From NCBI RefSeq assembly GCF_018279705.1, contig NZ_CP036498.1, forward strand, positions 1,257,001-1,321,000: DNA of 64,000 nt, read 5' to 3'. This DNA comes from Tardiphaga alba. GTDB taxonomy: Bacteria; Pseudomonadota; Alphaproteobacteria; Rhizobiales; Xanthobacteraceae. Under the pieces are notes generated by a model that worked only from the letters and a program-made list of their open reading frames with translations, made no database searches and was not told where the DNA came from. Of this stretch, positions 1 through 64,000 are shown piece after piece. Within the stretch, counting starts at the first letter, position 1; every line of letters begins with the position of its first letter. The position numbers were made by a program, and so were the translations under genes.

Positions 1-1
1 G

Positions 2-805
2 CTGCCGATCACATCGGCCAGCGCCCAGGGCTCGCCGATCCTTGGCGGCATCGCGGATATCAAGCGCACCTCCACCAATGCCGTGGTGTCGCAATACGAC
101 ATCCAGACCATGATCCAAATCTATGCGACGACCCAGGGCCGCGATCTCGGCTCGGTTTCCAACGACATCTATAAGGCCATTGAGGAAACCAAGGCCGAAC
201 TGCCACGTGGGTCCACCGTGGCGCTGCTCGGCCAGGTCGAGACCATGAACTCGTCCTTCGCGGGGCTGCTGTTCGGCCTGCTCGGTGCGGTCGTGCTGAT
301 CTACTTCCTGATCGTGGTGAACTTCCAGTCGTGGTCGGATCCGTTCGTGATCATCACCGCGCTACCGGCGGCACTTGCCGGTATCGTCTGGATGTTGTTC
401 ACCACGGAAACGACACTGTCGGTTCCCGCCCTCACCGGCGCGATCATGTGTATGGGCGTCGCTACCGCGAACTCCGTACTGGTGATATCCTTCGCCCGTG
501 AGCGTTATGCCGTGCATGGCGATCCCATCAAGGCGGCGCTGGAAGCCGGCTTTACCCGGTTCCGCCCGGTTCTGATGACGGCGCTGGCCATGATCATCGG
601 CATGGCGCCCATGGCTTTTGGCCTCGGCGAAGGCGGCGAGCAGAATGCGCCGCTTGGTCGCGCGGTCATTGGCGGCTTGATTTTTGCGACCATCGCTACA
701 TTGATGTTCGTGCCGGTCGTGTTCAGCCTTGTGCACAAAAAACAACAATCCGATCACCAGACTTCGGCCCATCCGGCCGCTTCGGAGCCTTCGCATGTCC
801 ACTGA
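2..805 (+). CDS. RND efflux transporter permease, C-terminal part (5' truncated by window)
   Basis: The reading frame is open from base 2, so only the last 267 residues of a roughly 1000-residue inner-membrane pump are present. The visible part covers the end of a periplasmic loop (the stretch ending in LLGQVETMNSSF) and then the last group of hydrophobic helices, which begins with the segment around FAGLLFGLLGAVVLIYFLIV. The segments RFRPVLMTALAMIIGMAPMA and PLGRAVIGGLIFATIATLMF are typical of the AcrB/MexB-type (HAE) family. Such pumps use the proton gradient to expel drugs or solvents through an adaptor and an outer-membrane channel. The adaptor gene follows directly, its start overlapping this stop by 11 bases, which indicates a transcriptional unit. 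The substrate cannot be told from the sequence. Confidence 0.93.
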   Translation: MPITSASAQGSPILGGIADIKRTSTNAVVSQYDIQTMIQIYATTQGRDLGSVSNDIYKAIEETKAELPRGSTVALLGQVETMNSSFAGLLFGLLGAVVLIYFLIVVNFQSWSDPFVIITALPAALAGIVWMLFTTETTLSVPALTGAIMCMGVATANSVLVISFARERYAVHGDPIKAALEAGFTRFRPVLMTALAMIIGMAPMAFGLGEGGEQNAPLGRAVIGGLIFATIATLMFVPVVFSLVHKKQQSDHQTSAHPAASEPSHVH

Positions 806-2018
806 GAAGACGCCCTCTGACCAGCAGACTGCCCCGGTCTCCCGCCGCAAGCTCGGCGTCGCCGGTGTGGTCGGCCTCGTCGTCGCTGGCAGCGTGGTCG
901 TCACCGGCATCATGGCCCGGGCCAAGACGGATACGGAACTCAAGACCTGGACGGCTGAGCAGGCGATTCCGACGGTCGCCGTGGCGCTGCCAGGCAGCCG
1001 GCCGTTGAAGCCCACCCTGGACCTTCCTGGCCGCCTGGAGGCCTATTCCCGCGCGCCGATCTTCGGTCGCGTCTCCGGCTATCTGAAGAGCTGGGATGCC
1101 GATATGGGCGCGCAGGTGAAGGCCGGGCAGGTGATCGCTGAAATCGATGCGCCTGATCTCGACCAGCAGCTGCTGCAGGCCCGCGCCGATCTCGTCAGTC
1201 AGCAGTCCAGCGCCAAGCTGTCCGAAGCCACGCTGAACCGCCGCAAGACGCTGGTGGCCTCGAATTTCGTCTCCGCCCAAGAGATCGACGAGCGCACCGC
1301 GGACCTCAACAACAAGCGCGCCGCCGTGAAGTCCGGCGAGGCCAATGTGCAGCGCCTCGAGGCGCTGGCCGACTACAAGAAGATCACCGTGCCCTTCGAC
1401 GGCATCGTCACCCAGCGCAATACCGATGTCGGTGCGCTGATCTCCGGCGGCACCGGCACGGGTGCTGCGATGTTCGTGATCTCCGACGTCAGCAAGCTGC
1501 GCGTTTATGTGGAAGTGCCGCAGAACTTTGCGCCCGCGGTCCAGATCGGCACCAAGGCGACCATCACCGTGCCGGATCACCCGAACGAGGTGTTCGAGGC
1601 CACGGTGGAAGCCTCCTCGCGCGCGGTGGATATCGGCTCCGGCACCACGCGCATGCAGCTTCGCCTCGACAATCCCGACGGCAAGCTGATGCCCGGCGGT
1701 TTCGCCAATGTGAAACTCGCGCTCACCGGCACCGCCGCGCCGCTGCATGTGCCGGCCAGCGCCCTGATCTTCGGCCAGAAGGGGCTTCGCGTCGCCACCG
1801 TGACGCCGGATGACCGCATCCTGTTCAAGAGCATCACCATCGCCCGCGACCTCGGCCGCGAGATCGAGATCGGCTCGGGTATCACCGCTGACGACCGCAT
1901 CGTCACCGCGCCGCCGGATGGCCTGAACGACGGCGACAAGGTCCGCGTCACCGGCGGCCCCGCTGCCAAGGACGGCAAGCCGACGGCGGAGACGGAGAAG
2001 AAGGAAGTGAAGGGGTAG
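795..2018 (+). CDS. Efflux RND transporter periplasmic adaptor subunit (MFP/HlyD family)
   Basis: This is the membrane fusion protein that links the RND permease to an outer-membrane channel. It has an N-terminal membrane anchor (VGVVGLVVAGSVVVTG-like segment near residues 27-45), a biotinyl-lipoyl half motif (GRVSGYLKSWDADMGAQVKAGQ), an alpha-helical hairpin, a second lipoyl half (ITVPFDGIVTQRNTDVGAL), then beta-barrel and membrane-proximal domains. The start at 795 gives 407 residues, normal for the family. It overlaps the permease stop, which suggests translational coupling; an earlier ATG at 729 would add a tail lying wholly inside the permease gene and is not favoured. No outer-membrane factor gene follows, because the next gene is convergent. 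Confidence 0.93.
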   Translation: MSTEKTPSDQQTAPVSRRKLGVAGVVGLVVAGSVVVTGIMARAKTDTELKTWTAEQAIPTVAVALPGSRPLKPTLDLPGRLEAYSRAPIFGRVSGYLKSWDADMGAQVKAGQVIAEIDAPDLDQQLLQARADLVSQQSSAKLSEATLNRRKTLVASNFVSAQEIDERTADLNNKRAAVKSGEANVQRLEALADYKKITVPFDGIVTQRNTDVGALISGGTGTGAAMFVISDVSKLRVYVEVPQNFAPAVQIGTKATITVPDHPNEVFEATVEASSRAVDIGSGTTRMQLRLDNPDGKLMPGGFANVKLALTGTAAPLHVPASALIFGQKGLRVATVTPDDRILFKSITIARDLGREIEIGSGITADDRIVTAPPDGLNDGDKVRVTGGPAAKDGKPTAETEKKEVKG

Positions 2019-2024
2019 GAGTGG

Positions 2025-2207
2025 TCTCCCTCCCCCAAGCCGCGTAGCGGCGCAGCGGGGAGGGTGGCGCGTAGCGCCGGGTGGGGTCTATCCCCACGTG
2101 ACGTCAGAGTGTGGGATAGACCCCACCCGTCTCGACGCTCGCTGAACGCTCACGTCGATCCACCCTCCCCGCTGCGCGCGGCTACGCCGCACTTGGGGAG
2201 GGAGAAG
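2025..2207. repeat. Dispersed palindromic element between convergent genes
   Basis: The left end TCTCCCTCCCCCAAG is mirrored by CTTGGGGAGGGAGA at the right end. Inner hairpin-forming parts include GGGTGGGGTCTATCCC against GGGATAGACCCCACCC. A diverged copy with the same ends lies at 57825-57999, again between two gene 3' ends. It very likely forms a cruciform in DNA or a long hairpin in RNA and may end transcription from both sides. It carries no gene. Confidence 0.75.
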
Positions 2208-2209
2208 AA

Positions 2210-3718
2210 CTACCCCACCTTCCACTCCAGCACCCCATCCCCTGCGGTGCTGACCTTGCCCTTCGCCCCCACCGGCGTCTTGTCCTGATCCATCAGCATC
2301 GCCAGCGTGCCCGCGTCATTGGCCGGCACCCTTGCCAGTGCTCGCTCATTTGCGGCCGTGCGAATAATCACCACGCCATGCTCGATCTCGCCGCCGCGGC
2401 CATAGATCACCGTAAAGCTCTCCACGGTGCCAATCCCCGACGCCTCGGTGACATAATTCGGCACCGGCCCGCGCGCACGGTCCGCTTCCGCCTGCACGTT
2501 GACGCTCTGCGCGATAGGCTCCGCGGGCATCTCCTTCGACACCACCAGCGCATGATGCTTGGTGACGAAGCCGCCTTGCGCATAGAGCAGGCCCGTCTTC
2601 GTGCCCGCGCGAATCTTGCGCACCATCGCGCAGGCGGCGTGCGCCATATAATCGTTCAGCGGCGCGCCGAAGAAGGTGAGGCCGCCCGCCACCGTCGGCA
2701 TCACGTCTGCGCCAAGGCCAAGCGTGCGCCGGGCCATCTTCGGCACGCAGGGGAAGCAGCTATAGAGCTCGATCGCATCGAACGCCTTGCCCGAGCCTCC
2801 GACCAGCGCCATCACGGCTTTCAGCACCGCATTCTGGGCGTGGCTCTCCACATACTGGTCACGGTCGAGATAATCGCGCGGCTCCTCCGCCGAAGCGCCG
2901 CCGACGATATGCACCATGCGATCTTCCGGCACGCCCGCCGCGCGCGCCTTGGCGAGGCTGGCGACGAGGATCGCCGATGACTGGTTCACCATCGGATTGG
3001 CGACCATCAGCTTCGTGTAGGGCCAGGCGATCAGACGGTTGTCCGCCGTCGGTGTGGTGATCTCGTCCGGCGTAAAGGCCGTCTTGTTCCACGCTTCCGG
3101 ATTGGTGGCGGCCACGCCGGCATAGCGCGACCAGAGCTCGCCGCTCTCGCGATGCGCCTCGCGTGGCGTCTGGCCCCAATGCGCGGCGGATGCGGCTTCA
3201 TAGAATGGATACACCGTCACCGGCTTGTTGACGCCGAGCTTCACCGCCATCGGCTTCTGATAGTTGGAACCACGCAGCGGCTCCGGCGCATCATGCGCAA
3301 ACGGCGTCCATGGCAGCTCGACTTTCGCGCGCTCGGCTTTGGTCGCCGTGCCTTGCGATTCCGCGCCGGTGATCGCGGCCACTTGGCTCTCGCCGCGCGC
3401 AATGCGCTGCGCTGCTTCATGGATGTAGCGGATCGGACTCTCGCCGCCGACCGGGCCGTAATAAGCGTGTTTTGGCGCGATACCGAGTTTCTCGCTGAGC
3501 TGCTTTTCCGGTGCCGTATAACGCCAGCTCAGAAAATTTACGATGTCGAGCGAGTCGATATCTTTCAACAGTTGGCCGCCCGCATCCTGCTCGGCGCGCT
3601 TCAGCGCTTCCATCATCAGGTCGAGCGGCTCGAGTCCTTGCGTCAGTTCCTTCGGGTGATCGGAGAACTCACCGACGCCGACGATGACGGGGATGCGATC
3701 TTCAGTTTGCTTGGTCAT
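2210..3718 (-). CDS. Thiolase-like acetyl-CoA acetyltransferase (SCP2 / TLP1 type)
   Basis: The 502-residue protein resembles the SCP2-type thiolase-like proteins annotated as acetyl-CoA acetyltransferase: an N-terminal IPVIVGVGEFSD strand, a VGGESPIRYIHEAAQRIARG segment, the central SCFPCVPKMARRTLGL segment, GGLTFFGAPLNDYMAHA, and a C-terminal beta-rich extension of about 90 residues typical of TLP1 proteins. Known thiolases cleave or join acyl-CoA thioesters in beta-oxidation. One point is odd: the place where classical thiolases hold the nucleophilic cysteine reads GGESP here, without a cysteine, so classical thiolysis is doubtful. The flavoprotein gene lies upstream on the same strand with a 17-base gap, so the two are probably co-transcribed. 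Function beyond acyl-CoA handling is uncertain. Confidence 0.85.
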   Translation of the reverse strand: MTKQTEDRIPVIVGVGEFSDHPKELTQGLEPLDLMMEALKRAEQDAGGQLLKDIDSLDIVNFLSWRYTAPEKQLSEKLGIAPKHAYYGPVGGESPIRYIHEAAQRIARGESQVAAITGAESQGTATKAERAKVELPWTPFAHDAPEPLRGSNYQKPMAVKLGVNKPVTVYPFYEAASAAHWGQTPREAHRESGELWSRYAGVAATNPEAWNKTAFTPDEITTPTADNRLIAWPYTKLMVANPMVNQSSAILVASLAKARAAGVPEDRMVHIVGGASAEEPRDYLDRDQYVESHAQNAVLKAVMALVGGSGKAFDAIELYSCFPCVPKMARRTLGLGADVMPTVAGGLTFFGAPLNDYMAHAACAMVRKIRAGTKTGLLYAQGGFVTKHHALVVSKEMPAEPIAQSVNVQAEADRARGPVPNYVTEASGIGTVESFTVIYGRGGEIEHGVVIIRTAANERALARVPANDAGTLAMLMDQDKTPVGAKGKVSTAGDGVLEWKVG

Positions 3719-3735
3719 TGTTATTGCTCTTGCCT

Positions 3736-4869
3736 TTATTCCGAAACCAGCACGGAGAGGTGCTCCGCCGCCTCGGCAAAGTCCTCCTTGAATTCCTGCA
3801 CAACTGCCCCCGCCGACCTGACGCTGTCAATCAGTCCGACGCCCTGGCCGACGAAATAGCTGACCAGATCACGCGCCTGCGCATTGCCGGCTGCAGCGGA
3901 ACGATCGATGGACGCGAAGGCGTCGCGGCTGATCAGGCTCTGCAGCGGCATCGGCAGCGCGCCGGGGCTGTCCGGCCCGCGATCCCACGCATCGGTCCAC
4001 ACCGAGCGGAGCTGCCGCGCCGGCTTGCCGGTGCGCCCCTTGGAGCGGATCGCGTCGCGCGATGACGCCGCAATCATCTTCTCGCGAAAGATCTCCGATG
4101 TCTCGGACTCGGTTGTCGCGAGCCACACCGAGCCGGTCCACGCACCGGCCGCGCCCATCGCCATGCATGCGGCCATCTGCTTGCCGGTCATGATGCCGCC
4201 CGCCGCCAGCACCGGCACACTGCGGATCGGCTTGATGGCCTTGATCACCTCCGGCACCAGCACCATGGTCGAGACCTCGCCGCAATGGCCGCCGGCCTCG
4301 GTGCCTTGCGCGACAAGAATATCGACGCCCGCGGCGACCTGGCGGATCGCATGTTCCTTCGCGCCGACCAGCGCGGCCACGGGCACGCCATGCGCCTTGC
4401 CCATCTCGATCATCGCTTTCGGCGGCACGCCGAGCGCATTGGCGATCAGGCGAATGGGATGCCGGAATGAGACATCGAGCAGCCGCAGTGCTGTCTCGCC
4501 ATCGAAAGGTTGCGGCTGATCGGCCGGGACTTCGGTGATCCTGAGATCCACGCCATATTTCTTCAGCAGAGTTTTCGTGAAATCACGATGCTCCGGCGTG
4601 ATGCGGCGTTCCAGCGATTTCCAGGTGACGTCCTTTTCGCCAGCGGTGGAAATGTTTTCCGGGATCAGCACATCGATGCCGTAAGGCTTGCCGTCGACAT
4701 GATCGTCGATCCATTTCAGCTCCTGCTCCAGCGTTTCCGGAGAATGTGCGGTGGCGCCGAGCACGCCAAAGCCGCCGGCACGGCTGACGGCGGCAACGAC
4801 ATCGCGGCAGTGGCTGAAAGCGAGCAAGGGAAATTCAATTCCCAACATACTGCAGATCGGGGATTTCAT
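3736..4869 (-). CDS. NAD(P)H-dependent flavin oxidoreductase / nitronate monooxygenase family
   Basis: This 377-residue FMN-dependent TIM-barrel protein belongs to the 2-nitropropane dioxygenase (NMO) family. Visible features are the N-terminal PLLAFSHCRDVVAAVSRAGG segment, a central AAGVDILVAQGTEAGGHCGE stretch that normally holds the FMN-phosphate loop and the active-site histidine, and the VPVLAAGGIMTG phosphate-binding segment. Members oxidise alkyl nitronates, act as NADH:quinone reductases or reduce enoyl substrates; which applies cannot be decided here. It lies just upstream of the thiolase-like gene and divergent to the Baeyer-Villiger monooxygenase, which suggests a shared role in ketone or acid breakdown. 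Confidence 0.88.
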   Translation of the reverse strand: MKSPICSMLGIEFPLLAFSHCRDVVAAVSRAGGFGVLGATAHSPETLEQELKWIDDHVDGKPYGIDVLIPENISTAGEKDVTWKSLERRITPEHRDFTKTLLKKYGVDLRITEVPADQPQPFDGETALRLLDVSFRHPIRLIANALGVPPKAMIEMGKAHGVPVAALVGAKEHAIRQVAAGVDILVAQGTEAGGHCGEVSTMVLVPEVIKAIKPIRSVPVLAAGGIMTGKQMAACMAMGAAGAWTGSVWLATTESETSEIFREKMIAASSRDAIRSKGRTGKPARQLRSVWTDAWDRGPDSPGALPMPLQSLISRDAFASIDRSAAAGNAQARDLVSYFVGQGVGLIDSVRSAGAVVQEFKEDFAEAAEHLSVLVSE

Positions 4870-5197
4870 GGCGTGGCTCCCAGAAACATCATTGAAGCCG
4901 CTTCATGTGGCGGCATTGCGTGAGAGAGGCTAGCGGAAGGGGGCGGGGACGCAAGAGGCGCCGTATTCTCAACTGTCATCACCCGCGAAAGCGGGTGATC
5001 CAGTACACGGCGGCAGCAGTGATGAAACTCGGCTGACGGTGTCTACTGGATCGCCCGCTTTCGCGGGCGATGACAACTGAGCTCATTCCGCCCCACAAAA
5101 TTCCACGCGTCAGCCTCCCGATTTCACCCTTGCGCTTTCACGCCCTACGGGAAATGCTGTCAGCAACAAGCAAAGCAAAAAATCCGGGAGTGAACTC
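4870..5197. other. Divergent intergenic region (NMO-type gene and BVMO gene)
   Basis: This 328-base gap separates two divergent genes, so both promoters must lie here. No protein-coding frame is convincing. Its middle holds a palindromic repeat (4974-5075). The last 100 bases before the monooxygenase are less GC-rich (AGCAAAGCAAAAAATCC) and end in CCGGGAGTGAACTC, where GGGAG is a plausible ribosome binding site. No operator could be assigned. Confidence 0.6.
4974..5075. repeat. Palindromic repeat in the divergent promoter region
   Basis: The outer arms TGTCATCACCCGCGAAAGCG and CGCTTTCGCGGGCGATGACA are near-perfect reverse complements. The inner arms GATCCAGTACAC and GTGTCTACTGGATC also pair, apart from a two-base bulge. 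The whole can fold into one long hairpin. It resembles the mobile-looking extragenic palindromes common in this bacterial group, but unlike the others in the window it lies between divergent genes. Confidence 0.75.
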
Positions 5198-6865
5198 ATG
5201 GCCGCAGCGCAGCCGCAATCCGTCCAAACCCGAAGCGCAAATGCACCGGCCGATGTGGTCGTGGTCGGTGCCGGATTTTCCGGGCTCTATCTCTTGCACA
5301 AGCTCCGCGGTCTCGGCCTCAGCGTCAAAGTCTTCGAGCAGGGCGGCGATGTCGGTGGCACCTGGTATTGGAATCGCTATCCCGGCGCGCGCTGCGATGT
5401 CGAGAGCATGCAGTATTCATTCTCTTTCGATGAGGAACTGCAGCAGACCTGGGACTGGAGCGAACGCTACGCACCACAGCCGGAAATTTTGCGTTATGCC
5501 GGCCATGTCGCCGAGCGCTACGACCTGCGCCGAGACATCACGTTCAACACGCGCGTCGAGTCAGCGGTTTTCGATGAGCGTAAAAATAGCTGGACGGTGA
5601 CGACATCGGATGGCGTCAGCACCAATGCGCAGCATGTCGTGCTCGCCACCGGCTGCCTGTCCAATGCGCGCTCGCCCGATTTCAAGGGCCTGAAGGATTT
5701 CAAGGGCAAGGTCTATCACACCGGAAGCTGGCCGCATGAGGAGGTGGATTTCACCGGCCTTCGCGTCGGCGTCATCGGTACCGGCTCATCCGCGATCCAG
5801 TCGATCCCGCTCATCGCCGATCAGGCCGATCAGCTTTACGTCTTTCAGCGTACCGCAAATTTCAGCGTGCCCGCGCGCAACGCCAAACTCACTGATGCCG
5901 AGCGTAAAGGCTTTCGCGATAACTACGCAGAAATCCGCCGCGTGGCGCGCGAGGAGATGAAGAACGGCATCTTTCAGCCTGTGCCGGATAGCGGTGCACT
6001 CGACGATTCCGAAGCGATACGCAGCGAGAAATACGAAGCACGCTGGACCTCGGGCGGCCTCACTTTCATGGGCGTCTACAACAATCTCGGTCTCGATCTC
6101 GCGGCGAATGATACGGCTGCCGGCTTCATCCGCGACAAGATCGCCGATATCGTCAAGGACCCGGAGACGGCACGTCTCCTGCAGCCGAACAGCCATCCCG
6201 TCGGCACCAAACGAATCTGCGTCGATACCGACTACTACACGACCTTCAACCGTCCGAATGTGAAACTGGTCGACATCAAGACCCATCCCATCGAGGAAGT
6301 CTTGCCCCATGCCGTGCGTACGGGCGGCAAGGATTATGAGGTGGATGCCCTCGTGCTTGCCACCGGCTTCGATGCGATGACTGGCTCGGTCGCCAAGATC
6401 GAGATTCGTGGCCGCAACGGCCAGACGCTGAACGACAAATGGGCGGAAGGGCCGCGCACCTATCTCGGCCTCATGAGCGCGGGCTTCCCGAACTTGTTCA
6501 TCATTACCGGCCCGGGCTCGCCGTCGGTGCTGTCGAACATGCTGGTGTCCATCGAGCAGCATGTGGACTGGATCACTGATTGCGTCTCAGCGATGCGCAA
6601 GCGTGGTGTGGAGACCATCGAAGCAACGCGCGCGGCCGAGGACAAATGGGTCGATCACGTCAATGAGGTCGCCGCCGCGACGCTCTATCCGCAGGCGAAT
6701 TCCTGGTACATGGGCGCCAACATCCCCGGCAAGCCCCGCATCTTCATGCCCTATATCGGCGGCGTCGGCGTTTACCGAAAAATCTGCGACGAGGTGGCGG
6801 CGAAGGGGTATGAGGGGTTTGAGATGGGAGTGGGCGAGGAGCAGCGGGAGAAGGCGAGCGCGTGA
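5198..6865 (+). CDS. Flavin-containing Baeyer-Villiger monooxygenase
   Basis: The 555-residue protein is of the cyclohexanone monooxygenase type, a soluble FAD- and NADPH-dependent enzyme that inserts oxygen next to a carbonyl and turns ketones into esters or lactones. It shows the FAD-binding GAGFSG at residues 24-29, the GGTWYWNRYPGARCDVES block typical of type I enzymes, the fingerprint FxGxxxHxxxW(P/D) at F168-H174-W178-P179, and the NADPH-binding GTGSSAIQ near residue 194. Length matches the family. It is preceded by a GGGAG site 12 bases before the ATG. Neighbours (SDR, enoyl-CoA hydratases, acyl-CoA dehydrogenase, thiolase-like protein) fit conversion of an alcohol or ketone to an acid that is then beta-oxidised. 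The true substrate is unknown. Confidence 0.93.
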   Translation: MAAAQPQSVQTRSANAPADVVVVGAGFSGLYLLHKLRGLGLSVKVFEQGGDVGGTWYWNRYPGARCDVESMQYSFSFDEELQQTWDWSERYAPQPEILRYAGHVAERYDLRRDITFNTRVESAVFDERKNSWTVTTSDGVSTNAQHVVLATGCLSNARSPDFKGLKDFKGKVYHTGSWPHEEVDFTGLRVGVIGTGSSAIQSIPLIADQADQLYVFQRTANFSVPARNAKLTDAERKGFRDNYAEIRRVAREEMKNGIFQPVPDSGALDDSEAIRSEKYEARWTSGGLTFMGVYNNLGLDLAANDTAAGFIRDKIADIVKDPETARLLQPNSHPVGTKRICVDTDYYTTFNRPNVKLVDIKTHPIEEVLPHAVRTGGKDYEVDALVLATGFDAMTGSVAKIEIRGRNGQTLNDKWAEGPRTYLGLMSAGFPNLFIITGPGSPSVLSNMLVSIEQHVDWITDCVSAMRKRGVETIEATRAAEDKWVDHVNEVAAATLYPQANSWYMGANIPGKPRIFMPYIGGVGVYRKICDEVAAKGYEGFEMGVGEEQREKASA

Positions 6866-6870
6866 TCACC

Positions 6871-6955
6871 GTCATTGCGAGGAGCGAAGCGACGAAGCAA
6901 TCCAGCAAGCCAAGTGAAGAAAGAACTGGATTGCTTCGCTGCGCTCGCAATGACG
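6871..6955. repeat. REP-like palindrome (GTCATTGCGAGGAGCGAAGC family), copy 1
   Basis: It starts GTCATTGCGAGGAGCGAAGC and ends with GCGCTCGCAATGACGA, with inner arms GAAGCAATCCAG and CTGGATTGCTTC. It forms one long stem and sits exactly between the 3' ends of the monooxygenase and the SDR gene. Related copies are at 10062, 38154 and 47881. Confidence 0.85.
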
Positions 6956-6956
6956 A

Positions 6957-7739
6957 CTAAAACGCCGTATAGCCGCCGTCGATCACGAACGTATCCGCGG
7001 TGTGATAGGACGACGCCTTGCTCATCAGGTAGACGGCGATGCCGCCGAAATCCGAGGGCTCGCCGAAGCGGCGCACGGGAATGCGCGGCATCACATTGGC
7101 GACGAACTTGTCATTGCCCATGATGCCCGCGGTCATGTCACTCTTGATCCAGCCCGGAAGGATCGCATTCGCGGTGACGCCCTGTCGCGCCAGTTCCACG
7201 GCCAGTGCGCGCACCAGCGCATTGATCGCCGCTTTGGTCGCCGCATAATGCTCGTTGCGCGCGGTGCCGAAGATCGAGGCGAGGCTCGATGTCGCCACCA
7301 GCCGGCCGAACTTGTCGCCGGCTTCGGCGCGTTCGGTCATGTGGCGCGCGGCCACCTGGAACGCGTGGAAGACGCCATCCAGATTGGTCGCGAACATGGT
7401 GCGCCATTGTTCTTCGGTGCGATCGATAAAATTGTGCCGTCCGCCGCCGCCGATGCCGGCATTGGCGAAGCAGCCATCGACGCGACCGAATGTCTTCAGC
7501 GTGGCGTCCATGGCTGACTTCACCGAGGCGGTATCGGTGACATCGCAGATCTGCGTTTGCACCTTTCCGGCGAGGCCGTCGAGACTCGCGGCGGCGGCCT
7601 TGTTCTTCTCGGCGTTGCGGCTCCAGATCGACACATTGCAGCCGGCCGCGGCCAGCGCCTGGGCGATGCCGAGACCGATACCACCATTGCCGCCGGTGAC
7701 GACGGCCACGCGGCCGGAGAGGTCGAAGATATTGCTCAT
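6957..7739 (-). CDS. SDR family NAD(P)-dependent oxidoreductase
   Basis: This classical short-chain dehydrogenase has 260 residues. The cofactor motif TGGNGGIG lies at 16-23, the catalytic serine is in LVATSSLAS, and the YAATKAA segment carries the catalytic tyrosine and lysine. The C-terminal part (ILPGWIKSDMT, VIDGGYTAF) is typical. These enzymes interconvert alcohols and ketones with NAD(P)H. Next to a Baeyer-Villiger monooxygenase, it could supply the ketone from a secondary alcohol; this is inference from context. The gene is convergent with the monooxygenase and divergent from the enoyl-CoA hydratase. Confidence 0.92.
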   Translation of the reverse strand: MSNIFDLSGRVAVVTGGNGGIGLGIAQALAAAGCNVSIWSRNAEKNKAAAASLDGLAGKVQTQICDVTDTASVKSAMDATLKTFGRVDGCFANAGIGGGGRHNFIDRTEEQWRTMFATNLDGVFHAFQVAARHMTERAEAGDKFGRLVATSSLASIFGTARNEHYAATKAAINALVRALAVELARQGVTANAILPGWIKSDMTAGIMGNDKFVANVMPRIPVRRFGEPSDFGGIAVYLMSKASSYHTADTFVIDGGYTAF

Positions 7740-7898
7740 CGGTGTTTCCTCGTCTGGCGCAGGTTAAGCCTGCATCCCTGGTTGATCAGCTTTCCAATCG
7801 GAAGCATGGACAAGCGCGTCCGAAAAATCAAATATGCTCGCCAGTATTCAATAGCTCCCACACCGCGGAATAAAGCGCGGGTCCATCGCGAGGAAACA

Positions 7899-8690
7899 AT
7901 GCAGTTCAAACACGTGACGCTCGATTTCGACGGCCAGGTCGCCATCCTCAAGCTCGATCATCAGGAGGTGATGAACGCCGTCTCCGTCGACATGCTCGGC
8001 GGTCTCGCCGAAGCGATGACGGAAATCGACGAGCGCCGCGACGATGTGCGCTGCCTGGTCATCACCGGCGCCGGCCGTGCGTTCTGCACCGGCGCCAATC
8101 TGCAGGGCCGCAACAATGGCGTGACGAAGCGCAACAGCGCCGGCGCAACGCTGGAGACAGCCTTCCATCCGTTCCTGCGCCGATTGCAGAACCTGCATTG
8201 CCCGATCATTACAGCAGTGAACGGACCGGCAGCCGGCGCCGGCATGAGCTTCGCGCTGATGGGCGATCTCATTCTGTGTGCAAAGTCGTCCTACTTCCTG
8301 CAGGCGTTCCGCCGCATCGGTCTGGTGCCGGATTGCGGTTCGACCTGGATCCTGCCGCGCCTGATCGGCAAGGCACGCTCGGTGGAACTGTCGCTGCTCG
8401 GCGAAAAGCTGCCAGCCGAAAAGGCGCTCGAATGGGGCCTCATCAATCGCGTCCATGACGATGCGGTGCTGATGGAAGAAGCGATGAAGCTCGCGCATGA
8501 TCTCGCCAATGGCCCGACATTGGCATTGTCGCTGATCCGCACGCTATATTGGGAGAGCCAGGACAATACGTTCGAGGATCAGATCAATCTCGAAGTGAAG
8601 TCGCAGCGCATCGCCGGCAATTCGCCAGACTTCAAGGAAGGCGTCACCGCCTTCCTCGAAAAGCGCCCCGCGAAATTCACGGGAAAATAA
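7899..8690 (+). CDS. Enoyl-CoA hydratase/isomerase family protein
   Basis: The 263-residue crotonase-fold protein binds CoA thioesters and hydrates or isomerises the double bond. Visible are the N-terminal DGQVAILKLDHQEVMNAVS, the oxyanion-hole segments RAFCTGANLQGR and NGPAAGAGMSFALMGDLI, and the C-terminal VTAFLEKRPAKF. The second catalytic region reads FRRIGLVPDCGSTWILPRLIG, as in PaaG-like enzymes. The ATG at 7899 is chosen because it fits the family N-terminus and follows GAGGAAACA; the frame is open further upstream. It begins a three-gene set with the phosphotransferase and a small DUF6285-like gene. Confidence 0.92.
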   Translation: MQFKHVTLDFDGQVAILKLDHQEVMNAVSVDMLGGLAEAMTEIDERRDDVRCLVITGAGRAFCTGANLQGRNNGVTKRNSAGATLETAFHPFLRRLQNLHCPIITAVNGPAAGAGMSFALMGDLILCAKSSYFLQAFRRIGLVPDCGSTWILPRLIGKARSVELSLLGEKLPAEKALEWGLINRVHDDAVLMEEAMKLAHDLANGPTLALSLIRTLYWESQDNTFEDQINLEVKSQRIAGNSPDFKEGVTAFLEKRPAKFTGK

Positions 8691-8693
8691 GTC

Positions 8694-9695
8694 TTGAGCT
8701 CAGCTTCAGTCGCTGAGCTGCTGTCGCGCAGCGTCGCGTCGTGGTGCTCCGGCGCCACCGGCGTGGCGGATGCAAAACGTTTGTCCGGTGGCGCCAGCCA
8801 GGAAACGTGGTCTTTCGACATCATGCATCCCGGTGGCGTCATCGGCGCGATCCTGCGCCGTGCGCCACCCGGCTATGGCGCTGCGCCCGGCCGTGCGGCA
8901 GGACTCGATGCCGAAGCCGTGCTGATGCAACTGGCGCATGACGCAGGCGTGCCGTCGCCAAAGGTGCTGCATGTTTTGCAGCCGGCGGATGATCTCGGCA
9001 CCGGTTTCATCATGCAGCGTGTCGCCGGTGAAACGATCCCGCGAAAAATTCTCCGCGACGATGAATTCGCCGCCGCGCGACCAAAACTGGCGCAGCAATG
9101 CGGAGAGATTCTCGCCGGCATCCATGGTTTGCCTGCTTCTGGTTTGCCGCAGCTGCGTCGGATGGATGCCGCAACGGAAATCTCCGAACTGCAGCAGGAG
9201 ATCGACAATTTCGGCTGGCCGCGCCCGGTCTTCGAACTCGCTCTGCGCTGGCTGCGCGATCACGATCCCGGGCCGCCCGAGCGTGTCACGCTCGTGCATG
9301 GAGATTTCCGCCACGGCAATCTGATGATCGGCGCCGACGGCGTGCGCGCCGTGCTCGATTGGGAGCTCGCGCATCTCGGCGATCCCATGGAGGATCTCGG
9401 CTGGATCTGCGTCAACTCCTGGCGCTTTGGCGGGATCGACAAGCCTGTCGGCGGTTTCGGCGCTTATGATGATCTGTTTACCGGCTACGAAACGGCAAGC
9501 GGCATCAAGGTCGATCCTCAACGTGTAAAGTTCTGGGAAGTGATGGGCACGCTGCGTTGGGGCGTGATGTGCGTTGGCATGATGCAGCGGTTTCGCATCG
9601 GGCCGGATCATTCCATGGAGCGTGCGATGATCGGGCGGCGATCCTCGGAGACGGAGATCGATCTGCTCAGGCTCCTGGCGCCGCGGAGGTCATGA
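8694..9695 (+). CDS. Phosphotransferase family protein (APH fold, acyl-CoA metabolism type)
   Basis: This 333-residue aminoglycoside-phosphotransferase-fold kinase has the catalytic loop LVHGDFRHGNLM (residues about 201-212) and the metal-binding VLDWELAHLGDPMEDLGW. This subgroup resembles the N-terminal part of ACAD10/ACAD11, which phosphorylates 4-hydroxyacyl-CoAs so that an acyl-CoA dehydrogenase-like domain can remove the phosphate. A frameshifted acyl-CoA dehydrogenase gene lies 1.4 kb downstream, which fits. The start is a TTG three bases after the hydratase stop; no better start is visible. Antibiotic modification is unlikely in this setting. Confidence 0.88.
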   Translation: MSSASVAELLSRSVASWCSGATGVADAKRLSGGASQETWSFDIMHPGGVIGAILRRAPPGYGAAPGRAAGLDAEAVLMQLAHDAGVPSPKVLHVLQPADDLGTGFIMQRVAGETIPRKILRDDEFAAARPKLAQQCGEILAGIHGLPASGLPQLRRMDAATEISELQQEIDNFGWPRPVFELALRWLRDHDPGPPERVTLVHGDFRHGNLMIGADGVRAVLDWELAHLGDPMEDLGWICVNSWRFGGIDKPVGGFGAYDDLFTGYETASGIKVDPQRVKFWEVMGTLRWGVMCVGMMQRFRIGPDHSMERAMIGRRSSETEIDLLRLLAPRRS

Positions 9696-9696
9696 G

Positions 9697-10059
9697 ATGC
9701 AAGATGAACCGAGGCCGGATGAACTGGTGAAGGCTGTCGCGGATTTTCTCCGCAACGATATCGCGCCGCAGATTTCCGGGCATGCCGGCTTTAAGCTACG
9801 CGTGGCAATCAATGCGCTGGAACTGGTGACGCGGCAATTGACAGATACGAGCGAAACAACAGAGCTGGAAAGCTTGAAAACGTTGCTCGGCGACGGCGGG
9901 CTGAAAGAGCTCAACCTGCGTCTCGCCGATCGCATCCGCAGCGGCGAGATCGATCTCGCCACGCCCGGTGTGCAGGAGCATCTGTGGCAGGCGACCCTGG
10001 CGAAGCTCAAGGTCGATCAGCCGAATTATGCCGCGTATAAACGCGAGGCAGAGAAGTAG
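9697..10059 (+). CDS. Small DUF6285-like protein linked to the phosphotransferase
   Basis: The 120-residue, mainly helical soluble protein starts MQDEPRPDELVKAVADFLRN, directly after the phosphotransferase stop (one base between). I recognise it as the small partner that commonly follows acyl-CoA-type phosphotransferases, annotated DUF6285 in related genomes; that name is from memory and not proven here. No catalytic motif is visible. The tight gene order suggests that it assists or binds the kinase. Confidence 0.75.
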   Translation: MQDEPRPDELVKAVADFLRNDIAPQISGHAGFKLRVAINALELVTRQLTDTSETTELESLKTLLGDGGLKELNLRLADRIRSGEIDLATPGVQEHLWQATLAKLKVDQPNYAAYKREAEK

Positions 10060-10061
10060 TC

Positions 10062-10136
10062 GTCATTGCGAACGAAGCAATCCAGAGCCATGCGAACAGA
10101 CTGGATTGCTTCGTCGCTTCGCTCCTCGCAATGACG
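10062..10136. repeat. REP-like palindrome, copy 2
   Basis: It shares GTCATTGCGAACGAAGCAA on the left and TTGCTTCGTCGCTTCGCTCC on the right with copy 1 and is somewhat shortened on one arm. It lies between two convergent genes, whose stops are at 10059 and 10147. Confidence 0.85.
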
Positions 10137-10146
10137 AGTAAGCGTA

Positions 10147-10926
10147 CTACTTCCCCTTCCAGTTCGGCTTGCGCTTCTCCGAAAACGCCTTTGGGCCTTC
10201 GACATAGTCTTCCGACGCCGCCATCGCTTTCACGGCGGGATAGTCCCGCTGTTCGGTGATTGCCTGTTCAAGCGAGACCGCCATACCCTTCTGGATGGCC
10301 TGCTTGGAGGCGCGGATTGACATCGGCGAGTTCTGGCAAATCGTCTCGGCCCAGCGCAGAGCGGCATTCAGCGCCTCGCCCTGCGGCACCACTTCATTGA
10401 CGAAGCCGAGCTCATAGCCCTCCTGCGCTTTCACGTGACGTGCGGTGAGGATCATGCCCATGGCGCGCTTCATGCCGATCTGGCGCGGCAGGCGCTGCAG
10501 GCCGCCGGCCAATGCGGCGAGGCCGACGCGCGGCTCGGGCAGTGCGAAGGTCGCGTTCTCCGCGGCGATGATGAGGTCGCAGGCCAGCGCGATTTCAAAC
10601 CCGCCGCCCATGGCGACGCCGTTGACGGCGGCGATGATCGGCTTGTCGCAATCGAAGCGCGCGGTCAGGCCGGCGAAACCCGATGTGTTCCAGCCGCGCT
10701 TGCCGCCGGCCGCCTGCCATTTCAGGTCATTGCCGGCGCAGAATGCCTTGTCGCCGGCGCCGGTGACGACGGCGACCCACTGGTCCGGATCGTTCGCAAA
10801 TTCGTTGAACACCTCATGCAGCTCGTTATGCGCATCGGTGTGCAGTGCGTTGTACACTTCGGGGCGCGACAGCGTGACGATGGTGATCGGGCCCTTGCGG
10901 GTGACGGTGGAGAATTGCAGAGCCAT
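10147..10926 (-). CDS. Enoyl-CoA hydratase/isomerase family protein
   Basis: This second crotonase-fold enzyme has 259 residues from the ATG at 10926. It has the oxyanion-hole segments KAFCAGNDLKW and NGVAMGGGFEIALACDLI and the second-half catalytic region ALPEPRVGLAALAGGLQRL, with E in the place used by classical hydratases. The C-terminus is AFSEKRKPNWKGK. It is nearest to the carnitinyl-CoA dehydratase/enoyl-CoA hydratase group. A longer frame to 11007 exists but adds an unlike, basic tail. It is divergent from the acyl-CoA dehydrogenase and probably works with it in the same pathway. Confidence 0.92.
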   Translation of the reverse strand: MALQFSTVTRKGPITIVTLSRPEVYNALHTDAHNELHEVFNEFANDPDQWVAVVTGAGDKAFCAGNDLKWQAAGGKRGWNTSGFAGLTARFDCDKPIIAAVNGVAMGGGFEIALACDLIIAAENATFALPEPRVGLAALAGGLQRLPRQIGMKRAMGMILTARHVKAQEGYELGFVNEVVPQGEALNAALRWAETICQNSPMSIRASKQAIQKGMAVSLEQAITEQRDYPAVKAMAASEDYVEGPKAFSEKRKPNWKGK

Positions 10927-11071
10927 GGCGGCCTCCCGGTTGTGAGTGCGGTGTTTTTCGTTGCGCAGAATTTTCGCGCGGCGTGCCCGCGCTTGACTTG
11001 GCCACACGATGCCATCTTAATCGCCCGATTAACAAGAGCAACAAAGCTCGAAAAACATCGGGAGCAGCGCC

Positions 11072-12345
11072 GTGGATTTCTCCTTGCCGGCCGATCTGGT
11101 CGCCTATCTCGCCGAACTGGATTCCTTCATTCTCCGCGAGATCAAGCCGCTTGAAGAACAGGATGACAATATCCGCTTCTTCGATCACCGCCGCGAATGG
11201 GCGCGCACCGATTTCGACAATGGCGGTCTGCCGCGTCATGATTGGGAAAAGCTGCTGCGCGAAGCAAAGAACCGCGCCGACGCCGCCGGCCATCTGCGCT
11301 TCGCAATCCCCAAGCGCTATGGTGGCAAGGATGGCAGCAATCTCTGGATGGCGGTGATCCGCGAGCATTTCGCCACCAAGGGCCTCGGCCTCCACAATGA
11401 TCTGCAGAACGAACATTCCATCGTCGGCAATCTGCCGCTGGTGACGATGCTGGATAGCTATGGCCGTGACGACCAGAAAGAGATGATCGAGGGCTCGATC
11501 ACCGGCAAATATCGCATCACCTTCGGTCTGACAGAACCGGAGCATGGATCCGATGCCACGCATATGGAGACGAGGGCTGTCGAAGCCACGCGCGATGGCG
11601 TCAAGGGCTGGCTGATCAATGGCGAGAAGATGTGGACCACGGGCATGCATGTGGCCACGCATTGCGCGCTGTTCGCACGCACGTCGGGCAAGGATGGCGA
11701 TGCGCGCGGCATCACCTGTTTCCTCGTGCCGGCAAAGGCTGACGGCGTGAAGGTCGAGGAATATCTGTGGACCTTCAACATGCCGACGGATCATCCGCGC
11801 GTGTCGTTCACCGATGTGTTCGTCCCGGAGGATGCGTTGTTCGGCGAGATCGGCCGCGGTCTGTCGCTGGCGCAGTGTTTCGTGCACGAGAACCGTATTC
11901 GCCAGGCTGCTAGTTCGTTGGGGCGGCGGTCTATTGCATCAATGAAAGCGTGAAATATGCGCGCGAACGAAAGCCTTTCGGCGAAGATCTCGCACGCAAC
12001 CAGGGCATCCAGTTTCCGCTGGTGGAGTTGGCGACGCAGGCCGAGATGCTGCGCCTTCTGATCCGCAAGACGGCGTGGGAGATGGATCAGCTCACCCAGG
12101 CGCAGGTCGAGCATACGCTGTCGGACAAGGTGTCCATGTGTAACTACTGGGCCAACCGGCTGTGCTGTGAATCCGCAGATCGCGCGATGCAGGTGCATGG
12201 CGGCATGGGCTATTCGCGCCACAAGGCGTTCGAACACATCTATCGCCACCACCGCCGCTATCGCATCACCGAAGGCAGCGAGGAGATCCAGAAGCGCAAG
12301 GTGGCGGGATTTTTGTTCGGCTATATGGGGGCCAACAAGCACTGA
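11072..12345 (+). pseudogene. Acyl-CoA dehydrogenase, interrupted by a one-base frameshift
   Basis: Two frames together give a complete acyl-CoA dehydrogenase of about 424 residues, an FAD flavoprotein that introduces a double bond into acyl-CoA. The first part (11072-11953) carries the substrate- and FAD-binding ITFGLTEPEHGSDATHMETR. The second, open from before 11950, carries KYARERKPFGEDLARNQGIQ, DRAMQVHGGMGYSRHKAFE and the C-terminal RRYRITEGSEEIQKRKVAG. The break lies in the G run at 11920-11923. With one more G the text reads SSLGAAVYCINESVKYARER, exactly the family sequence. The protein resembles the ACAD11-like group that pairs with the phosphotransferase upstream. The lesion may be an assembly error. 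Confidence 0.88.
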
Positions 12346-12349
12346 GGCT

Positions 12350-12400
12350 GTAGGATGGGTAGAGCGCAGGCGCGAAGCGTCGTAGCGAAACCCATCCTAC
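12350..12400. repeat. Palindrome GTAGGATGGGT / ACCCATCCTAC
   Basis: Perfect 11-base arms lie at the two ends of a 51-base element between convergent genes. This is a common dispersed element in the Bradyrhizobium group. It can form a hairpin on either strand and may serve as a terminator, although it lacks a T tract. Confidence 0.8.
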
Positions 12401-12408
12401 GGTTGGAG

Positions 12409-13053
12409 CTAGTCGATTAGCGCCGGAATCTCTCCAGGCGCCGCCACCAGGTGCTTGGCGCCGGCTTCCGTTAGTTCGCTGCGTCCGCCATAGCCATACA
12501 AGGCGCCGATCGCCGCGATGCCGTTATTGGCGGCGCCGATCACGTCATGCTTGCGGTCGCCGATCATGATCGCGCGCGCGGGATCGGTGTCCGTCTCATT
12601 GAGCGCGTAGCGCAGCAGGTCACTTTTATCGACGCGCGTGCCATCCAGCTCCGAGCCGAACACGCGCGTAAAATAAGAGCGTAGCCCGAAATGGTCGATG
12701 ATGCGGTCGGCGAAAACATGCGGCTTGCTGGTGGCGACGAACAGCGGGCGGCCGGATGCGTGCAGCGTCTCCAGCACGGCCGGGATGCCGTCATATAGCG
12801 TGTTCTCGAACAGGCCGACGGTGCCGAAACGTTCGCGGTAGAGTTCGACGCCGCGGTCGGCATGTTCTTCACCGCCGAGCAGCGACACGAAACTGGCGCG
12901 CAGCGGCGGGCCGATGCACCAGGTCAGTTCGTCCTGCGTCGGCACGGGAATATCGAGTTTGCCGAGGGCATACTGGATCGAGCCGGTGATGCCGATCTTG
13001 GGATCGCTCAGCGTGCCGTCGAGATCGAAGAAGATGGTGTCGATGTTGCGCAT
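12409..13053 (-). CDS. HAD family hydrolase (phosphoglycolate phosphatase-like)
   Basis: This 214-residue haloacid dehalogenase-superfamily phosphatase begins with the nucleophile motif IFFDLDGTLSDP (residues 7-18). Motif II is in LFVATSKP, the lysine is in VDKSDLLRYAL, and motif IV is in AIMIGDRKHDVIGA. The helical cap between residues 20 and 90 places it with the Gph/PpaX-like type, which removes phosphate from small sugars or phosphoglycolate. The substrate is not certain. Its start overlaps the stop of the upstream TIGR02301-like gene, so the two are co-transcribed. Confidence 0.92.
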   Translation of the reverse strand: MRNIDTIFFDLDGTLSDPKIGITGSIQYALGKLDIPVPTQDELTWCIGPPLRASFVSLLGGEEHADRGVELYRERFGTVGLFENTLYDGIPAVLETLHASGRPLFVATSKPHVFADRIIDHFGLRSYFTRVFGSELDGTRVDKSDLLRYALNETDTDPARAIMIGDRKHDVIGAANNGIAAIGALYGYGGRSELTEAGAKHLVAAPGEIPALID

Positions 13054-13430
13054 CAGTTGGCATATCTCGCGGTGAGGTCGCGTGAGATCCGCGCGCCTTC
13101 CTCGACATGGCGACGGATCGCCGTATTCGCAGCCGGTGTACAGGTGCGGTAGGTCTGCTGGAAACCGTTATAGCCGCGGTTGAAGGCGGCAATCATCCGG
13201 GCGCGGCGTTCGCCCGAAGGAGTCTCGGCATCCACGAGCGCCTGCATTTCGGCGCGCCATTTGTTGCCTTCGTTGTTGCCGCAGATGCCGCGCAGATAGT
13301 GCAGGGCGCCAAGAATCTCGGACATCCGCTGCAGTTCGCCATCGAACGGCGCGGCGCCGTCCTGCGCGCGGGCGGGAAGCGCTGCGGTCGCTGCTGCGAC
13401 GATCAGGATGGCGAGGAATTGCTTGCGCAT
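13053..13430 (-). CDS. TIGR02301-like secreted protein
   Basis: The 125-residue protein begins with a clear signal peptide (MRKQFLAILIVAAATAALPA, cleaved after ARA). The mature part is helical with two cysteines (GICGNN and YRTCTP) that could form a disulfide in the periplasm. I recognise it as the uncharacterised alphaproteobacterial family TIGR02301. The start at 13430 fits the signal peptide; the frame runs further upstream without meaning. Its stop overlaps the HAD start. Function unknown. Confidence 0.85.
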   Translation of the reverse strand: MRKQFLAILIVAAATAALPARAQDGAAPFDGELQRMSEILGALHYLRGICGNNEGNKWRAEMQALVDAETPSGERRARMIAAFNRGYNGFQQTYRTCTPAANTAIRRHVEEGARISRDLTARYAN

Positions 13431-13503
13431 GATGGATCCAGGGACCGGGCTGATATGCCCCGTCAACGCGTTCGAAGCAAGGCAGAGGGCCGTTTCGGCC
13501 CGA

Positions 13504-13962
13504 TCAGCCGCCCACCAGATCTTCGGCCATGGCCAGGATTGCGGCCAGTCCATCGGTGGTTTTGTACTGGCCGATATCCGCAGGCGCGACCCACTGGAAG
13601 TCGTCCAGCTCATCGTTCAGTTCGGGCTCGCCTTCCACCCAGCGCGCCGCAAAGGACATGATCAGATAGTGTCCGGCCACCTGCGCGTTCGGCAATACCT
13701 CGCGGAAACCGGAGAGGCCGACGAGGTCGATGACGAGGCCGGTCTCCTCCATCACCTCGCGGGCGAGCGCCACGGCAAGCGATTCGCCGAATTCGACCCT
13801 TCCACCGGGAAGCGAATAAACCCCCTTGGCGGGCGAGCGGGCACGGCGCACCAGCAGCACCTTGCCGTCGCGGAAGATCGCGGCGCTGGTGGCGAGTTGG
13901 GGATGGGTGGGCTGAGCGATGGTCACGCGATCATTGCTAGCAAGTCGCGACGGACAAGTCAC
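13504..13962 (-). CDS. NUDIX hydrolase
   Basis: The protein has 152 residues or fewer, with a complete Nudix box: GRVEFGESLAVALAREVMEE followed by TGL, matching GX5EX7REUXEEXGU. Such enzymes hydrolyse nucleoside diphosphates linked to another group, often as a clean-up activity; the substrate is unknown. The start is uncertain. A GTG at 13962 and another at 13926 (giving VTIAQPTHPQLATSAAIFRD) are both possible, and the shorter form fits related proteins better. It is followed by the TIGR02301-like gene on the same strand. Confidence 0.9.
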   Translation of the reverse strand: MTCPSRLASNDRVTIAQPTHPQLATSAAIFRDGKVLLVRRARSPAKGVYSLPGGRVEFGESLAVALAREVMEETGLVIDLVGLSGFREVLPNAQVAGHYLIMSFAARWVEGEPELNDELDDFQWVAPADIGQYKTTDGLAAILAMAEDLVGG

Positions 13963-13969
13963 GCACAGG

Positions 13970-14485
13970 TCATTGCGCCATGATGCTGTCGACGTCGGAT
14001 TCCTGGTCGCGGCCGTTGATAACGCCGCCGGCGCTGCCGACCATCGGCTTGACCCAGCCGGCCGCCTGTTCGGCGAGTTTGGCGCGTGTCGCGTCCTGCT
14101 GCACCTGACGCATGGCGTCGCCGACCGTGGTCAGGATCTGCGTCATGTTGGCGACGATGCCATCGAATTCGGCGCGAACCGCGGGCTGCGCTGCCTCATA
14201 GGCTGCGATGGCGAGATCGCGTCCGGTGAAGTTGGATTTGATGAAGTGCTCGGCATAGCTGAGCGGCTGCCATTCGAGGAAGAGCTCGTAACAGTCCGGC
14301 ATGTCCGGAATCAGTTCGAGAAGCATGATCGCTTCATTGAAGTGATTCAGATAATCGGTAGCGAGGCCGGTGCGGGGATTGATGTTGGCAGCGGCCAGCA
14401 CTTCGGCAGACGCCGGTAGACCCGTGCCTGCGCTGTCCCAATCCTGTTGCGCCGGTTGAAGGGCCGTCATGCTCATGTTTCGCAC
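13970..14485 (-). CDS. Conserved hypothetical protein
   Basis: This soluble, mostly helical protein has up to 171 residues. No known motif was recognised and no signal peptide is visible. The start may be the ATG at 14470 (MTALQPAQQDW) instead of 14485. Codon use is like that of the neighbours, and the frame is intact on a strand where both flanking genes are real. It lies 7 bases upstream of the NUDIX gene and may be co-transcribed with it. No function can be proposed. Confidence 0.75.
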   Translation of the reverse strand: MRNMSMTALQPAQQDWDSAGTGLPASAEVLAAANINPRTGLATDYLNHFNEAIMLLELIPDMPDCYELFLEWQPLSYAEHFIKSNFTGRDLAIAAYEAAQPAVRAEFDGIVANMTQILTTVGDAMRQVQQDATRAKLAEQAAGWVKPMVGSAGGVINGRDQESDVDSIMAQ

Positions 14486-14536
14486 TGTTAGCGGTTTCGG
14501 TTAAAACCGCCTGAAGAGTCAGGGCTTGCGATTGAA

Positions 14537-15295
14537 ATGTGTGGTCGGTTCGTCATTACATCTGCGCCAGAAGCGTTGCGACGGGTATTTGGCTACACAG
14601 CACAGCCGAATTTCCCGCCACGTCACAACATCGCGCCGACGCAGCCAATTCCTGTCGTCATCGTCGAAAACGAGATTCGCCATTTTCGGTTGATGCGCTG
14701 GGGCTTGTTGCCGTCCTGGGTGAAGGACCCGCGTAAGTTTACATTGCTGATTAATGCACGTTCCGAAACCATTCAAGAAAAGCCGGCCTTCAAATACGCG
14801 ATTCGCCGTCGCCGCTGCCTGATTCCGGCAGACGGCTATTACGAGTGGCAAAGTCGCGGTGAACGGAAACAACCGTATTTTATTTATCCGCGCGCGGGTG
14901 GCCCGATCGGTTTCGCGGGCCTCGCCGAAACATGGATGGGCCCCAATGGTGAGGAGATGGACAGCGTCGCCATCATCACCGCGGAAGCAAGCACCGGCAT
15001 GTCGGTGCTGCATCATCGCGTCCCGGTGACGATTGAGGCTGATCAATTTGGCCAGTGGCTCGATTGCCGAAGCGATAGCGCGGCCGACGTGATGACATTG
15101 CTCAAGCCGCCGTCCGACGGGACATTCGCATGGCATCCGGTGTCGTCCGCGGTCGGCAGGGTCGCGATCGATGAGCCGCAACTACTCCTTCCCATTTCGG
15201 ATGAGGACATGGCGGAGGCCGACAAGCCGCGGCAGAAAGCGGTTCGCAAGGTCGCTGCAGCGTCGAACGATGACGGGCAGGGGTCGCTGTTCTAG
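14537..15295 (+). CDS. SOS response-associated peptidase (SRAP, HMCES/YedK family)
   Basis: The 252-residue protein starts MCGRFV, so the catalytic Cys2 is exposed after removal of methionine. The conserved LLINARSETIQEKPAFK, the PADGYYEW with the active-site glutamate, and the MSVLHHRVPV histidine motif are all present. SRAP proteins attach covalently through Cys2 to abasic sites in single-stranded DNA and protect them from breakage. No LexA-type operator is obvious upstream. Its stop lies only 4 bases from the stop of the convergent acetyltransferase gene. Confidence 0.93.
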   Translation: MCGRFVITSAPEALRRVFGYTAQPNFPPRHNIAPTQPIPVVIVENEIRHFRLMRWGLLPSWVKDPRKFTLLINARSETIQEKPAFKYAIRRRRCLIPADGYYEWQSRGERKQPYFIYPRAGGPIGFAGLAETWMGPNGEEMDSVAIITAEASTGMSVLHHRVPVTIEADQFGQWLDCRSDSAADVMTLLKPPSDGTFAWHPVSSAVGRVAIDEPQLLLPISDEDMAEADKPRQKAVRKVAAASNDDGQGSLF

Positions 15296-15299
15296 ACGC

Positions 15300-15728
15300 T
15301 CACGGCGTGGCCGGCCGTCCATCGAGCCACTTTGCGTAGATCACGCGGTCCTGCTCGGCATAACCGAGCTGCTCGTAGAACTTCTGCACCTTGGTATTGT
15401 CGGAGCGCACGAGCAGCATCAGCTTTTCGATGCCTTTTGCGCGCAACCAACCTTCGGCGGCCTGCATGATACCGCGGCCCAGGTCCTTGCCTTGATGGTC
15501 GGGATCGACCGCGACGTAATAGACCCAACCGCGATGGCCATCATGGCCGACCAGCACGGACGCCACGATGGCATCGCCGTCGCGTCCGACCAGCACGTCG
15601 GAATTCTCGTCGCGACGTGCGAGCGCAATGTCGGCGGCGGAATCGTTCCAGGGCCGCGCCAGATTGCAGCGCTGCCAGAGATCGACGACGGCGGGAATGT
15701 CGGCGTCGACGAGCGGTGTCACCTTCAT
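15300..15728 (-). CDS. GNAT family acetyltransferase (YpeA-like)
   Basis: This 142-residue single GNAT domain has the acetyl-CoA-binding segment YVAVDPDHQGKDLGRGIM and the C-terminal KVQKFYEQLGYAEQDRVIY typical of YpeA and RimI-like enzymes. It probably N-acetylates a small amine or a protein terminus; the acceptor is unknown. Its start overlaps the stop of the upstream FAD-linked dehydrogenase (ATGA), so they form an operon. Confidence 0.92.
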   Translation of the reverse strand: MKVTPLVDADIPAVVDLWQRCNLARPWNDSAADIALARRDENSDVLVGRDGDAIVASVLVGHDGHRGWVYYVAVDPDHQGKDLGRGIMQAAEGWLRAKGIEKLMLLVRSDNTKVQKFYEQLGYAEQDRVIYAKWLDGRPATP

Positions 15729-17182
15729 GGCTTCACCGGCAGCAGTACCTTGCCCGGATTGAGAATGTTGAGCGGGTCGAGCATCGCCTTGAAGCCACGC
15801 ATCAGCTCCATGGCGACAGGATCCTTCACGCCCGGCAGATCGGCCGCCTTGAGCTGGCCGATGCCGTGTTCGGCGGAAATCGAGCCGCCCATACGCAGCA
15901 CCACTTCGAACACGACGTCGCTGACATCGTGCCAGCGCGCGAGGAAGTTTTCGCGGCCGGCTTTGTCGCCGAGCGTCTCGGACGGCTGGCTGACATTGTA
16001 GTGGATGTTGCCATCGCCGAGATGGCCGAACGGCACCGGGCGCGCGCCGGGCATCACTTTGGCAACGGCTGCATTGGCTTCGGCGATAAAGGCCGGCACG
16101 GCTGCGACCGGCACCGAGATATCGTGCTTGATCGAGCCGCCTTCGGGCTTCTGCGCCGGCGAGATTTCTTCGCGCAATTTCCAGAATGCCTGGCGCTGCG
16201 AAATGTTCTCGGCAATAGCGGCGTCGTCAACGATGCCCTCTTCGAAACCCTGCTCGAGAATCGACTCCAGCGTCGCGCGCGCATCGTCGCGGCCGGACGA
16301 CAATTCCATCAGCACGTACCAGTCATGTTTGCTGGTGAGCGGATCGCGGATGCCGATGCCATGGCGCACGCTGAAATCCACGGCGATATGCGCGATCAGT
16401 TCGAAGCTCGTGAGATTGCCGCCGGCCTGGGAGCGCGAGATGCCGAGCAGCTTCAATGCATCTTCCGGCGACTTCAACCCGACAAATGCGGTCTCTACGG
16501 CACGTGGCTTCGGAAACAGTTTCAGCGTCGCCGCGGTGATGATGCCAAGCGTGCCTTCCGCGCCGATAAAAATGTTGCGCAGGTCGTAGCCGGTATTGTC
16601 CTTCTTCAGCTTCGACAAGCCATTGAGAATGCGGCCATCGGCCAGCACGACTTCGAGGCCGAGCGCCATTTCGCGGGCGACGCCGTAAGCCAATGCAGTG
16701 GTGCCGCCGGCATTGCTGGAGAGATTGCCGCCGATGGTGCAGCTGCCTTCCGAGCCGAGCGAAAGCGGGAACAGGCGATCGGCCTCGGCGGCGCGCTGCT
16801 GGGCGATCTGCAGCACGAGACCGGCTTCGGCAGTCATGGTGTTCGACGAGGTGTCGATCTCGCGGACCTTGTCCATACGGCGCATCGACAGCACGACTTC
16901 ACCGCCATAGGGCGTCTGGCCGCCGACCAGGCCGGTGTTGCCGCCTTGCGGCACGATGGCGGTGCGGGTCTCGGTGGCGAGCTTGCAGATCGCGGCGACT
17001 TCCGCGGTCGAGCCGGGGCGCAGCACCAGCGGCGAGGTGCCGGTGAATAGGTTGCGATCCTCGGTGACATAGGCATGCACGTCGGCCTGGTCGGTGATCG
17101 CGTATTTGTCGCCGACGATGGAACGGAAGCGGGCAATGGTGTCGGGCGAGAGCGGCGCCGGCTTCGGGGGTACGAAATTCAT
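15725..17182 (-). CDS. FAD-binding oxidoreductase (D-2-hydroxyacid dehydrogenase, GlcD/D2HGDH-like)
   Basis: This 485-residue flavoprotein of the vanillyl-alcohol oxidase fold has the FAD pyrophosphate loop PQGGNTGLVGGQTP near residue 98, the second FAD segment GSCTIGGNLSSNAGGT, and the C-terminal substrate/metal part with GHLGDGNIHYNV, SAEHGIG and DPLNILNPGKVL. The family oxidises D-lactate, glycolate or D-2-hydroxyglutarate and passes electrons to an acceptor. The sequence is nearest to the D-2-hydroxyglutarate/D-lactate type, but the exact substrate is not certain. It is the first gene of a pair with the GNAT gene. Confidence 0.92.
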   Translation of the reverse strand: MNFVPPKPAPLSPDTIARFRSIVGDKYAITDQADVHAYVTEDRNLFTGTSPLVLRPGSTAEVAAICKLATETRTAIVPQGGNTGLVGGQTPYGGEVVLSMRRMDKVREIDTSSNTMTAEAGLVLQIAQQRAAEADRLFPLSLGSEGSCTIGGNLSSNAGGTTALAYGVAREMALGLEVVLADGRILNGLSKLKKDNTGYDLRNIFIGAEGTLGIITAATLKLFPKPRAVETAFVGLKSPEDALKLLGISRSQAGGNLTSFELIAHIAVDFSVRHGIGIRDPLTSKHDWYVLMELSSGRDDARATLESILEQGFEEGIVDDAAIAENISQRQAFWKLREEISPAQKPEGGSIKHDISVPVAAVPAFIAEANAAVAKVMPGARPVPFGHLGDGNIHYNVSQPSETLGDKAGRENFLARWHDVSDVVFEVVLRMGGSISAEHGIGQLKAADLPGVKDPVAMELMRGFKAMLDPLNILNPGKVLLPVKP

Positions 17183-17219
17183 GGACAGTCCCTAACGCGT
17201 TTCTTGATCTTGAATCCGG

Positions 17220-18203
17220 TTACACGGCGGCGCGGCGCAGCCGGTCGTTGATGGCTTCGCCGAGGCCGTGATGCGGCACCGGCATCACTGCGATGGCGGC
17301 GGCGCCCACGGCATCGAGCGCGCGAAGATAACCGAAAAGATTGGCCGCGGCTTCCCCGAGATCGCCGTCTTTCGACAGGTTCATCACGGCCGCGGCGTGC
17401 TCGATCCCGGTGAGCGTGGCCGCGCCGAATGCGAGCAGGGCCTCGCCGGGCTCCACATGGCCGGCCATCAGTCGCACCGGCGTGCGCGGCGCGTAATGTG
17501 AGGCCAGCATGCCCGGAGCGAGCGGTTGATGATTGTCAGTTGCCGGCTCTTCCGGCGGCCGTGCCAGTGCCACGCCGAGCACCCGCTCGATGGCTTCGCG
17601 CGGCAGCCCGCCGGGCCGCAGCAGCATCGGCTGTTCAAAGCAGCCGACGATGGTGGATTCGACGCCCACCTCCACCGGCCCACCATCGACGATCATGTCG
17701 ATCCGGCCGTCGAGATCGGCTTTCACATGGGCCGCCGTGGTCGGCGACACATGGCCGGAGATATTGGCCGAGGGCGCCACCACGGCGCCGCCAAAGGCCT
17801 GCAGCAGGGCATGGGCGACCGGATGATCCGGCACCCGGATCGCCACCGTATCGAGCCCGGCCGTGGCCAGATCCGACACCGGGCAGTTTTCCAATTTGGG
17901 CAGCACCAGCGTCAACGGCCCCGGCCAGAACGCCTCGGCCAGCGCCAGCGCACGCGCATCGAAGCGCGCGATCTGCCTGGCCGCAGCGAGGTCCGCCACA
18001 TGGGCGATCAGCGGATTGAAGCTCGGCCGGCCCTTGGCCTCGTAGATGCCTGCCACCGCCCGCGGATTGGCCGCATCGGCGCCGAGCCCGTAGACCGTCT
18101 CGGTCGGAAACGCCACCAGGCCACCCGCGCGCAGGCAGCCGGCCGCCTCCGCAATGGCGCGGTCGGTGGTGTCGGCAATCCGGGCGGTGAGGGCCACTTG
18201 CAT
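17220..18203 (-). CDS. L-threonylcarbamoyladenylate synthase (Sua5/YrdC/YciO family)
   Basis: The 327-residue protein has an N-terminal YrdC domain and a C-terminal Sua5 domain, so it is the long Sua5 form. Key segments are GGLVAFPTETVYGLGADA, AKGRPSFNPLIAHV and PSANISGHVSPTTAAHV; the C-terminal part begins around GMLASHYAPRTPVRL. It makes threonylcarbamoyl-AMP from threonine, bicarbonate and ATP, the first step of the t6A modification at position 37 of tRNAs reading ANN codons. A tRNA gene lies just upstream on the other strand, which is probably chance. Confidence 0.95.
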   Translation of the reverse strand: MQVALTARIADTTDRAIAEAAGCLRAGGLVAFPTETVYGLGADAANPRAVAGIYEAKGRPSFNPLIAHVADLAAARQIARFDARALALAEAFWPGPLTLVLPKLENCPVSDLATAGLDTVAIRVPDHPVAHALLQAFGGAVVAPSANISGHVSPTTAAHVKADLDGRIDMIVDGGPVEVGVESTIVGCFEQPMLLRPGGLPREAIERVLGVALARPPEEPATDNHQPLAPGMLASHYAPRTPVRLMAGHVEPGEALLAFGAATLTGIEHAAAVMNLSKDGDLGEAAANLFGYLRALDAVGAAAIAVMPVPHHGLGEAINDRLRRAAV

Positions 18204-18288
18204 GGCTGGTCCTTAATAAAAATGTCGTCTGCTTCATACAGGGGTTCTTGCGGTCTGCGAAACCCGTCGCTATACAGCCGGCTCTTGT

Positions 18289-18365
18289 CGGAGTGTGGCT
18301 CAGCCCGGTAGAGCACTGCGTTCGGGACGCAGGGGTCGCAGGTTCGAATCCTGCCACTCCGACCA
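18289..18365 (+). tRNA. tRNA-Pro (anticodon CGG)
   Basis: This is a 77-base cloverleaf. Acceptor arms CGGAGTG and CACTCCG pair fully. The D arm has GCTCAGCCCGGTAGAGC, the anticodon stem is CTGCG/CGCAG around the loop TTCGGGA with anticodon CGG, and the T arm GCAGGTTCGAATCCTGC is complete. The discriminator is A and the CCA end is encoded. It reads the proline codon CCG. No integrated element or copy of the tRNA 3' end was seen nearby. Confidence 0.97.
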
Positions 18366-18787
18366 TGAAATCATTGAAGTTTTCCGGACTTCAGGCGAGT
18401 CGCCAGCGAATCTGGCGACGGGGGTTCCGACCTAGACCGGCGCGACGCGCCGTGCAAAATGTCCGGAAAATGGCGATCCCGTCTGGAGCGGATTCCAGGA
18501 CTCCTTTCAAACCAGCAATCCTCCAATCGACCGCTTGTGGCGTGCCCATGCGCGCGACCGTTCGATGCTTCATTCGTTTGCTTTCAACCGCACCAGGCAC
18601 GCCCGATCGCCCAACGCTGGCGATTTCGCTGCTGTTGCAGGACTGTCATCCTGACGTCATCGATCGGGTGGAATAGATCGGCCGAAAATTGTTGGTTCTG
18701 CAATGGCTTCCGCAGCAATCGTAGGCTGCGCGACCGCTGGTTGGCCAAGACTGTGGAATTCAATGACTGCCGAACTCGATATGCGCG
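18366..18787. other. Intergenic region after the tRNA
   Basis: There are 422 bases without a convincing gene. A perfect 8-base hairpin (GTCGCCAG, loop CGAAT, CTGGCGAC) lies at 18399-18419 without a T tract; it could end or process the tRNA transcript. It is nested inside a second inverted repeat, TTTTCCGGAC at 18380-18389 and GTCCGGAAAA at 18461-18470. Short open frames occur on both strands but lack start signals and family resemblance. The promoter of the STN gene must lie near the right end; none could be defined. Confidence 0.55.
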
Positions 18788-19558
18788 ATGTGTACCGTAG
18801 CCCAACGACGCGATGACATGCAGGCCGTGGTCCGACGCCCGATGCGTGGCCGCGACTTCAGCCGCTGGTGCCAGGCTGCGCTCAAAATTGCCGTCCTGCT
18901 GTCGATCATGTCCGCGGCCCTGGCGTCGGCGATCAGGGCCAGCGACGACGCTCGCGACTTCGCGCCGATGCAATTCAATATTCCAGGTCAACCGCTGGCG
19001 TCGGCCTTGCAGACATATAGCAGGGTCACCGGCGTGCAATTGCTCTATGAGAGTGGCGCCACCAATGATCGCGATGCGCCTGCGATCACGGGCGAAATGA
19101 CCCGGGATGCTGCGCTGCGCCTGCTGATTGCCGATACCGGGTTGATGATCCGCTACACGCGCGCGAACTCCATCACATTGGTGCCGGCCATCGCGGATCC
19201 CGACGCGCCACCCATGGCCGTATTCGATCAGGCCGATCTGGCGCTCGATACACTGCTCGTGCGCAAGCAGAGGCCAACGACGGACGCGTCGCAATTGCGC
19301 GCTTACAGCGGTGTCATTCAAGCCGACATTCAACAGGCACTCCGCAAGGAGTCCAAAACGCGCAACGGTGTCTACAGCGCCGGGATCAAGCTATGGATCG
19401 ATGGTCCGCGCACGATCCGGCGGACCGAGCTGTTTCGCTCGTCCGGCGATCATGAGCGCGATGATGCGATCGGACGACTGCTGGATGGTTTGCAGGTCAG
19501 CCAGGCGCCGCCAGCGCATACGCCGCAGCCCGTCATGGTCATGATTACGGTCCGATAG
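18788..19558 (+). CDS. Secreted STN-domain protein with a TonB-C-like end
   Basis: This 256-residue protein has a signal sequence around residues 32-52 (AVLLSIMSAALASAIRASDD). Residues about 59-135 form a secretin/TonB N-terminal (STN) domain (FNIPGQPLASALQTYSRVTG, then MTRDAALRLLIADTGLMIRY), the signalling domain found at the start of FecA-like receptors. The last 80 residues look like a TonB C-terminal fold (WIDGPRTIRRTELFRSSGDH, ending PVMVMITVR). A free STN domain without a barrel is unusual. The next gene, a TonB, starts 2 bases later. I infer a periplasmic signalling partner for the FecR-like protein encoded downstream. The start could also be the ATG at 18818. Confidence 0.82.
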   Translation: MCTVAQRRDDMQAVVRRPMRGRDFSRWCQAALKIAVLLSIMSAALASAIRASDDARDFAPMQFNIPGQPLASALQTYSRVTGVQLLYESGATNDRDAPAITGEMTRDAALRLLIADTGLMIRYTRANSITLVPAIADPDAPPMAVFDQADLALDTLLVRKQRPTTDASQLRAYSGVIQADIQQALRKESKTRNGVYSAGIKLWIDGPRTIRRTELFRSSGDHERDDAIGRLLDGLQVSQAPPAHTPQPVMVMITVR

Positions 19559-19560
19559 CG

Positions 19561-20298
19561 ATGGCCGAAACGCAACCAGCAACATTCGATCGATACGGGC
19601 ATGAGCCGAACAAGGCGCCCGCATTCGATTTCCATGATGAGGCCGATACGGGCATGTCCGCGACCGGGCGCCTGCTGATCGGCAGCACGGTGATCGTTCC
19701 GGTCCTTGTCGCCGTCGGCGTCTATTGGTTGCATCAACTGCCGGTCGGGCCGGCGCTGAAGACCGGCAACTCCACGATCCAGGTCGAACTGATCCCGGCG
19801 CCCGTGCCGGCCACCGAGTTCAAGCAGGCCGCGCTCCAGCAGAGCCCGCCCATTGCAGATTTTCAGGTCGAACCGAAGATCGTCGAACAAAGTCTCGCGC
19901 CTGTTGAGCAGGAGACCGCGCCGCAGCCGCAACCGGCGCCGTCACCGCGCCCGGCCGCAGTGCCTGAACAGAAGCCGGCGGGTGGTGGACAGAGCCGTCC
20001 GATGCCGGTCGGCACAGCGTCGCGCTTTCAACGCGTTCTGCTGACGCATATCGAGCGCTATCAATCCTATCCGGCGACGGCGCGCCGTGACGGCCACGAA
20101 GACACGGTGTTTGTGGTGTTTGCCATGCGGCGCGACGGGACTGTTGCGCGTGTCGAGATCAAATCGAGCTCCGGACAACCGATCCTGGATCAGGCCGCTA
20201 TCGAAACGATCCGGCGTGCACAGCCGCTCCCGAAAATCCCCGCTGACATGCCGGATATCCTCACGGTGTCGGTGCCTGTGACCTTTCGCGCGCGCTGA
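19561..20298 (+). CDS. Energy transducer TonB
   Basis: The 245-residue protein has a single N-terminal membrane helix (LIGSTVIVPVLVAVGVYWLH, about residues 38-57), a proline-rich linker near residues 115-140 (EQETAPQPQPAPSPRPAA) and a C-terminal TonB domain (residues about 155-245) with RYQSYPATARRDGHEDTVFV and IKSSSGQPILDQAAIETIRR. TonB spans the periplasm and passes inner-membrane proton energy to an outer-membrane partner. The gene is coupled to the STN gene and followed after 118 bases by the ECF sigma gene. No exbB/exbD adjoins it directly; these occur 4 kb downstream. Confidence 0.92.
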   Translation: MAETQPATFDRYGHEPNKAPAFDFHDEADTGMSATGRLLIGSTVIVPVLVAVGVYWLHQLPVGPALKTGNSTIQVELIPAPVPATEFKQAALQQSPPIADFQVEPKIVEQSLAPVEQETAPQPQPAPSPRPAAVPEQKPAGGGQSRPMPVGTASRFQRVLLTHIERYQSYPATARRDGHEDTVFVVFAMRRDGTVARVEIKSSSGQPILDQAAIETIRRAQPLPKIPADMPDILTVSVPVTFRAR

Positions 20299-20357
20299 CG
20301 ATATTCATGCTCGCTGATGCGAGATGCGATCGTTCCGTAATTAATCTGTCATCTCTG

Positions 20358-20394
20358 ACCGGTAACACCGTGCCTGTTTGAAGGTGTAACCGGT
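20358..20394. promoter_or_regulatory. Inverted repeat upstream of the ECF sigma gene
   Basis: ACCGGTAACACC (20358-20369) and GGTGTAACCGGT (20383-20394) are reverse complements with one mismatch, around a 13-base spacer. The repeat lies 22 bases before the sigma-factor start and 60 bases after the tonB stop. It has no T tract, so an operator or a structured leader is more likely than a terminator. The protein that would bind is unknown. Confidence 0.5.
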
Positions 20395-20416
20395 TGATGC
20401 ATAAGGGCTGTGACCG

Positions 20417-20956
20417 TTGAGTGGCGTAGATCGTACGACATTGCGTGATGTCCTTGCGGCCGATTACACCGGCCTTTTCAAGCGTTTGACGCGTCGTCTC
20501 GGGAACTCGGAGCTGGCAGGCGAAGCTCTGCAGGACACCTTTTTGCGCGTCGAGCGGATGACCAACGCCACCGCAATCAGCAGTCCAAAAGATTACTTAT
20601 TCCGTATGGCGTTGAACGTCGCGACCGATCGCCGGCGTGTCGAGCAGCGCCATCTCAGTCTCGATGCGGTCGATGCCTTGCTCGATGTTCCCGATGACAG
20701 TCCGGATGCGTCGGCGATTGTCGAAGGCCGTCAGGATATCCAGGCGCTCGATCGTGCTTTGGCGGAACTGCCGGCGCGTGCTCGCCAGGTTTTCGTTCTC
20801 GCCGTCATCAAGAAAATGGCGGATCAGCAGATTGCTGCGCAGCTCGGAGTGAGCCTCCGGACTGTCGAGATCGATCTGCGCAATGCGTTGAAGCACTGCG
20901 CACAGAGGCTGGATCGCACTTTGATAAGACGTACGGGCGGACCACGCCCGCGCTAG
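20417..20956 (+). CDS. ECF-family RNA polymerase sigma factor (FecI-like)
   Basis: This 179-residue sigma-70 factor has only regions 2 and 4. Region 2 includes LAADYTGLFKRLTRRLGNSE and KDYLFRMALNVATDRRR; region 4 contains the helix-turn-helix MADQQIAAQLGVSLRTVEID. Together with the FecR-type gene that follows, it belongs to the FecI group that is held until a cell-surface signal arrives. The start is a TTG, and no better start fits. It probably drives the envelope gene set downstream, which is inference from position. Confidence 0.92.
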   Translation: MSGVDRTTLRDVLAADYTGLFKRLTRRLGNSELAGEALQDTFLRVERMTNATAISSPKDYLFRMALNVATDRRRVEQRHLSLDAVDALLDVPDDSPDASAIVEGRQDIQALDRALAELPARARQVFVLAVIKKMADQQIAAQLGVSLRTVEIDLRNALKHCAQRLDRTLIRRTGGPRPR

Positions 20957-21114
20957 GCGTTTCTAGAGTGAATACTTACTGGCCGATAGCAGTCAGCGCT
21001 GATTGCGCTTGGTCGGTGCCGCTTGCCTTGGAAGTCCGCTCGGAATCTATCGGGTCGGGAAAATTTGTGTCATTAAATCATGATTCGGCTGCGGGTTAGC
21101 CGGGCCCCGACCGT

Positions 21115-21128
21115 CTAGATATCTAGAG
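21115..21128. promoter_or_regulatory. Perfect 14-base palindrome upstream of the FecR-type gene
   Basis: TCTAGATATCTAGA is self-complementary over its full length and lies 115-128 bases before the ATG chosen for the anti-sigma gene, within a 286-base gap that is otherwise empty. It could be an operator; chance cannot be excluded. Confidence 0.35.
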
Positions 21129-21242
21129 GGTCTTCATCATTCTCGATTCAACCGATTAGAAGCTCCGCGACATCGATGACTCACATCATTTTTATGGTCC
21201 GGACTCCCGTTGTTCCCGCCTCGTCGGTTGGTTCGGACACGC

Positions 21243-22238
21243 ATGCGCACGGGATGCGGCGCCGTGGCTGAGCCCGTCGATGACAGCAATCTGCTCGAAC
21301 GGGCGATCGATTGGGTCGCGTTGCTGCGCTCCGGCAGTGCGACGACGGACGATGCCGATCGCCTGCAGCGTTGGCGCGCGCAAAGTCCGTCGCATGAAGA
21401 TGCTTTCCGGCAAGCCGCGCGGCTGTATCGCGATCTCGGCGCGATGGGGGCGGAGCTCGAGCGTGACAAAGTGCGTTCTCTGGCAGCGCGGTCGCCTGTG
21501 CGTCGGCTGGTCAATCGACGCTCGCTGATCGGTGGCGCCATCGCGGCATCCGCGGTCGGCTATCTGGCGATCAAGCCGCCGCTTGAGATGTGGCCATCAC
21601 TTGCGGAAATGTCGGCGGATTATCGGACCGGCAAGGGTGAGCAGCTCGATGTGGCGCTGGCGGAGAATGTGTCGCTGAAGCTCAACACGCAGACCAGCAT
21701 TGCGGTGCGTGGTAGCGGTATCAATCCGAGTGTCGAGCTGATCAACGGCGAGGCCGTGATCACCGCGAAACGGCAGCAGAGCGAACCGCTGGTCGTGGTC
21801 GCCGCGGCTGGCAAGATCGCGTCGGCGATGGGCGAGCTCAATATCCGCTGTATCGATGGCAGCGTGCTTGCGACCTGTCTTGCAGGCTCCATCACCGTCA
21901 CACATGGCGGCCGCAGCGTGGAACTCACGGCCGGCCAGCAGGTCTCTTACTCGGCGACCGATCCGCTTGGGCGTCCGGTCGCCATCACCGATCCCGGCAG
22001 TCTGTCGGCGTGGCGTGAAAAACTCCTGATCTTCAAGGACAAGCCGCTGGCTGCGGTGATCAGCGAGATCAATCGCTATCGTCCCGGCAAGATCGTGATT
22101 ACCGATAGCGAACTCGGGCGGCGTCTCATCAACGGCACCTTCCACACCGACAAGCTCGACGATTTCGTCGCGCAGGTTCGTCAATTGTATGCCGTGAAGG
22201 TTCGCTCCCTGCTGGGCGGCCTCGTTCTGCTTGGCTGA
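21243..22238 (+). CDS. FecR family protein (anti-sigma regulator)
   Basis: The protein has 331 residues from the ATG at 21243. An N-terminal cytoplasmic DUF4880-like segment (ERAIDWVALLRSGSATTDDA) is followed by a single membrane helix (RRSLIGGAIAASAVGYLAIK), a periplasmic FecR domain (YRTGKGEQLDVALAENVSLK onward) and a C-terminal STN-binding-type domain (FKDKPLAAVISEINRYRPGK, LINGTFHTDKLDDFVAQVRQ). FecR proteins read the state of an outer-membrane STN domain and control the paired ECF sigma factor. Here the candidate STN partner is the free protein encoded at 18788. Other starts (21210 TTG, 21264 GTG) are possible. Confidence 0.9.
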   Translation: MRTGCGAVAEPVDDSNLLERAIDWVALLRSGSATTDDADRLQRWRAQSPSHEDAFRQAARLYRDLGAMGAELERDKVRSLAARSPVRRLVNRRSLIGGAIAASAVGYLAIKPPLEMWPSLAEMSADYRTGKGEQLDVALAENVSLKLNTQTSIAVRGSGINPSVELINGEAVITAKRQQSEPLVVVAAAGKIASAMGELNIRCIDGSVLATCLAGSITVTHGGRSVELTAGQQVSYSATDPLGRPVAITDPGSLSAWREKLLIFKDKPLAAVISEINRYRPGKIVITDSELGRRLINGTFHTDKLDDFVAQVRQLYAVKVRSLLGGLVLLG

Positions 22239-22426
22239 CAAATAGCAACTCACATCGCTGAAAGTAGAGCCATCTCGCCTGCGGGATGTTCTTGCCATGC
22301 AATGGTCGATGCTGCTTGCTGATTCGGTCTTCATGTTTTTCTTAATTTTCTTTTGCGGGTTGAAAGCTGCCCAACCGTCTTCATGACATAGGGACCTGGT
22401 CGTGAGCGCATTGCTCGCGCCCAGCG

Positions 22427-22442
22427 AGCCCTTTTGTGGGCT
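22427..22442 (+). promoter_or_regulatory. Hairpin immediately before the TpsB start codon
   Basis: AGCCC and GGGCT pair around the loop TTTTGT, ending 6 bases before the ATG at 22449, where a ribosome binding site would normally lie. No other Shine-Dalgarno sequence is evident. The hairpin might limit translation initiation; the stem is short, so this is tentative. Confidence 0.3.
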
Positions 22443-22448
22443 GTATAA

Positions 22449-24215
22449 ATGCTTTCTATTCTTCGCGATGACACCGGTGCGGCCGTTCCGAAGCGGCGTC
22501 TTCTGCAATCGTCTGCGCCGGCGGCTCTGATCCTCGCCAGCATCGGTGCATGTGGTTCGCTCTCATCCGCTGACGCTGCGCCGAGCAAGCAGGTCGCCGA
22601 AAATTCTTCGCAGGATGCGAAGGTTGCCGCCAAGCCCAATGCGGATTCGGCCCAGGCGCCGGCCGCACCTGCCGAGCCGTTGCAGCGTTTTGATATCGAT
22701 GATTTTGCCGTTCAGGGCGCAGACAAGCTGCCGCAGATCGATATCGAAGAAGCGATCTATCCTTTTCTTGGCCCGAGCCGCACTGCCGACGACGTCGAAA
22801 AAGCGCGCGCGGCGCTGGAGAAGGCCTATCACGACAAGGGGTTGCAGACCGTCAGCGTCTCGGTCCCGCAACAGAATGCGCTCACCGGTCGTGTGATCCT
22901 CAAGGTCACCGAGATGAAGGTCGGGCAGTTGCGCGTGAAGAACTCGCGCTATTTCGATCTCGACAAGATCAAGGATCGTGCGCCGTCGCTGAAGCAGGGT
23001 GTCGTGCCAAATTTCAACGACGTGACGAAGGATATCGTCGGTCTCAACCAGTGGCCCGATCGGCGCGTCACCCCGGCGCTGCGCGCGGGCATTGCGCCAG
23101 GTACCGTCGACGTCGATCTGAATGTGGAAGACAAGGCGCCGTTTCATGGCAGCATCGAACTCAACAACCGGCGTTCGCCGAATACGACGGCGTCGCGCCT
23201 GATCGGCACCGTTCGCTACGACAATCTGTGGCAGCGCGGCCATTCGTTCAGCTTCACCTATCAGGTCGCACCTGAAAATCCGAACGACGCCGAAGTGTTC
23301 TCCGCTTCCTATATGGCGCGCCTTGAGGACGTGGACTGGCTCAATGTCCTGGTCTATGGCGTGAAGTCGAGCAGCGACGTCGCCACGGTCGGCGGCATGA
23401 ATGTGGTCGGTCCCGGCCAGATCATCGGTGCCCGCGCCGTGATGACGTTGCCGGCGCGCGAGAACTTCTTCCACACCTTCTCGGTTGGTGCTGACTACAA
23501 GCACTTCGACCAGACGATGCGTGACCTTTCCGGAAACGGTTATGGGACGCCGATCACTTACGTGCCTGTGGTGGCCAGCTATGGCGCGACCTTCCAGGGC
23601 GAAAAATCGCTTACGCAGCTCAATGCGTCGGTCACCGCAGCCATGCGACCGGCTGGGGACGACTGGCGCCGGTTCGATGACAAGCGTGCTTACGCGTCAG
23701 GCAGCTTCTCGCATCTGAATGTCGATCTCGCTCATACGCATGAATTGCCCGAGGGCTTCCAGTTCTGGGCAAAGGTGCAGGGGCAGATTTCAGACGGACC
23801 GCAGGTGTCGAGCGAGCAGTTCAGCATCGGTGGTCTCGATACCGTCCGCGGCTATCTCGAATCTGAAGTGCTCGGCGACGACGGCGTCGTCGGCAATGTT
23901 GAAATCCGGTCTCCTGATGTCGGCTCGATGCTGCAGAAGGAGATGAAGGACGAGACCGGCGAGGGTGCGCCGCGCTTCACGACGTTCAACGAATGGCGAT
24001 TCTTTGGCTTCGTCGATGGCGGCCATGTCCGCGTGCAGCGGCCGCTCACGGAACAGCAATCGACGTTCGATGTCTGGAGCTACGGCGCCGGCACGCGTTT
24101 CAAGTTCTTCGAAGGTGTCAACGGCATGGTCGCCTATTCGGTGCCGATGGTGAGCCAAGCCTACACGCATGCCGGTACCGGTCGCGTGAATTTCCGTATC
24201 TGGGGTGAATTCTGA
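22449..24215 (+). CDS. ShlB/FhaC/HecB family outer-membrane protein (TpsB-type, Omp85 superfamily)
   Basis: The 588-residue protein has a signal-like N-terminus, a flexible Ala/Pro-rich stretch to residue 80, a first POTRA domain at about 81-156 (DFAVQGADKLPQIDIEEAIY, GLQTVSVSVPQQ), a second from about 157, and then a 16-strand-type barrel. The hallmark VRGY motif of the lid loop is at residue 466 within GGLDTVRGYLESEVLGDDGV. TpsB proteins move large TpsA exoproteins across the outer membrane. No TpsA gene is present here; instead the stop overlaps the start of an ExbB-type gene. It may be the outer-membrane partner of the Ton machinery encoded around it, which is inference. Confidence 0.9.
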   Translation: MLSILRDDTGAAVPKRRLLQSSAPAALILASIGACGSLSSADAAPSKQVAENSSQDAKVAAKPNADSAQAPAAPAEPLQRFDIDDFAVQGADKLPQIDIEEAIYPFLGPSRTADDVEKARAALEKAYHDKGLQTVSVSVPQQNALTGRVILKVTEMKVGQLRVKNSRYFDLDKIKDRAPSLKQGVVPNFNDVTKDIVGLNQWPDRRVTPALRAGIAPGTVDVDLNVEDKAPFHGSIELNNRRSPNTTASRLIGTVRYDNLWQRGHSFSFTYQVAPENPNDAEVFSASYMARLEDVDWLNVLVYGVKSSSDVATVGGMNVVGPGQIIGARAVMTLPARENFFHTFSVGADYKHFDQTMRDLSGNGYGTPITYVPVVASYGATFQGEKSLTQLNASVTAAMRPAGDDWRRFDDKRAYASGSFSHLNVDLAHTHELPEGFQFWAKVQGQISDGPQVSSEQFSIGGLDTVRGYLESEVLGDDGVVGNVEIRSPDVGSMLQKEMKDETGEGAPRFTTFNEWRFFGFVDGGHVRVQRPLTEQQSTFDVWSYGAGTRFKFFEGVNGMVAYSVPMVSQAYTHAGTGRVNFRIWGEF

Positions 24216-26203
24216 TGACGATGGGGAGCGGACACATGAGCAAAGGCTCGAGCCTGCGCCGGAAAATGACAAATGCGGCTGCCGGGCTTGCGCTCGGCTT
24301 CACCGCAGCCATGACGCTGTTTCCGGCCACGGCGAATGCGTGGTGGAACGACGAATGGCAGCTGCGCAAGAAGATCAATATCGATGTCAGCGCCACCGGG
24401 GCCAACATCACCGATCCGATCGGTACCGTGCCGACGTTGGTGCGCCTGCATGCCGGAAACTTCCGCTTCAGCCTCGCCAAGGAAGACGGCAGCGATCTCC
24501 GCTTCGTCGCCACTGACGACAAGACGCCGCTGAAGCATCATATCGAAAAGTGGGACTCGCTGCTGGGCGAGGCGCTTGTCTGGGTGTCGCTGCCGAACGT
24601 GGCATCGGGCGCGAAGTCGGACTTCTGGCTCTACTACGGCAACAAGAAAGCCGCGGCGGCCAATGACGCCAAGGGCACCTACGACGCCGATACCGCGCTG
24701 GTCTATCACTTCAACGAGCGTGGTACGCCGGCGATCGACTCCTCGGTCTGGGCGAACAATGCGCAGAGCGTCGGCCAGGCGGCTGACGGTTCGCTGATCG
24801 GCAACGGTCTGCGCCTCGATGGTCGCAACATCGTGACGCTGCCGGCCTCGCCATCGCTCGGCATGGCTGACGGTGCACCTTTCACCTGGTCGGCCTGGGT
24901 CAAACCAGCTGCGATGGTGCCGAATTCGGCGCTGTTCAGCCGTCGCGATGGCGGCAATGGCATGGTGATCGGCTTCGACAACGGTTCGCCCTTTATCGAA
25001 GTGAGCAATGCTGCAGGCACGCAGCGCAGCGGCGTTGGTGCGCCGGTGGCTGCCAATTCCTGGCATCACCTCGCGGTCGTCGCTGCCAGCGGCACGGTCA
25101 CGATCTATCTGGATGGCGCGCCTTACGCGACCCTCAATGCTTCCCTTCCAGCGCTGACGGGTGTCGCGCGTCTCGGCGGCGATGCCCCGCCGCCGGCCGC
25201 TGCTGCCCCAGTCGCGCCCGCTGCTGATGCAGCGGCTCCTGTTGCCGACGGAACCGCCCCTGCCGTGGACGCGGCCGCAGCCCCTGTCGCTGTCGCGGCG
25301 ATGGCTGGTTTCGTCGGCGACATCGACGAACTGCAGATCTCCAAGATCGCGCGTTCGCCGGGCTTCATCAAATTCGCATCGACCGAACAGGGCAGCGATC
25401 CGACCAAGCTGATCGCGTTCAGCAATGATGAAGAAACCGCAAGCTGGATGTCGGGTCATTTCGCCATCATCCTGAAGTCGGTGACCATCGACGGCTGGAT
25501 CGTGATCGTCATGCTGATCGTCATGGCTGCGGCGAGCTGGATCGTCACTTACGATCGCGTCAGCTACATGAAGAAGCAGGCCGGTGCCAACGACCGTTTC
25601 ATGAAGAGCTTCCGCAAGCTCGCCGACAACCTGACTGCGCTCGATCGTGGCGAAGCGGATGAAAACGCAGCGGTCCTCGGTAGCAAGCTTGGCGAGGAAG
25701 AAGCGCAGATGGTTCGTGCATCGTCGCTCTACCGCATCTACCACGTGGGCGCCGAGCAGATCAGCCATCGCTTCGCCAATAACGAGATGATCCGCCTGAA
25801 TGGCGCATCGATCTCGGCGATCCGTGCGGCACTCGACAGCGTGTTCGTGAAGGAAAGCCAGCGCCTCAACAAGATGATGGTGGTGCTCACCATCTCGATC
25901 TCCGGCGGTCCGTTCCTTGGTCTGCTTGGCACCGTGGTCGGCGTCATGATCACCTTCGCGGCCATCGCGGAAAGCGGCGACGTCAATGTCAACGCCATCG
26001 CACCTGGCATCGCCGCCGCTCTTGTGGCGACCGTTGCCGGCCTCTTGGTCGCGATCCCCGCGCTGTTTGCCTACAACTATCTGGTGACGCGCATCGGCGA
26101 ACTGACCACCGACATGCAGGTGTTCATCGACGAATTCGTGACCAAGATGGCCGAGTTCTACTCCACCGAAGCGATCGTTGATCATCGCCAGGCGGCGGAG
26201 TAA
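24215..26203 (+). CDS. DUF2341-LamG ectodomain fused to MotA/TolQ/ExbB proton channel
   Basis: This 662-residue fusion has a signal peptide (about residues 1-42), then a DUF2341 domain starting NAWWNDEWQLRKKINIDVSA (42-150), and a LamG/concanavalin-like domain (about 160-390). The LamG domain is split by a low-complexity Ala/Pro insert (about 324-364). A transmembrane helix follows at about 424-446 (DGWIVIVMLIVMAAASWIVT), then a cytoplasmic loop and two more helices containing FLGLLGTVVGVMITFAAIAE and AALVATVAGLLVAIPALFAY, the ExbB/TolQ signature. The channel half conducts protons with ExbD; the outer half probably binds a glycan or protein in the periplasm. Ordinary ExbB is about 240 residues, so this is a large gain. 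ExbD starts 6 bases later. Confidence 0.9.
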   Translation: MTMGSGHMSKGSSLRRKMTNAAAGLALGFTAAMTLFPATANAWWNDEWQLRKKINIDVSATGANITDPIGTVPTLVRLHAGNFRFSLAKEDGSDLRFVATDDKTPLKHHIEKWDSLLGEALVWVSLPNVASGAKSDFWLYYGNKKAAAANDAKGTYDADTALVYHFNERGTPAIDSSVWANNAQSVGQAADGSLIGNGLRLDGRNIVTLPASPSLGMADGAPFTWSAWVKPAAMVPNSALFSRRDGGNGMVIGFDNGSPFIEVSNAAGTQRSGVGAPVAANSWHHLAVVAASGTVTIYLDGAPYATLNASLPALTGVARLGGDAPPPAAAAPVAPAADAAAPVADGTAPAVDAAAAPVAVAAMAGFVGDIDELQISKIARSPGFIKFASTEQGSDPTKLIAFSNDEETASWMSGHFAIILKSVTIDGWIVIVMLIVMAAASWIVTYDRVSYMKKQAGANDRFMKSFRKLADNLTALDRGEADENAAVLGSKLGEEEAQMVRASSLYRIYHVGAEQISHRFANNEMIRLNGASISAIRAALDSVFVKESQRLNKMMVVLTISISGGPFLGLLGTVVGVMITFAAIAESGDVNVNAIAPGIAAALVATVAGLLVAIPALFAYNYLVTRIGELTTDMQVFIDEFVTKMAEFYSTEAIVDHRQAAE

Positions 26204-26209
26204 GCCGCG

Positions 26210-26614
26210 ATGCAGCTCCAGAGCAAAGGCAAGCCGTACGACGACATCAACATCACGCCGATGCTGGATCTCGCTTACGTGCTGCTCATCATCTTCATCG
26301 TGATGACCACCGCGACGGTGCAAGGGCAGAAGGTCAATCTGCCCAAGGCATCCGCCGCGCCAAGCCTGGCCACGCCGACGACGAAGGCGATCACCGTCTC
26401 CAACGACGGCAAGCTCTTCCTCGACACCATCCCGGTGACGCTGCCCGAACTCGAGCAGCGTCTGGTGCAGCAGAAGGCGCTGACGCCGGATTTCCCCGTG
26501 GTGCTGCGCGGTGACGCGCAGACCCAGTACCAGAGCGTCATGGACGTTCTCGATCTGCTCGGCCGTATCGGCCTGTCGCAGGTCGGTCTCGCCACCAAGC
26601 CACTCGTGAAGTAA
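26210..26614 (+). CDS. exbD: Biopolymer transport protein ExbD/TolR
   Basis: The 134-residue protein has a short cytoplasmic N-terminus (YDDINITPMLD), one transmembrane helix (LAYVLLIIFIVMTTATV) beginning next to the conserved aspartate of PMLDLAYVLL, and a periplasmic ExbD domain. The aspartate is the proton-carrying residue known from E. coli ExbD Asp25. With the ExbB fusion it forms the proton-driven motor for TonB. It is tightly packed in the operon. Confidence 0.93.
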   Translation: MQLQSKGKPYDDINITPMLDLAYVLLIIFIVMTTATVQGQKVNLPKASAAPSLATPTTKAITVSNDGKLFLDTIPVTLPELEQRLVQQKALTPDFPVVLRGDAQTQYQSVMDVLDLLGRIGLSQVGLATKPLVK

Positions 26615-26621
26615 CGCAACG

Positions 26622-27107
26622 ATGTCGATCGCCAGCCACATGCACGACGATACCAAGGGCGCATTTGCAGTCCTGTGGTCCTGGCTGCGCCGTGCCGCAT
26701 CCCGAACGCCGGATCAGTCCGAGATCTGGGGTGTCACCGAGCCGGCGGCCGTTGCGGCCGTCGGTGCAGCCCAGGAACAAGGTGTCGTTCTGCCGTTCCC
26801 GTTGCGCGGGGAAGCGCTGCTGGTGCGGCTTGCAGATCTCTTGCGCCGCCGCGTGGATGAGCTGGTGCCGCGTTGCGAGCGTCTGTCGCTGGTGCTGTCG
26901 CATTGTCCGCAATTGCGGCTCTCGATCGATGACGGCGCCTATGTGGAATTCGACGCGTCGTGTGCGGAATTCTATCTGGTGATCGAAGCGCCGAGCGGCA
27001 CGCGCATGATCATCGAGACGACGGACTTCGACGCAGTGGTCAAATTCGTCCTGCAATACGTTGTCGAGAAGCTGTCCGATGACGCCGGGCTGGAGGCCGC
27101 ATCGTGA
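26622..27107 (+). CDS. Hypothetical protein within the Ton operon
   Basis: This 161-residue soluble protein has no signal peptide and no recognised domain. Visible are a helical middle (LVRLADLLRRRVDELVPRCE) and a beta-rich second half (LRLSIDDGAYVEFDASCAEF, RMIIETTDFDAVVKFVLQYV). It lies between exbD and the second tonB, overlapping the latter by 4 bases, so it is translated with them. A cytoplasmic accessory or regulatory role for the motor is plausible but unproven. Confidence 0.75.
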   Translation: MSIASHMHDDTKGAFAVLWSWLRRAASRTPDQSEIWGVTEPAAVAAVGAAQEQGVVLPFPLRGEALLVRLADLLRRRVDELVPRCERLSLVLSHCPQLRLSIDDGAYVEFDASCAEFYLVIEAPSGTRMIIETTDFDAVVKFVLQYVVEKLSDDAGLEAAS

Positions 27108-27847
27108 AAAAGCCTGCCAAAAAGTCTGCCCGCGAACAGGCTGTTTCCACCGAGGCATCGAGCAATCGCGGCGTCTATCTGCGTTACGGCGGCGCCGTTG
27201 CGGTCATCGCGCTGCTGTTTGTCGGCGGCTGGTTCGTGCTGATGAGCGGCGATGGCGCTCCGGCACCGAAGCAGGTTCGCGAACTGACGGTGGTCAATAT
27301 CGTGCCGCCGCCGCCACCACCTCCGCCGCCCGAGCAGAAGATGATCGAGCAGCAGAAGGTGACCGAAGAACCGAAGATGGTCGAGCAGGAGCGGGTCGAG
27401 GACAAGCCGGTTGAGAAGCCGGCGGACGATCCCGTGAAGGACGCAAAGACCGAAGAGCCGCCCGGACCGTTGGCGCTTGATTCAGCGCCGGCTGGCCCAG
27501 GCGACAATTTCGGTCTCATCGGCAAGCCCGGCGGCAGCCCCTATGGCGGTCGTGGTGGCGGTGGCAGCCGCTGGGGCTGGTACGCCTCGATCGTACAGAC
27601 GCAGATCGAAGCGGCAATCCGCGCCAATGAGCGCACCAAGAATGCGGTGATGCAGCTGCAGTTTCGCATCTGGGCCGACAATACCGGCCGCATCAACCGC
27701 GTCGAGCTCGTGAATTCCAGCGGCAGCGCGGAAGTCGATGCCGCCATCCGCAACGACGTCATCGGGCGGCTCACGCTGCGCGAGCCGCCGCCCAACGATA
27801 TGCCGATGCCGATCAACATTCGTGCAACCGGACGTAAGCCAACCTAA
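27104..27847 (+). CDS. TonB family protein (second energy transducer)
   Basis: The 247-residue protein has a membrane helix at about 29-47 (YGGAVAVIALLFVGGWFVLM), a run of nine prolines followed by a charged Glu/Lys/Pro linker (residues about 68-130), a glycine-rich hinge (GGRGGGGSRWGW) and a C-terminal TonB domain (VMQLQFRIWADNTGRINRVE, VNSSGSAEVDAAIRNDVIGR). It overlaps the preceding gene by 4 bases and is clearly the partner of the ExbB fusion and ExbD. Two TonB genes in one region, one next to the sigma system and one next to the motor, suggest different roles. Confidence 0.92.
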   Translation: MKKPAKKSAREQAVSTEASSNRGVYLRYGGAVAVIALLFVGGWFVLMSGDGAPAPKQVRELTVVNIVPPPPPPPPPEQKMIEQQKVTEEPKMVEQERVEDKPVEKPADDPVKDAKTEEPPGPLALDSAPAGPGDNFGLIGKPGGSPYGGRGGGGSRWGWYASIVQTQIEAAIRANERTKNAVMQLQFRIWADNTGRINRVELVNSSGSAEVDAAIRNDVIGRLTLREPPPNDMPMPINIRATGRKPT

Positions 27848-27906
27848 TTCGCCCGGCCAGAATGGCCGCGCAAGCATCACTTCGACGAGTAGGGGACTTG
27901 AGACCG

Positions 27907-29763
27907 ATGTTTGACAGAAAGACCGATACCGCCCGGCGCGTATGGCCGCTTGCAGTGTCGATGTGCGCATTGACGCTCGCTGTGCCCGCTCTGGCGCAAG
28001 ACGAGGGGAAGGCCGCGTCCAAGCGCCCCACGGTGTCCCGCGCCAAGCCGGTCGCGCCGAACTCGACAACCAGCCTCGTCAACCTGCTGATCAAGCAGGG
28101 TGTCATCACCGAGGAACAGGGAACAGCCCTGATCAAGCAGGCCGAAGATGAATCCTATGTGCAGCGGGAAGCTGCCAAGGGTGCGTCCGCGCGCGCCGAG
28201 GAAGCTGCGAAAACGGCTGCCGCCGCCGCAGCAGCCGCATCGCCCCCCGGCACCAAGCACGTGACCTATGTGCCTGAGATCGTGAAGCGCCAGTTGCGCG
28301 AGGATATCCGCAAGGAAGTGATGGCCCGTGCGCATAGCGAAAACTGGGCGTCGCCTGGCAAATATCCGGAATGGGCCCAGCGCATCCGTTTCTACGGCGA
28401 TCTGCGCGCCCGTTATGAAGGGCAGTTCTTCCCGACCGGAAACGATCCGCGCCAGATCAACTACAATGCGATTAATACCGGCAATCCGTACGATCTATCC
28501 GACAATACCAATTTCTATTGGGCGCCGACCTACAATACGAGCGAGAACCGCCAGCGCGCGCGCTTCCGCGTTCGCGTCGGCGCGGACGTGGATATCGCCG
28601 ACAATTTCGTCGGTGGATTCCGCTTCGCCAGCGGCGATAGCGGTTCGCCGGTGACGCTGAACCAGACCATGGGCGGCAGCGGCGGCAATTTCTCCAAATA
28701 TGCGCTGTGGATCGATCGCGCCTATTTGCGTTACCAGCCTTCCGAGGATTTCAGCTTCTCGGTCGGTCGCTTCGACAATCCGTTCTGGTCGCCGACGGAT
28801 CTCGTCTGGTATCGCGATCTCGGCTTTGACGGTTTTGCGGCCCAGCTGAAGCACGAAGTGTCGCCGGGCATCACGCCGTTCCTGGTGGCGGGTGCTTTCC
28901 CGACCTACAACACCGATTTGAACTTCGGCTACAATATCGATGCGAACGATCTGAAGAATGGCTTGCCAGGTAAGTTCCCCAGCAACGACAAGTGGATGTA
29001 TGGCGCGCAGGCCGGCGTCGGCGTGAAGTTCGATCCGCAGTCCAGCTTCCGCGTTGCTGTTGCCTATTACGATTTCACCGACACGCAGGGTCGGGTATCT
29101 TCGCCGTGCTCGGTCCTCGCAACGGCGGACATCTGTAATACGGATATCACTCGACCGTCCTTCGCGCAGAAGGGCAATACCTACAAAACGCTGCGGAACA
29201 TCATTCCTGAAGTCATGCCGGTGGGAACGTTCCAGCCTGCCTATCAGTATTTCGGTCTGGCCAGCCAGTTCCGTCCGGTTGTCGTCAGCGGTCAGCTCGA
29301 CCTCGGCGATTTCCATCCGGTCCATGTCGTGATCGATGCTGAATACGTCAACAACACTGCGTTCGATCGCAATGCGATGCTCGCGCTGCCGACGGCTTGC
29401 TGCAATGGCGGTGCGCTCTCGAACAACACTGCGCCGACATCGGACGGCAGCACGGGTCCCTTCAATGGCGGCAATCAAGGCTGGATGACCCGCGTGACCG
29501 TCGGTCACAAGCAGGTCAGGAAATTGTGGGATTGGAATGTCCACGCTGGCTACAAGTACCTCGAATCCGACGCCATGATCGACGCTTTCGTCGATCCGGA
29601 CTTCGGCCTCGGCGGTACCAACCTCAAGGGCTATTTCATCGGCGGCAATGTCGGCCTCTCCGACAATGTCTGGGCGACGCTCCGTTACATGAGCGCCAAC
29701 AACATCGCCGGAAACCCGTATGCCGTCGATGTTGTCCATCTCGACCTGAACGCGAAGTTCTGA
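27907..29763 (+). CDS. Putative outer-membrane porin with N-terminal helical segment
   Basis: The 618-residue protein has a signal peptide (LAVSMCALTLAVPALAQ), an SLH-like or coiled N-terminal part (LVNLLIKQGVITEEQGTALI and a following Ala/Glu-rich helix) that may contact peptidoglycan, and then a long beta-barrel from about residue 145 (RIRFYGDLRARYEGQFF onward) ending in LDLNAKF with the usual terminal phenylalanine. It resembles the putative porin family (Porin_5-like). It probably forms an outer-membrane channel served by the Ton genes upstream. The ATG at 27907 is preferred over 27862 because it begins the signal peptide. Confidence 0.87.
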   Translation: MFDRKTDTARRVWPLAVSMCALTLAVPALAQDEGKAASKRPTVSRAKPVAPNSTTSLVNLLIKQGVITEEQGTALIKQAEDESYVQREAAKGASARAEEAAKTAAAAAAAASPPGTKHVTYVPEIVKRQLREDIRKEVMARAHSENWASPGKYPEWAQRIRFYGDLRARYEGQFFPTGNDPRQINYNAINTGNPYDLSDNTNFYWAPTYNTSENRQRARFRVRVGADVDIADNFVGGFRFASGDSGSPVTLNQTMGGSGGNFSKYALWIDRAYLRYQPSEDFSFSVGRFDNPFWSPTDLVWYRDLGFDGFAAQLKHEVSPGITPFLVAGAFPTYNTDLNFGYNIDANDLKNGLPGKFPSNDKWMYGAQAGVGVKFDPQSSFRVAVAYYDFTDTQGRVSSPCSVLATADICNTDITRPSFAQKGNTYKTLRNIIPEVMPVGTFQPAYQYFGLASQFRPVVVSGQLDLGDFHPVHVVIDAEYVNNTAFDRNAMLALPTACCNGGALSNNTAPTSDGSTGPFNGGNQGWMTRVTVGHKQVRKLWDWNVHAGYKYLESDAMIDAFVDPDFGLGGTNLKGYFIGGNVGLSDNVWATLRYMSANNIAGNPYAVDVVHLDLNAKF

Positions 29764-29765
29764 TC

Positions 29766-30359
29766 ATGCGCAAACAACTGTTCCCCATTGTTGCGGTCAT
29801 GGCCTCGCTTGTCAGCACCGGTGCGCATGCCCAGTCGGAGACCGACAAGCTGCGTGAAGCACTGCGCAGCCTGACTGCGCAAACCCGCTCGCTGGAAGAT
29901 CAGCGGGCATCCCTGCAAAGCAAGGTGGCGGATGCCGAGCGCGAAAAGGCTGCGCTGACGGCGCAGATCGCTGCCGCCAAGGCGCAGGTCAAGGAAGTCG
30001 AGAAGACCCATCGCGAGGCGGTGGATGAATTCAACCAGCGCCTGGAAGATCGAAACCAGACGCTGGAAAAGTGGAAGGCGGCCTATGAAGAAGCCGCCAC
30101 GGTGGCGCGCGCCAAGGATGCGGAGCGTGCCAAGTTCGAGGGAGAGGCGACCGCCTATAAAGCAAGCACCAAGAGCTGCGTCGCCAAGAATGGCCAGCTC
30201 ATGAAGGTCGGTCGTGAATTGCTGCGCCGCTATGAAGGCGTCTCGTTCGGTGACATCGCCGTCATCAATGAACCGCTGATCGGTGCACGTCGTGTCGAAG
30301 TCCAGAACATCCTTCAGGACTACGACGACAAACTGCTCGAGCAAAAGGTTATCCAGTAA
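29766..30359 (+). CDS. Periplasmic coiled-coil protein
   Basis: The 197-residue protein has a signal peptide (RKQLFPIVAVMASLVSTGAH, cut after AHA) and a long coiled coil at about residues 24-130 (LREALRSLTAQTRSLEDQRA and on, rich in Glu, Lys, Ala and Gln). A short conserved-looking end follows (SCVAKNGQLMKVGRELLRRY, YDDKLLEQKVIQ). It starts 2 bases after the porin stop and its stop overlaps the PPIase start. It may be a periplasmic spacer or a chaperone for the porin; no enzyme motif is visible. Confidence 0.83.
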   Translation: MRKQLFPIVAVMASLVSTGAHAQSETDKLREALRSLTAQTRSLEDQRASLQSKVADAEREKAALTAQIAAAKAQVKEVEKTHREAVDEFNQRLEDRNQTLEKWKAAYEEAATVARAKDAERAKFEGEATAYKASTKSCVAKNGQLMKVGRELLRRYEGVSFGDIAVINEPLIGARRVEVQNILQDYDDKLLEQKVIQ

Positions 30360-31408
30360 TGTCTCAACGTTCCTCCATCGCGTTGGCGACGGTGGCCGGT
30401 CTGGCCGTCGCGTCGGCGCTCGTGTCGCCTTCTCTCGCGCAGACGGCGATGCAGCCGGGCCAGCCGCGCGTCGCTCAGGCTCCTCCGGCTCCGGCCAGGC
30501 AGCCGGTGCGTCCGGCGGCGCCTGCCGCTGCAGCTCCGGCTGCGCCAGCGGCCAGCGCGGTCGCTGCTGCCAAATCGTCGGGTGAAGTCGTCGCTCGGAT
30601 CGGCAATAGCGATGTTACTGCCGACGACATGCGCGCCTTCATCGCCGCGCTCGGTCCGCGCGATCAAGCCGCTGTGGCGCAGGATCCGGCTTTGCTCAGC
30701 CAGGCCGTGCGCATCATGTTGTCGAATCGTCTGGTGATGCAGGAACTCGTCGCAAAGAAATACGACAAGCAGCCGCAGATCGAAGCTCAGCTCGAAAAGG
30801 TCCGTGAAAACGCGCTCGTCGAGATCTATCTGCAGTCGGTGTCCAATCCGCCGGCGAATTTCCCGGGCGAGGACGATCTGCAGAAGGTCTATGACGCCAA
30901 CCGTGCCTCGTTCCAGGTGCCGCGCCAGTATCAGCTAGCCCAGATTTATGTCCCCGTGCCCAAGGATGCAGATAAGGCAACGGTTGATGCGGCGAAGAAG
31001 AAGGCAGACGACGTCCAGCGGAAGCTGAAGGCGCCAGGAGCGGACTTTGCAGCCATCGCGCGCACCGAGAGTGCAGCGAAGGAAAGCGCCGAGCGCGGCG
31101 GTGATCTCGGCCTGTTGCCGGAAGATCAGATCCGTCCGGAAATCCGTACGCAGATCGCTGGTCTTGCGAAGGGTGGTGTATCGGATCCGATCACGCTCGA
31201 CGACGGCATTCACTTCATTCGTCTAATCGACACAAAAGCGGCTTATACGCGCACTCTGCCGGAAGTTCGCGAACAACTGGTTCAGCAGATGCGAACCCAG
31301 CGCGCGGCCGTGTTGCGGCAGAATTATCTCGCAGAACTTTTGAAGCAGAAACCGCCGATCATCAACGAGCTGGCTCTCACCAAGCTCCTCGACGGCAAGA
31401 AGAACTAA
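30359..31408 (+). CDS. Peptidylprolyl isomerase, parvulin (PpiC/SurA-like)
   Basis: The 349-residue secreted protein has a signal peptide, an Ala/Pro-rich tether (residues about 35-75), a SurA-like helical chaperone part (VVARIGNSDVTADDMRAFIA, LLSQAVRIMLSNRLVMQEL) and one parvulin domain at about 195-295 (RQYQLAQIYVPVP, ERGGDLGLLPEDQIRPEIRT, VSDPITLDDGIHFIRLID). Such proteins help outer-membrane barrels fold in the periplasm. Being co-transcribed with a TpsB, a porin and secreted proteins, it is probably their dedicated foldase. Confidence 0.92.
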   Translation: MSQRSSIALATVAGLAVASALVSPSLAQTAMQPGQPRVAQAPPAPARQPVRPAAPAAAAPAAPAASAVAAAKSSGEVVARIGNSDVTADDMRAFIAALGPRDQAAVAQDPALLSQAVRIMLSNRLVMQELVAKKYDKQPQIEAQLEKVRENALVEIYLQSVSNPPANFPGEDDLQKVYDANRASFQVPRQYQLAQIYVPVPKDADKATVDAAKKKADDVQRKLKAPGADFAAIARTESAAKESAERGGDLGLLPEDQIRPEIRTQIAGLAKGGVSDPITLDDGIHFIRLIDTKAAYTRTLPEVREQLVQQMRTQRAAVLRQNYLAELLKQKPPIINELALTKLLDGKKN

Positions 31409-31419
31409 GGAGTATCAGT

Positions 31420-31920
31420 ATGTCCGATACCAATCTCGCCAGCCTGACGCTGGAATCGCTGCGCGACATCATGCAGGGCTCGGGCTACCGCGTTGAGCTC
31501 GTCTCGGATGCGGCAGCCAATGTCTCGCTGCTGCGCTCGTCGACCGCTGGCTTTGCCTTCGATGTCCGCCCCGGTAACCGGCTCGCCGCCGATGACAAGA
31601 GCTTTGTCGACTTCACCTTCAGCGCCTGGCTGAATGTCGAAGGCGAGCTTCCGCTCGATATCGTCAATCGTTGGAACGCGCTGCGTCGCTTCGGCCGGCT
31701 GCAGCTGGTGCCGGGCTTCCTCGCCATGACCATGGACGTCTCCGTGATCGGCGGCGTCGCGCCCAATTATGTGCGCGCGCAGGTCGAGATCTGGGATCAT
31801 CTGGTTCAGGCACTGGTGCCCTATCTGCGCGAAGAACTGCAGAAGGTCACGGCGCAGACCCCGGCCGCAGTCGCTCCGGCGGCGCCGGATGAGGTGCCTG
31901 CCGAAGCCAAGGTTGCCTGA
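31420..31920 (+). CDS. YbjN domain-containing protein
   Basis: This 166-residue soluble protein of the YbjN fold shows SLTLESLRDIMQGSGYRVEL, then FVDFTFSAWLNVEGELPLDI and IVNRWNALRRFGRLQLVPGF, a pattern shared with type III secretion chaperone-like YbjN proteins. It has no signal peptide. An AAGGAG ribosome site precedes the ATG by 8 bases. Known YbjN proteins affect stress and motility indirectly. Its place here suggests a chaperone or regulatory role for one of the envelope proteins. Confidence 0.85.
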   Translation: MSDTNLASLTLESLRDIMQGSGYRVELVSDAAANVSLLRSSTAGFAFDVRPGNRLAADDKSFVDFTFSAWLNVEGELPLDIVNRWNALRRFGRLQLVPGFLAMTMDVSVIGGVAPNYVRAQVEIWDHLVQALVPYLREELQKVTAQTPAAVAPAAPDEVPAEAKVA

Positions 31921-31930
31921 TAGGTCCGTC

Positions 31931-32758
31931 GTGATAAATGCAAGCCGTGCAGCATCCCGTGATTGCCGTAACGCGCGTCATGCGCGCGTTGCGCTGTCAT
32001 GCACTGCCGGTTTGCTGGCCGTCTGGGCATCAGTGGCGAGCGCCGAGCCCGGCGACAAGATCCGCGTGGCCTCGGTCGTTGCCGAGGCTCCGCAAGTCTC
32101 TGCCGAAGGCAGCAAGCCGGCGGAGCGCGCCAAAGCGGATGCGCCGCCGGCATCACCGATGACCCCATCCCCGATCCGCGCTGCAAACCCGCGCGCGCTC
32201 TATCGGGCTCTGATCGAACGCGAAGTGCGCCACACCAATTTGCCGGCCGATGTGGCCGAAGCTGTGATGGGTGTGGAAAGTGGCTATGTGCCGACCCGGA
32301 TTGGCGCCGATGGCGAGATCGGCCTGATGCAAGTGATGCCGCCGACAGCGCGCATGCTCGGCTATACCGGATCGATGGAAGAATTCGCAGCACCCGAGAT
32401 CAACATCAAATACGGCGTGCTGTATCTCTCGCAGGCCTGGAGCAGGGCCGGGGGCGATCTGTGCACGGCGCTGATGAAGTATCGCGCCGGTCATGGTGAA
32501 ACCCGCTTCTCGCAACTGTCCGTCGATTATTGCATCAAGGCGCGCGCGCGACTGGTGGCCATGGGCTATCCGGTCAGCGGCACCGTGCCCGTCGCGACCT
32601 TCGGCTTTCGGCCCGGCGGCAGCGCATTGGCGATGGCCAGCTGCCGCAAGCGATGCCTGACTTTGGGCGGCGGTGGCCGTGTCGATTTCAACGCTTTGAA
32701 CAATCGCCTCGCTCAGGTCGCCATTCAGGTCTACAGTCCCAAAATTCCCGGAAAGTGA
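31931..32758 (+). CDS. Lytic transglycosylase domain-containing protein
   Basis: The protein has 275 residues from a GTG at 31931. A signal peptide (LSCTAGLLAVWASVASA) is followed by an unstructured Ala/Pro stretch and an SLT domain at about residues 92-205. The catalytic glutamate is in MGVESGYVPTRIGADGEIGL, followed by the MQVMPPTARMLGY motif and the YGVLYLSQAWSRAGGDLCTA segment. It cuts peptidoglycan to make room for trans-envelope machines or during turnover. In this operon it may open the wall for the Ton/TpsB assembly. The frame is open further upstream, but only this start gives a signal peptide. Confidence 0.9.
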   Translation: MINASRAASRDCRNARHARVALSCTAGLLAVWASVASAEPGDKIRVASVVAEAPQVSAEGSKPAERAKADAPPASPMTPSPIRAANPRALYRALIEREVRHTNLPADVAEAVMGVESGYVPTRIGADGEIGLMQVMPPTARMLGYTGSMEEFAAPEINIKYGVLYLSQAWSRAGGDLCTALMKYRAGHGETRFSQLSVDYCIKARARLVAMGYPVSGTVPVATFGFRPGGSALAMASCRKRCLTLGGGGRVDFNALNNRLAQVAIQVYSPKIPGK

Positions 32759-32764
32759 TGCATC

Positions 32765-33178
32765 ATGTTTGTCCGGCTTGTCGGCGTGATGATGATCGTT
32801 GCCATACCATCGGCCCTGGCACGGGATCTGCCACCGATCTCGGTGACGCCGCATGATGCGCCGCCGAAGCCCGAACTGATCATCGGCGGATCTGGCGGCG
32901 CGGCCGTGCCTTCGCGCCAGCAACAGCACCAGCGTTGCGTCGATGTCGAGGCTGGTGGCGCGCGCAGCTATGGCTGCCTCAACGAGACGCTGAAGCGCGA
33001 TGTGGACAAGGTCAATCCCAGCCTGAACCTCCCGCCGCTCGATGCGCGCTCGTCCGACACCAAGCTCGGCATCGTCAACATTCCGGCGGTGCAGCAGCAA
33101 TACGGCCAGAATTTCGGGCGTTCCATCGTGCCATTCCGCCCGCCGCAGCCGACCTTTAACGGCAATCCGCGGCGCTAG
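32765..33178 (+). CDS. Small secreted hypothetical protein
   Basis: The 137-residue protein has a short signal peptide (MFVRLVGVMMIVAIPSALA). The mature part is proline-rich and contains two cysteines (HQRCVDVEAGG and YGCLNETLKR) and a low-complexity end (FRPPQPTFNGNPRR). No family was recognised. It lies 6 bases after the transglycosylase gene, so it is exported with the same gene set. It could be a small structural partner; nothing more can be said. Confidence 0.75.
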   Translation: MFVRLVGVMMIVAIPSALARDLPPISVTPHDAPPKPELIIGGSGGAAVPSRQQQHQRCVDVEAGGARSYGCLNETLKRDVDKVNPSLNLPPLDARSSDTKLGIVNIPAVQQQYGQNFGRSIVPFRPPQPTFNGNPRR

Positions 33179-33185
33179 TCCCATT

Positions 33186-34007
33186 ATGTCTTCCGTGATC
33201 TCGACGATCTGTCTAGCGCCATCGAACGATCAGATCTGCGCGGGTTTGCCAAAGCTCTACCAGTGGCGGTCCGTGTGCGCGCTGACAGCTGTGGCGATCT
33301 CCATCTCCGCGGCGACGCCGGCAGCGGCGCAATTCCTGCTGCCGACGCGTACGGATATTCCGGCGCTGGTTCCACCAAAACCGCTGACCCGAGCTGACCT
33401 GCCGCCGGCTGAACGAGGTGAACGCGCGGGTACCGGCTTTTTCGTCGACGATCGCGGACACATCCTGACAGCGCGTCACGTCGTGCAGAGCTGCAGTCGC
33501 ATCGTCGTGCACAAGGAGGGGCGGAGCATGACAGCGAAGCTGGTCGCCGTCTCGACGCCATATGATCTCGCGCTCTTGCACACGCCAAAGACACGCGGTC
33601 TTGCAGCCGTGTTCCCCCGCAACGTCACTTCGGCGGTGAACGATATGGTCTTTGCGGCTGACTACACAAATCTGCCGACCACGGTGACCCGCGGCGGAAT
33701 GCTTGCGAACGCATCGGTGGGGAAGACCGCCGGCGGTGACGAGGCCGGTCATATCGCCATCACCTCTCCCGTGACCTACGGCGCCAGTGGCGCCCCTGTG
33801 CTGGATTCACGCGGTCTGGTCGAAGGCGTCATCAGCCGCAAGACCAACGTGAATCGCGTGCTGGCCGTGGGTGCTGCAGGTGCCAAGGCGTTCCTGGCAT
33901 CGAACAATATTCGCCTGCAGGAAGACGACCGGCCGCAGATCAGCGGATCGGCATCGCGCGCCCATCGCGCTGCCAGCATTTCAGCAGGCATCGTTTGTCT
34001 GAACTAG
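33186..34007 (+). CDS. Secreted trypsin-like serine protease
   Basis: The protein has 273 residues with an N-terminal export signal (CALTAVAISISAATPAAAQ). The S1 protease core holds the histidine in ILTARHVVQSC, the aspartate in TPYDLALLHTP and the serine in VTYGASGAPVLDSRG, where the usual GNSGGP is GASGAP. No PDZ domain follows, so it is a short DegP-like or trypsin-like protease. In this operon it could degrade misfolded envelope proteins or process a partner. The start at 33186 follows the preceding stop by 7 bases. Confidence 0.87.
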   Translation: MSSVISTICLAPSNDQICAGLPKLYQWRSVCALTAVAISISAATPAAAQFLLPTRTDIPALVPPKPLTRADLPPAERGERAGTGFFVDDRGHILTARHVVQSCSRIVVHKEGRSMTAKLVAVSTPYDLALLHTPKTRGLAAVFPRNVTSAVNDMVFAADYTNLPTTVTRGGMLANASVGKTAGGDEAGHIAITSPVTYGASGAPVLDSRGLVEGVISRKTNVNRVLAVGAAGAKAFLASNNIRLQEDDRPQISGSASRAHRAASISAGIVCLN

Positions 34008-34021
34008 AGGAGCATGTTGCG

Positions 34022-34489
34022 ATGGCACAGTCGAAAGCATCGTCCCACTTAACACAGAAGTCTGGCAGGCTACGTGCGCTGCTGGCTTCGCTTGGTCTCA
34101 TTACGATTGCCGCGACGCCGGTCGTTGCGCAAGGGCTCGACTATCGCAGTCCGGATGCTGCGCCGCCTGCCTGGGGGCAGTTCGCAAAGCTGGTAAAATA
34201 TCGCTTCGAGGAATGGATCGGCGCCGATGAAGCGGTCGCCAACCGTTTCCGCGGCTGGCTGAAAGAGACCGGCGGAACGGCCAACGGCGCGCCGGACTCG
34301 CTGATCGTCAAAGCCTGGCTCAATCCGGACGGCAGCGTCGAGAAAGTGTCGTCCGCACCACTGAATGACGAGCGCGCCAACAGCGATCTGCGCACCGTCC
34401 TGACCCGCGGCAATATCGGCGAAGCGCCGCCGCCCGAGATGTTGCAGCCGATCAATCTGCGTTTTTCGCTCAAGATCGCGAAAGACTAG
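34022..34489 (+). CDS. Small periplasmic protein with TonB-C-like features
   Basis: The 155-residue protein has a signal peptide (RALLASLGLITIAATPVVAQ). The mature end reads SLIVKAWLNPDGSVEKVSSA, then NSDLRTVLTRGNIGEAPPPE and QPINLRFSLKIAKD. This strand-helix-strand pattern with a PDG turn is like the TonB C-terminal domain, but without a membrane anchor or proline linker. GAGGAG lies 9 bases before the ATG at 34022, which decides the start. It closes the envelope operon. The TonB-C likeness is by eye only. Confidence 0.75.
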   Translation: MAQSKASSHLTQKSGRLRALLASLGLITIAATPVVAQGLDYRSPDAAPPAWGQFAKLVKYRFEEWIGADEAVANRFRGWLKETGGTANGAPDSLIVKAWLNPDGSVEKVSSAPLNDERANSDLRTVLTRGNIGEAPPPEMLQPINLRFSLKIAKD

Positions 34490-34513
34490 CCGCCGTTCTC
34501 GACAGAGGCGGCC

Positions 34514-34735
34514 TCAGGCCGCCAGGTCCCACAGTCGCGGGCAGCCGCGCAGCACGACGGCGCGGCCGGTGGCGGTCAGGGCAGGCACGTCGCCGGTCAT
34601 GGCCACCAGGCCGAGTTCGATCAGCTGGTCGAGCACATAGCGGTTCAGCCGACCGACAGGTGCATCGGTGGGGCGTAGCGCCCGCAACGTGTCCCATTGA
34701 TTGGTGGTGAGCTGAAAGTCCGTCTCGGTCGACAT
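34514..34735 (-). CDS. Small conserved hypothetical protein
   Basis: The 73-residue protein starts MSTETDFQLTTNQWDTLRAL. The rest looks like a winged-helix half (RLNRYVLDQLIELGLVAMTG, then LTATGRAVVLRG), so a small DNA-binding or regulatory protein is possible. No family name is certain. The ATG at 34735 follows an AGGAC-type site; longer frames upstream lack sense. It is convergent with the end of the envelope operon. Confidence 0.7.
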   Translation of the reverse strand: MSTETDFQLTTNQWDTLRALRPTDAPVGRLNRYVLDQLIELGLVAMTGDVPALTATGRAVVLRGCPRLWDLAA

Positions 34736-34996
34736 GGTGTCCTGCTTTACAAAATCAAAAAACGAAAAATGAACGCGGTTCCAGTTACGGAATTCGCATG
34801 AATCTCTTGCGACAGCCTTACGGCCGAATTTGGAGTGCACCGATTTTTGTTTGGTGACGCCTGGGCGCTGCTTTTGCGCGGCTGTCATATCGACGTGTCA
34901 CACAAGCGCGCTTACTGCGGGCCGAATCACATCGTGCCCCTATCTAGAGAAAAGTGGAGCGGTGTGCCACCCGTGTTTGGAAATATCATCGAGGTG

Positions 34997-35950
34997 ATGC
35001 GTCACCGCCTCACTCTCCGGCTGCTCGGCATCATCGTCAGCCTGGCGATTGCGGTTGTCGCCTTCCTCGCATTGAGCAAGGCGCTGAAAGGTGTCGATCT
35101 CGACAAGGTGCTGGCGGCGATGCGCATGGTGGAGCCCATGGCGGTCGCCTTGTCACTCGGGCTGGTGGCGATCTCCTATGGCAGCCTCACCTTATATGAC
35201 TGGCTCGCGCTGAAGATGATCGGGCGCGATGATCTCCCCTATCGCGTAGCGGCGCTGGCCAATTTCACCAGCTATCCCATCGCGCACGGAACCGGCGCGG
35301 TCCTGCTCGTGTCGTCAGCGGTGCGCTATCGGATCTATGCACCGCATGGCATCGGCCCCGGCGGCGTTGCGCGGATCTGCTTTCTGACCGGGCTGACATT
35401 CTGGCTCGGCAATCTCACCGCGCTGGGTCTGAGCACGCTCTACGCGCCCGACGCAATCAGCCAGATCGATCAGCTCGCGCCGGAGATCAACCGCGCCCTC
35501 GCCATCGCGATCCTCGTCGGTATCGTCGGCTATGTGTTCTGGACATGGAACGGCACGCGCACGCTGGGCGGCGGCAAGTGGTCGGTGCCGGTGCCGAGCG
35601 GGCGCAATGTCTTCCTGCAGATCGGCATCGGCCTGATCGATCTCGGCGCCGCCGCGCTGTCGATGTATGTGCTGATCCCCGAGACGATGAATGTCGGCGT
35701 GGCGCAGGTGGTCGTGGTGTTTATCGCGGCGACGCTGCTCGGCTTCGCAAGTCACGCGCCGGCCGGCATCGGCGTATTCGATGCCACGATCCTGATCGGG
35801 CTTGGCGGCGCGCATACGGAGGAGTTGCTCGCGGTGCTGCTGCTGTTCCGCCTGTTCTATCACCTGATCCCGTTCGTGCTCTCGCTGGCGCTGTTCGGCG
35901 GCGTCGAGGCCTATCGCAATCTGGTGAAGCAGAAACGATTGGAAGCGTAG
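34997..35950 (+). CDS. Lysylphosphatidylglycerol synthase TM / UPF0104 family membrane protein
   Basis: The integral membrane protein has 317 residues or more and about eight hydrophobic segments, for example LLGIIVSLAIAVVAFLALSK, VARICFLTGLTFWLGNLTAL and VVVVFIAATLLGFASHAPAG. The last is followed by the conserved GIGVFDATILIGLGG typical of MprF-like flippase domains. The family moves or modifies lipids in the inner membrane. It lies next to betaine-lipid genes, so a role in lipid movement is attractive but inferred. The start is uncertain: the frame is open from 34835, and a GTG at 34964 is another candidate. Confidence 0.85.
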   Translation: MRHRLTLRLLGIIVSLAIAVVAFLALSKALKGVDLDKVLAAMRMVEPMAVALSLGLVAISYGSLTLYDWLALKMIGRDDLPYRVAALANFTSYPIAHGTGAVLLVSSAVRYRIYAPHGIGPGGVARICFLTGLTFWLGNLTALGLSTLYAPDAISQIDQLAPEINRALAIAILVGIVGYVFWTWNGTRTLGGGKWSVPVPSGRNVFLQIGIGLIDLGAAALSMYVLIPETMNVGVAQVVVVFIAATLLGFASHAPAGIGVFDATILIGLGGAHTEELLAVLLLFRLFYHLIPFVLSLALFGGVEAYRNLVKQKRLEA

Positions 35951-36033
35951 GGCGGATGAGCGAAGCGTAATCCGCCGTTCTTCGCCGCACAGCCTCGGCC
36001 GGCGGATTACGCCTTTGGCTCATCCGCCCTACG
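35946..36033. repeat. Palindrome CGTAGGGCGGATGAGC / GCTCATCCGCCCTACG
   Basis: The perfect outer arms and the inner pair GTAATCCGCC and GGCGGATTAC make an 88-base element between the 3' ends of two convergent genes. It overlaps the last codon of the membrane protein. It is a known type of dispersed repeat in this group of bacteria. Confidence 0.85.
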
Positions 36034-36038
36034 GCTCG

Positions 36039-36731
36039 CTATTTCTTCAGCGTCAGCACGGCCGATTGCGCGTAACCGCGGAACGGGCGCTTGAATGTCA
36101 GCTGTGCCTGATGGCGCTCGGCCAATGTGACCAGCGCGTCCTGCAGCTCGCGGCGCGGCGTGACATCGAACAGCGTCAACCAATGCAGCAACAGGCGGCG
36201 TGCGCTGGCGGGCAGGCGCTCCTGATTGCCGAAATCGACGATATGCAGCTGTCCGCCTGGTTTCAGGCGCGTGACGGCTTCGTTCAGCACGCCTTTCCAG
36301 TCCGGGATCATCGACAGCGCATAGGAGATGACGATGTGATCGGGCGCGTCGATGGTGAAAATCTTGGCAGGATCGAAATCGGTGGCATCGCCATGTGCGA
36401 CACGGATGCTGCTATCGAGGCGGTGGCGCTTAATGGCGGCGAGGGCGGTGGTCAGCATTTCCGTCGAGACGTCGATGCCGAAGAAGCGCGCGGACGGATA
36501 CCGCTTGGCCGACTGAATGAGATTGCGGCCGGTACCGCAGCCGATCTCCAGCACATGGGCGCCTGGTGCGGGCTTCAGCTCGGCGATCAGCTGGTCTCGG
36601 CCGAGCAGGTAGTAGCGGCGCGTGGCATCATAGATGAAGCGCTGCCAGCGATACATCCGGTTCATGCGGTGGGTGGCGTCGGCACGCCATGTCGCGTCGG
36701 GCCTTGCTTCGGCTTCGGAGACAATCGTCAC
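36039..36731 (-). CDS. btaB: Class I SAM-dependent methyltransferase, BtaB-like
   Basis: This 230-residue Rossmann-fold methyltransferase has SAM motif I HVLEIGCGTGRNL at about residue 59, an acidic FFGIDVSTEML motif, and LKPGGQLHIVDFG as motif III. Its N-terminus (HRMNRMYRWQRFIYDATRRY) and its place opposite the BtaA gene identify it as the likely BtaB, which adds three methyl groups to diacylglyceryl-homoserine to make the betaine lipid DGTS. In Sinorhizobium meliloti this lipid replaces phospholipids when phosphate is short. Here btaB is divergent from btaA and not in one operon. Confidence 0.87.
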   Translation of the reverse strand: MTIVSEAEARPDATWRADATHRMNRMYRWQRFIYDATRRYYLLGRDQLIAELKPAPGAHVLEIGCGTGRNLIQSAKRYPSARFFGIDVSTEMLTTALAAIKRHRLDSSIRVAHGDATDFDPAKIFTIDAPDHIVISYALSMIPDWKGVLNEAVTRLKPGGQLHIVDFGNQERLPASARRLLLHWLTLFDVTPRRELQDALVTLAERHQAQLTFKRPFRGYAQSAVLTLKK

Positions 36732-36780
36732 GGTACACCTCGTCGCATGTCGGATTGAATCGCATCCTTTTCATTCCATC

Positions 36781-36798
36781 ACGACGGCGATGTGACAG
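36781..36798 (-). promoter_or_regulatory. Weak candidate Pho box upstream of btaB
   Basis: On the minus strand the text CTGTCAC-ATCG-CCGTCGT matches the PhoB half-site CTGTCAT twice at the right spacing (6 of 7 and 5 of 7). It lies 50 bases before the btaB start. PhoB control of betaine lipids is known in Sinorhizobium. The match is imperfect, so this is only a candidate. Confidence 0.35.
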
Positions 36799-36844
36799 TG
36801 GCTTTATGACGAGAAAGCCGGTGATCGGAGAACGACTGTCGCAA

Positions 36845-36861
36845 AACCGCAGTCTGCGGTT
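36845..36861. promoter_or_regulatory. Palindrome AACCGCAG-T-CTGCGGTT upstream of btaA
   Basis: A perfect 8-base inverted repeat around one base lies 54-70 bases before the btaA ATG, within the 183-base divergent region. It could be an operator for btaA or for both genes. No known regulator matches. Confidence 0.4.
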
Positions 36862-36914
36862 GATAAAAATTTCAGATTGTCGATTCACGGCCAGGGACAT
36901 TCCAAGGGAACTCT

Positions 36915-38129
36915 ATGAATACGCAACTGATCGCAGATGCCGTCCGCAACAGCCGTGGTCGCGAGGAAGCGACGGTGTGGGATTCCCTGTTTGCCTTCTG
37001 GTTTCGCCGTCTCGTCTATACCCAGATCTGGGAAGATCCCGAGGCCGATCTCGCTGCCATGCAGCTCAAGCCCGGCGCATCGATCGTCACCATTTCCAGC
37101 GGCGGCTGCAACGCGCTGTCCTATCTCGCGGCGAAGCCGGCGCATGTCTATGCGGTCGATTTGAACGAGGCGCATCTTTCGCTGCTCAAGCTGAAGCTGG
37201 CCGGCCTGCGCGCGCTGCCGAACTATCAGGACTTCTGGAATTTCTTCGGCGAAGGCAATTCCAAGGCGAACGCCCAGCTCTATCGTGAGCGCCTGCGTCC
37301 CTATCTCGATGACGCCGCCCGCAGCTATTGGGATGAGCGCACCTTCTTCGGCCTCGGCGGTCCGCGCTCGAACTATTTCAACAACGGCTTCTATCGTCAC
37401 GGTGCGCTCGGTCGCTTCATCGGCTTCGGCCACATGATCGCGAAAGTCGCCGGTGTCGATCTCGATGCGCTGCTGAAATGCGAGAAAGGCTCGCCCAAGC
37501 GCAAACAGGCGCTGGAGAAGCTGCACAGCGTGTATCACTCCTGGTTCGCCAAGCTGCTGACACGGACGCCGGCACTGGTGTTCAGCCTAGGAATCCCACC
37601 GCAGCAGCGTACATTGCTGGCCGGCGATCAGCCGCTCAACGAAGTGTTGTATCAGCGCACGATGGCGCTGATCGACGTGCACCCGAACGCCAACAACTAT
37701 TTCGCCTGGCAGGCGCTGAGCCGCAGCTATGTCGGCCCCGGCGACACCTGCCTGCCGCTTTATCTGCAGCAGAGCCGTTACGCCGGCACGGTTGATCGGG
37801 CTGGCCTGGTGACGCCGGTGCATGCCAATCTGCGTGTGTTCCTCGAAAGCCTGCCGGCGCGCCAGATCGATGCGGTCGTGCTGCTGGATTCGCAGGACTG
37901 GATGGCGCCGGATGAAATTCGCGCGCTGTGGGATGCCATCGATCGCGCCGGCAGCGACGATATCCGTGTCATCTTCCGCACCGCCGGCGTGGAATCGCCG
38001 CTCGACGACGAGGTCCATGCACCGCTCCGCGATACCTGGCAGCGCGACGATGCCCGCAGCGCCATGGGCCTCGCGCAGGATCGCTCGGGCATCTATGGCG
38101 GCTTCCATCTGTATACGCGGAAGTCGTAA
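36915..38129 (+). CDS. btaA: BtaA, S-adenosylmethionine:diacylglycerol 3-amino-3-carboxypropyltransferase (DUF3419)
   Basis: The 404-residue protein of the DUF3419 family has a SAM-binding N-terminal part (LVYTQIWEDPEADLAAMQLK, IVTISSGGCNALSYLAAKPA, VYAVDLNEAHLSLLKLKLAG) and the C-terminal VLLDSQDWMAPDEIRALWDA and VIFRTAGVESPLDDEV segments. BtaA moves the 3-amino-3-carboxypropyl group of SAM to diacylglycerol, giving the homoserine-linked lipid that BtaB then methylates. The length fits. A GGGA site precedes the ATG. Expected at the inner membrane, active under phosphate limitation. Confidence 0.93.
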   Translation: MNTQLIADAVRNSRGREEATVWDSLFAFWFRRLVYTQIWEDPEADLAAMQLKPGASIVTISSGGCNALSYLAAKPAHVYAVDLNEAHLSLLKLKLAGLRALPNYQDFWNFFGEGNSKANAQLYRERLRPYLDDAARSYWDERTFFGLGGPRSNYFNNGFYRHGALGRFIGFGHMIAKVAGVDLDALLKCEKGSPKRKQALEKLHSVYHSWFAKLLTRTPALVFSLGIPPQQRTLLAGDQPLNEVLYQRTMALIDVHPNANNYFAWQALSRSYVGPGDTCLPLYLQQSRYAGTVDRAGLVTPVHANLRVFLESLPARQIDAVVLLDSQDWMAPDEIRALWDAIDRAGSDDIRVIFRTAGVESPLDDEVHAPLRDTWQRDDARSAMGLAQDRSGIYGGFHLYTRKS

Positions 38130-38153
38130 GCGAATTTACGCACCGGCTCCTCC

Positions 38154-38244
38154 GTCATTGCGAGGAGCGAAGCGACGCGGCAATCCAGTCTTGATCGTCG
38201 AATAAGACTGGATTGCTTCGTCGCAAGGGCTCTTCGCAATGACG
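38154..38244. repeat. REP-like palindrome, copy 3
   Basis: It begins GTCATTGCGAGGAGCGAAGC and ends CTTCGCAATGACG, with inner arms GCAATCCAGTCTT and AAGACTGGATTGC. It lies between the convergent btaA and livF genes. Confidence 0.85.
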
Positions 38245-38283
38245 CTAGAGGTGGCGTTGCGTTCGACGAGGTCGGGTACGACC

Positions 38284-38991
38284 TTACACCCCCAGATAAA
38301 TCTGCTGGATGTATTTGTCGCTGGCGATTTCCTGCGCGGTGCCTTCGCGAACCGTGCGGCCGTGCTCGAGCACATAGACGCGGTCCGCGATACGCAGTGT
38401 CGACGTCGCGTCCTGTTCGACGATCAGGATCGCCGTGCCGTCCTTCCGGATCTGCGTGATGGCATCGAAGATCAGGCCTTTCAGGCGCGGGGCGATGCCG
38501 ACCGACGGCTCATCCAGCAGCAGCAGCTCCGGGCGCCCCATCAGCGCGCGGCCGATGGCCACCATCTGCTGTTCGCCGCCGGATAGTGTGCTCGATTGCT
38601 GCCATTGCCGCTCGCGCAAAACCGGAAACAGGGTGAAGACGCGCTCCAGATCGTTGTCGATATCGGCCTTGTTCTTGCGCAGATAGGCGCCGAGCTGCAG
38701 GTTCTTCAGCACCGACAGTTCGGAGAACAGTTTTCGCCCTTCCGGACAGTGGCAGATGCCCTTGGCGACGACGTTATAGGGTTCGATCGGATGCAGTGAG
38801 GCATCCTTGAAATTCAGCGTGCCCTGCGCGGCGATGGAGCGCGAGATGGCCTTGAGCAGCGTGGTCTTTCCGGCGCCGTTCGGGCCGAGCACGCCGATCA
38901 GCTCGCCTTTCTCCACCGTGATGGAGACGGATTCGATCGCCAGCGCCTTGCCATAGCTGACCTTGAGGTCCTTCACGTCAAGCAGAGGCAT
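38284..38991 (-). CDS. livF: Branched-chain amino acid-type ABC transporter ATP-binding protein LivF
   Basis: This 235-residue ATPase has Walker A GPNGAGKTT (residues 34-42), signature LSGGEQQMVAIGRALMGRPE, Walker B LLLLDEPS and the H-loop region. The N-terminus MPLLDVKDLKVSYGKALAIE and the length place it in the LivF group. With LivG it drives uptake through LivH/LivM. Its start overlaps the livG stop by 14 bases. Last gene of the operon. Confidence 0.94.
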   Translation of the reverse strand: MPLLDVKDLKVSYGKALAIESVSITVEKGELIGVLGPNGAGKTTLLKAISRSIAAQGTLNFKDASLHPIEPYNVVAKGICHCPEGRKLFSELSVLKNLQLGAYLRKNKADIDNDLERVFTLFPVLRERQWQQSSTLSGGEQQMVAIGRALMGRPELLLLDEPSVGIAPRLKGLIFDAITQIRKDGTAILIVEQDATSTLRIADRVYVLEHGRTVREGTAQEIASDKYIQQIYLGV

Positions 38992-39739
38992 GGGCTTCCT
39001 CCGTCTTGCCGATATAGGCCTCGATGACCTTTTCGTTCTTCACGATTTCCTCTGGCGGTCCGACGGCGATAATCTCACCGAAATTCATGGCGATGACGCG
39101 CGACACCAGCGCCATGAATTCACGCAGCTTGTGCTCGATTAGGAGGATGGTGAGGTTCTCCTCGCGATGCAGGCGGCGGATCAGTTGCGCCAGTTGTTCG
39201 ATCTCGCTGCTGCCGAGCCCGGCGAAGGGTTCGTCGAGCAGCAGAAGGTCGGGTCGCGTCGCCAGGGCGCGTGCGATTTCGAGGCGGCGGAGATCGCCGT
39301 AAGGCAGGGTCTCCACCGGCTCCTTGTCGCGACCGCCGAGGCCGACCTGTGCAAGAAGGTGGCGCGCGCGCTCCTCCTTGTCCTTGTCGATGCTGGCGCG
39401 TGGCGACATGCAGGCGACCAGGACGTTTTCGAGCAGGTTCATGCCGATGAACGGGCGCGTCAGCTGGAAGGTGCGGGCCATGCCGCGATTGACCACCTTG
39501 TAGGGGGCGAGCTCGCGCACCAGCTCACCGTTGAAATGGATGGTCCCCGATGTCGGCGGCATGAAGCCGGTGAGGATGTTGAACAAGGTCGTCTTGCCGG
39601 CGCCGTTGGGGCCGAGAATGCCGGTAAAGTCCCCCTTTTTGAGGGTGAAGCTGGCATTCTTGACGGCAGTGAGGCCACCGAAGCGTTTGGTGACGCCACT
39701 TACTTTAAGTAAGTCTTGCACTTCGAGAAGGTCGCTCAT
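38978..39739 (-). CDS. livG: Branched-chain amino acid-type ABC transporter ATP-binding protein LivG
   Basis: This 253-residue ATPase has Walker A GPNGAGKTTLFNILTGF, the LivG-typical helical insert (MARTFQLTRPFIGMNLLENV), signature PYGDLRRLEIARALATRP and Walker B LLLLDEPFAGL. The start at 39739 (MSDLLEVQDLLKVSGVTKRF) overlaps the livM stop by 4 bases; longer upstream frames are out of phase with any domain. Works at the inner membrane with LivF. Confidence 0.94.
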   Translation of the reverse strand: MSDLLEVQDLLKVSGVTKRFGGLTAVKNASFTLKKGDFTGILGPNGAGKTTLFNILTGFMPPTSGTIHFNGELVRELAPYKVVNRGMARTFQLTRPFIGMNLLENVLVACMSPRASIDKDKEERARHLLAQVGLGGRDKEPVETLPYGDLRRLEIARALATRPDLLLLDEPFAGLGSSEIEQLAQLIRRLHREENLTILLIEHKLREFMALVSRVIAMNFGEIIAVGPPEEIVKNEKVIEAYIGKTEEAHASA

Positions 39740-40665
39740 CGCAGGCGCTCCGTCATCCGACGCCAGAGCGGCGCGATCAGCCCGTTGGGCAGGAAGAACA
39801 GGATCAGCATCAGCGTCAGTGTGTAGATCCAGAGCCGGTATTCGCCGAAGCCGCGCAGCATCTCGGTGAGCAGCGTCAGTAGGATCGCGGCAACTGCGGC
39901 GCCATAGATCGAGCCGATGCCGCCGACATAGACCATGATGATCACGGTGATGGAGACGACCACGGAGAACAGCGGTGGGGACACCTGCAACTGGTAATGC
40001 GCATAAAGCGCGCCACCAAGCCCGGCAAAGCCGGCCGAGATCATCAATGACGCAATCTTGTAGAAGGTGACATTGATGCCGGCGGCCTGGCAGGTCGCTT
40101 CGTCGCCGCGGATGGCACGCAGCAGCAGGCCCCAATGCGATTGCGCCAGCAGTGTCAGCACAATCACGGAGACGACGAGAATGCCGAGCGCGAACCAGTA
40201 ATAATGCAGCGCAGACTTCATCAGAGGATCGAGGCCGTAGATACCTTCCTCGCCGCCAGTCTGCTCCCAGAAGATCAAACACAGACGCTGCAGGATTGCG
40301 GAGGTGGAGAGCATCGCCAGCGCGAAATAGGGACCACGCAAACGCAAGGTGGGAAAGCCCACCAGGACGGCAAAGGCAACGGCCACGACCACGCCGAGCG
40401 GCAGGCTGTACCACGGATTGGCGGCCCAGATAGATGACAGGAAGCCCGCGGTATAGGCGCCCGCGCCAATGAACAGCGAGTGACCGAAATTCTCGCGGCC
40501 GGTGAGGCCGGACATGAAATCCCAGCTCGCGGCCCAGATGCCGTAGATCACGCAGACCGTCAGAACGCCTGTAAGATAGTTGCTGCCGGTGATGGCCGGG
40601 ATGGCCGCGAGGATGGCGACGATAATGATGCCGCCGATGATGTCGATGGGGGCGATGCGCTTCAT
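39736..40665 (-). CDS. livM: Branched-chain amino acid-type ABC transporter permease LivM
   Basis: The 309-residue inner-membrane protein has about nine hydrophobic helices. The family segment WDFMSGLTGRENFGHSLFIG near residue 50 and the coupling region with the typical AIRGDEATCQAAGINVTFYK are visible, followed by SAGFAGLGGALYAHY. It pairs with LivH to form the channel. The substrate may be branched-chain amino acids, but Liv-type systems in rhizobia also take amides, aromatic acids and urea, so this is open. Confidence 0.93.
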   Translation of the reverse strand: MKRIAPIDIIGGIIIVAILAAIPAITGSNYLTGVLTVCVIYGIWAASWDFMSGLTGRENFGHSLFIGAGAYTAGFLSSIWAANPWYSLPLGVVVAVAFAVLVGFPTLRLRGPYFALAMLSTSAILQRLCLIFWEQTGGEEGIYGLDPLMKSALHYYWFALGILVVSVIVLTLLAQSHWGLLLRAIRGDEATCQAAGINVTFYKIASLMISAGFAGLGGALYAHYQLQVSPPLFSVVVSITVIIMVYVGGIGSIYGAAVAAILLTLLTEMLRGFGEYRLWIYTLTLMLILFFLPNGLIAPLWRRMTERLR

Positions 40666-40666
40666 G

Positions 40667-41521
40667 TCAGAATGCCGCCCGTCGCCCGAGGATGCCTGCC
40701 GGCCGGATCATCAAGGTGATCACGACGGCGACCAGCGACACCAGCTCCGTCCATGATGTGGAGATGAGATAGGCAACGATGGTCTCGGAATAACCGAGGA
40801 TCAGCGAGGCGATGATGCTGCCCGGGATCGAGCCGAGCCCACCGACGATGACGATGGCGAAGGCTTTCACCATCGGCAGCAGGCCCATGGTCGGCTGCAC
40901 GGTGAGAAAGGGCGACACCAGAATGCCCGCCAGCGCGGCAGTGCCGGCCGAGATCGCCATCACGATGGAGAAGATGCGATTGGTCGGGATGCCCATATAC
41001 TGCGCGGCTTCCGGATCCTGCGACACTGCGAGGATCGCCGCGCCCAGCCGGGTGCGCTGGATGAACAGCCACAGCAGCAGCAGCACGAGGACGCCCATGA
41101 CCAGTGCGAGCAGGCGCTGTCCGCCGATGTCGACGCCGCCGATGGTCAGCTTGTCGGCGACGAAGGAGGGGACGTTGCGATATTCGGAGCCGAAGGTGAT
41201 GAACAGCGCCTGCTCGACAGCGAGCGACACGGCCAGCGTGATCATCAACACAGCGAGTTGAGAGGCGCGCAGTGGACGTACCAGAAAACGTTCCATTAGC
41301 ACGCCGAAGCCCGCGACCAGCAGCACCGCAAGTGGCGCTGCGATCAGCAGTGGGAAGCCGAGCAGCGACGTGAAGACATAGGCCGAATAGGCGCCGAGCG
41401 CATAGAACGAGCCATGGGCGAGATTGAGGATGCGAGCGACACCAAAGATGAGCGTGAAGCCGACAGCCAGCATGGCATAGATGGCGCTCGACACGGCGCC
41501 GTAAATCAAGATCTGGAGCAT
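40667..41521 (-). CDS. livH: Branched-chain amino acid-type ABC transporter permease LivH
   Basis: The 284-residue permease has the LivH-type start MLQILIYGAVSSAIYAMLAV, then GFTLIFGVARILNLAHGSFY, the coupling loop around RTRLGAAILAVSQDPEAAQY, and GLGSIPGSIIASLILGYSET near the end. It is followed after 1 base by livM and lies 142 bases downstream of the binding-protein gene, with hairpins between. Confidence 0.93.
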   Translation of the reverse strand: MLQILIYGAVSSAIYAMLAVGFTLIFGVARILNLAHGSFYALGAYSAYVFTSLLGFPLLIAAPLAVLLVAGFGVLMERFLVRPLRASQLAVLMITLAVSLAVEQALFITFGSEYRNVPSFVADKLTIGGVDIGGQRLLALVMGVLVLLLLWLFIQRTRLGAAILAVSQDPEAAQYMGIPTNRIFSIVMAISAGTAALAGILVSPFLTVQPTMGLLPMVKAFAIVIVGGLGSIPGSIIASLILGYSETIVAYLISTSWTELVSLVAVVITLMIRPAGILGRRAAF

Positions 41522-41587
41522 GAGAACCCGCTGTTGAGGACCGGACGGCGAAGGGCAAACTTCTATGGGTTTGCGCCTCCGTTTTCC

Positions 41588-41646
41588 GACCGGCGAGAAG
41601 TCGCCGGTCGTGCGGTGGCAGGGCGGTCAGGTGTGATCACCCGACC
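41588..41646 (-). terminator. Two hairpins between the binding-protein gene and livH
   Basis: GACCGGCGA and TCGCCGGTC pair perfectly around four bases at 41588-41609. A second pair, GGTCAGGTG and CACCCGACC (one mismatch), follows at 41625-41646. There is no T tract in the direction of the genes, so they probably act as mRNA stabilisers or partial attenuators, giving more binding protein than permease. This is a common arrangement in Liv operons. Confidence 0.5.
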
Positions 41647-41663
41647 GCGATCAACAGGTCAGT

Positions 41664-42875
41664 TCATCCACGGCGGGGGATCATTGGCCCCTTGGCCGAT
41701 TCCTTCGGCCAGACCACGACGCGAGCACCATCCTTCTGCCACTGTGCGAACAGCAGGTTCTGCAGGCCGGGGCCCTGTTTCACGTCGTGCACTTCGTCGA
41801 ACTGGATCTTGCCGGCGATGCCGACATAGTCTGTCTTTTCCAATTCCTTGATGACGGCGGCCGGTTCGACCGAATTGGCGCGCTTCACTGCCTCGGCATA
41901 GACGTGAACCGCATCGTAGGTGCCAACGCCGGTATAGACTGGGGCGGTACCAAAACGCTTCACGAACTCATCCCAGAACGGAATGGTCTTCGGCGTCAGT
42001 TCGGCACGGGTGGCGAACAAGCCGACGGTTTCGGCGAGCGCCTTGCCGCTGACGCGGGTGAAGAAGTCGGCGTCCTGGCTCTTCACGTCGATGCCGCCGA
42101 TCGGGATCGGCACCTGGGCGTCATGCCACTGCTTGACGAAGATGTCGCTTGAGGCATGCGACAGGATCACGATCAGATACTGCGCACCGGAATTCTTCAC
42201 CTTGGCGAAGAGCGGCGAAAAGTCCGAGGTCGAGGTGTCGAAGAATTCCGACAGTGGGATTTCGGTGCCGCCTTCGATGGCGCCCTTCTTCAGGATCGGC
42301 ACCAGATCCTGCACCCATTTGGCATTCTCGCCGACAATGGCGACCTTCTTCAGGCCCATCTCGCCTTTGAGCTTGCCGTTGATGAAGTCCACCAGCGCGC
42401 GGGCCTGATGGCCGGCGTGGATCGGTGACACTCGGAAGATGTATTTATAGTTCTCGTAATCCGTTTTCACCTTGGCGGTGATGGCCGGAGAGGCGGCGCC
42501 GACGCCGAGATAGATCGTCTTGGCGTTGGCGATATGCGGCAGCTGCGCCAGAGTCACGCCCGATGTATAGCCGCCGATCAGCACGTCGACTTTCTCGTCG
42601 GCGGTCAGCTTCTTGATGGCGGCGATGCCCTGTTCGGGATTCTCGGTCTCGTCGGCGACGACGATCTCAAGCTTGCGGCCGAGCAATCCGCCCTTCGCAT
42701 TGATTTCCTCGATGGCCATCTTCGCCGCGTTCTGGGTGTCGCGGCCGACCTGTAGCTGGATCGATGTGGGAAGGCCGATCTTGATCGGCTGCTGCGCCGA
42801 GACTGGCGTAGTGGAAGCAAGGGCGCCAGCAACAATCACACTGGCAGCCGCAAGCGGCCTCAGAAATGAGTTCAT
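41664..42875 (-). CDS. ABC transporter substrate-binding protein (LivK / Peripla_BP_6 type)
   Basis: The 403-residue periplasmic binding protein has a signal peptide (LRPLAAASVIVAGALASTTP, cut near VSA-QQ). The two-lobe type I fold begins IKIGLPTSIQLQVGRDTQNA, with GGLLGRKLEIVVADETENPE, VDVLIGGYTSGVTLAQLPHI and FRVSPIHAGHQARALVDFIN as usual. It gives the transporter its specificity, which cannot be read from sequence. It is the first gene of the liv operon. Confidence 0.93.
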   Translation of the reverse strand: MNSFLRPLAAASVIVAGALASTTPVSAQQPIKIGLPTSIQLQVGRDTQNAAKMAIEEINAKGGLLGRKLEIVVADETENPEQGIAAIKKLTADEKVDVLIGGYTSGVTLAQLPHIANAKTIYLGVGAASPAITAKVKTDYENYKYIFRVSPIHAGHQARALVDFINGKLKGEMGLKKVAIVGENAKWVQDLVPILKKGAIEGGTEIPLSEFFDTSTSDFSPLFAKVKNSGAQYLIVILSHASSDIFVKQWHDAQVPIPIGGIDVKSQDADFFTRVSGKALAETVGLFATRAELTPKTIPFWDEFVKRFGTAPVYTGVGTYDAVHVYAEAVKRANSVEPAAVIKELEKTDYVGIAGKIQFDEVHDVKQGPGLQNLLFAQWQKDGARVVVWPKESAKGPMIPRRG

Positions 42876-43329
42876 GGTATCTCTCCCTAGAATACATCTG
42901 GGTCGTTGCCCGATGCTTTTTGTATGAGAGCAGACTGCCAAGTGCTGTGAGAGAGTCAAGAAAGATCGCGCGCGATCGTGCAATGCGGATGGGTTGTTCG
43001 CATTGCTTTGTGAGTAAAGCTTCTGTTGCAACGCGATGGTTGGTGGTCGATGTGAAGATCGATCGCGCGATCAATGTCTGTGGACTCGTCGCGCGCAACT
43101 GCAACATGCCTGCTGAGCGGTCGATGCGAACGATGTTTGAATTTCTGTTTGAAACACCCCGAGGGGTGGGACCGCCGACGCAGGTAAAAACGGCGGTCCC
43201 GTGCCGGGCATTAAAATTCGGGAAGGGAAAGCGACTTCCGCATCCGCGCTGCACGACACGGGATCGACGGTATATTAGCGCCGCATTGCTGCAACTTGGT
43301 TCAAATCTTAACCTAACCGATTAGGCTTA
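42876..43329. other. Intergenic region upstream of the liv operon
   Basis: These 454 bases hold no convincing gene. Two related palindromes, GATCGCGCGCGATC at 42964-42977 and GATCGCGCGATC at 43061-43072, lie 89 and 186 bases before the binding-protein start and may be operator sites. Hairpins at 43155-43200 probably terminate the small gene upstream. The stretch CCTAACCGATTAGG near 43313 is an imperfect palindrome close to the stop of that gene. Confidence 0.5.
43155..43200 (-). terminator. Probable terminator of the four-cysteine gene
   Basis: In the minus direction, GGGACCGCCG and CGGCGGTCCC (43191-43200 and 43168-43177) pair across 13 bases. They are followed by a second hairpin, CACCCC-TC-GGGGTG, and then TTTC. 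They lie about 130 bases after the stop at 43330. The T tract is short, so efficiency is uncertain. Confidence 0.5.
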
Positions 43330-43788
43330 CTAGGCCGGCCTTTTGAATAATTCGGCGAGGGTCGGAGAATAATTTGCTGCGCGGTCGCGTTTTGTCCGCA
43401 TCAGCGTGAGCTCGTTGGCGTTGGCGCAATAGTCCTCATAGTGCGCTGCGGCCGTCTTCGCCGCCAGATCGACGTGGCAGGCCTGCTTATGGGTGCAGCC
43501 GGCACAGGCATGGCGCATTTCCATCATTTGCGGCGGTGCAATCCTGGTGATGGCCTCTTCCGTGAAGCCGAGCGCGCGCAGCATCTGCGGCAACTCTTCC
43601 GCGCCATCGACGCCGCGGCGTACGAGGTCCGTGAGGTCGCCGGGGGCGAGGCCCAGTTCATGCGCCATGCGGGTGAATTCGCCGTGGTCGAGCCCGGAAA
43701 GTTCGTTGAGTTGGCGGCGCTGCTGAACCCAGGCGCCGAACTGATCGATCAGGTAGCTGACCACAGGATATTGTTGAGCGGTTGTCAT
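43330..43788 (-). CDS. Four-cysteine protein (possible DUF6455 family)
   Basis: The 152-residue soluble protein is helical at first (FGAWVQQRRQLNELSGLDHG, EFTRMAHELGLAPGDLTDLV) and ends with a cysteine cluster (HACAGCTHKQACHVDL, then YCANANELTLM) that could hold an iron-sulfur centre, zinc or heme. I associate this pattern with DUF6455, from memory. A strong AGGAG site precedes the ATG, and a FixK-like box lies 56 bases further upstream, suggesting expression at low oxygen. Confidence 0.78.
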   Translation of the reverse strand: MTTAQQYPVVSYLIDQFGAWVQQRRQLNELSGLDHGEFTRMAHELGLAPGDLTDLVRRGVDGAEELPQMLRALGFTEEAITRIAPPQMMEMRHACAGCTHKQACHVDLAAKTAAAHYEDYCANANELTLMRTKRDRAANYSPTLAELFKRPA

Positions 43789-43843
43789 CGCGATCTCCTG
43801 CTGTGTGTTGCTGGCAGGATCAGCCCGGATGGGCCCGGTCGCA

Positions 43844-43857
43844 TTGCTCTAGATCAA
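43844..43857. promoter_or_regulatory. FixK/FNR-type box
   Basis: TTGC-TCTAGA-TCAA matches the rhizobial FixK2 pattern TTG(A/C)-N6-(T/G)CAA. Its centre is 62 bases before the start codon of the four-cysteine gene. With the usual 41.5-base spacing, transcription would begin near 43809, leaving room for the AGGAG site. It may also face the secreted protein gene at 44013. Confidence 0.55.
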
Positions 43858-44012
43858 TCGGCGGTTGCGCTGGGGACGGTTAGGCTTACCGTTGGAAATG
43901 CCTGCGCCGCAGCGGTTTTCGGGGAACGGACGGGCTGGCTTCCCGGTTATTCGTCCTTAGATTGGAAGCATTGTCATTTCCAGAAGCCGGCATGCGGCCT
44001 CAGGAGGCGTAG

Positions 44013-44453
44013 ATGACGTTGAGATATTTGGCTGCTGCGATAGCCGGCATTGCTTTGCTGGGCAGCGGGGCCGCGCAGGCAGATGCGGTTGCCGCAAACA
44101 GCTACAAGCCCGGCGATTACCTGACGCTCGATCTTCGGGCGGCATTGCTTTCTCCGAAGCCGCTCGGGCCCGGCGCGCAATTCGAGGCCTACCCGATCAC
44201 GGCGCGCGCCGATGCGAAGAACGAGATCGATGCCAAGATCGACGCCAAGATCGACGCGGTGGCTGACAAGCCTGCCGCGCAGAAAGCCGTTCCAGTGGCA
44301 AAGCCGCCGCGCGCCACCGCGACACGCCCGCAGCCCCCGGCGCGTGCCCGCGTCGCGCGCCCGCGCAGCAATCCGCTGGATGCGAATGCGGCGGACACGC
44401 GCATACAGACGTGGCCGTGCCGCACGGGCGGGATTTGTGCCTGGCAGCGGTAG
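44013..44453 (+). CDS. Secreted hypothetical protein
   Basis: The 146-residue protein has a signal peptide (LRYLAAAIAGIALLGSGAAQA). The mature part begins DAVAANSYKPGDYLTLDLRA and continues with a repeat of charged triplets (EIDAKIDAKIDA) and an Ala/Pro/Arg-rich basic region. It ends with two cysteines (WPCRTGGICAW). No family was recognised. The short hydrophilic repeat suggests an extended periplasmic protein. GAGGCG precedes the ATG. Confidence 0.7.
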   Translation: MTLRYLAAAIAGIALLGSGAAQADAVAANSYKPGDYLTLDLRAALLSPKPLGPGAQFEAYPITARADAKNEIDAKIDAKIDAVADKPAAQKAVPVAKPPRATATRPQPPARARVARPRSNPLDANAADTRIQTWPCRTGGICAWQR

Positions 44454-44458
44454 CATTT

Positions 44459-44493
44459 CGTAAGATGGATCGCCGCGCTCAACTTATCTTACG
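44459..44493. repeat. Inverted repeat CGTAAGAT / ATCTTACG between convergent genes
   Basis: Perfect 8-base arms 19 bases apart overlap the stop codon of the DUF29 gene. The arms resemble a diverged form of the GTAGGATGGG palindrome at 12350. It may serve both convergent genes as a terminator. Confidence 0.5.
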
Positions 44494-44962
44494 TTATCGC
44501 TGCTGCGATCGTCTGCAATGCTTTCTCGGTATCGAAGTCTACATCCAACATAGCGTCGAGCGAGAGTGGACAGACGTCTGGCAGGTTCTTGACGACGATA
44601 TTGTGCCGAGCCAGTTCGGCTGTTGTACGTCGTTTCGCAAGCCGCCAAATCGTATCCAGATCGAGGCGCTGCTTTATGCCGGGAGAGAGTGAGAGCACGG
44701 CATCGGCTTGAAAGCGCAAGACCTCCTTGAACCACCGTTGGACCGATGGCGCTTTTGGATCGAGATGCAGCTTAAAAAGATGGACGAGCATCTGGACAAG
44801 GAAGCTCGATGTCCTTCGGATCTGCTCCCGCCCCATATCTTCGATCTCTTCCGCCAGCCGTTCGGTATCGAGCGCATTGACGTCGAGAGGCCGGGATCGG
44901 AGCGCCGCAGCTTGCTGCTGCGTCCATTCAAAGAAATCAAGTTCGTAAGTGCGCGCATCCAT
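44489..44962 (-). CDS. DUF29 domain-containing protein
   Basis: The 157-residue protein starts MDARTYELDFFEWTQQQAAA, followed by the family pattern ERLAEEIEDMGREQIRRTSS, LLxHLxK-like VHLFKLHLDPKAP and a C-terminal region with TTAELARHNIVVKNLPD. DUF29 is common in cyanobacteria and rhizobia; its biochemical role is unknown, although some members occur near toxin-antitoxin genes. None is visible here. The ATG at 44962 is preferred to one at 44980. Confidence 0.85.
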   Translation of the reverse strand: MDARTYELDFFEWTQQQAAALRSRPLDVNALDTERLAEEIEDMGREQIRRTSSFLVQMLVHLFKLHLDPKAPSVQRWFKEVLRFQADAVLSLSPGIKQRLDLDTIWRLAKRRTTAELARHNIVVKNLPDVCPLSLDAMLDVDFDTEKALQTIAAAIT

Positions 44963-45034
44963 GGCAAGTGCCTCTCTCACTGGAGGGTATCACTGTGCGG
45001 TTTGTCGTCAATAACAGTAATTATGAACTAAAAA

Positions 45035-45072
45035 GGGACCGGCAAGGTGTACTTGCCGGTCCCCGGTTTTTG
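45035..45072. terminator. Rho-independent bidirectional terminator
   Basis: GGGACCGGCAAG (45035-45046) and CTTGCCGGTCCC (45052-45063) form a perfect 12-base stem with a 5-base loop. TTTTT follows on both strands. It terminates the M20 peptidase gene, whose stop is at 45094 on the minus strand. Confidence 0.9.
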
Positions 45073-45093
45073 TCTCACTTAGGTGAAAGACGT

Positions 45094-46383
45094 TTACGCC
45101 TTCACCTCTTCCACGCCGCACCATTCGGCGATGAACAGCGCCAGCGCCGTCGTTGTCTTCTTCAGCGAGGGCAGGTTGACGCCTTCGTCGAAGCCATGGA
45201 CGCCGCGCGAAATGCAGCCGTAGTTCAGTGTCGGGATATTGTCGAACAGCGCATAAACGCGGCTGTCGAGATAGGCCAACGACGTTTCCGGCTTCGGCTT
45301 CTGCCCGAACACGATTTCATGCGCAGCGGCCAGCGTGTTCTCGGCATCCGAGCCGGGCTTCAGCTCGTAGCCTTCGGCCTGGAAACCGTTGAAGGTGACG
45401 GTCGGCGGGATATTCGACAGGAACGGGTCCTGGCGCGAGAAGGCGGCGACGCGGTCCACGATTTCCTTCTTCGCGGCTTCGGCGGTCTTGCCGGGCAGCA
45501 GCGAGATACGGAAATCGATCTTGCACCAGGCCGGGACCGACGAGGCCCAGTCACCACCGGCGATCTTGCCGATGTTGAGGTTGACCGGCTTCTCGATGTG
45601 CTTGAAGTGCTCGTGCTCGCCCTTGGTGGCGTTCCACTCGGCTTCCAGCTTGCGCAGCTCGCCGACCACGCGATAGGCGCCGTCGATGGCATTGGCGCCG
45701 GTACCCATGCGCTGCACGTGAACCGGCACGCCGCGCACTTCCACCTGGAACCAGACCACGCCGATATTGGCGCGGGTGATGGTCTCATGCGAAGGCTCGG
45801 AGACGACCACTGCATCGGCCTTGTAGCCGCGCAAATGCGTCATCAGGGCGCCGTCGCCGGTGGATTCTTCTTCCACCACCGACTGCAGATACACGGTGGC
45901 TGCCGGCTGCAGGCCGATGCTCTTCAGCGCGTCGAGGGCGAAGATGTTGGAAGCGCAGCCCGCCTTCATGTCGCCGGCGCCGCGGCCCTGCATCCAGTCG
46001 CCCTGGATCACGGGGTCGTAGGGCGGGGTCGCCCACATGTCGAGCGGGCCTTCCGGCACCACGTCCACATGGCCCTGCATGATCAGCGAGCGGCCGGTTT
46101 CGTTGCGCGGACGATGGGTGCCGACGACGATCGGAGCCTGCGAATGCAGTTCATCCCAGGCGCCGGCGCCGGGATGACGCTTCAGCGCTTCCTTGTCCAT
46201 GTTGAAGCGCTCCATGCTGTAGCCGCGCTCCTTCATGGCGCGGAACATGAAGTCCTGCATGGTGTGTTCGTTGCCGCGGGTGGATTCGTGGCGAACCATG
46301 TCCTGGGTGAATTTGACCTGGGCGTCAAAACCCTTGTCGACGGCGGCGATGATCTTGTCGCGAAGGGCGGGATCGAGAGCCAT
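45094..46383 (-). CDS. M20 family metallopeptidase / ArgE-DapE-type deacylase
   Basis: This 429-residue zinc-dependent amidohydrolase has metal ligands in SLIMQGHVDVVPEGP (His) and GRGAGDMKAGCASNIFAL (Asp), a catalytic glutamate pair in VVEEESTGDGA, and a dimerisation domain between about residues 200 and 320. It cleaves N-acyl amino acids or related amides. Neighbours GabT and the deacetylase-like gene suggest use of acylated amines or amino acids from outside. The ATG at 46383 fits the family; the frame beyond it reads into a repeat. Confidence 0.92.
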   Translation of the reverse strand: MALDPALRDKIIAAVDKGFDAQVKFTQDMVRHESTRGNEHTMQDFMFRAMKERGYSMERFNMDKEALKRHPGAGAWDELHSQAPIVVGTHRPRNETGRSLIMQGHVDVVPEGPLDMWATPPYDPVIQGDWMQGRGAGDMKAGCASNIFALDALKSIGLQPAATVYLQSVVEEESTGDGALMTHLRGYKADAVVVSEPSHETITRANIGVVWFQVEVRGVPVHVQRMGTGANAIDGAYRVVGELRKLEAEWNATKGEHEHFKHIEKPVNLNIGKIAGGDWASSVPAWCKIDFRISLLPGKTAEAAKKEIVDRVAAFSRQDPFLSNIPPTVTFNGFQAEGYELKPGSDAENTLAAAHEIVFGQKPKPETSLAYLDSRVYALFDNIPTLNYGCISRGVHGFDEGVNLPSLKKTTTALALFIAEWCGVEEVKA

Positions 46384-46421
46384 GTGGGGAGTCCTTCTGA
46401 AAAAATGCTGGGTCGTTGTTT

Positions 46422-46533
46422 CACCTCTCCCCTCCGGGGAGAGGTCGCCGCGTAGCGGCGGGTGAGGGGCTACACTCCAACGGAGTGTGTGGCGCCCCCT
46501 CACCCTGCCCCTCTCCCCGGTGGGGAGAGGGGA
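46422..46533. repeat. Palindromic element between gabT and the M20 gene
   Basis: It contains CACCTCTCCCCTCCGGGGAG hairpins at the left and CCCCTCTCCCCGGTGGGGAG at the right, with CCGCGTAGCGG in between. It lies between two genes of the same direction, unlike most elements in this window, and may separate their expression. Confidence 0.7.
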
Positions 46534-46555
46534 CACTACGGCCGGCGCGTTTTGT

Positions 46556-47833
46556 TTAGGCAGTCAGCGCGCGTTCGAGCTTTTCCATGCCTTCGTCCAG
46601 GATCTCGTCCTGGGCGGTGAGCGGGACGAGCACGCGGATGGTGTTGAAGTTGACACCGCAGGACAGCAGCACGAGGCCTTCCTCGACAGCCTTCTGCGTC
46701 ACCTTCTTGGTCATCTCGGCATCGGCTGCATCGCCGCCACGCTCCTTGACGATGTCGAAGGCGATCATGGCGCCGACATTGCGGATGCTGTCGATCGGCA
46801 CGAGGTCGTTGCGCTGCTGCATCTTCTTCAGGCGCGTGGTGATGCGCTCGCCGATATGGTTGGCGCGGTCCACCAGCTTCTCCTTCTCGAACACATCGAG
46901 CACGGCCATGGCCGCAGCAATCGCCAGCGGGTTGCCGGCATAGGTGCCGCCGAGGCCGCCCGGATCGGCAGCGTCCATGATCTTGGCCTTGCCGATCACG
47001 CCCGACAGCGGGAAGCCGCCGGCGAGGCTCTTCGCCACCGTGATGAGATCAGGCTTCACATCGTAATGTTCCATCGCGAACATCTTGCCGGTGCGGCCGT
47101 AGCCGGTCTGCACTTCGTCGGCGATCAGCACGATGCCGTTCTCGTCGCAGATCTTGCGCAGCGCGCGCATCAGTTCCGGCGGGGCCTGGTGGAAGCCGCC
47201 TTCGCCCTGCACGGGCTCGATGATGATGGCGGCCACGCGGGCCGGGTCGATGTCGGCCCTGAACAGGAAGTTCAAATACTTCAGCGACTCTTCAACCGTG
47301 ACGTCGAGCTGGGCGGCCGGGAAGGGCACGTGCCAGACTTCCGGCATCGCACCGCCAAAGCCCTTCTTGTAGGGGAACACCTTGCCCGTCATGGTCATGG
47401 TCATGTGGGTGCGGCCATGGAAGCCGCCGGTGAAGGCGATCACGCCGGCACGGCCGGTGGCGGCGCGGGCCATCTTGATGGCGTTTTCGGTGGCCTCGGC
47501 GCCGGTGGTGAAGAAGGCGGTCTTGGTGTCGCCGTCGATCGGGACCAGCTTGTTGAGGCGCTCGGCGAGGGTGACATAGGATTCATACAGCAGCACCTGG
47601 AAGCAGGTGTGCGTGAAGTTCTCCATTTGCGCCTTCACGGCCGCCATGACGTGCGGATGGCAATGACCGGTGTTGAGCACCGCAATGCCGCCGGCGAAAT
47701 CGACGTAGCGCTTGCCTTCGACGTCCCAGACTTCGGCATTCAGCGCTCGCTGTGCCGAGATCGGTGTGGAGTGGCCGATGCCGCGGGGTACCGCGGCTTC
47801 GCGGCGCGCGAAGATTTCTGCATTGGTAGCCAT
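46556..47833 (-). CDS. gabT: 4-aminobutyrate--2-oxoglutarate transaminase
   Basis: This 425-residue class III PLP aminotransferase has VDFAGGIAVLNTGHCHPHV early on, FFTTGAEATENAIKMARAAT, AFTGGFHGRTHMTMTMTGKV, the DEVQTGYGRTGKMFAMEHYD block and the PLP lysine in LITVAKSLAGGFPLSG. The match to GabT is close over the whole length. It turns 4-aminobutyrate into succinate semialdehyde, or acts on related omega-amines. It lies between the M20 deacylase and the deacetylase-like gene on one strand. Confidence 0.93.
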   Translation of the reverse strand: MATNAEIFARREAAVPRGIGHSTPISAQRALNAEVWDVEGKRYVDFAGGIAVLNTGHCHPHVMAAVKAQMENFTHTCFQVLLYESYVTLAERLNKLVPIDGDTKTAFFTTGAEATENAIKMARAATGRAGVIAFTGGFHGRTHMTMTMTGKVFPYKKGFGGAMPEVWHVPFPAAQLDVTVEESLKYLNFLFRADIDPARVAAIIIEPVQGEGGFHQAPPELMRALRKICDENGIVLIADEVQTGYGRTGKMFAMEHYDVKPDLITVAKSLAGGFPLSGVIGKAKIMDAADPGGLGGTYAGNPLAIAAAMAVLDVFEKEKLVDRANHIGERITTRLKKMQQRNDLVPIDSIRNVGAMIAFDIVKERGGDAADAEMTKKVTQKAVEEGLVLLSCGVNFNTIRVLVPLTAQDEILDEGMEKLERALTA

Positions 47834-47880
47834 TCGAGTTTGATCCTTCGAGTTTTCTTGGTGTTGGAGATGTTTTCACC

Positions 47881-47989
47881 GTCATTGCGAGGAGCGAAGC
47901 GACGAAGCAATCCAGTCCTCGCCTGTTGCCTTCTGGATTGCTTCGCCCAAACGAATTGCGCGGCAATTCGTCAGGGCTCGCAATGACGA
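47881..47989. repeat. REP-like palindrome, copy 4
   Basis: It begins GTCATTGCGAGGAGCGAAGC and ends GGCTCGCAATGACGA, with an added inner hairpin ACGAATTGCGCGGCAATTCG. It lies between the deacetylase-like gene and gabT, both on the minus strand. Confidence 0.85.
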
Positions 47990-47998
47990 TGGAAAGGG

Positions 47999-49023
47999 TT
48001 AGCGCGCGGATTCAAACCCCGCGAGCGTGGAGGTGAGATTGGCGCCCAGGATGTCGGACAGATATCCGCCTTCCTGAACGATGACAGTGGGCAGGCCGAT
48101 GCGTGCAACGGCCGCGCCGATGCGGTTGAAGCCCGGGGTGGTGACCTTCAATGCCGCAAGCGGATCATGCTCGGATGCATCGAGGCCGAGCGCGAGGACG
48201 AGCGCGGTAGGCGCGAAGGATTTGATCGTTTTCTCCGCGACAGCGAGCGCATCGATAAAGCCGTCGTCCCCAGTGCCGATGGCGAGCGGGATATTGAGAT
48301 TGGCGCCGAGGCCGTTGCCTTCGCCTTTCTCGTCCGCATAGCCCCAGACGAACGGATAGTAACCGGTCGGGTCGGCATGGATCGAGACGGTGAGCACGTC
48401 CGGGCGCGCATAGAAGATGCCCTGGGTGCCGTTGCCGTGATGCACGTCCACATCGAGGATGGCGACGCGCTCATGCTTGGTGCGCAGGTGCTCGGCGGCG
48501 ATGGCCGAATTGTTCATGAAGCAGAAGCCGCCGGCGAGATCGCGATAGGCGTGATGGCCGGGCGGGCGGCACAGCGCATAGACGGCGTCCTCGCCATCCA
48601 TCACCATCTGCGCGGCCGTCACGGCGATGTCCGTCGCCGCGCAGGCGCCGGCCCAGGTGCCGGGGCTGATCGGCGCCGATGTGTCCACCGTGTGCCAGCC
48701 GAGCTTTCCGACGATGTGGCTGGGATAGCTGCCCGGTACGCGATTGGGATGGATGTTCGGGATCATCTCGGTGCCGTAATCCGGCAGCTTGATCCATTCT
48801 TCCCAGGCGGTCTCCAGGAAGCGCAGATATTCCGGCGAATGCACGCGCGCGCGCGGGCCCTGGCCGAATTCGGTCGGCGCCACCAGCGTGTGCTTGCCGT
48901 CATTCAGCCCTTGAGCAGGCGCACGGCGCGCTCCGGCTGTTCGGTGGTTTTGCGGATCTGGCCGCGCACCAGATAGAATTGCGGATCATGCGCGCTGTGC
49001 TTGTCGGAAGTGACGGCTTTCAC
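47999..49023 (-). pseudogene. Histone deacetylase family protein (acetylpolyamine amidohydrolase-like), frameshifted
   Basis: The full locus starts with a GTG at 49023 and encodes MKAVTSDKHSAHDPQFYLVR and on. After LLKG the frame is lost in the C run at 48908-48910 and continues from 48907 in another frame to 47999. With one more base the text reads RLLKGLNDGKHTLVAPTEFG without a break. The body has the zinc site ILDVDVHHGNGTQGIFYARP and the GHHAYRDLAGGFCFMNN motif of the class II-like deacetylases, which in bacteria remove acetyl groups from polyamines or small amides. The start overlaps the GntR stop (GTGA), so these two are co-transcribed. The lesion may be a sequencing error. Confidence 0.88.
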
Positions 49024-49748
49024 GTGGCAGCTCCATTCGTTGATGGCGGGATTTCGCGAACCAGCTTGCCGACTTCGCGCCAGGCTGCAGCGATGTGATA
49101 ATCGAAGCGGGCGGCGATGACGTCGGGGTGGCCTTGTTCGAGCACGTCGAGCAAAGCCTCATGTGTCTGCGCGATGCGATGCGGGTCGTCGTAGAGCCGG
49201 CCGATCAGGCCAATCACCATGCGCAGCTCGGACGACAGATCGTCGAACACTTTCAGCAGGCGATCATTGCCGGCGATCTCGATCACCATGCGATGAAATT
49301 TGTAATCTTCCTCGACCTGGCGGGCGTGGTCTTCCAGATCGGCGGTTTCGTGCAGCACGTCGATCTGCTTTCGCAGCGCAGCGCGGTTTGCGGGGGTGAG
49401 GTTCTTTGCCGCAAGGATCGCGGCGTGACACTCGACGCAAATCCGCAGATCGTAGATCTCGTCGATGTCTCGGGCCTCGAGCTTGCGGACGAAGAAGCCG
49501 CGGCGCGGATGCGAGACGAGCAGCCCTTGCTGCTCGAGCAATCGCGCGGCCTCACGCACCGGCGCCCTGCTAATTCCAAGCTCGCGCGCAATCCCGGCCT
49601 CGACGACTTTCGCTCCCGGCAGGAGCTGTCCGTTGACGATTGCTTGCGTCAACACGCGCGCCACCTGACCGACGAGATCGGTGTCGGTAAGTGCCGTCAG
49701 GCCAACTGGAGGGGACATCAAACGCATGGGGAAACGAACCCGTTTCAT
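49020..49748 (-). CDS. GntR family transcriptional regulator (FCD/FadR type)
   Basis: The 242-residue protein has an N-terminal winged helix (VVEAGIARELGISRAPVREA, ARLLEQQGLLVSHPRRGFFV) and a C-terminal all-helical FCD effector domain with metal-ligand-type residues (DYKFHRMVIEIAGNDRLL, then HEALLDVLEQGHPDVIAARF and DYHIAA). It probably responds to a small carboxylic acid and controls the divergent aldolase/transporter set and its own operon. Starts at 49727 or 49718 are also possible. Confidence 0.92.
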   Translation of the reverse strand: MKRVRFPMRLMSPPVGLTALTDTDLVGQVARVLTQAIVNGQLLPGAKVVEAGIARELGISRAPVREAARLLEQQGLLVSHPRRGFFVRKLEARDIDEIYDLRICVECHAAILAAKNLTPANRAALRKQIDVLHETADLEDHARQVEEDYKFHRMVIEIAGNDRLLKVFDDLSSELRMVIGLIGRLYDDPHRIAQTHEALLDVLEQGHPDVIAARFDYHIAAAWREVGKLVREIPPSTNGAAT

Positions 49749-49774
49749 GCCGTGTACAAGAATTAAGCGTCGAT

Positions 49775-49782
49775 TGTCGACA
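49775..49782. promoter_or_regulatory. Candidate GntR operator TGTCGACA
   Basis: A perfect 8-base palindrome lies in the 109-base divergent region, 27 bases before the GntR start and 76 before the aldolase start. It is flanked by imperfect arms CAAGAATTAA and TTTAATCTTG. FCD-type regulators often bind short GT-N-AC palindromes of this kind. The assignment is by position only. Confidence 0.4.
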
Positions 49783-49857
49783 GTTTAATCTTGCCGCCTG
49801 CCATGCGTTTGTGTTTGCTTTCGTCAAATTAGAACGGTGGGAAATACGTCTGTGAAT

Positions 49858-50625
49858 ATGCATGCCAATCTGACGCCGACGCTGGATGCCGCGAAGCAGG
49901 TTCGTGTCAATCTCGCCGCTGCCTATCGCCTGATCCATCGCCACGGTCTCGACGACAGCATCTACACGCATATTTCCGTTCGCGTTCCCGGCACGAAGGA
50001 CCGCTTCCTCATCAATCCCTATGGCATGCGCTTTGAGGAAGTGACCGCGTCAAATCTCGTCACCGTCGATACCGACGGCAAGGTTGTCGATGATCCGCTC
50101 GGCCTCGGCATCAATCCGGCCGGCTTCACCATTCACAGCGCCGTCCATGCCGTACGCCACGATGCCAATTGCGTGCTCCATACGCACACCGTTGCTGGTG
50201 TCGCCGTATCATGCCTCAAGGAAGGCCTGATGCCGCTGAACCAATGGTCGATGCAGTTCACCGATCGCATCGCCTATCATGACTTCGAAGGCATCGCGTT
50301 GGATCTCTCCGAGCGCGAGCGTCTCGTGGCCGATCTCGGCGACAAGATGGTGCTGATCCTGCGCAATCACGGTTTGCTCACCTGCGGTCGTTCGGTGGGC
50401 GAAGCTTTCAAGTTGATGTTCAACATGGAGCGCTCCTGCCGCGCGCAGCTCGCGATCCTTGCAACCGGTGCAGAAGTCATTCGCCCATCGCATGCTATTG
50501 CCGCGCACACGGCAGGCCAGTATGACCGCGGTTACGAGAAGGTGCATGGGCAGGGCAAGCCGGACAGCGAGTGGGATGCGTTCAAGCGCATGCTCGATAG
50601 GACGGACGCCGACTACAAGAACTGA
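49858..50625 (+). CDS. Class II aldolase/adducin family protein
   Basis: This 255-residue zinc-dependent protein has the N-terminal AAYRLIHRHGLDDSIYTHIS, the metal-site region HSAVHAVRHDANCVLHTHTV with its histidines, and the third metal-site part MVLILRNHGLLTCGRSVGEA. Members cleave sugar phosphates (fuculose- or ribulose-phosphate type) or act as epimerases or decarboxylases; this subgroup is usually unassigned. A GTG at 49837 could extend it by seven residues. It heads the gene set with the peptide-type transporter. Confidence 0.9.
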   Translation: MHANLTPTLDAAKQVRVNLAAAYRLIHRHGLDDSIYTHISVRVPGTKDRFLINPYGMRFEEVTASNLVTVDTDGKVVDDPLGLGINPAGFTIHSAVHAVRHDANCVLHTHTVAGVAVSCLKEGLMPLNQWSMQFTDRIAYHDFEGIALDLSERERLVADLGDKMVLILRNHGLLTCGRSVGEAFKLMFNMERSCRAQLAILATGAEVIRPSHAIAAHTAGQYDRGYEKVHGQGKPDSEWDAFKRMLDRTDADYKN

Positions 50626-50691
50626 TCCGACCAGCACCGAACGTCGTCAACGAATCTAAGGCAAGTGCCAGCAGGCACCAGGGGGAAAGAT

Positions 50692-52238
50692 ATGTTGAAG
50701 AAGCTTGTATTGGCGCTCGCGCTCAGCAGCGCAAGCACATTCGCTCTGGCGCAGGAGCCCAAACTCGGCGGCACCATCAATGCCGTGATCCAGCCCGAGC
50801 CGCCGGGCCTGATGCTCGCGCTGATCCAGAACGGTCCGACACAGATGGTCTCGGGCAATATCTATGAAGGCCTGCTCCGCTACACCAAGAAGCTGGAGCC
50901 GCAGCCCGGCCTCGCCGAGAGCTGGACCATCAGCGAAGACGCAAAGACATACACCTTCAAGCTCAAGCAGGGCGTCACCTGGCACGACGGCAAGCCGTTC
51001 ACCGCCGCCGACGTGCTGTTCTCCATCGAGACGCTGAAGGTCACCCACGCCCGTGCGCGCGGCAATCTCGTGCAGCTCGAAAAGGTCGAGGCGCCCGACG
51101 ATCACACCGTCGTCTTCACACTGAAGCAGCCGTTCGGCCCGTTCATCGGCATCTTCGAAGTCGGCTCGATGCCGATGATCCCGAAGCACATCTATGAAGG
51201 CACCGATATCAAGACCAATCCGGCGAACAACACGCCGATCGGCACCGGCCCTTCATGCTGAAGGAATGGAAGAAGGGCTCGTTCATCCAGCTGGTGAAGA
51301 ACCCGAACTATCACGTCAAGGGCAAGCCCTATATCGACGGTATCTACTGGCAGGTCATTCCCGATGCGGCCGCGCGCTCGGTTGCCTATGAAACAGGCAA
51401 GGTCGATGTGCTTCCCGGCGGTTCGATCGAGAATTTCGACGTGCCGCGCGTCAGCAAACTGCCGAACACCTGCGTCACCGGCGAAGGCTGGGAGTTCTTC
51501 TCGCCGCTCGCCTGGATGTGGTTGAACAACCGCAACCCGATCCTCGCTAACAAGAAGGTCCGTCAGGCAATCATGTATGCGGTGGACCGCGAATTCGCCA
51601 AGGACGTGATCTGGAACGGCCTCGGCAAGGTGGCGACCGGCCCGTCGGCCTCGACCATCAAGTTCTACACCGATGACGTGCCGAAATATCCCTACGACCC
51701 GGCCAAGGCCAAGGCGTTGCTGAAGGAAGCCGGTTACAAGGGCGAGAAGATTCGCATCATGCCGCTGCCTTACGGCGAGACCTGGTCGCGCTGGGGTGAA
51801 GCCGTGAAGCAGAATCTCGTCGATGTCGGCTTCAACATCGAGACCATCGCTACAGACGTGCCGGGCTCGAACCAGAAGAACAGTGAGTGGGATTTCGATA
51901 TCTCCTTCACCTATCTCTATCAGTATGGTGATCCCGCCCTCGGCGTGGCCCGCAACTACATCTCCAGCCAGATCGTGAAGGGGCAGCTCTTCAACAATCT
52001 CGAAGGCTATTCGAACCCCGAAGTCGACAAGCTGTTCGCGGAAGGCGCGGTGGCGACGCCGGATTCGAAGCGCAAGGAGCTGTACGACAAGGTCCAGAAG
52101 ATCCTGGTCGAGGACGTGCCTGTCGCCTGGCTGCTCGAACTGCAGTTCCCGACCATCATGAACTGCAAGGTGAAGAACCTCATCACCACCGGCATCGGCG
52201 TCAATGACGGCTTCCGCGATGCCTGGATCGACAAGTAA
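50692..52238 (+). pseudogene. ABC transporter substrate-binding protein (SBP_bac_5, peptide/nickel type), frameshifted
   Basis: The locus encodes a periplasmic binding protein of about 515 residues with a signal peptide (KKLVLALALSSASTFALAQ). Conserved family segments are SGNIYEGLLRYTKKLEPQPG, AESWTISEDAKTYTFKLKQG and FTAADVLFSIETLKVTHARA, then in the second frame VRQAIMYAVDREFAKDVIWN. The frame breaks in the C run 51249-51251; with one more C the text reads TPIGTGPFMLKEWKKGSFIQ. It belongs with the permeases and ATPase downstream. Family members bind peptides, opines, glutathione or sugars; the ligand is unknown. A terminator follows the gene. Confidence 0.9.
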
Positions 52239-52254
52239 GTAGAACCGCCCAGTG

Positions 52255-52292
52255 CCCGTGACGATCGCAATGATCGTCACGGGTTTTCTTTT
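52255..52292 (+). terminator. Rho-independent terminator/attenuator after the binding-protein gene
   Basis: CCCGTGACGATC (52255-52266), loop GCAAT and GATCGTCACGGG (52272-52283) form a perfect 12-base stem followed by TTTTCTTTT. It lies 17 bases after the binding-protein stop and before the permease genes, so most transcripts should end here and the permeases should be made in smaller amounts. Confidence 0.92.
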
Positions 52293-52322
52293 GCTTCCTC
52301 TCCTGACTGCGGTGGATCTGCG

Positions 52323-53293
52323 ATGCTGTCATTCGTTTCCCAGAGGATCGTGAAGGGCGTGTTCGTCCTGCTTGCGATCGTCGTGATGAACTTCTTTCTG
52401 ATCCGCCTCGCGCCCGGCGATCCCGCCTCGGTGATGGCCGGCGAGGCCGGTGCGTCGGATCCGATGTTCGTCCAGCAGCTCCGCGAAAAATTCTCGCTCG
52501 ACCGGCCGCTGCCGGAGCAGCTCTTCACCTATGTGAAGGGCGTGGTGCAGCTCGATCTCGGCTTTTCGTTCCGCCAGCAGGCGCCCGTGTCCAGCTGATC
52601 GCCGAGCGATTGCCGGCGACGCTGCTGCTGACGCTGACCGCTTTCGCCATATCGCTGATCCTCGGCATCACCTTCGGCACATTGGCCGCGAGATTTGCGG
52701 GGACATGGGCGGATACCGCCATCACTGTCTCGGCGCTCCTGTTCTATGCGACGCCGATCTTCTGGGTCGCGCTGATGTCGATCCTGTTGTTCTCCGTCTA
52801 TCTCGGCTGGCTGCCCAGTTTCGGTTACGAGACCGTGGGCGCCAATTACACCGGATGGGCGCATGTGAAGGACGTCGCGCTGCATCTGATCATGCCGGCG
52901 ATGACCATCGGCCTGTTCTTCATGGCGACCTATACGCGCATGACCCGCGCCTCGATGCTCGAAGTGAAGCGGCTCGATTTCGTCAAGACCGCGCGTGCCA
53001 AGGGCCTGCGTGACAACATCATCCAGCGCCGCCACGTACTGCGCAACGCGCTGCTGCCGGTGGTGACGCTGGCCGGCGTGCATTCGGGCACGCTGGTTGG
53101 CGGTGCCGTGCTCACCGAGACGGTGTTTGCATGGCCTGGCATCGGCCGTCTGCTCTATGAGGCGCTGCTGCAACGCGATTACAACCTTCTGCTCGGCGTC
53201 TTCGTGGTCTGCTCGGCCATGGTGCTGATTTTCAACCTCGTTACCGACCTCGTCTATCGTCTGGTCGATCCGCGCATCGAGTTTGCCAAATGA
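52323..53293 (+). pseudogene. ABC transporter permease (DppB-like), frameshifted
   Basis: Together the two frames give about 323 residues of a DppB/OppB-type permease: MLSFVSQRIVKGVFVLLAIV, NFFLIRLAPGDPASVMAGEA, then in the second frame LPATLLLTLTAFAISLILGI and the coupling loop SMLEVKRLDFVKTARAKGLR, ending YRLVDPRIEFAK. The break is at the C pair 52591-52592; one more C gives APVSQLIAERLPATLLL. The stop overlaps the next permease start by 4 bases. Confidence 0.9.
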
Positions 53294-54128
53294 AGAAGTT
53301 CTGGAAATTGATGCTGCGCAATCCCGGCGGCGTGATCGGTCTGATCCTGCTCACCGTCGCCGTTTTCATTGCCGTGTTTGGGCCGATGATGTTCCCGAAT
53401 TCGCCATGGCGCATGGTGCAGCGGCCGTTCCTGCCCCCTTCACCAATCCGATGGTGACGCTGGGCACCGACGCGCTCGGCCGCGACGTGTTCGCCGGCCT
53501 GATCTATGGCGCGCGTGTGTCGCTGCTGGTCGGGCTCGTCTCCACCACGGTGGCGCTGACCATCGGTGTGCCCGTCGGTGCCATCGCCGGTTATTTCGGC
53601 GGCAAGGTTGACGACATCATGATGCGCGGCACCGAATTCTTCCAGACGATCCCGAGCTTCGCGCTCGCCATCGTGCTGGTCGCGATCCTGCAGCCGTCGA
53701 TCTATTCCATCGTCGGCTCCATCGCCATCGTGTCATGGCCGCCCGTCGCGCGGCTGGTGCGCGGTGAGGTGCTGTCGCTGCGCACGCGCGAATATGTGCA
53801 AGCCGCGGTGGTCACGGGACAGAGCAATAGCTGGATCATCTGGCGCGAGATCCTGCCGAACGCGTTGTCGCCGGTCATCGTGCTGGCCTCGCTGATGGTC
53901 GCCAATGCGATCCTACTGGAATCCTCGCTGTCGTTCCTCGGTCTCGGCGATCCCAACCTGATGTCGTGGGGCTACATGGTCGGCGCCGGCCGCACCGTCA
54001 TCCGTCAGGCCTGGTGGATCACCGTATTCCCCGGCATCGCCATCCTGCTCTCGGTGCTCGCCATGAATCTGATCGGCGAAGGCCTCAACGACGCGCTCAA
54101 TCCGCGCCTGGCAAAGGATAGCCGCTGA
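53290..54128 (+). pseudogene. ABC transporter permease (DppC-like), frameshifted
   Basis: The start MKKFWKLMLRNPGGVIGLIL at 53290 is typical of DppC. After FLPP the frame is lost in the C run 53434-53438; one more C gives RPFLPPFTNPMVTLGTDALG, which is the family text. The rest (LGRDVFAGLIYGARVSLLVG, SFLGLGDPNLMSWGYMVGAG, LIGEGLNDALNPRLAK) is complete, giving about 279 residues. It pairs with the DppB-like permease; the stop overlaps the ATPase start by 1 base. Confidence 0.9.
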
Positions 54129-55746
54129 TGACCAAAGCGCCCGCGGTTTCCATCAAGAACCTCAAGATCGCGCTGCCCTCGAGCGGCGAGCGTGCCTATG
54201 CGGTCGAAGGCGTATCCATCGATCTTATCCCGGCGAGATCGTCTGTGTCGTCGGCGAGTCCGGTTCCGGCAAGTCCATGTGCGCGCATGCGCTCATGGGC
54301 CTGCTGCCGGACACGGTGAAGACCGAAGCCGGCGAAATCTCTTTCGAAGGCAAGAATCTGCTGAAGTTCAGTGAAGACCAGTGGCGCGATGTGCGCGGCC
54401 GCGGCATCGCCATGGTGTTCCAGGAACCGATGACGGCGCTCAATCCGTTGATGCGCATCGGTGACCAGATGATGGAGATGTTCGAGGCGCATGATCTGCT
54501 GACGCCGAAGGAACGCCGTGCCAAGGCGCTCAATCTGGCGAAAGAGGTCGGGCTGCCCGATCCCGAGCGCATCATTCGCGCCTATCCGCACCAGCTCTCG
54601 GGCGGCCAGCGCCAGCGCGCCATGATCGCCATGGCGCTCGCGCTCGAGCCCTCGGTGTTGGTTGCCGACGAACCGACCACGGCGCTCGACGTCACCACGC
54701 AGGCGCAGATTCTCAAGCTGATCCGCAACCTGCAGCGCAGCCGCAACATGGCGGTGATGTTCATCACTCACGATTTCGGCGTGGTCGCCGATATCGCCGA
54801 TCGCGTCGTCGTGCTTCGTTACGGCAAGATCGTCGAGGAAGGCTCCATCGATGCGGTGTTCAAGAATCCGCAGCACGACTACACCAAGGCGCTGCTCGCC
54901 GCCGTACCCTCGATGGATCCGCCGGAACGTGCCCCGCTGGACGAGATGAACAAGGCCGTCGAGGTCGTCGGTCTCGACAAGACCTATGTGACGCCGCAAG
55001 GCTGGTTCAAGCCGGATCGCCGTGTCCAGGCCGCCAATGAAGTGACCTTCTCGATCCTCAAGGGCGAGACCGTCGGCCTCGTCGGCGAGTCCGGTTCGGG
55101 CAAGTCCTCCGTCGCGCGTCTGGTGATGCGCCTGATCAAGGCCGATCGCGGCACCGTCCGCATCGGCGACATGGATCTCACCGCGCTGGAAGGCAAGGCA
55201 CTGCGCCAGCAACGCCACCGCATCCAGATGATCTTCCAGGATCCGTTCGCGTCGCTCAATCCGCGCCGCAAGGTGGGCCAGATCATCACCGATGGTCCGA
55301 TCTCCCACGGCACCGATCCGAAAAAGGCAATGGCGCGCGCGCGCGAATTGCTCGGCATGGTCGGTCTCGATGCCGGCGCGCTCGATCGCTATCCGCATGA
55401 ATTCTCCGGTGGCCAGCGCCAGCGTCTCGGCATTGCCCGCGCGCTTGCCATGGACCCGGAAATCATCGTCGCGGACGAAGCGGTCTCCGCGCTCGACGTG
55501 TCGGTGCAGGCGCAGGTGCTGAAACTGCTCGAAGACCTCAAGGCCCGCCTGGGTCTGTCGATGCTGTTCATCACCCACGACTTGCGCGTCGCGGCGCAGA
55601 TCTGCGATCGCATCGCGGTGATGCAGCGTGGCACCATCGTCGAATTGAAGCCGACCGCCCAGCTATTCGCGTCGCCCGAACATCCCTATACCCGCGAGCT
55701 GCTCAGCGCCGTCCCCGGTCAGCACTCGCCATCACAGGCTGCCTGA
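54128..55746 (+). pseudogene. ABC transporter ATP-binding protein, DppD-DppF fused, frameshifted
   Basis: One locus carries two full ATPase domains, about 539 residues in all. The first has Walker A GESGSGKSMC, signature [20 protein letters not shown] and Walker [14 protein letters not shown]; the second has Walker A GESGSGKSSVA, signature HEFSGGQRQRLGIARALAMD and Walker B IIVADEAVSALDV. The frame is lost early, in the C run 54229-54231, just before the first Walker A; one more C gives SIDLIPGEIVCVVGESGSGK. Fused forms of DppD and DppF are known. It energises the two permeases upstream. Confidence 0.9.
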
Positions 55747-55752
55747 TATTTT

Positions 55753-56703
55753 ATGCCATTGACGCCTCTTCGCTGCGTTCTTCTCAGCACCACGCTCGAT
55801 CTGCGCGATTATCTGTCCAGTGAGATCACGCGGCTCGAAGGCCACGTGACTTTCATCGATCATCTCGACGGCAGCGATGCCGCCGACGTCCAGATGGCCG
55901 TCGGCTGGCATCCGCAGCAGGACGCCTTCGATCACTATCCGAATGTGAGGGCTGCGTGCTCGATCGCGGCCGGCGCCGACAGCCTGCTGCATTGCCCGAG
56001 CATGCGCGATGGCATCGACATCGTGCGCGTGGTCGAGCCGGCGCAGGCCGAGATGATGTCGGGCTTCGTGGTCTGGCATGCGATCGGTCACCAGCGCCAG
56101 ATGGGCGCCTATCTGCAGCAGCAGCGCTTCAAGGTGTGGCAACGCCTGCCGAAGCGCAGCGCTGCGGATGTTCCCGTCGGCATTCTCGGCTACGGCGCCA
56201 TCGGTGCACGCGTCGCGTCCGATCTCGCGATGCTCGGCTTTCCCGTGAAAGTGTGGAGCCGCACCGAGAAGCCGACCAGCGCAGGCGTGACCGGCTTTCA
56301 AGGGGCGGACGGTCTGCGGCGCATGCTGGACGACACCGAAATCCTGGTGAACCTGCTGCCGCTGACCACGGAAACCCGAGGCATTCTCGATGCCGCCTTG
56401 TTCGCCCTGTTGCGCCGCGGGGCCTATCTCGTCCATGTCGGTCGCGGGCCGCATCTGGTGGAGCAGGACCTGATCGCGGCGCTCGACAGCGGCCAGCTCT
56501 CCGGCGCGGCAATCGACGTCTTCGATGTGGAGCCACTGCGTGGCGATCACATGTTCTGGGGCCACCCGAAGATCGTGGTGACGCCGCATGATGCCTGCGA
56601 CGTCACCCTGTCGGCGATCGGCGGCACCATCCGCGCCACCGCCGATGCGGTGCATGCCGGCGTGAAGCCGAAGGATACGGTGGACCGGATGCGGGGATAT
56701 TGA
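55753..56703 (+). CDS. D-2-hydroxyacid dehydrogenase (glyoxylate/hydroxypyruvate reductase A-like)
   Basis: This 316-residue NAD(P)-dependent dehydrogenase has a Rossmann motif VGILGYGAIGARVASDLAML at about residue 143, the active-site arginine region HVGRGPHLVEQDLIAAL, the glutamate in DVFDVEPLRGDHMFW and the histidine in VTPHDACDVT. The resemblance is to GhrA, which reduces glyoxylate and hydroxypyruvate. It starts 6 bases after the ATPase stop and is part of the transporter operon, so it may process the imported compound. Confidence 0.91.
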   Translation: MPLTPLRCVLLSTTLDLRDYLSSEITRLEGHVTFIDHLDGSDAADVQMAVGWHPQQDAFDHYPNVRAACSIAAGADSLLHCPSMRDGIDIVRVVEPAQAEMMSGFVVWHAIGHQRQMGAYLQQQRFKVWQRLPKRSAADVPVGILGYGAIGARVASDLAMLGFPVKVWSRTEKPTSAGVTGFQGADGLRRMLDDTEILVNLLPLTTETRGILDAALFALLRRGAYLVHVGRGPHLVEQDLIAALDSGQLSGAAIDVFDVEPLRGDHMFWGHPKIVVTPHDACDVTLSAIGGTIRATADAVHAGVKPKDTVDRMRGY

Positions 56704-56712
56704 GCGGGACGC

Positions 56713-56847
56713 CTAGCGCGCCAGCCAGAAACCGCCAAGGACGAGCACGAGTGCGATCGTGACGATGATGCCGAGCACGGCAGTCGTGATGGCGAGCAGG
56801 CCGTGCGAATCCAGCCATGCGCGAAGCGCTTTCTCCACCTTGAACAT
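56713..56847 (-). CDS. Small single-span membrane protein
   Basis: The 44-residue open frame starts MFKVEKALRAWLDSHG and has one hydrophobic helix (LLAITTAVLGIIVTIALVLV) ending GGFWLAR. A GGGGAG site lies 1-6 bases before the ATG, closer than usual. The composition (basic amphipathic start, clean membrane span, positive end) is what a real small membrane protein would show. It is convergent with the dehydrogenase gene. Unknown role; could be a chance frame. Confidence 0.5.
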   Translation of the reverse strand: MFKVEKALRAWLDSHGLLAITTAVLGIIVTIALVLVLGGFWLAR

Positions 56848-56925
56848 CTCCCCGGGATGTGAGTTCCTGTATCGGTGCGGGCAGCGTATCAGATCGCGTC
56901 AGCGCCGTCTTGTGGCGGGTTGCCC

Positions 56926-56975
56926 CGGAGCATGACCCTGAAAAGCGGATACCGGTTTTCGGGACAGGTCGTGTT
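56926..56975. repeat. Short dispersed element with GAAAAGCGGATACCGGTTTTC
   Basis: The text GGAGCATGACCCTGAAAAGC followed by GGATACCGGTTTTCGGGAC is of the kind found in very many copies between rhizobial genes. The arms GAAAAGCGG and CCGGTTTTC pair imperfectly. It lies 25 bases upstream of the aldo/keto reductase start, so it may touch that promoter. Recognised from general memory of such genomes. Confidence 0.5.
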
Positions 56976-56999
56976 CGGTCAAGAGATTCAGGAGATTGC

Positions 57000-57817
57000 A
57001 TGAAAGTTCTGGAAACGCAGGGCATCAAACTGCCGCAGCTCGGTCTCGGCACGTTCAAGCTCACGGGTGATGCCTGCGTCAGCGGCGTCGAAATGGCGCT
57101 CAAGCTCGGCTATCGCCATATCGACACCGCGGAGATGTATGGCAACGAGGCCGAAGTCGGCGCCGGTATCAAGGCCGCCGGCCTGTCGCGCGGCGATCTG
57201 CATGTGACCACGAAAGTCTGGCACGAGAATCTTGCCCCGACGCCATCAAGCGCGCATTCGATGCCAGCCAGAAAAAGCTCGGCCTCGATGTCATCGATCT
57301 CTATCTCGTGCACTGGCCGTCGAAGGGCATGAACCTGCCGGCGATCTTCGAGACGCTGGTGAAGTTCAAGGACGAAGGCCGCATCCGCGCGCTCGGCGTG
57401 GCGAATTTCCCGGTGGCGTTGATGAAGCAGGCGGTGGAGGAGATCGGCGCGCCCGTCGCCTGCAATCAGGTCGAGTATCACGCGTTGCTGAGCCAGTCGA
57501 AACTGCTGACCTATCTGCGATCGAAGTCGATCCCGCTGGTGGCCTATTGCCCGCTGGGGCAGGGCCGTCTCGCCGACAATGACGCGATGAAGGCCATTGG
57601 CGCCAAGCATGGCATGTCGGCCGCGCAGGTCGCGTTGAAATGGCTGCTCGACCAGGACGGCGTCGCCGCCATCCCGAAAGCCTCGCGCAGGGAAAGCCAG
57701 CAGGCCAATCTCGATGCGCTGAAGGTCACGCTGGACGACGACGACCGCAAGGTGATCGCCGGCCTGCCGAAGGACCAGCGGCTGGTGAACCCGGCTTTCG
57801 CACCGGATTGGGATTGA
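57000..57817 (+). pseudogene. Aldo/keto reductase, frameshifted
   Basis: The two frames give a 272-residue aldo/keto reductase. The first part has LPQLGLGTFKLTGDACVSGV and the catalytic GYRHIDTAEMYGNEAEVGAG (Asp and Tyr). The second has LDVIDLYLVHWPSKGMNLPA with the active-site histidine, then IRALGVANFPVALMKQAVEE and AAIPKASRRESQQANLDALK, which binds NADPH. The break is in the C run 57235-57238; one more C gives WHENLAPDAIKRAFDASQKK. Reduces aldehydes or ketones; the substrate is unknown. GGAG lies 5-8 bases before the ATG. Confidence 0.9.
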
Positions 57818-57824
57818 TCTTTCT

Positions 57825-57999
57825 TCTCCCTCCCCAAGCGCGCGTATGCGCGCGCAGCGGGGAGGGTGGATCGAAGCGAGCGTTCAGCGAGCTTCGAGAC
57901 GGGTGGGGTGCCACCACAAACGCTGACGTCACGTGGTGAGAGACCCCACCCCGGCCTATCGGCCGACCCTCCCCATTCGCTTCGCTCCGGGGAGGGAGA
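57825..57999. repeat. Dispersed palindromic element, second copy of the 2025 type
   Basis: It starts TCTCCCTCCCCAAGCGCGCG and ends GCTCCGGGGAGGGAGA. It shares the inner GGGTGGGGTGCC and GAGACCCCACCCC parts and the GACGTCACGTGG stretch with the copy at 2025-2207. It lies between the 3' ends of the aldo/keto reductase and nikR. Confidence 0.8.
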
Positions 58000-58016
58000 C
58001 CATTGGCTTCGGCGCT

Positions 58017-58457
58017 TCACCTATGCGAATGCGGTTTGCGTTTTCCCGCTGCCTTCTTCCCCGTTGGCATCATCACCACGCGGCCGTATTTCACGCCGCG
58101 CTCCGCGATGATGTGATCCGCGAAATGCTGCACCTCGTGGCCTGAGCCGCGCAGTGCCGTCACTTCCATGCAGTTGTCGCCGTCGAGATGCACATGCAGC
58201 GTCGCCAGCGAGAGGTCGTGGTGATGGTGATAGGTGTCCACCAGCCGGCGCGACAGGTCTCGCTGGGCGTGGTCATAGACATAGACCAGCGCCGCGACGC
58301 AATCGCCGGACTTGCCTTGTTCCTGTGCGGCCTGCTGCATGCCTGCGCGGGTCAGGTCGCGGATGGCCTCTGAGCGGTTCTGATAGCCGCGCTCGGCGAT
58401 GAGCGCATCCAGCTCCGCCATCAAATCATCGTCGAGCGTGATCGTAATGCGCTGCAT
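58017..58457 (-). CDS. nikR: Nickel-responsive transcriptional regulator NikR
   Basis: The 146-residue protein has a ribbon-helix-helix DNA-binding N-terminus (MQRITITLDDDLMAELDALI, YQNRSEAIRDLTRAG) and an ACT-like nickel domain. The four known nickel ligands are present as His77 (in TYHHHHD), His88 and His90 (in ATLHVHLDG) and Cys96 (in DNCME). It ends in a basic, His-containing tail (KRKPHSHR). With nickel, NikR binds GTATGA-N16-TCATAC sites as a repressor. Exactly such a site lies 16 bases upstream of its start, so it is likely self-regulated and controls the divergent receptor gene. Confidence 0.96.
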   Translation of the reverse strand: MQRITITLDDDLMAELDALIAERGYQNRSEAIRDLTRAGMQQAAQEQGKSGDCVAALVYVYDHAQRDLSRRLVDTYHHHHDLSLATLHVHLDGDNCMEVTALRGSGHEVQHFADHIIAERGVKYGRVVMMPTGKKAAGKRKPHSHR

Positions 58458-58472
58458 CTATCCCCCGGGGCA

Positions 58473-58500
58473 GTATGATAAATGTTTGATTTCATCATAC
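58473..58500. promoter_or_regulatory. NikR operator GTATGA-N16-TCATAC
   Basis: GTATGA at 58473-58478 and TCATAC at 58495-58500 are separated by exactly 16 bases, the spacing and half-sites of the E. coli nikABCDE operator. It lies in the 96-base gap between nikR and the divergent TonB-dependent receptor gene, where it would cover both promoters. This ties the receptor to nickel. Confidence 0.9.
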
Positions 58501-58553
58501 TTGGCATGTCAGTGTGATCCCATTGACCACAGCATAGCCCGGCCGACCGACCG

Positions 58554-60851
58554 ATGCACCGCTCTCTCCTCTTATCGGCTGGAATCGCGCTGGCAGCGAT
58601 GCTGGCCGTGCCCGCGATCTCGCTGGCCCAGCCGGCCACGATCCTGTCTCCCGTCGAAGTCGATGCGCCGAAGCCGCGGGTGTCCACGCCTGCCAGGCAA
58701 CCTTCATCGGCCAATCATCGCCGCGTGACGCCGCGCATGGCGGCGCCTGTCGCGGTCGCAAGCGGCATCGGCAGCAACAATCCCGCCGCCAATGTCGCGC
58801 AGCTTCCCGTCAGCGCCGCCAGTGAAAAGAATATCGGTGGCGCCGAGGTCAATGCGCGTCCGTTGTCGCGTCCGGCTGAAGCGCTCGAAGTCGCGCCGGG
58901 TCTGATCATCACCCAGCATTCCGGCGACGGCAAAGCCAACCAGTATTTTCTGCGCGGCGTGAATCTCGATCACGGCACCGATCTCGCCATCAGCATCGAC
59001 GGCATGCCGGTGAATATGCGCACCCATGGCCACGGCCAGGGCTATGCCGACATGAACTTCCTGATCCCGGAGCTGATCAGCGTGGTCAATGTCCGCAAGG
59101 GGCCGTATTACGCCGATGAAGGCGACTTCTCGTCGGTGGGCGCCATCCATGTCAGCCTGATCGACAGCGTGGCAAAAACCATGGCGTCGATCACCTCCGG
59201 CAGCTTTGGCTACAATCGCGCGTTCGGCGTGACATCGGGCAAAGCCGGCGATGGCAACCTGCTCGTCGCCGCCGAGGCCCAAATCTATAACGGCCCATGG
59301 GATGATCCCGACAAGCTCAAGAAGCTCAATGCGGTGGTGCGCTATAGCCAGGGCACGCCGGAGAGTAACTTCTCCCTCACCGGCATGGCCTATGCCAATC
59401 GCTGGAATTCCACCGATCAGGTGCCGTTGCGCGCGATCAATTCCGGGCAGATCGGCCTCTATGGCGCGCTCGATCCCAGTGACGGCGGCAATGCCGAGCG
59501 CTTCTCGATCTCGGGCCGCTATCGCGACAGCGACAGCACCGGCGCCAGCAAGCTCGATTTCTACGCCATCAAGAGCAGGCTCAATCTGTGGAACAACTTC
59601 ACGTTCTTTCTCAGCGATCCCGTCAATGGCGACCAGTTTCATCAATATGACGACCGCGTGCTCGGCGGCATCAATGCGTCGCACACATTCAAGGGCACGG
59701 TCGGCGGCTTTCGCACCGAGACCGAGATCGGCGTGCAGAGCCGCTACGACGATATCCGCGTGGCGCTCGGCAACACCGTGCGCCGGGAATTCCCCTCCAC
59801 GACGCGCAGCGATCTCGTGAAGGAAGCCAGCGCCAGCATCTTCGTGCAGAACACCACATGGTGGACCGACTGGCTGCGCAGCAATGTCGGCTGGCGCGGC
59901 GACTATTATAACGCCTCGGTCAATTCGCTGTTCAATGCCGCCAATTCCGGCACGGCGAATGCCACCATCGGCAGCCCCAAGGCCGGCCTCGTCGTCGGCC
60001 CGTTCGCGAAGACGGAGCTGTTCATCAATGCCGGCGAAGGCTTTCACAGCAATGACGCCCGCGGTGTGACCATCAAGGAGTCGCCCTCCGATGGCTCGCC
60101 GGTGGATGCGTCACCCTTCCTCGTGAAGACCCGCGGCGCCGAAGTCGGCCTGCGTACCAAACTCATTCCCGGCCTCTCCAGTTCGATCGCTTTGTTCACG
60201 CTGGAGTCTGCGTCCGAGATCCTGTTCGTCGGCGATGCCGGCGACACCGAAGGCAGCCGCCCAAGCCGCCGCATCGGTTTTGAGTGGACCAACGACTATC
60301 GCCCGGTGTCGTGGCTCAGCCTGGAGGCCGATCTCGCCATGACCCGCGCGCGCTTCCGCGGCAGCAATGCCGATCAGGCCGCCGCCTATGCCGAGCTCGA
60401 TGGCTATCCGGCCTCGCAGATTGGCAACGCGCCCGGCAACTTCATTCCCGGCGCGCCCAACATGATCGCCTCCGCCGGCATCCGGCTGGGCGAAGCCAAA
60501 GGCTGGTTCGGTGCGCTGCGCTATCGCTATTTCGGTCCGCGCCCACTCACCGAGGATGCGGCCTTCATCTCGCCGGCCACCGGCCTCCTGAACGGTCAGG
60601 TCGGCTATCGCATCGACAATGGCTGGCGGGTCCAGCTCGACGCTTTCAACATCCTCAACAGCAGGTCCGACCAGATCACCTATGCCTATGGCTCGCTGCT
60701 GAAAACGGACTCGCTGTTCGCCGCCTGTTTCCCCACCGGCGGCGGTGCGCCGAGCGCGCCCGCGGCCGTCTGCCAGACCGGCATCATGGATCGCATCCTG
60801 CATCCGGTCGAACCGCTGGCGCTGCGCGTGACGGTCGCCGGCGCGTTCTGA
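58554..60851 (+). CDS. TonB-dependent receptor, probably for nickel chelates
   Basis: This 765-residue outer-membrane receptor has a signal peptide (LLLSAGIALAAMLAVPAISL), a possible TonB box in the stretch ATILSPVEVDAP, a plug domain with ALEVAPGLIITQHSGDGKAN, YFLRGVNLDHGTDLAISIDG, PVNMRTHGHGQGYADMNFLI and VRKGPYYADEGDFSSVGAI, then a 22-strand-type barrel ending LRVTVAGAF. The divergent nikR and the perfect NikR site in the shared promoter indicate that nickel represses it, as expected for a nickel-chelate importer. There is no STN domain, so it does not signal. The loop HGHGQG might bind metal. Confidence 0.93.
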   Translation: MHRSLLLSAGIALAAMLAVPAISLAQPATILSPVEVDAPKPRVSTPARQPSSANHRRVTPRMAAPVAVASGIGSNNPAANVAQLPVSAASEKNIGGAEVNARPLSRPAEALEVAPGLIITQHSGDGKANQYFLRGVNLDHGTDLAISIDGMPVNMRTHGHGQGYADMNFLIPELISVVNVRKGPYYADEGDFSSVGAIHVSLIDSVAKTMASITSGSFGYNRAFGVTSGKAGDGNLLVAAEAQIYNGPWDDPDKLKKLNAVVRYSQGTPESNFSLTGMAYANRWNSTDQVPLRAINSGQIGLYGALDPSDGGNAERFSISGRYRDSDSTGASKLDFYAIKSRLNLWNNFTFFLSDPVNGDQFHQYDDRVLGGINASHTFKGTVGGFRTETEIGVQSRYDDIRVALGNTVRREFPSTTRSDLVKEASASIFVQNTTWWTDWLRSNVGWRGDYYNASVNSLFNAANSGTANATIGSPKAGLVVGPFAKTELFINAGEGFHSNDARGVTIKESPSDGSPVDASPFLVKTRGAEVGLRTKLIPGLSSSIALFTLESASEILFVGDAGDTEGSRPSRRIGFEWTNDYRPVSWLSLEADLAMTRARFRGSNADQAAAYAELDGYPASQIGNAPGNFIPGAPNMIASAGIRLGEAKGWFGALRYRYFGPRPLTEDAAFISPATGLLNGQVGYRIDNGWRVQLDAFNILNSRSDQITYAYGSLLKTDSLFAACFPTGGGAPSAPAAVCQTGIMDRILHPVEPLALRVTVAGAF

Positions 60852-60929
60852 TCTCGCCGCGATGCAGCTTGCACATTGCGGGCAGCGGGATCATCATTCT
60901 CTCAACTACAAATCAAGATTGGGGGATCG

Positions 60930-62032
60930 ATGTCCAATGTCTCATCGCGCGTATGTATGGGGATGGCAGTTGCTCTGGCGTGGGGAGCGCTGATGTCATC
61001 CGCCAGCGCTGCCACCTTCGTCTATGTCGGCAATTCCGAAAGCCAGGACATCAGTGTTCTCGAACTGAAGCCGAATGGCGACCTCGCCGCCGTCGAGACG
61101 GTGAAGGTCCCGGGGCCGGCCAAGCCCGGCGGCTCGCTGCCGCTGGCGATCAGCCCGGAGAAGCATCGGCTCTATGCCGCCTTGCGCAACGAGCCCTATA
61201 CGGCCGTCACCTTCGATATCGACGCCAAGACCGGAAAGCTGAAGCTGGTCGGGCCGGGGCCGCTGGCCGATTCCATGGCCTATATTTCCGTGGATCGCAC
61301 CGGCCGCTTCCTGTTCGGCGCCAGTTATGGCGGCAACAAGGTGACGGTGAATGCGATCGGCCCCAATGGCGTCGTCGCAGCAGCGAACCAGATCGTCGAT
61401 ACGCAGCCGAATGCGCATGCCATCATCGTCGATCCCAGCAATCGCTATGTGCTGCATACGAGCCTCGGCGGCGACGTCGTCTATCAGCAGAAACTCGATG
61501 CGAAGGCCGGCAAGCTCACGCCCAACGAGCCGCCGACCGTCAGCGTCAAGCCCAAGGGCGGCCCGCGCCATCTCGTATTCTCGCCGGACAAGAAGTTCGT
61601 CTATCTGCTCAACGAACTCGATGCCGCGATCTATGTGTTTCCATGGGACGCCAAGTCAGGAACACTGAAGAAGGAAACCCAGGTCGCCAGCGCGTTGCCG
61701 AAAGGTTTTGAAGGCAAGCCGTGGGCAGCCGATATCCACCTGACGCCGGACGGCAAGTATCTCTATGCGTCCGAGCGCACCAGCAGCACGCTGGCGGCGT
61801 TCCGCGTCGATGCCAAGACGGGCGCGCTATCGTCGATCGGCTCCTATGCGACGGAGAAGCAGCCGCGCGGCTTCGCCATCGATCCACCGGGCGTTATCTG
61901 CTCGCGGTCGGGCAGTTGTCCAACAGCATGACCAGCTACGCCATCGACAAGAAGACCGGCGCGCTGCGCAAGCTGCAGGACATGCCGATGGGCAAGAATC
62001 CGAACTGGGTGGAGATCGTAACGCTGCCGTAG
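60930..62032 (+). pseudogene. Secreted beta-propeller (lactonase-family, YVTN-like) protein, frameshifted
   Basis: The protein has about 367 residues, with a signal peptide (VALAWGALMSSASA) and repeated blades: ATFVYVGNSESQDISVLELK, LPLAISPEKHRLYAALRNEP, YISVDRTGRFLFGASYGGNK, HLVFSPDKKFVYLLNELDAA and IHLTPDGKYLYASERTSSTL. This is the seven-bladed 6-phosphogluconolactonase-like fold, here exported. The frame breaks at the C pair 61884-61885; one more C gives GFAIDPTGRYLLAVGQLSNS. It follows the receptor by 78 bases and may share its nickel control, so it could bind or open the imported chelate. That role is inference. Confidence 0.87.
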
Positions 62033-62052
62033 TTGAAACGCTGGCCTCTCGC

Positions 62053-62240
62053 TCCCTCTCCCCGTTCTGCACGGGGAGAGGGCGGGGTGAGGGGCGTGGC
62101 ACGCACGTCGTGTCAGTCGCTAATTTAGCGAGACGCCAGAGAGATTCGAGGATGTGAGGTCAGTAGTTGATCGCGTGCCATGCCCCTCACCCGCCGCGAA
62201 GACGCGGCGACCTCTCCCCGCAGAAGGGCGGGGAGAGGTT
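62053..62240. repeat. Palindromic element between convergent genes
   Basis: It contains CCCTCTCCCCGTTCTGCACG with GGGGAGAGGG as one hairpin, and CCTCTCCCCGCAGAAGGGCG with GGGAGAGG as another. The parts GAGGGGCGTGGCACGC and GCGTGCCATGCCCCTC form outer arms. It lies between the beta-propeller gene and the aminotransferase gene, which face each other. Confidence 0.75.
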
Positions 62241-62263
62241 AAGACCAGCGCGCTTGCTATCCT

Positions 62264-63520
62264 TTACCCCTGCGTCACATTCGCGATCCGCTCCGGCACG
62301 CCGAATTCCTTGCGGCATACATCTGCCAGCACCGCGATGCCCTCGCGGATCTCTTCATGGGAGGGGCTCGCAAAGCAGATGCGGATGTGGCTATGCGCAT
62401 AGGCCTTGTCCACCGACCATTCCGGTCCCGGATTGATCGACACGCCCGCCCTCAGCGCCGCCTGATAGAGCTGCATCGCATCCACATTGTCCGGCAGTTT
62501 CACCCACAGGAAGATGCCGCCCTTCGGCTCCTCGAATTCCGCCGCGGTGCCGAACTGTTCGTTCAGCGCATCCATCAGCGTGTCGAGCTTGGCGCGCAGC
62601 CCGCGCGTTGCCTTCGGCACATGGGCGGCGAAATGCGCGGCGCTGTATTCGGCCAGCACCATCTGCTCCAGCGCGCCCGATCCCGCATCGGTCTTCAGCG
62701 CCAGCATGTGCGACATGATCTCCCACGGCGCCACGATGTAGCCGACCCGCAGGGCAGGGGCGACCGACTTCGAGAACGAGCCGATATGGATCACGCAGCC
62801 GGTCGTATCCAGTGCATGGATCGCCGGCGGTCGCTTGTGATCCCAGATCAGGTCGGCATAGCAGTCGTCCTCGAACACCGGCACGCCATATTCCGCCGAC
62901 AGCTCCAGCAAGATGCGGCGGTTGCTCTCGGGCATGATGGTGGCGGTCGGGTTCTGCACCGTCGGGATCGTATAGATATATTTCGGCCGGATGCCCTTGG
63001 CCTTGAGATCCGCCAGCGCCTCGGCCAGCGCGTCCATCCGCATGCCGTCATCGTCCAGCGGGATGCCGACGATGTTGACGCCCATCCGGGTCAGGCGGTT
63101 GATCGAGCCCTGATAGCAGTCGCGCTCGATGATCACGGTGTCGCCGCGGGCGAGCAGCGCCTGGTTGACCAGGTCGAGCGCCTGCAGCGAGCCCGACACC
63201 ATCAGGATCTCGTCGGAGGTACAATTGATGCCGGCATCGCGCTTCAGCTTGTCGGCGATGAAGTTGCGCAAGGGGAGATAGCCCTGAGGTCCGCTCGCCA
63301 GCCCATAAGTGGCCAGCGTATGCCCCTCGCGGGTCAGCGCCGCCTCTGCGGCTGCCTTCAGGTCGGCCACCGGCACCTGTTCGGCATCGTTGTTACCGCC
63401 GACGAAACTGTATCTGGCGAGGCCCGTCCATCTGGCTGCGGCGGCCGGCAGGCCTGCAGGCAGCAATGGTGCGTAATCGAACTTTGCCGATCCCTTCGCA
63501 GATGCCTTTGCAGATGTCAT
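62264..63520 (-). CDS. PLP-dependent aminotransferase family protein (MocR-like fold without the DNA-binding part)
   Basis: This 418-residue class I/II aminotransferase has ATYGLASGPQGYLPLRNFIA, ILMVSGSLQALDLVNQALLA, YTIPTVQNPTATIMPESNRR, DDCYADLIWDHKRPPAIHAL and the PLP lysine in VIHIGSFSKSVAPALRVGYI. It lacks the N-terminal GntR domain of MocR regulators and is closest to 2-aminoadipate or aromatic aminotransferases. The amino donor is unknown. It is divergent from the antiporter gene. Confidence 0.92.
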   Translation of the reverse strand: MTSAKASAKGSAKFDYAPLLPAGLPAAAARWTGLARYSFVGGNNDAEQVPVADLKAAAEAALTREGHTLATYGLASGPQGYLPLRNFIADKLKRDAGINCTSDEILMVSGSLQALDLVNQALLARGDTVIIERDCYQGSINRLTRMGVNIVGIPLDDDGMRMDALAEALADLKAKGIRPKYIYTIPTVQNPTATIMPESNRRILLELSAEYGVPVFEDDCYADLIWDHKRPPAIHALDTTGCVIHIGSFSKSVAPALRVGYIVAPWEIMSHMLALKTDAGSGALEQMVLAEYSAAHFAAHVPKATRGLRAKLDTLMDALNEQFGTAAEFEEPKGGIFLWVKLPDNVDAMQLYQAALRAGVSINPGPEWSVDKAYAHSHIRICFASPSHEEIREGIAVLADVCRKEFGVPERIANVTQG

Positions 63521-63669
63521 GGACGTGGTCTCCCTCGGTCATTTTGTTATGTGACAGCCCGCCTCGTTGGACGGTCCGCATGTTCAAGTTGAATTAGCCG
63601 GATTTACTGCTTTGCCCTCACGCGCTGCACCATTACAGTGCGGCCCGAAAAGCTAGATTTGGCAGGGGC

Positions 63670-64000
63670 ATGCACGACCTTATCCGCGATATTACCCTAT
63701 GTATCCTGTTTGCATGGGCCATCGGGCTGGCGGCGCATTTCTTCCGGCAACCCCTGATTCTCGCTTATCTGGTCGCCGGCTTCATCATCGGACCTTACGG
63801 CATCAAGCTGGTCAAGTCGGACGAGTCGGTCGCGACCATCTCCGAGCTCGGCTTGATCTTTATGCTGTTCATGATCGGCCTCGAGATCGATCTGAAAAAG
63901 ATCATCCGTGCTGGCAAGGTCATCCTGATCGCGGCCGGGGCGCAGCTCGTCGCCGGCTGCATATTCGGCGCCGCCTTCTTCATGGCGATAGGGTTGAGGC
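63670..64000 (+). CDS. Cation:proton antiporter (CPA2/KefB-like), N-terminal part (3' truncated by window)
   Basis: The frame starts MHDLIRDITLCILFAWAIGL and stays open to the window end. The first 110 residues show hydrophobic helices, with LAYLVAGFIIGPYGIKL and SELGLIFMLFMIGLEIDLKK, the latter being the signature of the KefB/CPA2 exchangers, followed by a GAQLVAGCIFGAAFFMAIG helix. It moves K+ or Na+ against protons across the inner membrane; whether a TrkA-N domain follows cannot be seen. Confidence 0.9.
   Translation, partial: MHDLIRDITLCILFAWAIGLAAHFFRQPLILAYLVAGFIIGPYGIKLVKSDESVATISELGLIFMLFMIGLEIDLKKIIRAGKVILIAAGAQLVAGCIFGAAFFMAIGLR

Follow-up and report, generated by a model that had tools for sequence, protein, structure and literature searches.

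The prevailing view of two-partner secretion (TPS) is that it requires no energy source at the outer membrane. In Pseudomonas aeruginosa, the published passages on the PUMA3/VreAIR regulon describe the genes vreA-vreI-vreR together with pdtB-exbB2-exbD2-tonB4-PA0696-0699, and they describe the inducing signal of VreAIR as unknown (PMC2729926, PMC4971064, PMC7035377). According to the part of one report that deals with other bacteria, Rhodopseudomonas palustris has four copies of PUMA3, one with TpsB, ExbBD and PA0696 and three with TpsA, and Janthinobacterium is grouped with it as having fourfold PUMA3 clusters (PMC2729926).

Here, we analyse a stretch of 64,000 nucleotides from Tardiphaga alba (the window), in which a sequence-only reading had pointed to an undescribed system. 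That claim is withdrawn, since the system is already found in the passages on P. aeruginosa and R. palustris (PMC2729926, PMC7035377). The cluster is of the PUMA3/VreAIR type, whose make-up is already known and little studied, and it is probably a Ton-coupled two-partner secretion module with giant TpsA substrates. What is new here is a C-terminal strand of TpsA, plus a TonB-type domain common to VreA and TonB4. Among the literature matches listed, whose scope left out most subscription journals, we recognised no description of Ton-powered TPS.

Layout of the gene cluster

The region 18788-34489 holds 17 ORFs, all on the + strand (by ORF reading, with families by Pfam), and from the TpsB gene onward neighbouring gene ends overlap or sit within about 15 bp. 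The one-strand arrangement, its tight spacing and the gene families named earlier were all recovered, and so was the lack of a receptor: by Pfam, there is no TonB-dependent receptor among the genes of 18788-34489, and the only one in the window (58554-60851) has plug and barrel without STN. Two relatives are collinear over the full stretch, one with window positions 18917-34495 and the other with 18898-34485, at about 78% identity. The available flanks of these relatives contain no additional match to the window longer than 120 bp, and a same-genus genome has different DNA between the same two flanks. As far as sequence comparison tells, the 17 genes are a real unit, beyond chance.

A tRNA-Pro directly precedes the module start; tRNA-borne integration was considered and rejected, as no exact 12-base tRNA-Pro repeat occurs on the + strand of 18401-40000. 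The first gene (18788..19558) encodes a VreA-like protein with a signal peptide (by eye), an STN domain and a TonB_2-type C-terminal domain, whose Pfam matches fall under the curated cut-offs (STN, E 0.0017; TonB_2, E 3.3e-4). For the STN part, the FecA model is a further match (2.8e-9), and residues about 60-136 match receptor signalling domains in the PDB (ferripyoverdine receptor, HasR and FecA, 2.5e-5). The description of a free STN protein is therefore right in that no barrel is attached, but it misses the TonB_2-type domain that makes the protein VreA-like. The next genes encode a canonical TonB (19561..20298; TonB_C by Pfam, 1.4e-16), a VreI-like ECF sigma factor (20417..20956; Pfam) and a VreR-like FecR anti-sigma factor (21210..22238; DUF4880 and FecR by Pfam), the start codon of which is uncertain.

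Upstream of vreA lies a Pho-box-like triple repeat, CTGTTGC-AGGA-CTGTCAT-CCTG-ACGTCAT (18632..18660, + strand; 2 mismatches by sequence), and a second Pho-box-like repeat lies before vreI (20335..20352, + strand). Such matches are not in excess window-wide (5 versus 4.24 by chance), with three of the five before vreA and vreI. Across loci, a Pho box with at most 3 mismatches was found in 14 of 54 vreA upstreams, where the null mean is 0.46, and in none of 44 tpsA/tpsB upstreams. Before tpsB there is a conserved element, TTTTGCGGGTT...AACCGTCTTCATG (22351..22385, + strand; promoter reading by eye), which we take to resemble a FecI-type promoter.

The exporter part begins with a TpsB/PdtB-like two-partner secretion barrel (22449..24215; POTRA_2 and ShlB by Pfam), whose closest solved sequence is CdiB 6wim (2.5e-4). 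It is followed by an ExbB fusion composed of DUF2341, Laminin_G_3 and MotA/TolQ/ExbB (24215..26203; Pfam), ExbD (26210..26614; Pfam), a small protein (26622..27107) and a TonB4-like protein (27104..27847; Pfam and profile comparison), so that the Ton system parts ExbB, ExbD and a TonB-type protein are present together. Among the named loci, the 26622 protein occurs only in those labelled Bradyrhizobium/Bradyrhizobiaceae, Tardiphaga or Rhodopseudomonas; it has a predicted alpha-beta5-alpha core (mean pLDDT 69.5), and a described fold was rejected for lack of a Foldseek match at E <= 0.001. The remaining genes encode a Porin_5 protein with the position and annotation of PA0696 (27862..29763; Pfam), a coiled-coil protein in the PA0697 position (29769..30359), a PpiC-type peptidyl-prolyl isomerase as PA0699 (30359..31408; Pfam), a YbjN family protein as PA0698 (31420..31920; Pfam), an accessory SLT lytic transglycosylase whose true start is probably downstream of the ORF start (31769..32758), a small protein without a Pfam family (32765..33178), an accessory Trypsin_2 serine protease whose ORF start is probably too early (33042..34007) and, lastly, a protein without a Pfam match, related to TonB4 in its C-terminal domain (33995..34489; profile E 1.4e-16).

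A TonB-type domain common to VreA and TonB4

Instead of the two TonBs counted earlier, there are four TonB-like C-terminal domains, at 18788, 19561, 27104 and, by profile comparison, 33995. In profile comparison, the VreA and TonB4 C-terminal domains of the cluster match each other with an E value of 3.3e-27, while the canonical TonB domain matches that of VreA at 0.012 and that of TonB4 at 8.9e-6; for VreA of the TpsA loci, the match to canonical TonB is 2.4e-5. Judged by these profiles, VreA and TonB4 have one shared TonB-type domain, the two being sisters and far nearer each other than the adjacent canonical TonB. VreA retains this domain at those fetched TpsA loci that showed neither a porin nor TonB4. 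Consequently, the VreA ligand should accompany TpsA.

TpsA genes and co-occurrence across genomes

No TpsA is present within the window, as had been stated. However, the T. alba genome has four TpsA genes outside it, every one of them preceded by an STN gene and an ECF-FecR pair, and in some relatives TpsA lies inside or beside the cluster, that is, at loci labelled Magnetospirillum, Opitutae, Methylomonas and others. The four are of the giant DUF3739 type, about 4,000 aa if intact, with a TPS domain present. One is intact and three are split across 2-4 frames; slipped-strand switching was rejected as the source of the breaks, the overlaps having no run of at least 6 and one run of 5. At one of these loci VreA is without the C-terminal domain by Pfam, and the genome has a second TpsB gene. 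From the co-occurrence we infer that the cluster TpsB would export the organism's own TpsA. The earlier reading, a Ton-energised transporter built on an Omp85 barrel and operating without TpsA, draws on the TpsA-free window and on the Ton motor adjoining TpsB, but TpsA genes under the same kind of regulator, and those in or beside the cluster elsewhere, make it very improbable.

In six other module genomes, VreA-ECF-FecR is upstream of TpsA in 14 of the 23 fetched regions, and the other 9 TpsA regions have no VreAIR directly upstream; the corresponding count in non-module genomes is 0 of 25 regions, among which L161 ends at a contig edge. An N-terminal TpsA extension was rejected as a general mark because it is absent from several lineages.

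The ExbB fusion, ExbD, TonB4, the porin and the coiled-coil gene occur together at all 35 well-flanked loci, and TpsB accompanies the ExbB fusion at 32 of them, not being seen in L095, L101 and L103. VreA is present at 19 of these loci and not seen at 16; TpsA is likewise not seen at 16, although L103, counted without TpsA, has a long ORF that the tail-free TpsA profile does match. Porin_5 and the full ExbB fusion occur in an identical set of 7 of 61 family genomes. By contig labels, the module ranges over alpha-, beta- and gammaproteobacteria, Verrucomicrobia and one Bacteroidetes bin, and its spread thus reaches beyond Pseudomonas. Two outcomes had been named beforehand as refuting, namely scattering of the core genes in relatives and a TonB-dependent receptor with STN as the constant partner, and neither was seen; VreA (19/35 loci) and DUF3739-type TpsA (6/6 genomes with full-length Porin_5) recur instead. 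The proposal of a co-inherited set linking ECF/FecR, Ton motor, TpsB barrel and porin is thus upheld (core 35/35, TpsB 32/35). At the level of gene order, VreA-VreI-VreR and the TpsB-ExbB-ExbD-TonB4-porin set are shown to travel as one unit here.

Ton systems normally power uptake, and the motor could serve the Porin_5 barrel in energised nutrient uptake under phosphate starvation, with TpsB/TpsA as merely co-regulated neighbours. The constant core is on the side of this explanation, since the porin is kept at 35/35 loci and TpsB at 32/35. However, full-length Porin_5 coincides with DUF3739, the mark of giant TpsA, both being confined to one set of 6 among 249 phylum genomes (6/6). Moreover, L095, L101 and L103, in which TpsB was not seen, still have a giant ORF ending in the C-terminal strand (see below) beside the ExbB fusion, VreA has a TonB4-type domain even at TpsA loci that showed no porin, and no TonB box was seen by eye at the porin N-termini. 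We therefore regard the uptake explanation as unlikely. A TonB box at the TpsB N-termini was rejected by the same inspection; in six TpsB, just 7-11 residues separate the signal peptide core from POTRA. For a possible loss of the TpsB plug helix, 48 of 59 module TpsB and only 6 of 18 classic TpsB were measurable.

A conserved C-terminal strand of TpsA and a possible mechanism

An [IV]xVEVLGYG-like strand is present in 32 of 37 DUF3739-type C-termini, the 37 ORFs having been picked by a profile without the tail and the strand being counted in 31 and, by eye, in L210. In the other five it is masked (L088) or strongly altered (L086, L098, L099 and L219). No strand was found in other ORFs of at least 300 aa, TpsA-profile-matched ORFs being excluded. 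As a DNA pattern, the strand gives 11 matches in 6 of 7 module genomes, none in 54 others and none with the reversed control. It sits in a stretch with pLDDT below 50, predicted to be disordered (one model), and some TpsA end at most 3 residues after it. The Ton motor may grip this short conserved tail, and motor (TonB4) and sensor (VreA) may read one common TpsA tail.

The following sequence of events is proposed. Phosphate starvation, through the Pho box at vreA, and VreI would switch on the exporter. TpsA would then be threaded N-to-C through TpsB, with its C-terminal strand remaining in the periplasm, where TonB4, powered by ExbB/ExbD, would pull, hold or release it through strand addition, in the manner of TonB and a TonB box. 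VreA, having both the TonB4-type domain and STN, would recognise that tail as well and signal the export status to VreR. In such a Ton-driven TPS, the TonB box would have shifted from a receptor to the C-terminal end of the exported protein. TonB4 would act on the tail of a giant TpsA while TpsB holds it, and VreA would translate the state of export into activity of the ECF sigma factor, often with one VreAIR per TpsA; we put this scheme forward as a tentative possibility. The step in which TonB4 works the TpsA tail is, taken by itself, equally conjectural. Strand augmentation is a binding mode of POTRA domains as well, and the strand may be a plain retention signal bound by TpsB POTRA, the barrel seam or a chaperone, with the Ton motor acting elsewhere. 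This explanation accepts the module reading and departs from it only at the tail step. It suits those TpsA that end within 3 residues of the strand, but leaves the TonB-type domain common to VreA, TonB4 and the 33995 protein unexplained, and we consider it rather doubtful. Two points from P. aeruginosa, as given in the passages concerned, count against the Ton-coupled reading: VreA is dispensable for VreI activity in vitro and for virulence (PMC7035377), and a tonB4 insertion left VreI-induced lethality undiminished (PMC2729926).

The system is thus of a known kind, with a testable new mechanism proposed. With a conserved substrate tail and a reader domain common to motor and sensor, the questions of TPS energy and of the VreAIR signal become directly testable.

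Comparison with known systems

The cluster follows the ECF, FecR and STN logic of FecA/FecI/FecR. However, the set is without a TonB-dependent receptor, and STN is joined to a TonB-type domain. It resembles FhaC/FhaB and CdiB/CdiA in having POTRA and a ShlB barrel, and a TPS domain on TpsA, but differs from them in the attached Ton motor and porin, and in a TpsA that measures about 4,000 aa and carries both DUF3739 and the C-terminal strand.

The likeness to PUMA3 is one of family matches, by annotation only, for VreA, VreI, VreR, PdtB, ExbB2, ExbD2, TonB4, PA0696, PA0698 and PA0699. By annotation, VreA of P. aeruginosa is barrel-less with STN and a TonB/TolA-like C-terminal domain, as is the 18788 protein, and a Pho box at vreA, recognised here by sequence, is common to both clusters. 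PUMA3 also has a Pho box at pdtA/phdA, whereas none was found at the tpsA/tpsB upstreams here (0/44). In T. alba, moreover, TpsA is in trans at four other loci, the order of PpiC and YbjN is swapped, type II secretion genes are absent from the 17, and the canonical TonB, SLT, protease, 26622, 32765 and 33995 genes are extra. Going by the published description, R. palustris is arranged alike, with TpsB-ExbBD-PA0696 in a single cluster and TpsA in further ones, but it has three TpsA clusters where T. alba has four.

Gene content and location of the module

The window (G000:C1:1257001-1321000; the genome is 5.86 Mb in one contig) contains 17 plus-strand ORFs between 18788 and 34489, which were read and assigned to families by Pfam. 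In order, they encode a VreA-like protein with STN and TonB_2 domains (18788), a canonical TonB (19561), an ECF sigma factor and FecR; TpsB (POTRA_2 and ShlB), a DUF2341-LamG-ExbB fusion and ExbD; a 161-aa protein without known family (26622), a TonB_2 protein (TonB4, 27104) and Porin_5; a coiled-coil protein, PpiC, YbjN and SLT; and a small protein and Trypsin_2. The last gene product (33995) has no Pfam match, and profile comparison relates its C-terminal domain to that of TonB4. Both Pfam matches of the VreA-like protein are under the curated cut-offs, and further comparisons back both. A TonB-dependent receptor with plug and barrel, and no STN by Pfam, lies 24 kb downstream, outside the module (58554-60851).

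The extent given in the sequence-only reading, 18788-34489, fits a real module, because relatives match it collinearly and the same flanks enclose other DNA elsewhere. Contigs of Bradyrhizobiaceae PARB1 and Tardiphaga BWSM_99 match window positions 18917-34495 and 18898-34485, respectively, each at ~78% identity, and their flanks (~4.7 and ~1.7 kb) have no other match >120 bp to the window. In Tardiphaga robiniae, the match to the stretch is broken into three blocks. In G026, a genome of the same genus, sequence matching the window up to 18377 (left flank, including tRNA-Pro) and from 34513 onward (right flank) encloses 8.1 kb of different DNA, whose families include GntR, Gfo/Idh/MocA, ABC transport and Sir2. 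What follows tRNA-Pro(CGG) differs between these two members of one genus (window 18377-34513 vs. L224:2487-10619); no exact 12-base copy of the tRNA-Pro end was found on the plus strand in 18401-40000. A ~90-base repeat at ~35946-36037, apparently a palindromic repeat element, has dozens of matches on both strands of the own genome and a few in G026.

TpsA partners and co-occurrence

The proposal of a machine working without TpsA is not supported, since four TPS-domain genes are located elsewhere in the genome, each directly behind an ECF-FecR pair. Three of these loci also have a VreA whose STN exceeds the cut-off and which matches TonB_2, in one case above the cut-off and in two below it; at the fourth, an STN protein scores 28.1 bits (cut-off 28.4) and has no TonB_2 match. 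A single TpsA is intact and has 4112 aa, with TPS at 141-397 and DUF3739 at 3898-4007. The other three (L123, L124, L196) are split over 3, 2 and 4 frames, respectively, which could reflect decay or assembly error; no long homopolymers were found in the frame overlaps. Of the two ShlB-type genes in the genome, the second (L125:10226-11944, near 5650348 of G000:C1) has no TPS-domain gene nearby, and a c-di-GMP phosphodiesterase-like gene lies ~1.5 kb from it.

Seven of 61 family genomes have the full ExbB fusion, and exactly these seven have Porin_5 (Fisher's test 2e-9, relatedness of genomes ignored); TPS-domain proteins are present in 27 of the 61. Frames of 3,700 aa or more were found in 7/7 module genomes vs. 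2/54 others (G018, G034). Besides the own four, 48 TPS regions were fetched with up to 6 kb upstream each; VreA-ECF-FecR immediately precedes the TPS gene in 14 of the 23 regions from module genomes vs. 0 of the 25 from other genomes, where it should be noted that the TPS profile missed TpsA in L159, L162 and L163 and that L161 ends at a contig end. By module genome, the counts are 3/5 (G046), 9/10 (G053), 2/2 (G004), 0/3 (G043), 0/2 (G028) and 0/1 (G044). G053 has one exporter and many substrates: nine TpsA genes, each with its own VreAIR (L173-L181), and one Porin_5/ExbB-fusion module found. Among 249 Pseudomonadota genomes, DUF3739 and full-length Porin_5 occur in the same six, and partial or marginal Porin_5 matches in two further ones.

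The sequence-only reading looked to gene order in other genomes for support, and the core genes do recur together. A contig scan yielded 57 loci, 52 with a strong ExbB fusion, 35 of which are flanked by 5 kb or more on either side. In these 35, many of them closely related and scored with profiles derived from the same loci, the fusion is accompanied by ExbD, TonB4 and Porin_5 in all and by TpsB in 32; the coiled coil is present in 35, PpiC in 23, YbjN in 19, VreA in 19 and TpsA within reach in 19. VreAIR was not found within reach in loci labelled Opitutae, Haloferula, Bacteroidetes bin and Methylomonas. SLT, the protease, the 161-aa gene and the last gene occur only in part of the alphaproteobacterial loci, apart from one weak protease match in L103. 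A tandem pair of ExbD genes is present within the module in L090, L093 and L101. In Magnetospirillum fulvum, two closely similar modules (L078, L079), each at a contig end, differ in their TpsA genes, which reflects either a duplication or an assembly effect.

A conserved TpsA tail and a shared TonB-type domain

Complete DUF3739-type TpsA proteins have in common a C-terminal strand after DUF3739, typically PSVIIVEVLGYGGG. A profile restricted to DUF3739 collected 37 distinct ORFs from all loci examined. Of these, 31 carry the strict pattern within their final 130 residues; the 37 are not independent (they include the own four and about nine of G053). L210 (RVDVLGFG) fits by eye, the C-terminus of L088 is masked, and the strand is changed in L086, L098, L099 and L219. 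No other ORF of at least 300 aa matched. One C-terminus has 1592 relatives in the database, and of the best 120 among them 92 show a similar strand pattern. As a DNA pattern, the tail has 11 matches in the 61 genomes, in 6/7 module genomes and 0/54 others (reversed-pattern control: 0); each of the four in the own genome falls at the end of one TpsA gene, and the seventh module genome, G004, has a variant, IVEIIGYG, outside the pattern's reach. In some TpsA (L095, L101, L103, L210), the protein ends at most three residues after the strand. An AlphaFold2 model of the last 262 TpsA residues has a mean pLDDT of 72 and is mostly confident in its beta-rich part; the motif falls in a region with pLDDT below 50, and a helix comes after it. 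On this model, the tail looks like a linear motif awaiting a putative partner.

An N-terminal extension was also considered. In 44 of 65 distinct TPS-type N-termini that were measurable, the signal peptide core and the first TPS strand are 105-171 residues apart in 23 TpsA of module genomes or loci vs. 29-45 in 20 classic ones, one of which gives 65 owing to a misplaced core. The extension is ruled out as a general mark of module TpsA, because Methylomonas (L100) has 46 residues and it is absent by eye also from L089, L210 and L219.

By profile comparison, the C-terminal domain of the cluster VreA matches those of TonB4 (E 3.3e-27, 30% identity), of VreA from TpsA loci (2.3e-26), of the 33995 family (3.6e-9) and of the adjoining canonical TonB (0.012). 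Since TonB4 (8.9e-6) and the TpsA-locus VreA (2.4e-5) also match canonical TonB, all these domains are distant kin, and by score VreA is no farther from TonB4 than one VreA group is from the other. The ligand of the VreA domain would belong to TpsA, because the domain is kept at fetched TpsA loci in which no porin or TonB4 was found. Motor (TonB4) and sensor (VreA) may then read the same thing.

Regulation and comparison with PUMA3/VreAIR

The vreA upstream in the window has Pho-box-like repeats (18632-18660), and 14 of the 54 vreA upstreams compared have them, against 0.46 on average and at most 2 in 100 null rounds; the one of L209, among the 14, lies within an ORF of 1039 aa, which probably does not encode VreA. 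They occur in 0/44 tpsA/tpsB upstreams. In the latter, TGCGGGT was found in 22/44 (null mean 1.0), in many with a downstream CGTCT element, and this resembles a FecI-type promoter.

The sequence-only reading knew of no described system of this make-up; by gene family and annotation, the module matches PUMA3/VreAIR of Pseudomonas aeruginosa and is of an already described type. In the sections of the papers considered here, loss of VreR upregulates pdtB, exbB2, exbD2, tonB4, PA0696, PA0697, PA0698 and PA0699, the pdtB-to-PA0699 genes belong mostly to the VreI regulon, and PA0696, PA0698 and PA0699 are annotated as putative porin, YbjN and PpiC (PMC7035377). VreA there has STN and a TolA/TonB-like domain and no barrel (PMC2729926), and Pho boxes of the system are given in PMC4971064. 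PMC2729926 also notes the system in Rhodopseudomonas palustris in four copies, of which one has TpsB, ExbBD and PA0696 and the other three have TpsA. In the same sections, VreA is dispensable for the regulon during phosphate starvation (PMC4971064), and the VreA and tonB4 mutant data, which do not concern secretion itself, argue against a strong VreA role. To this described type, the present comparison adds a candidate mechanism, in which a conserved substrate tail would be met by a domain common to motor and sensor.
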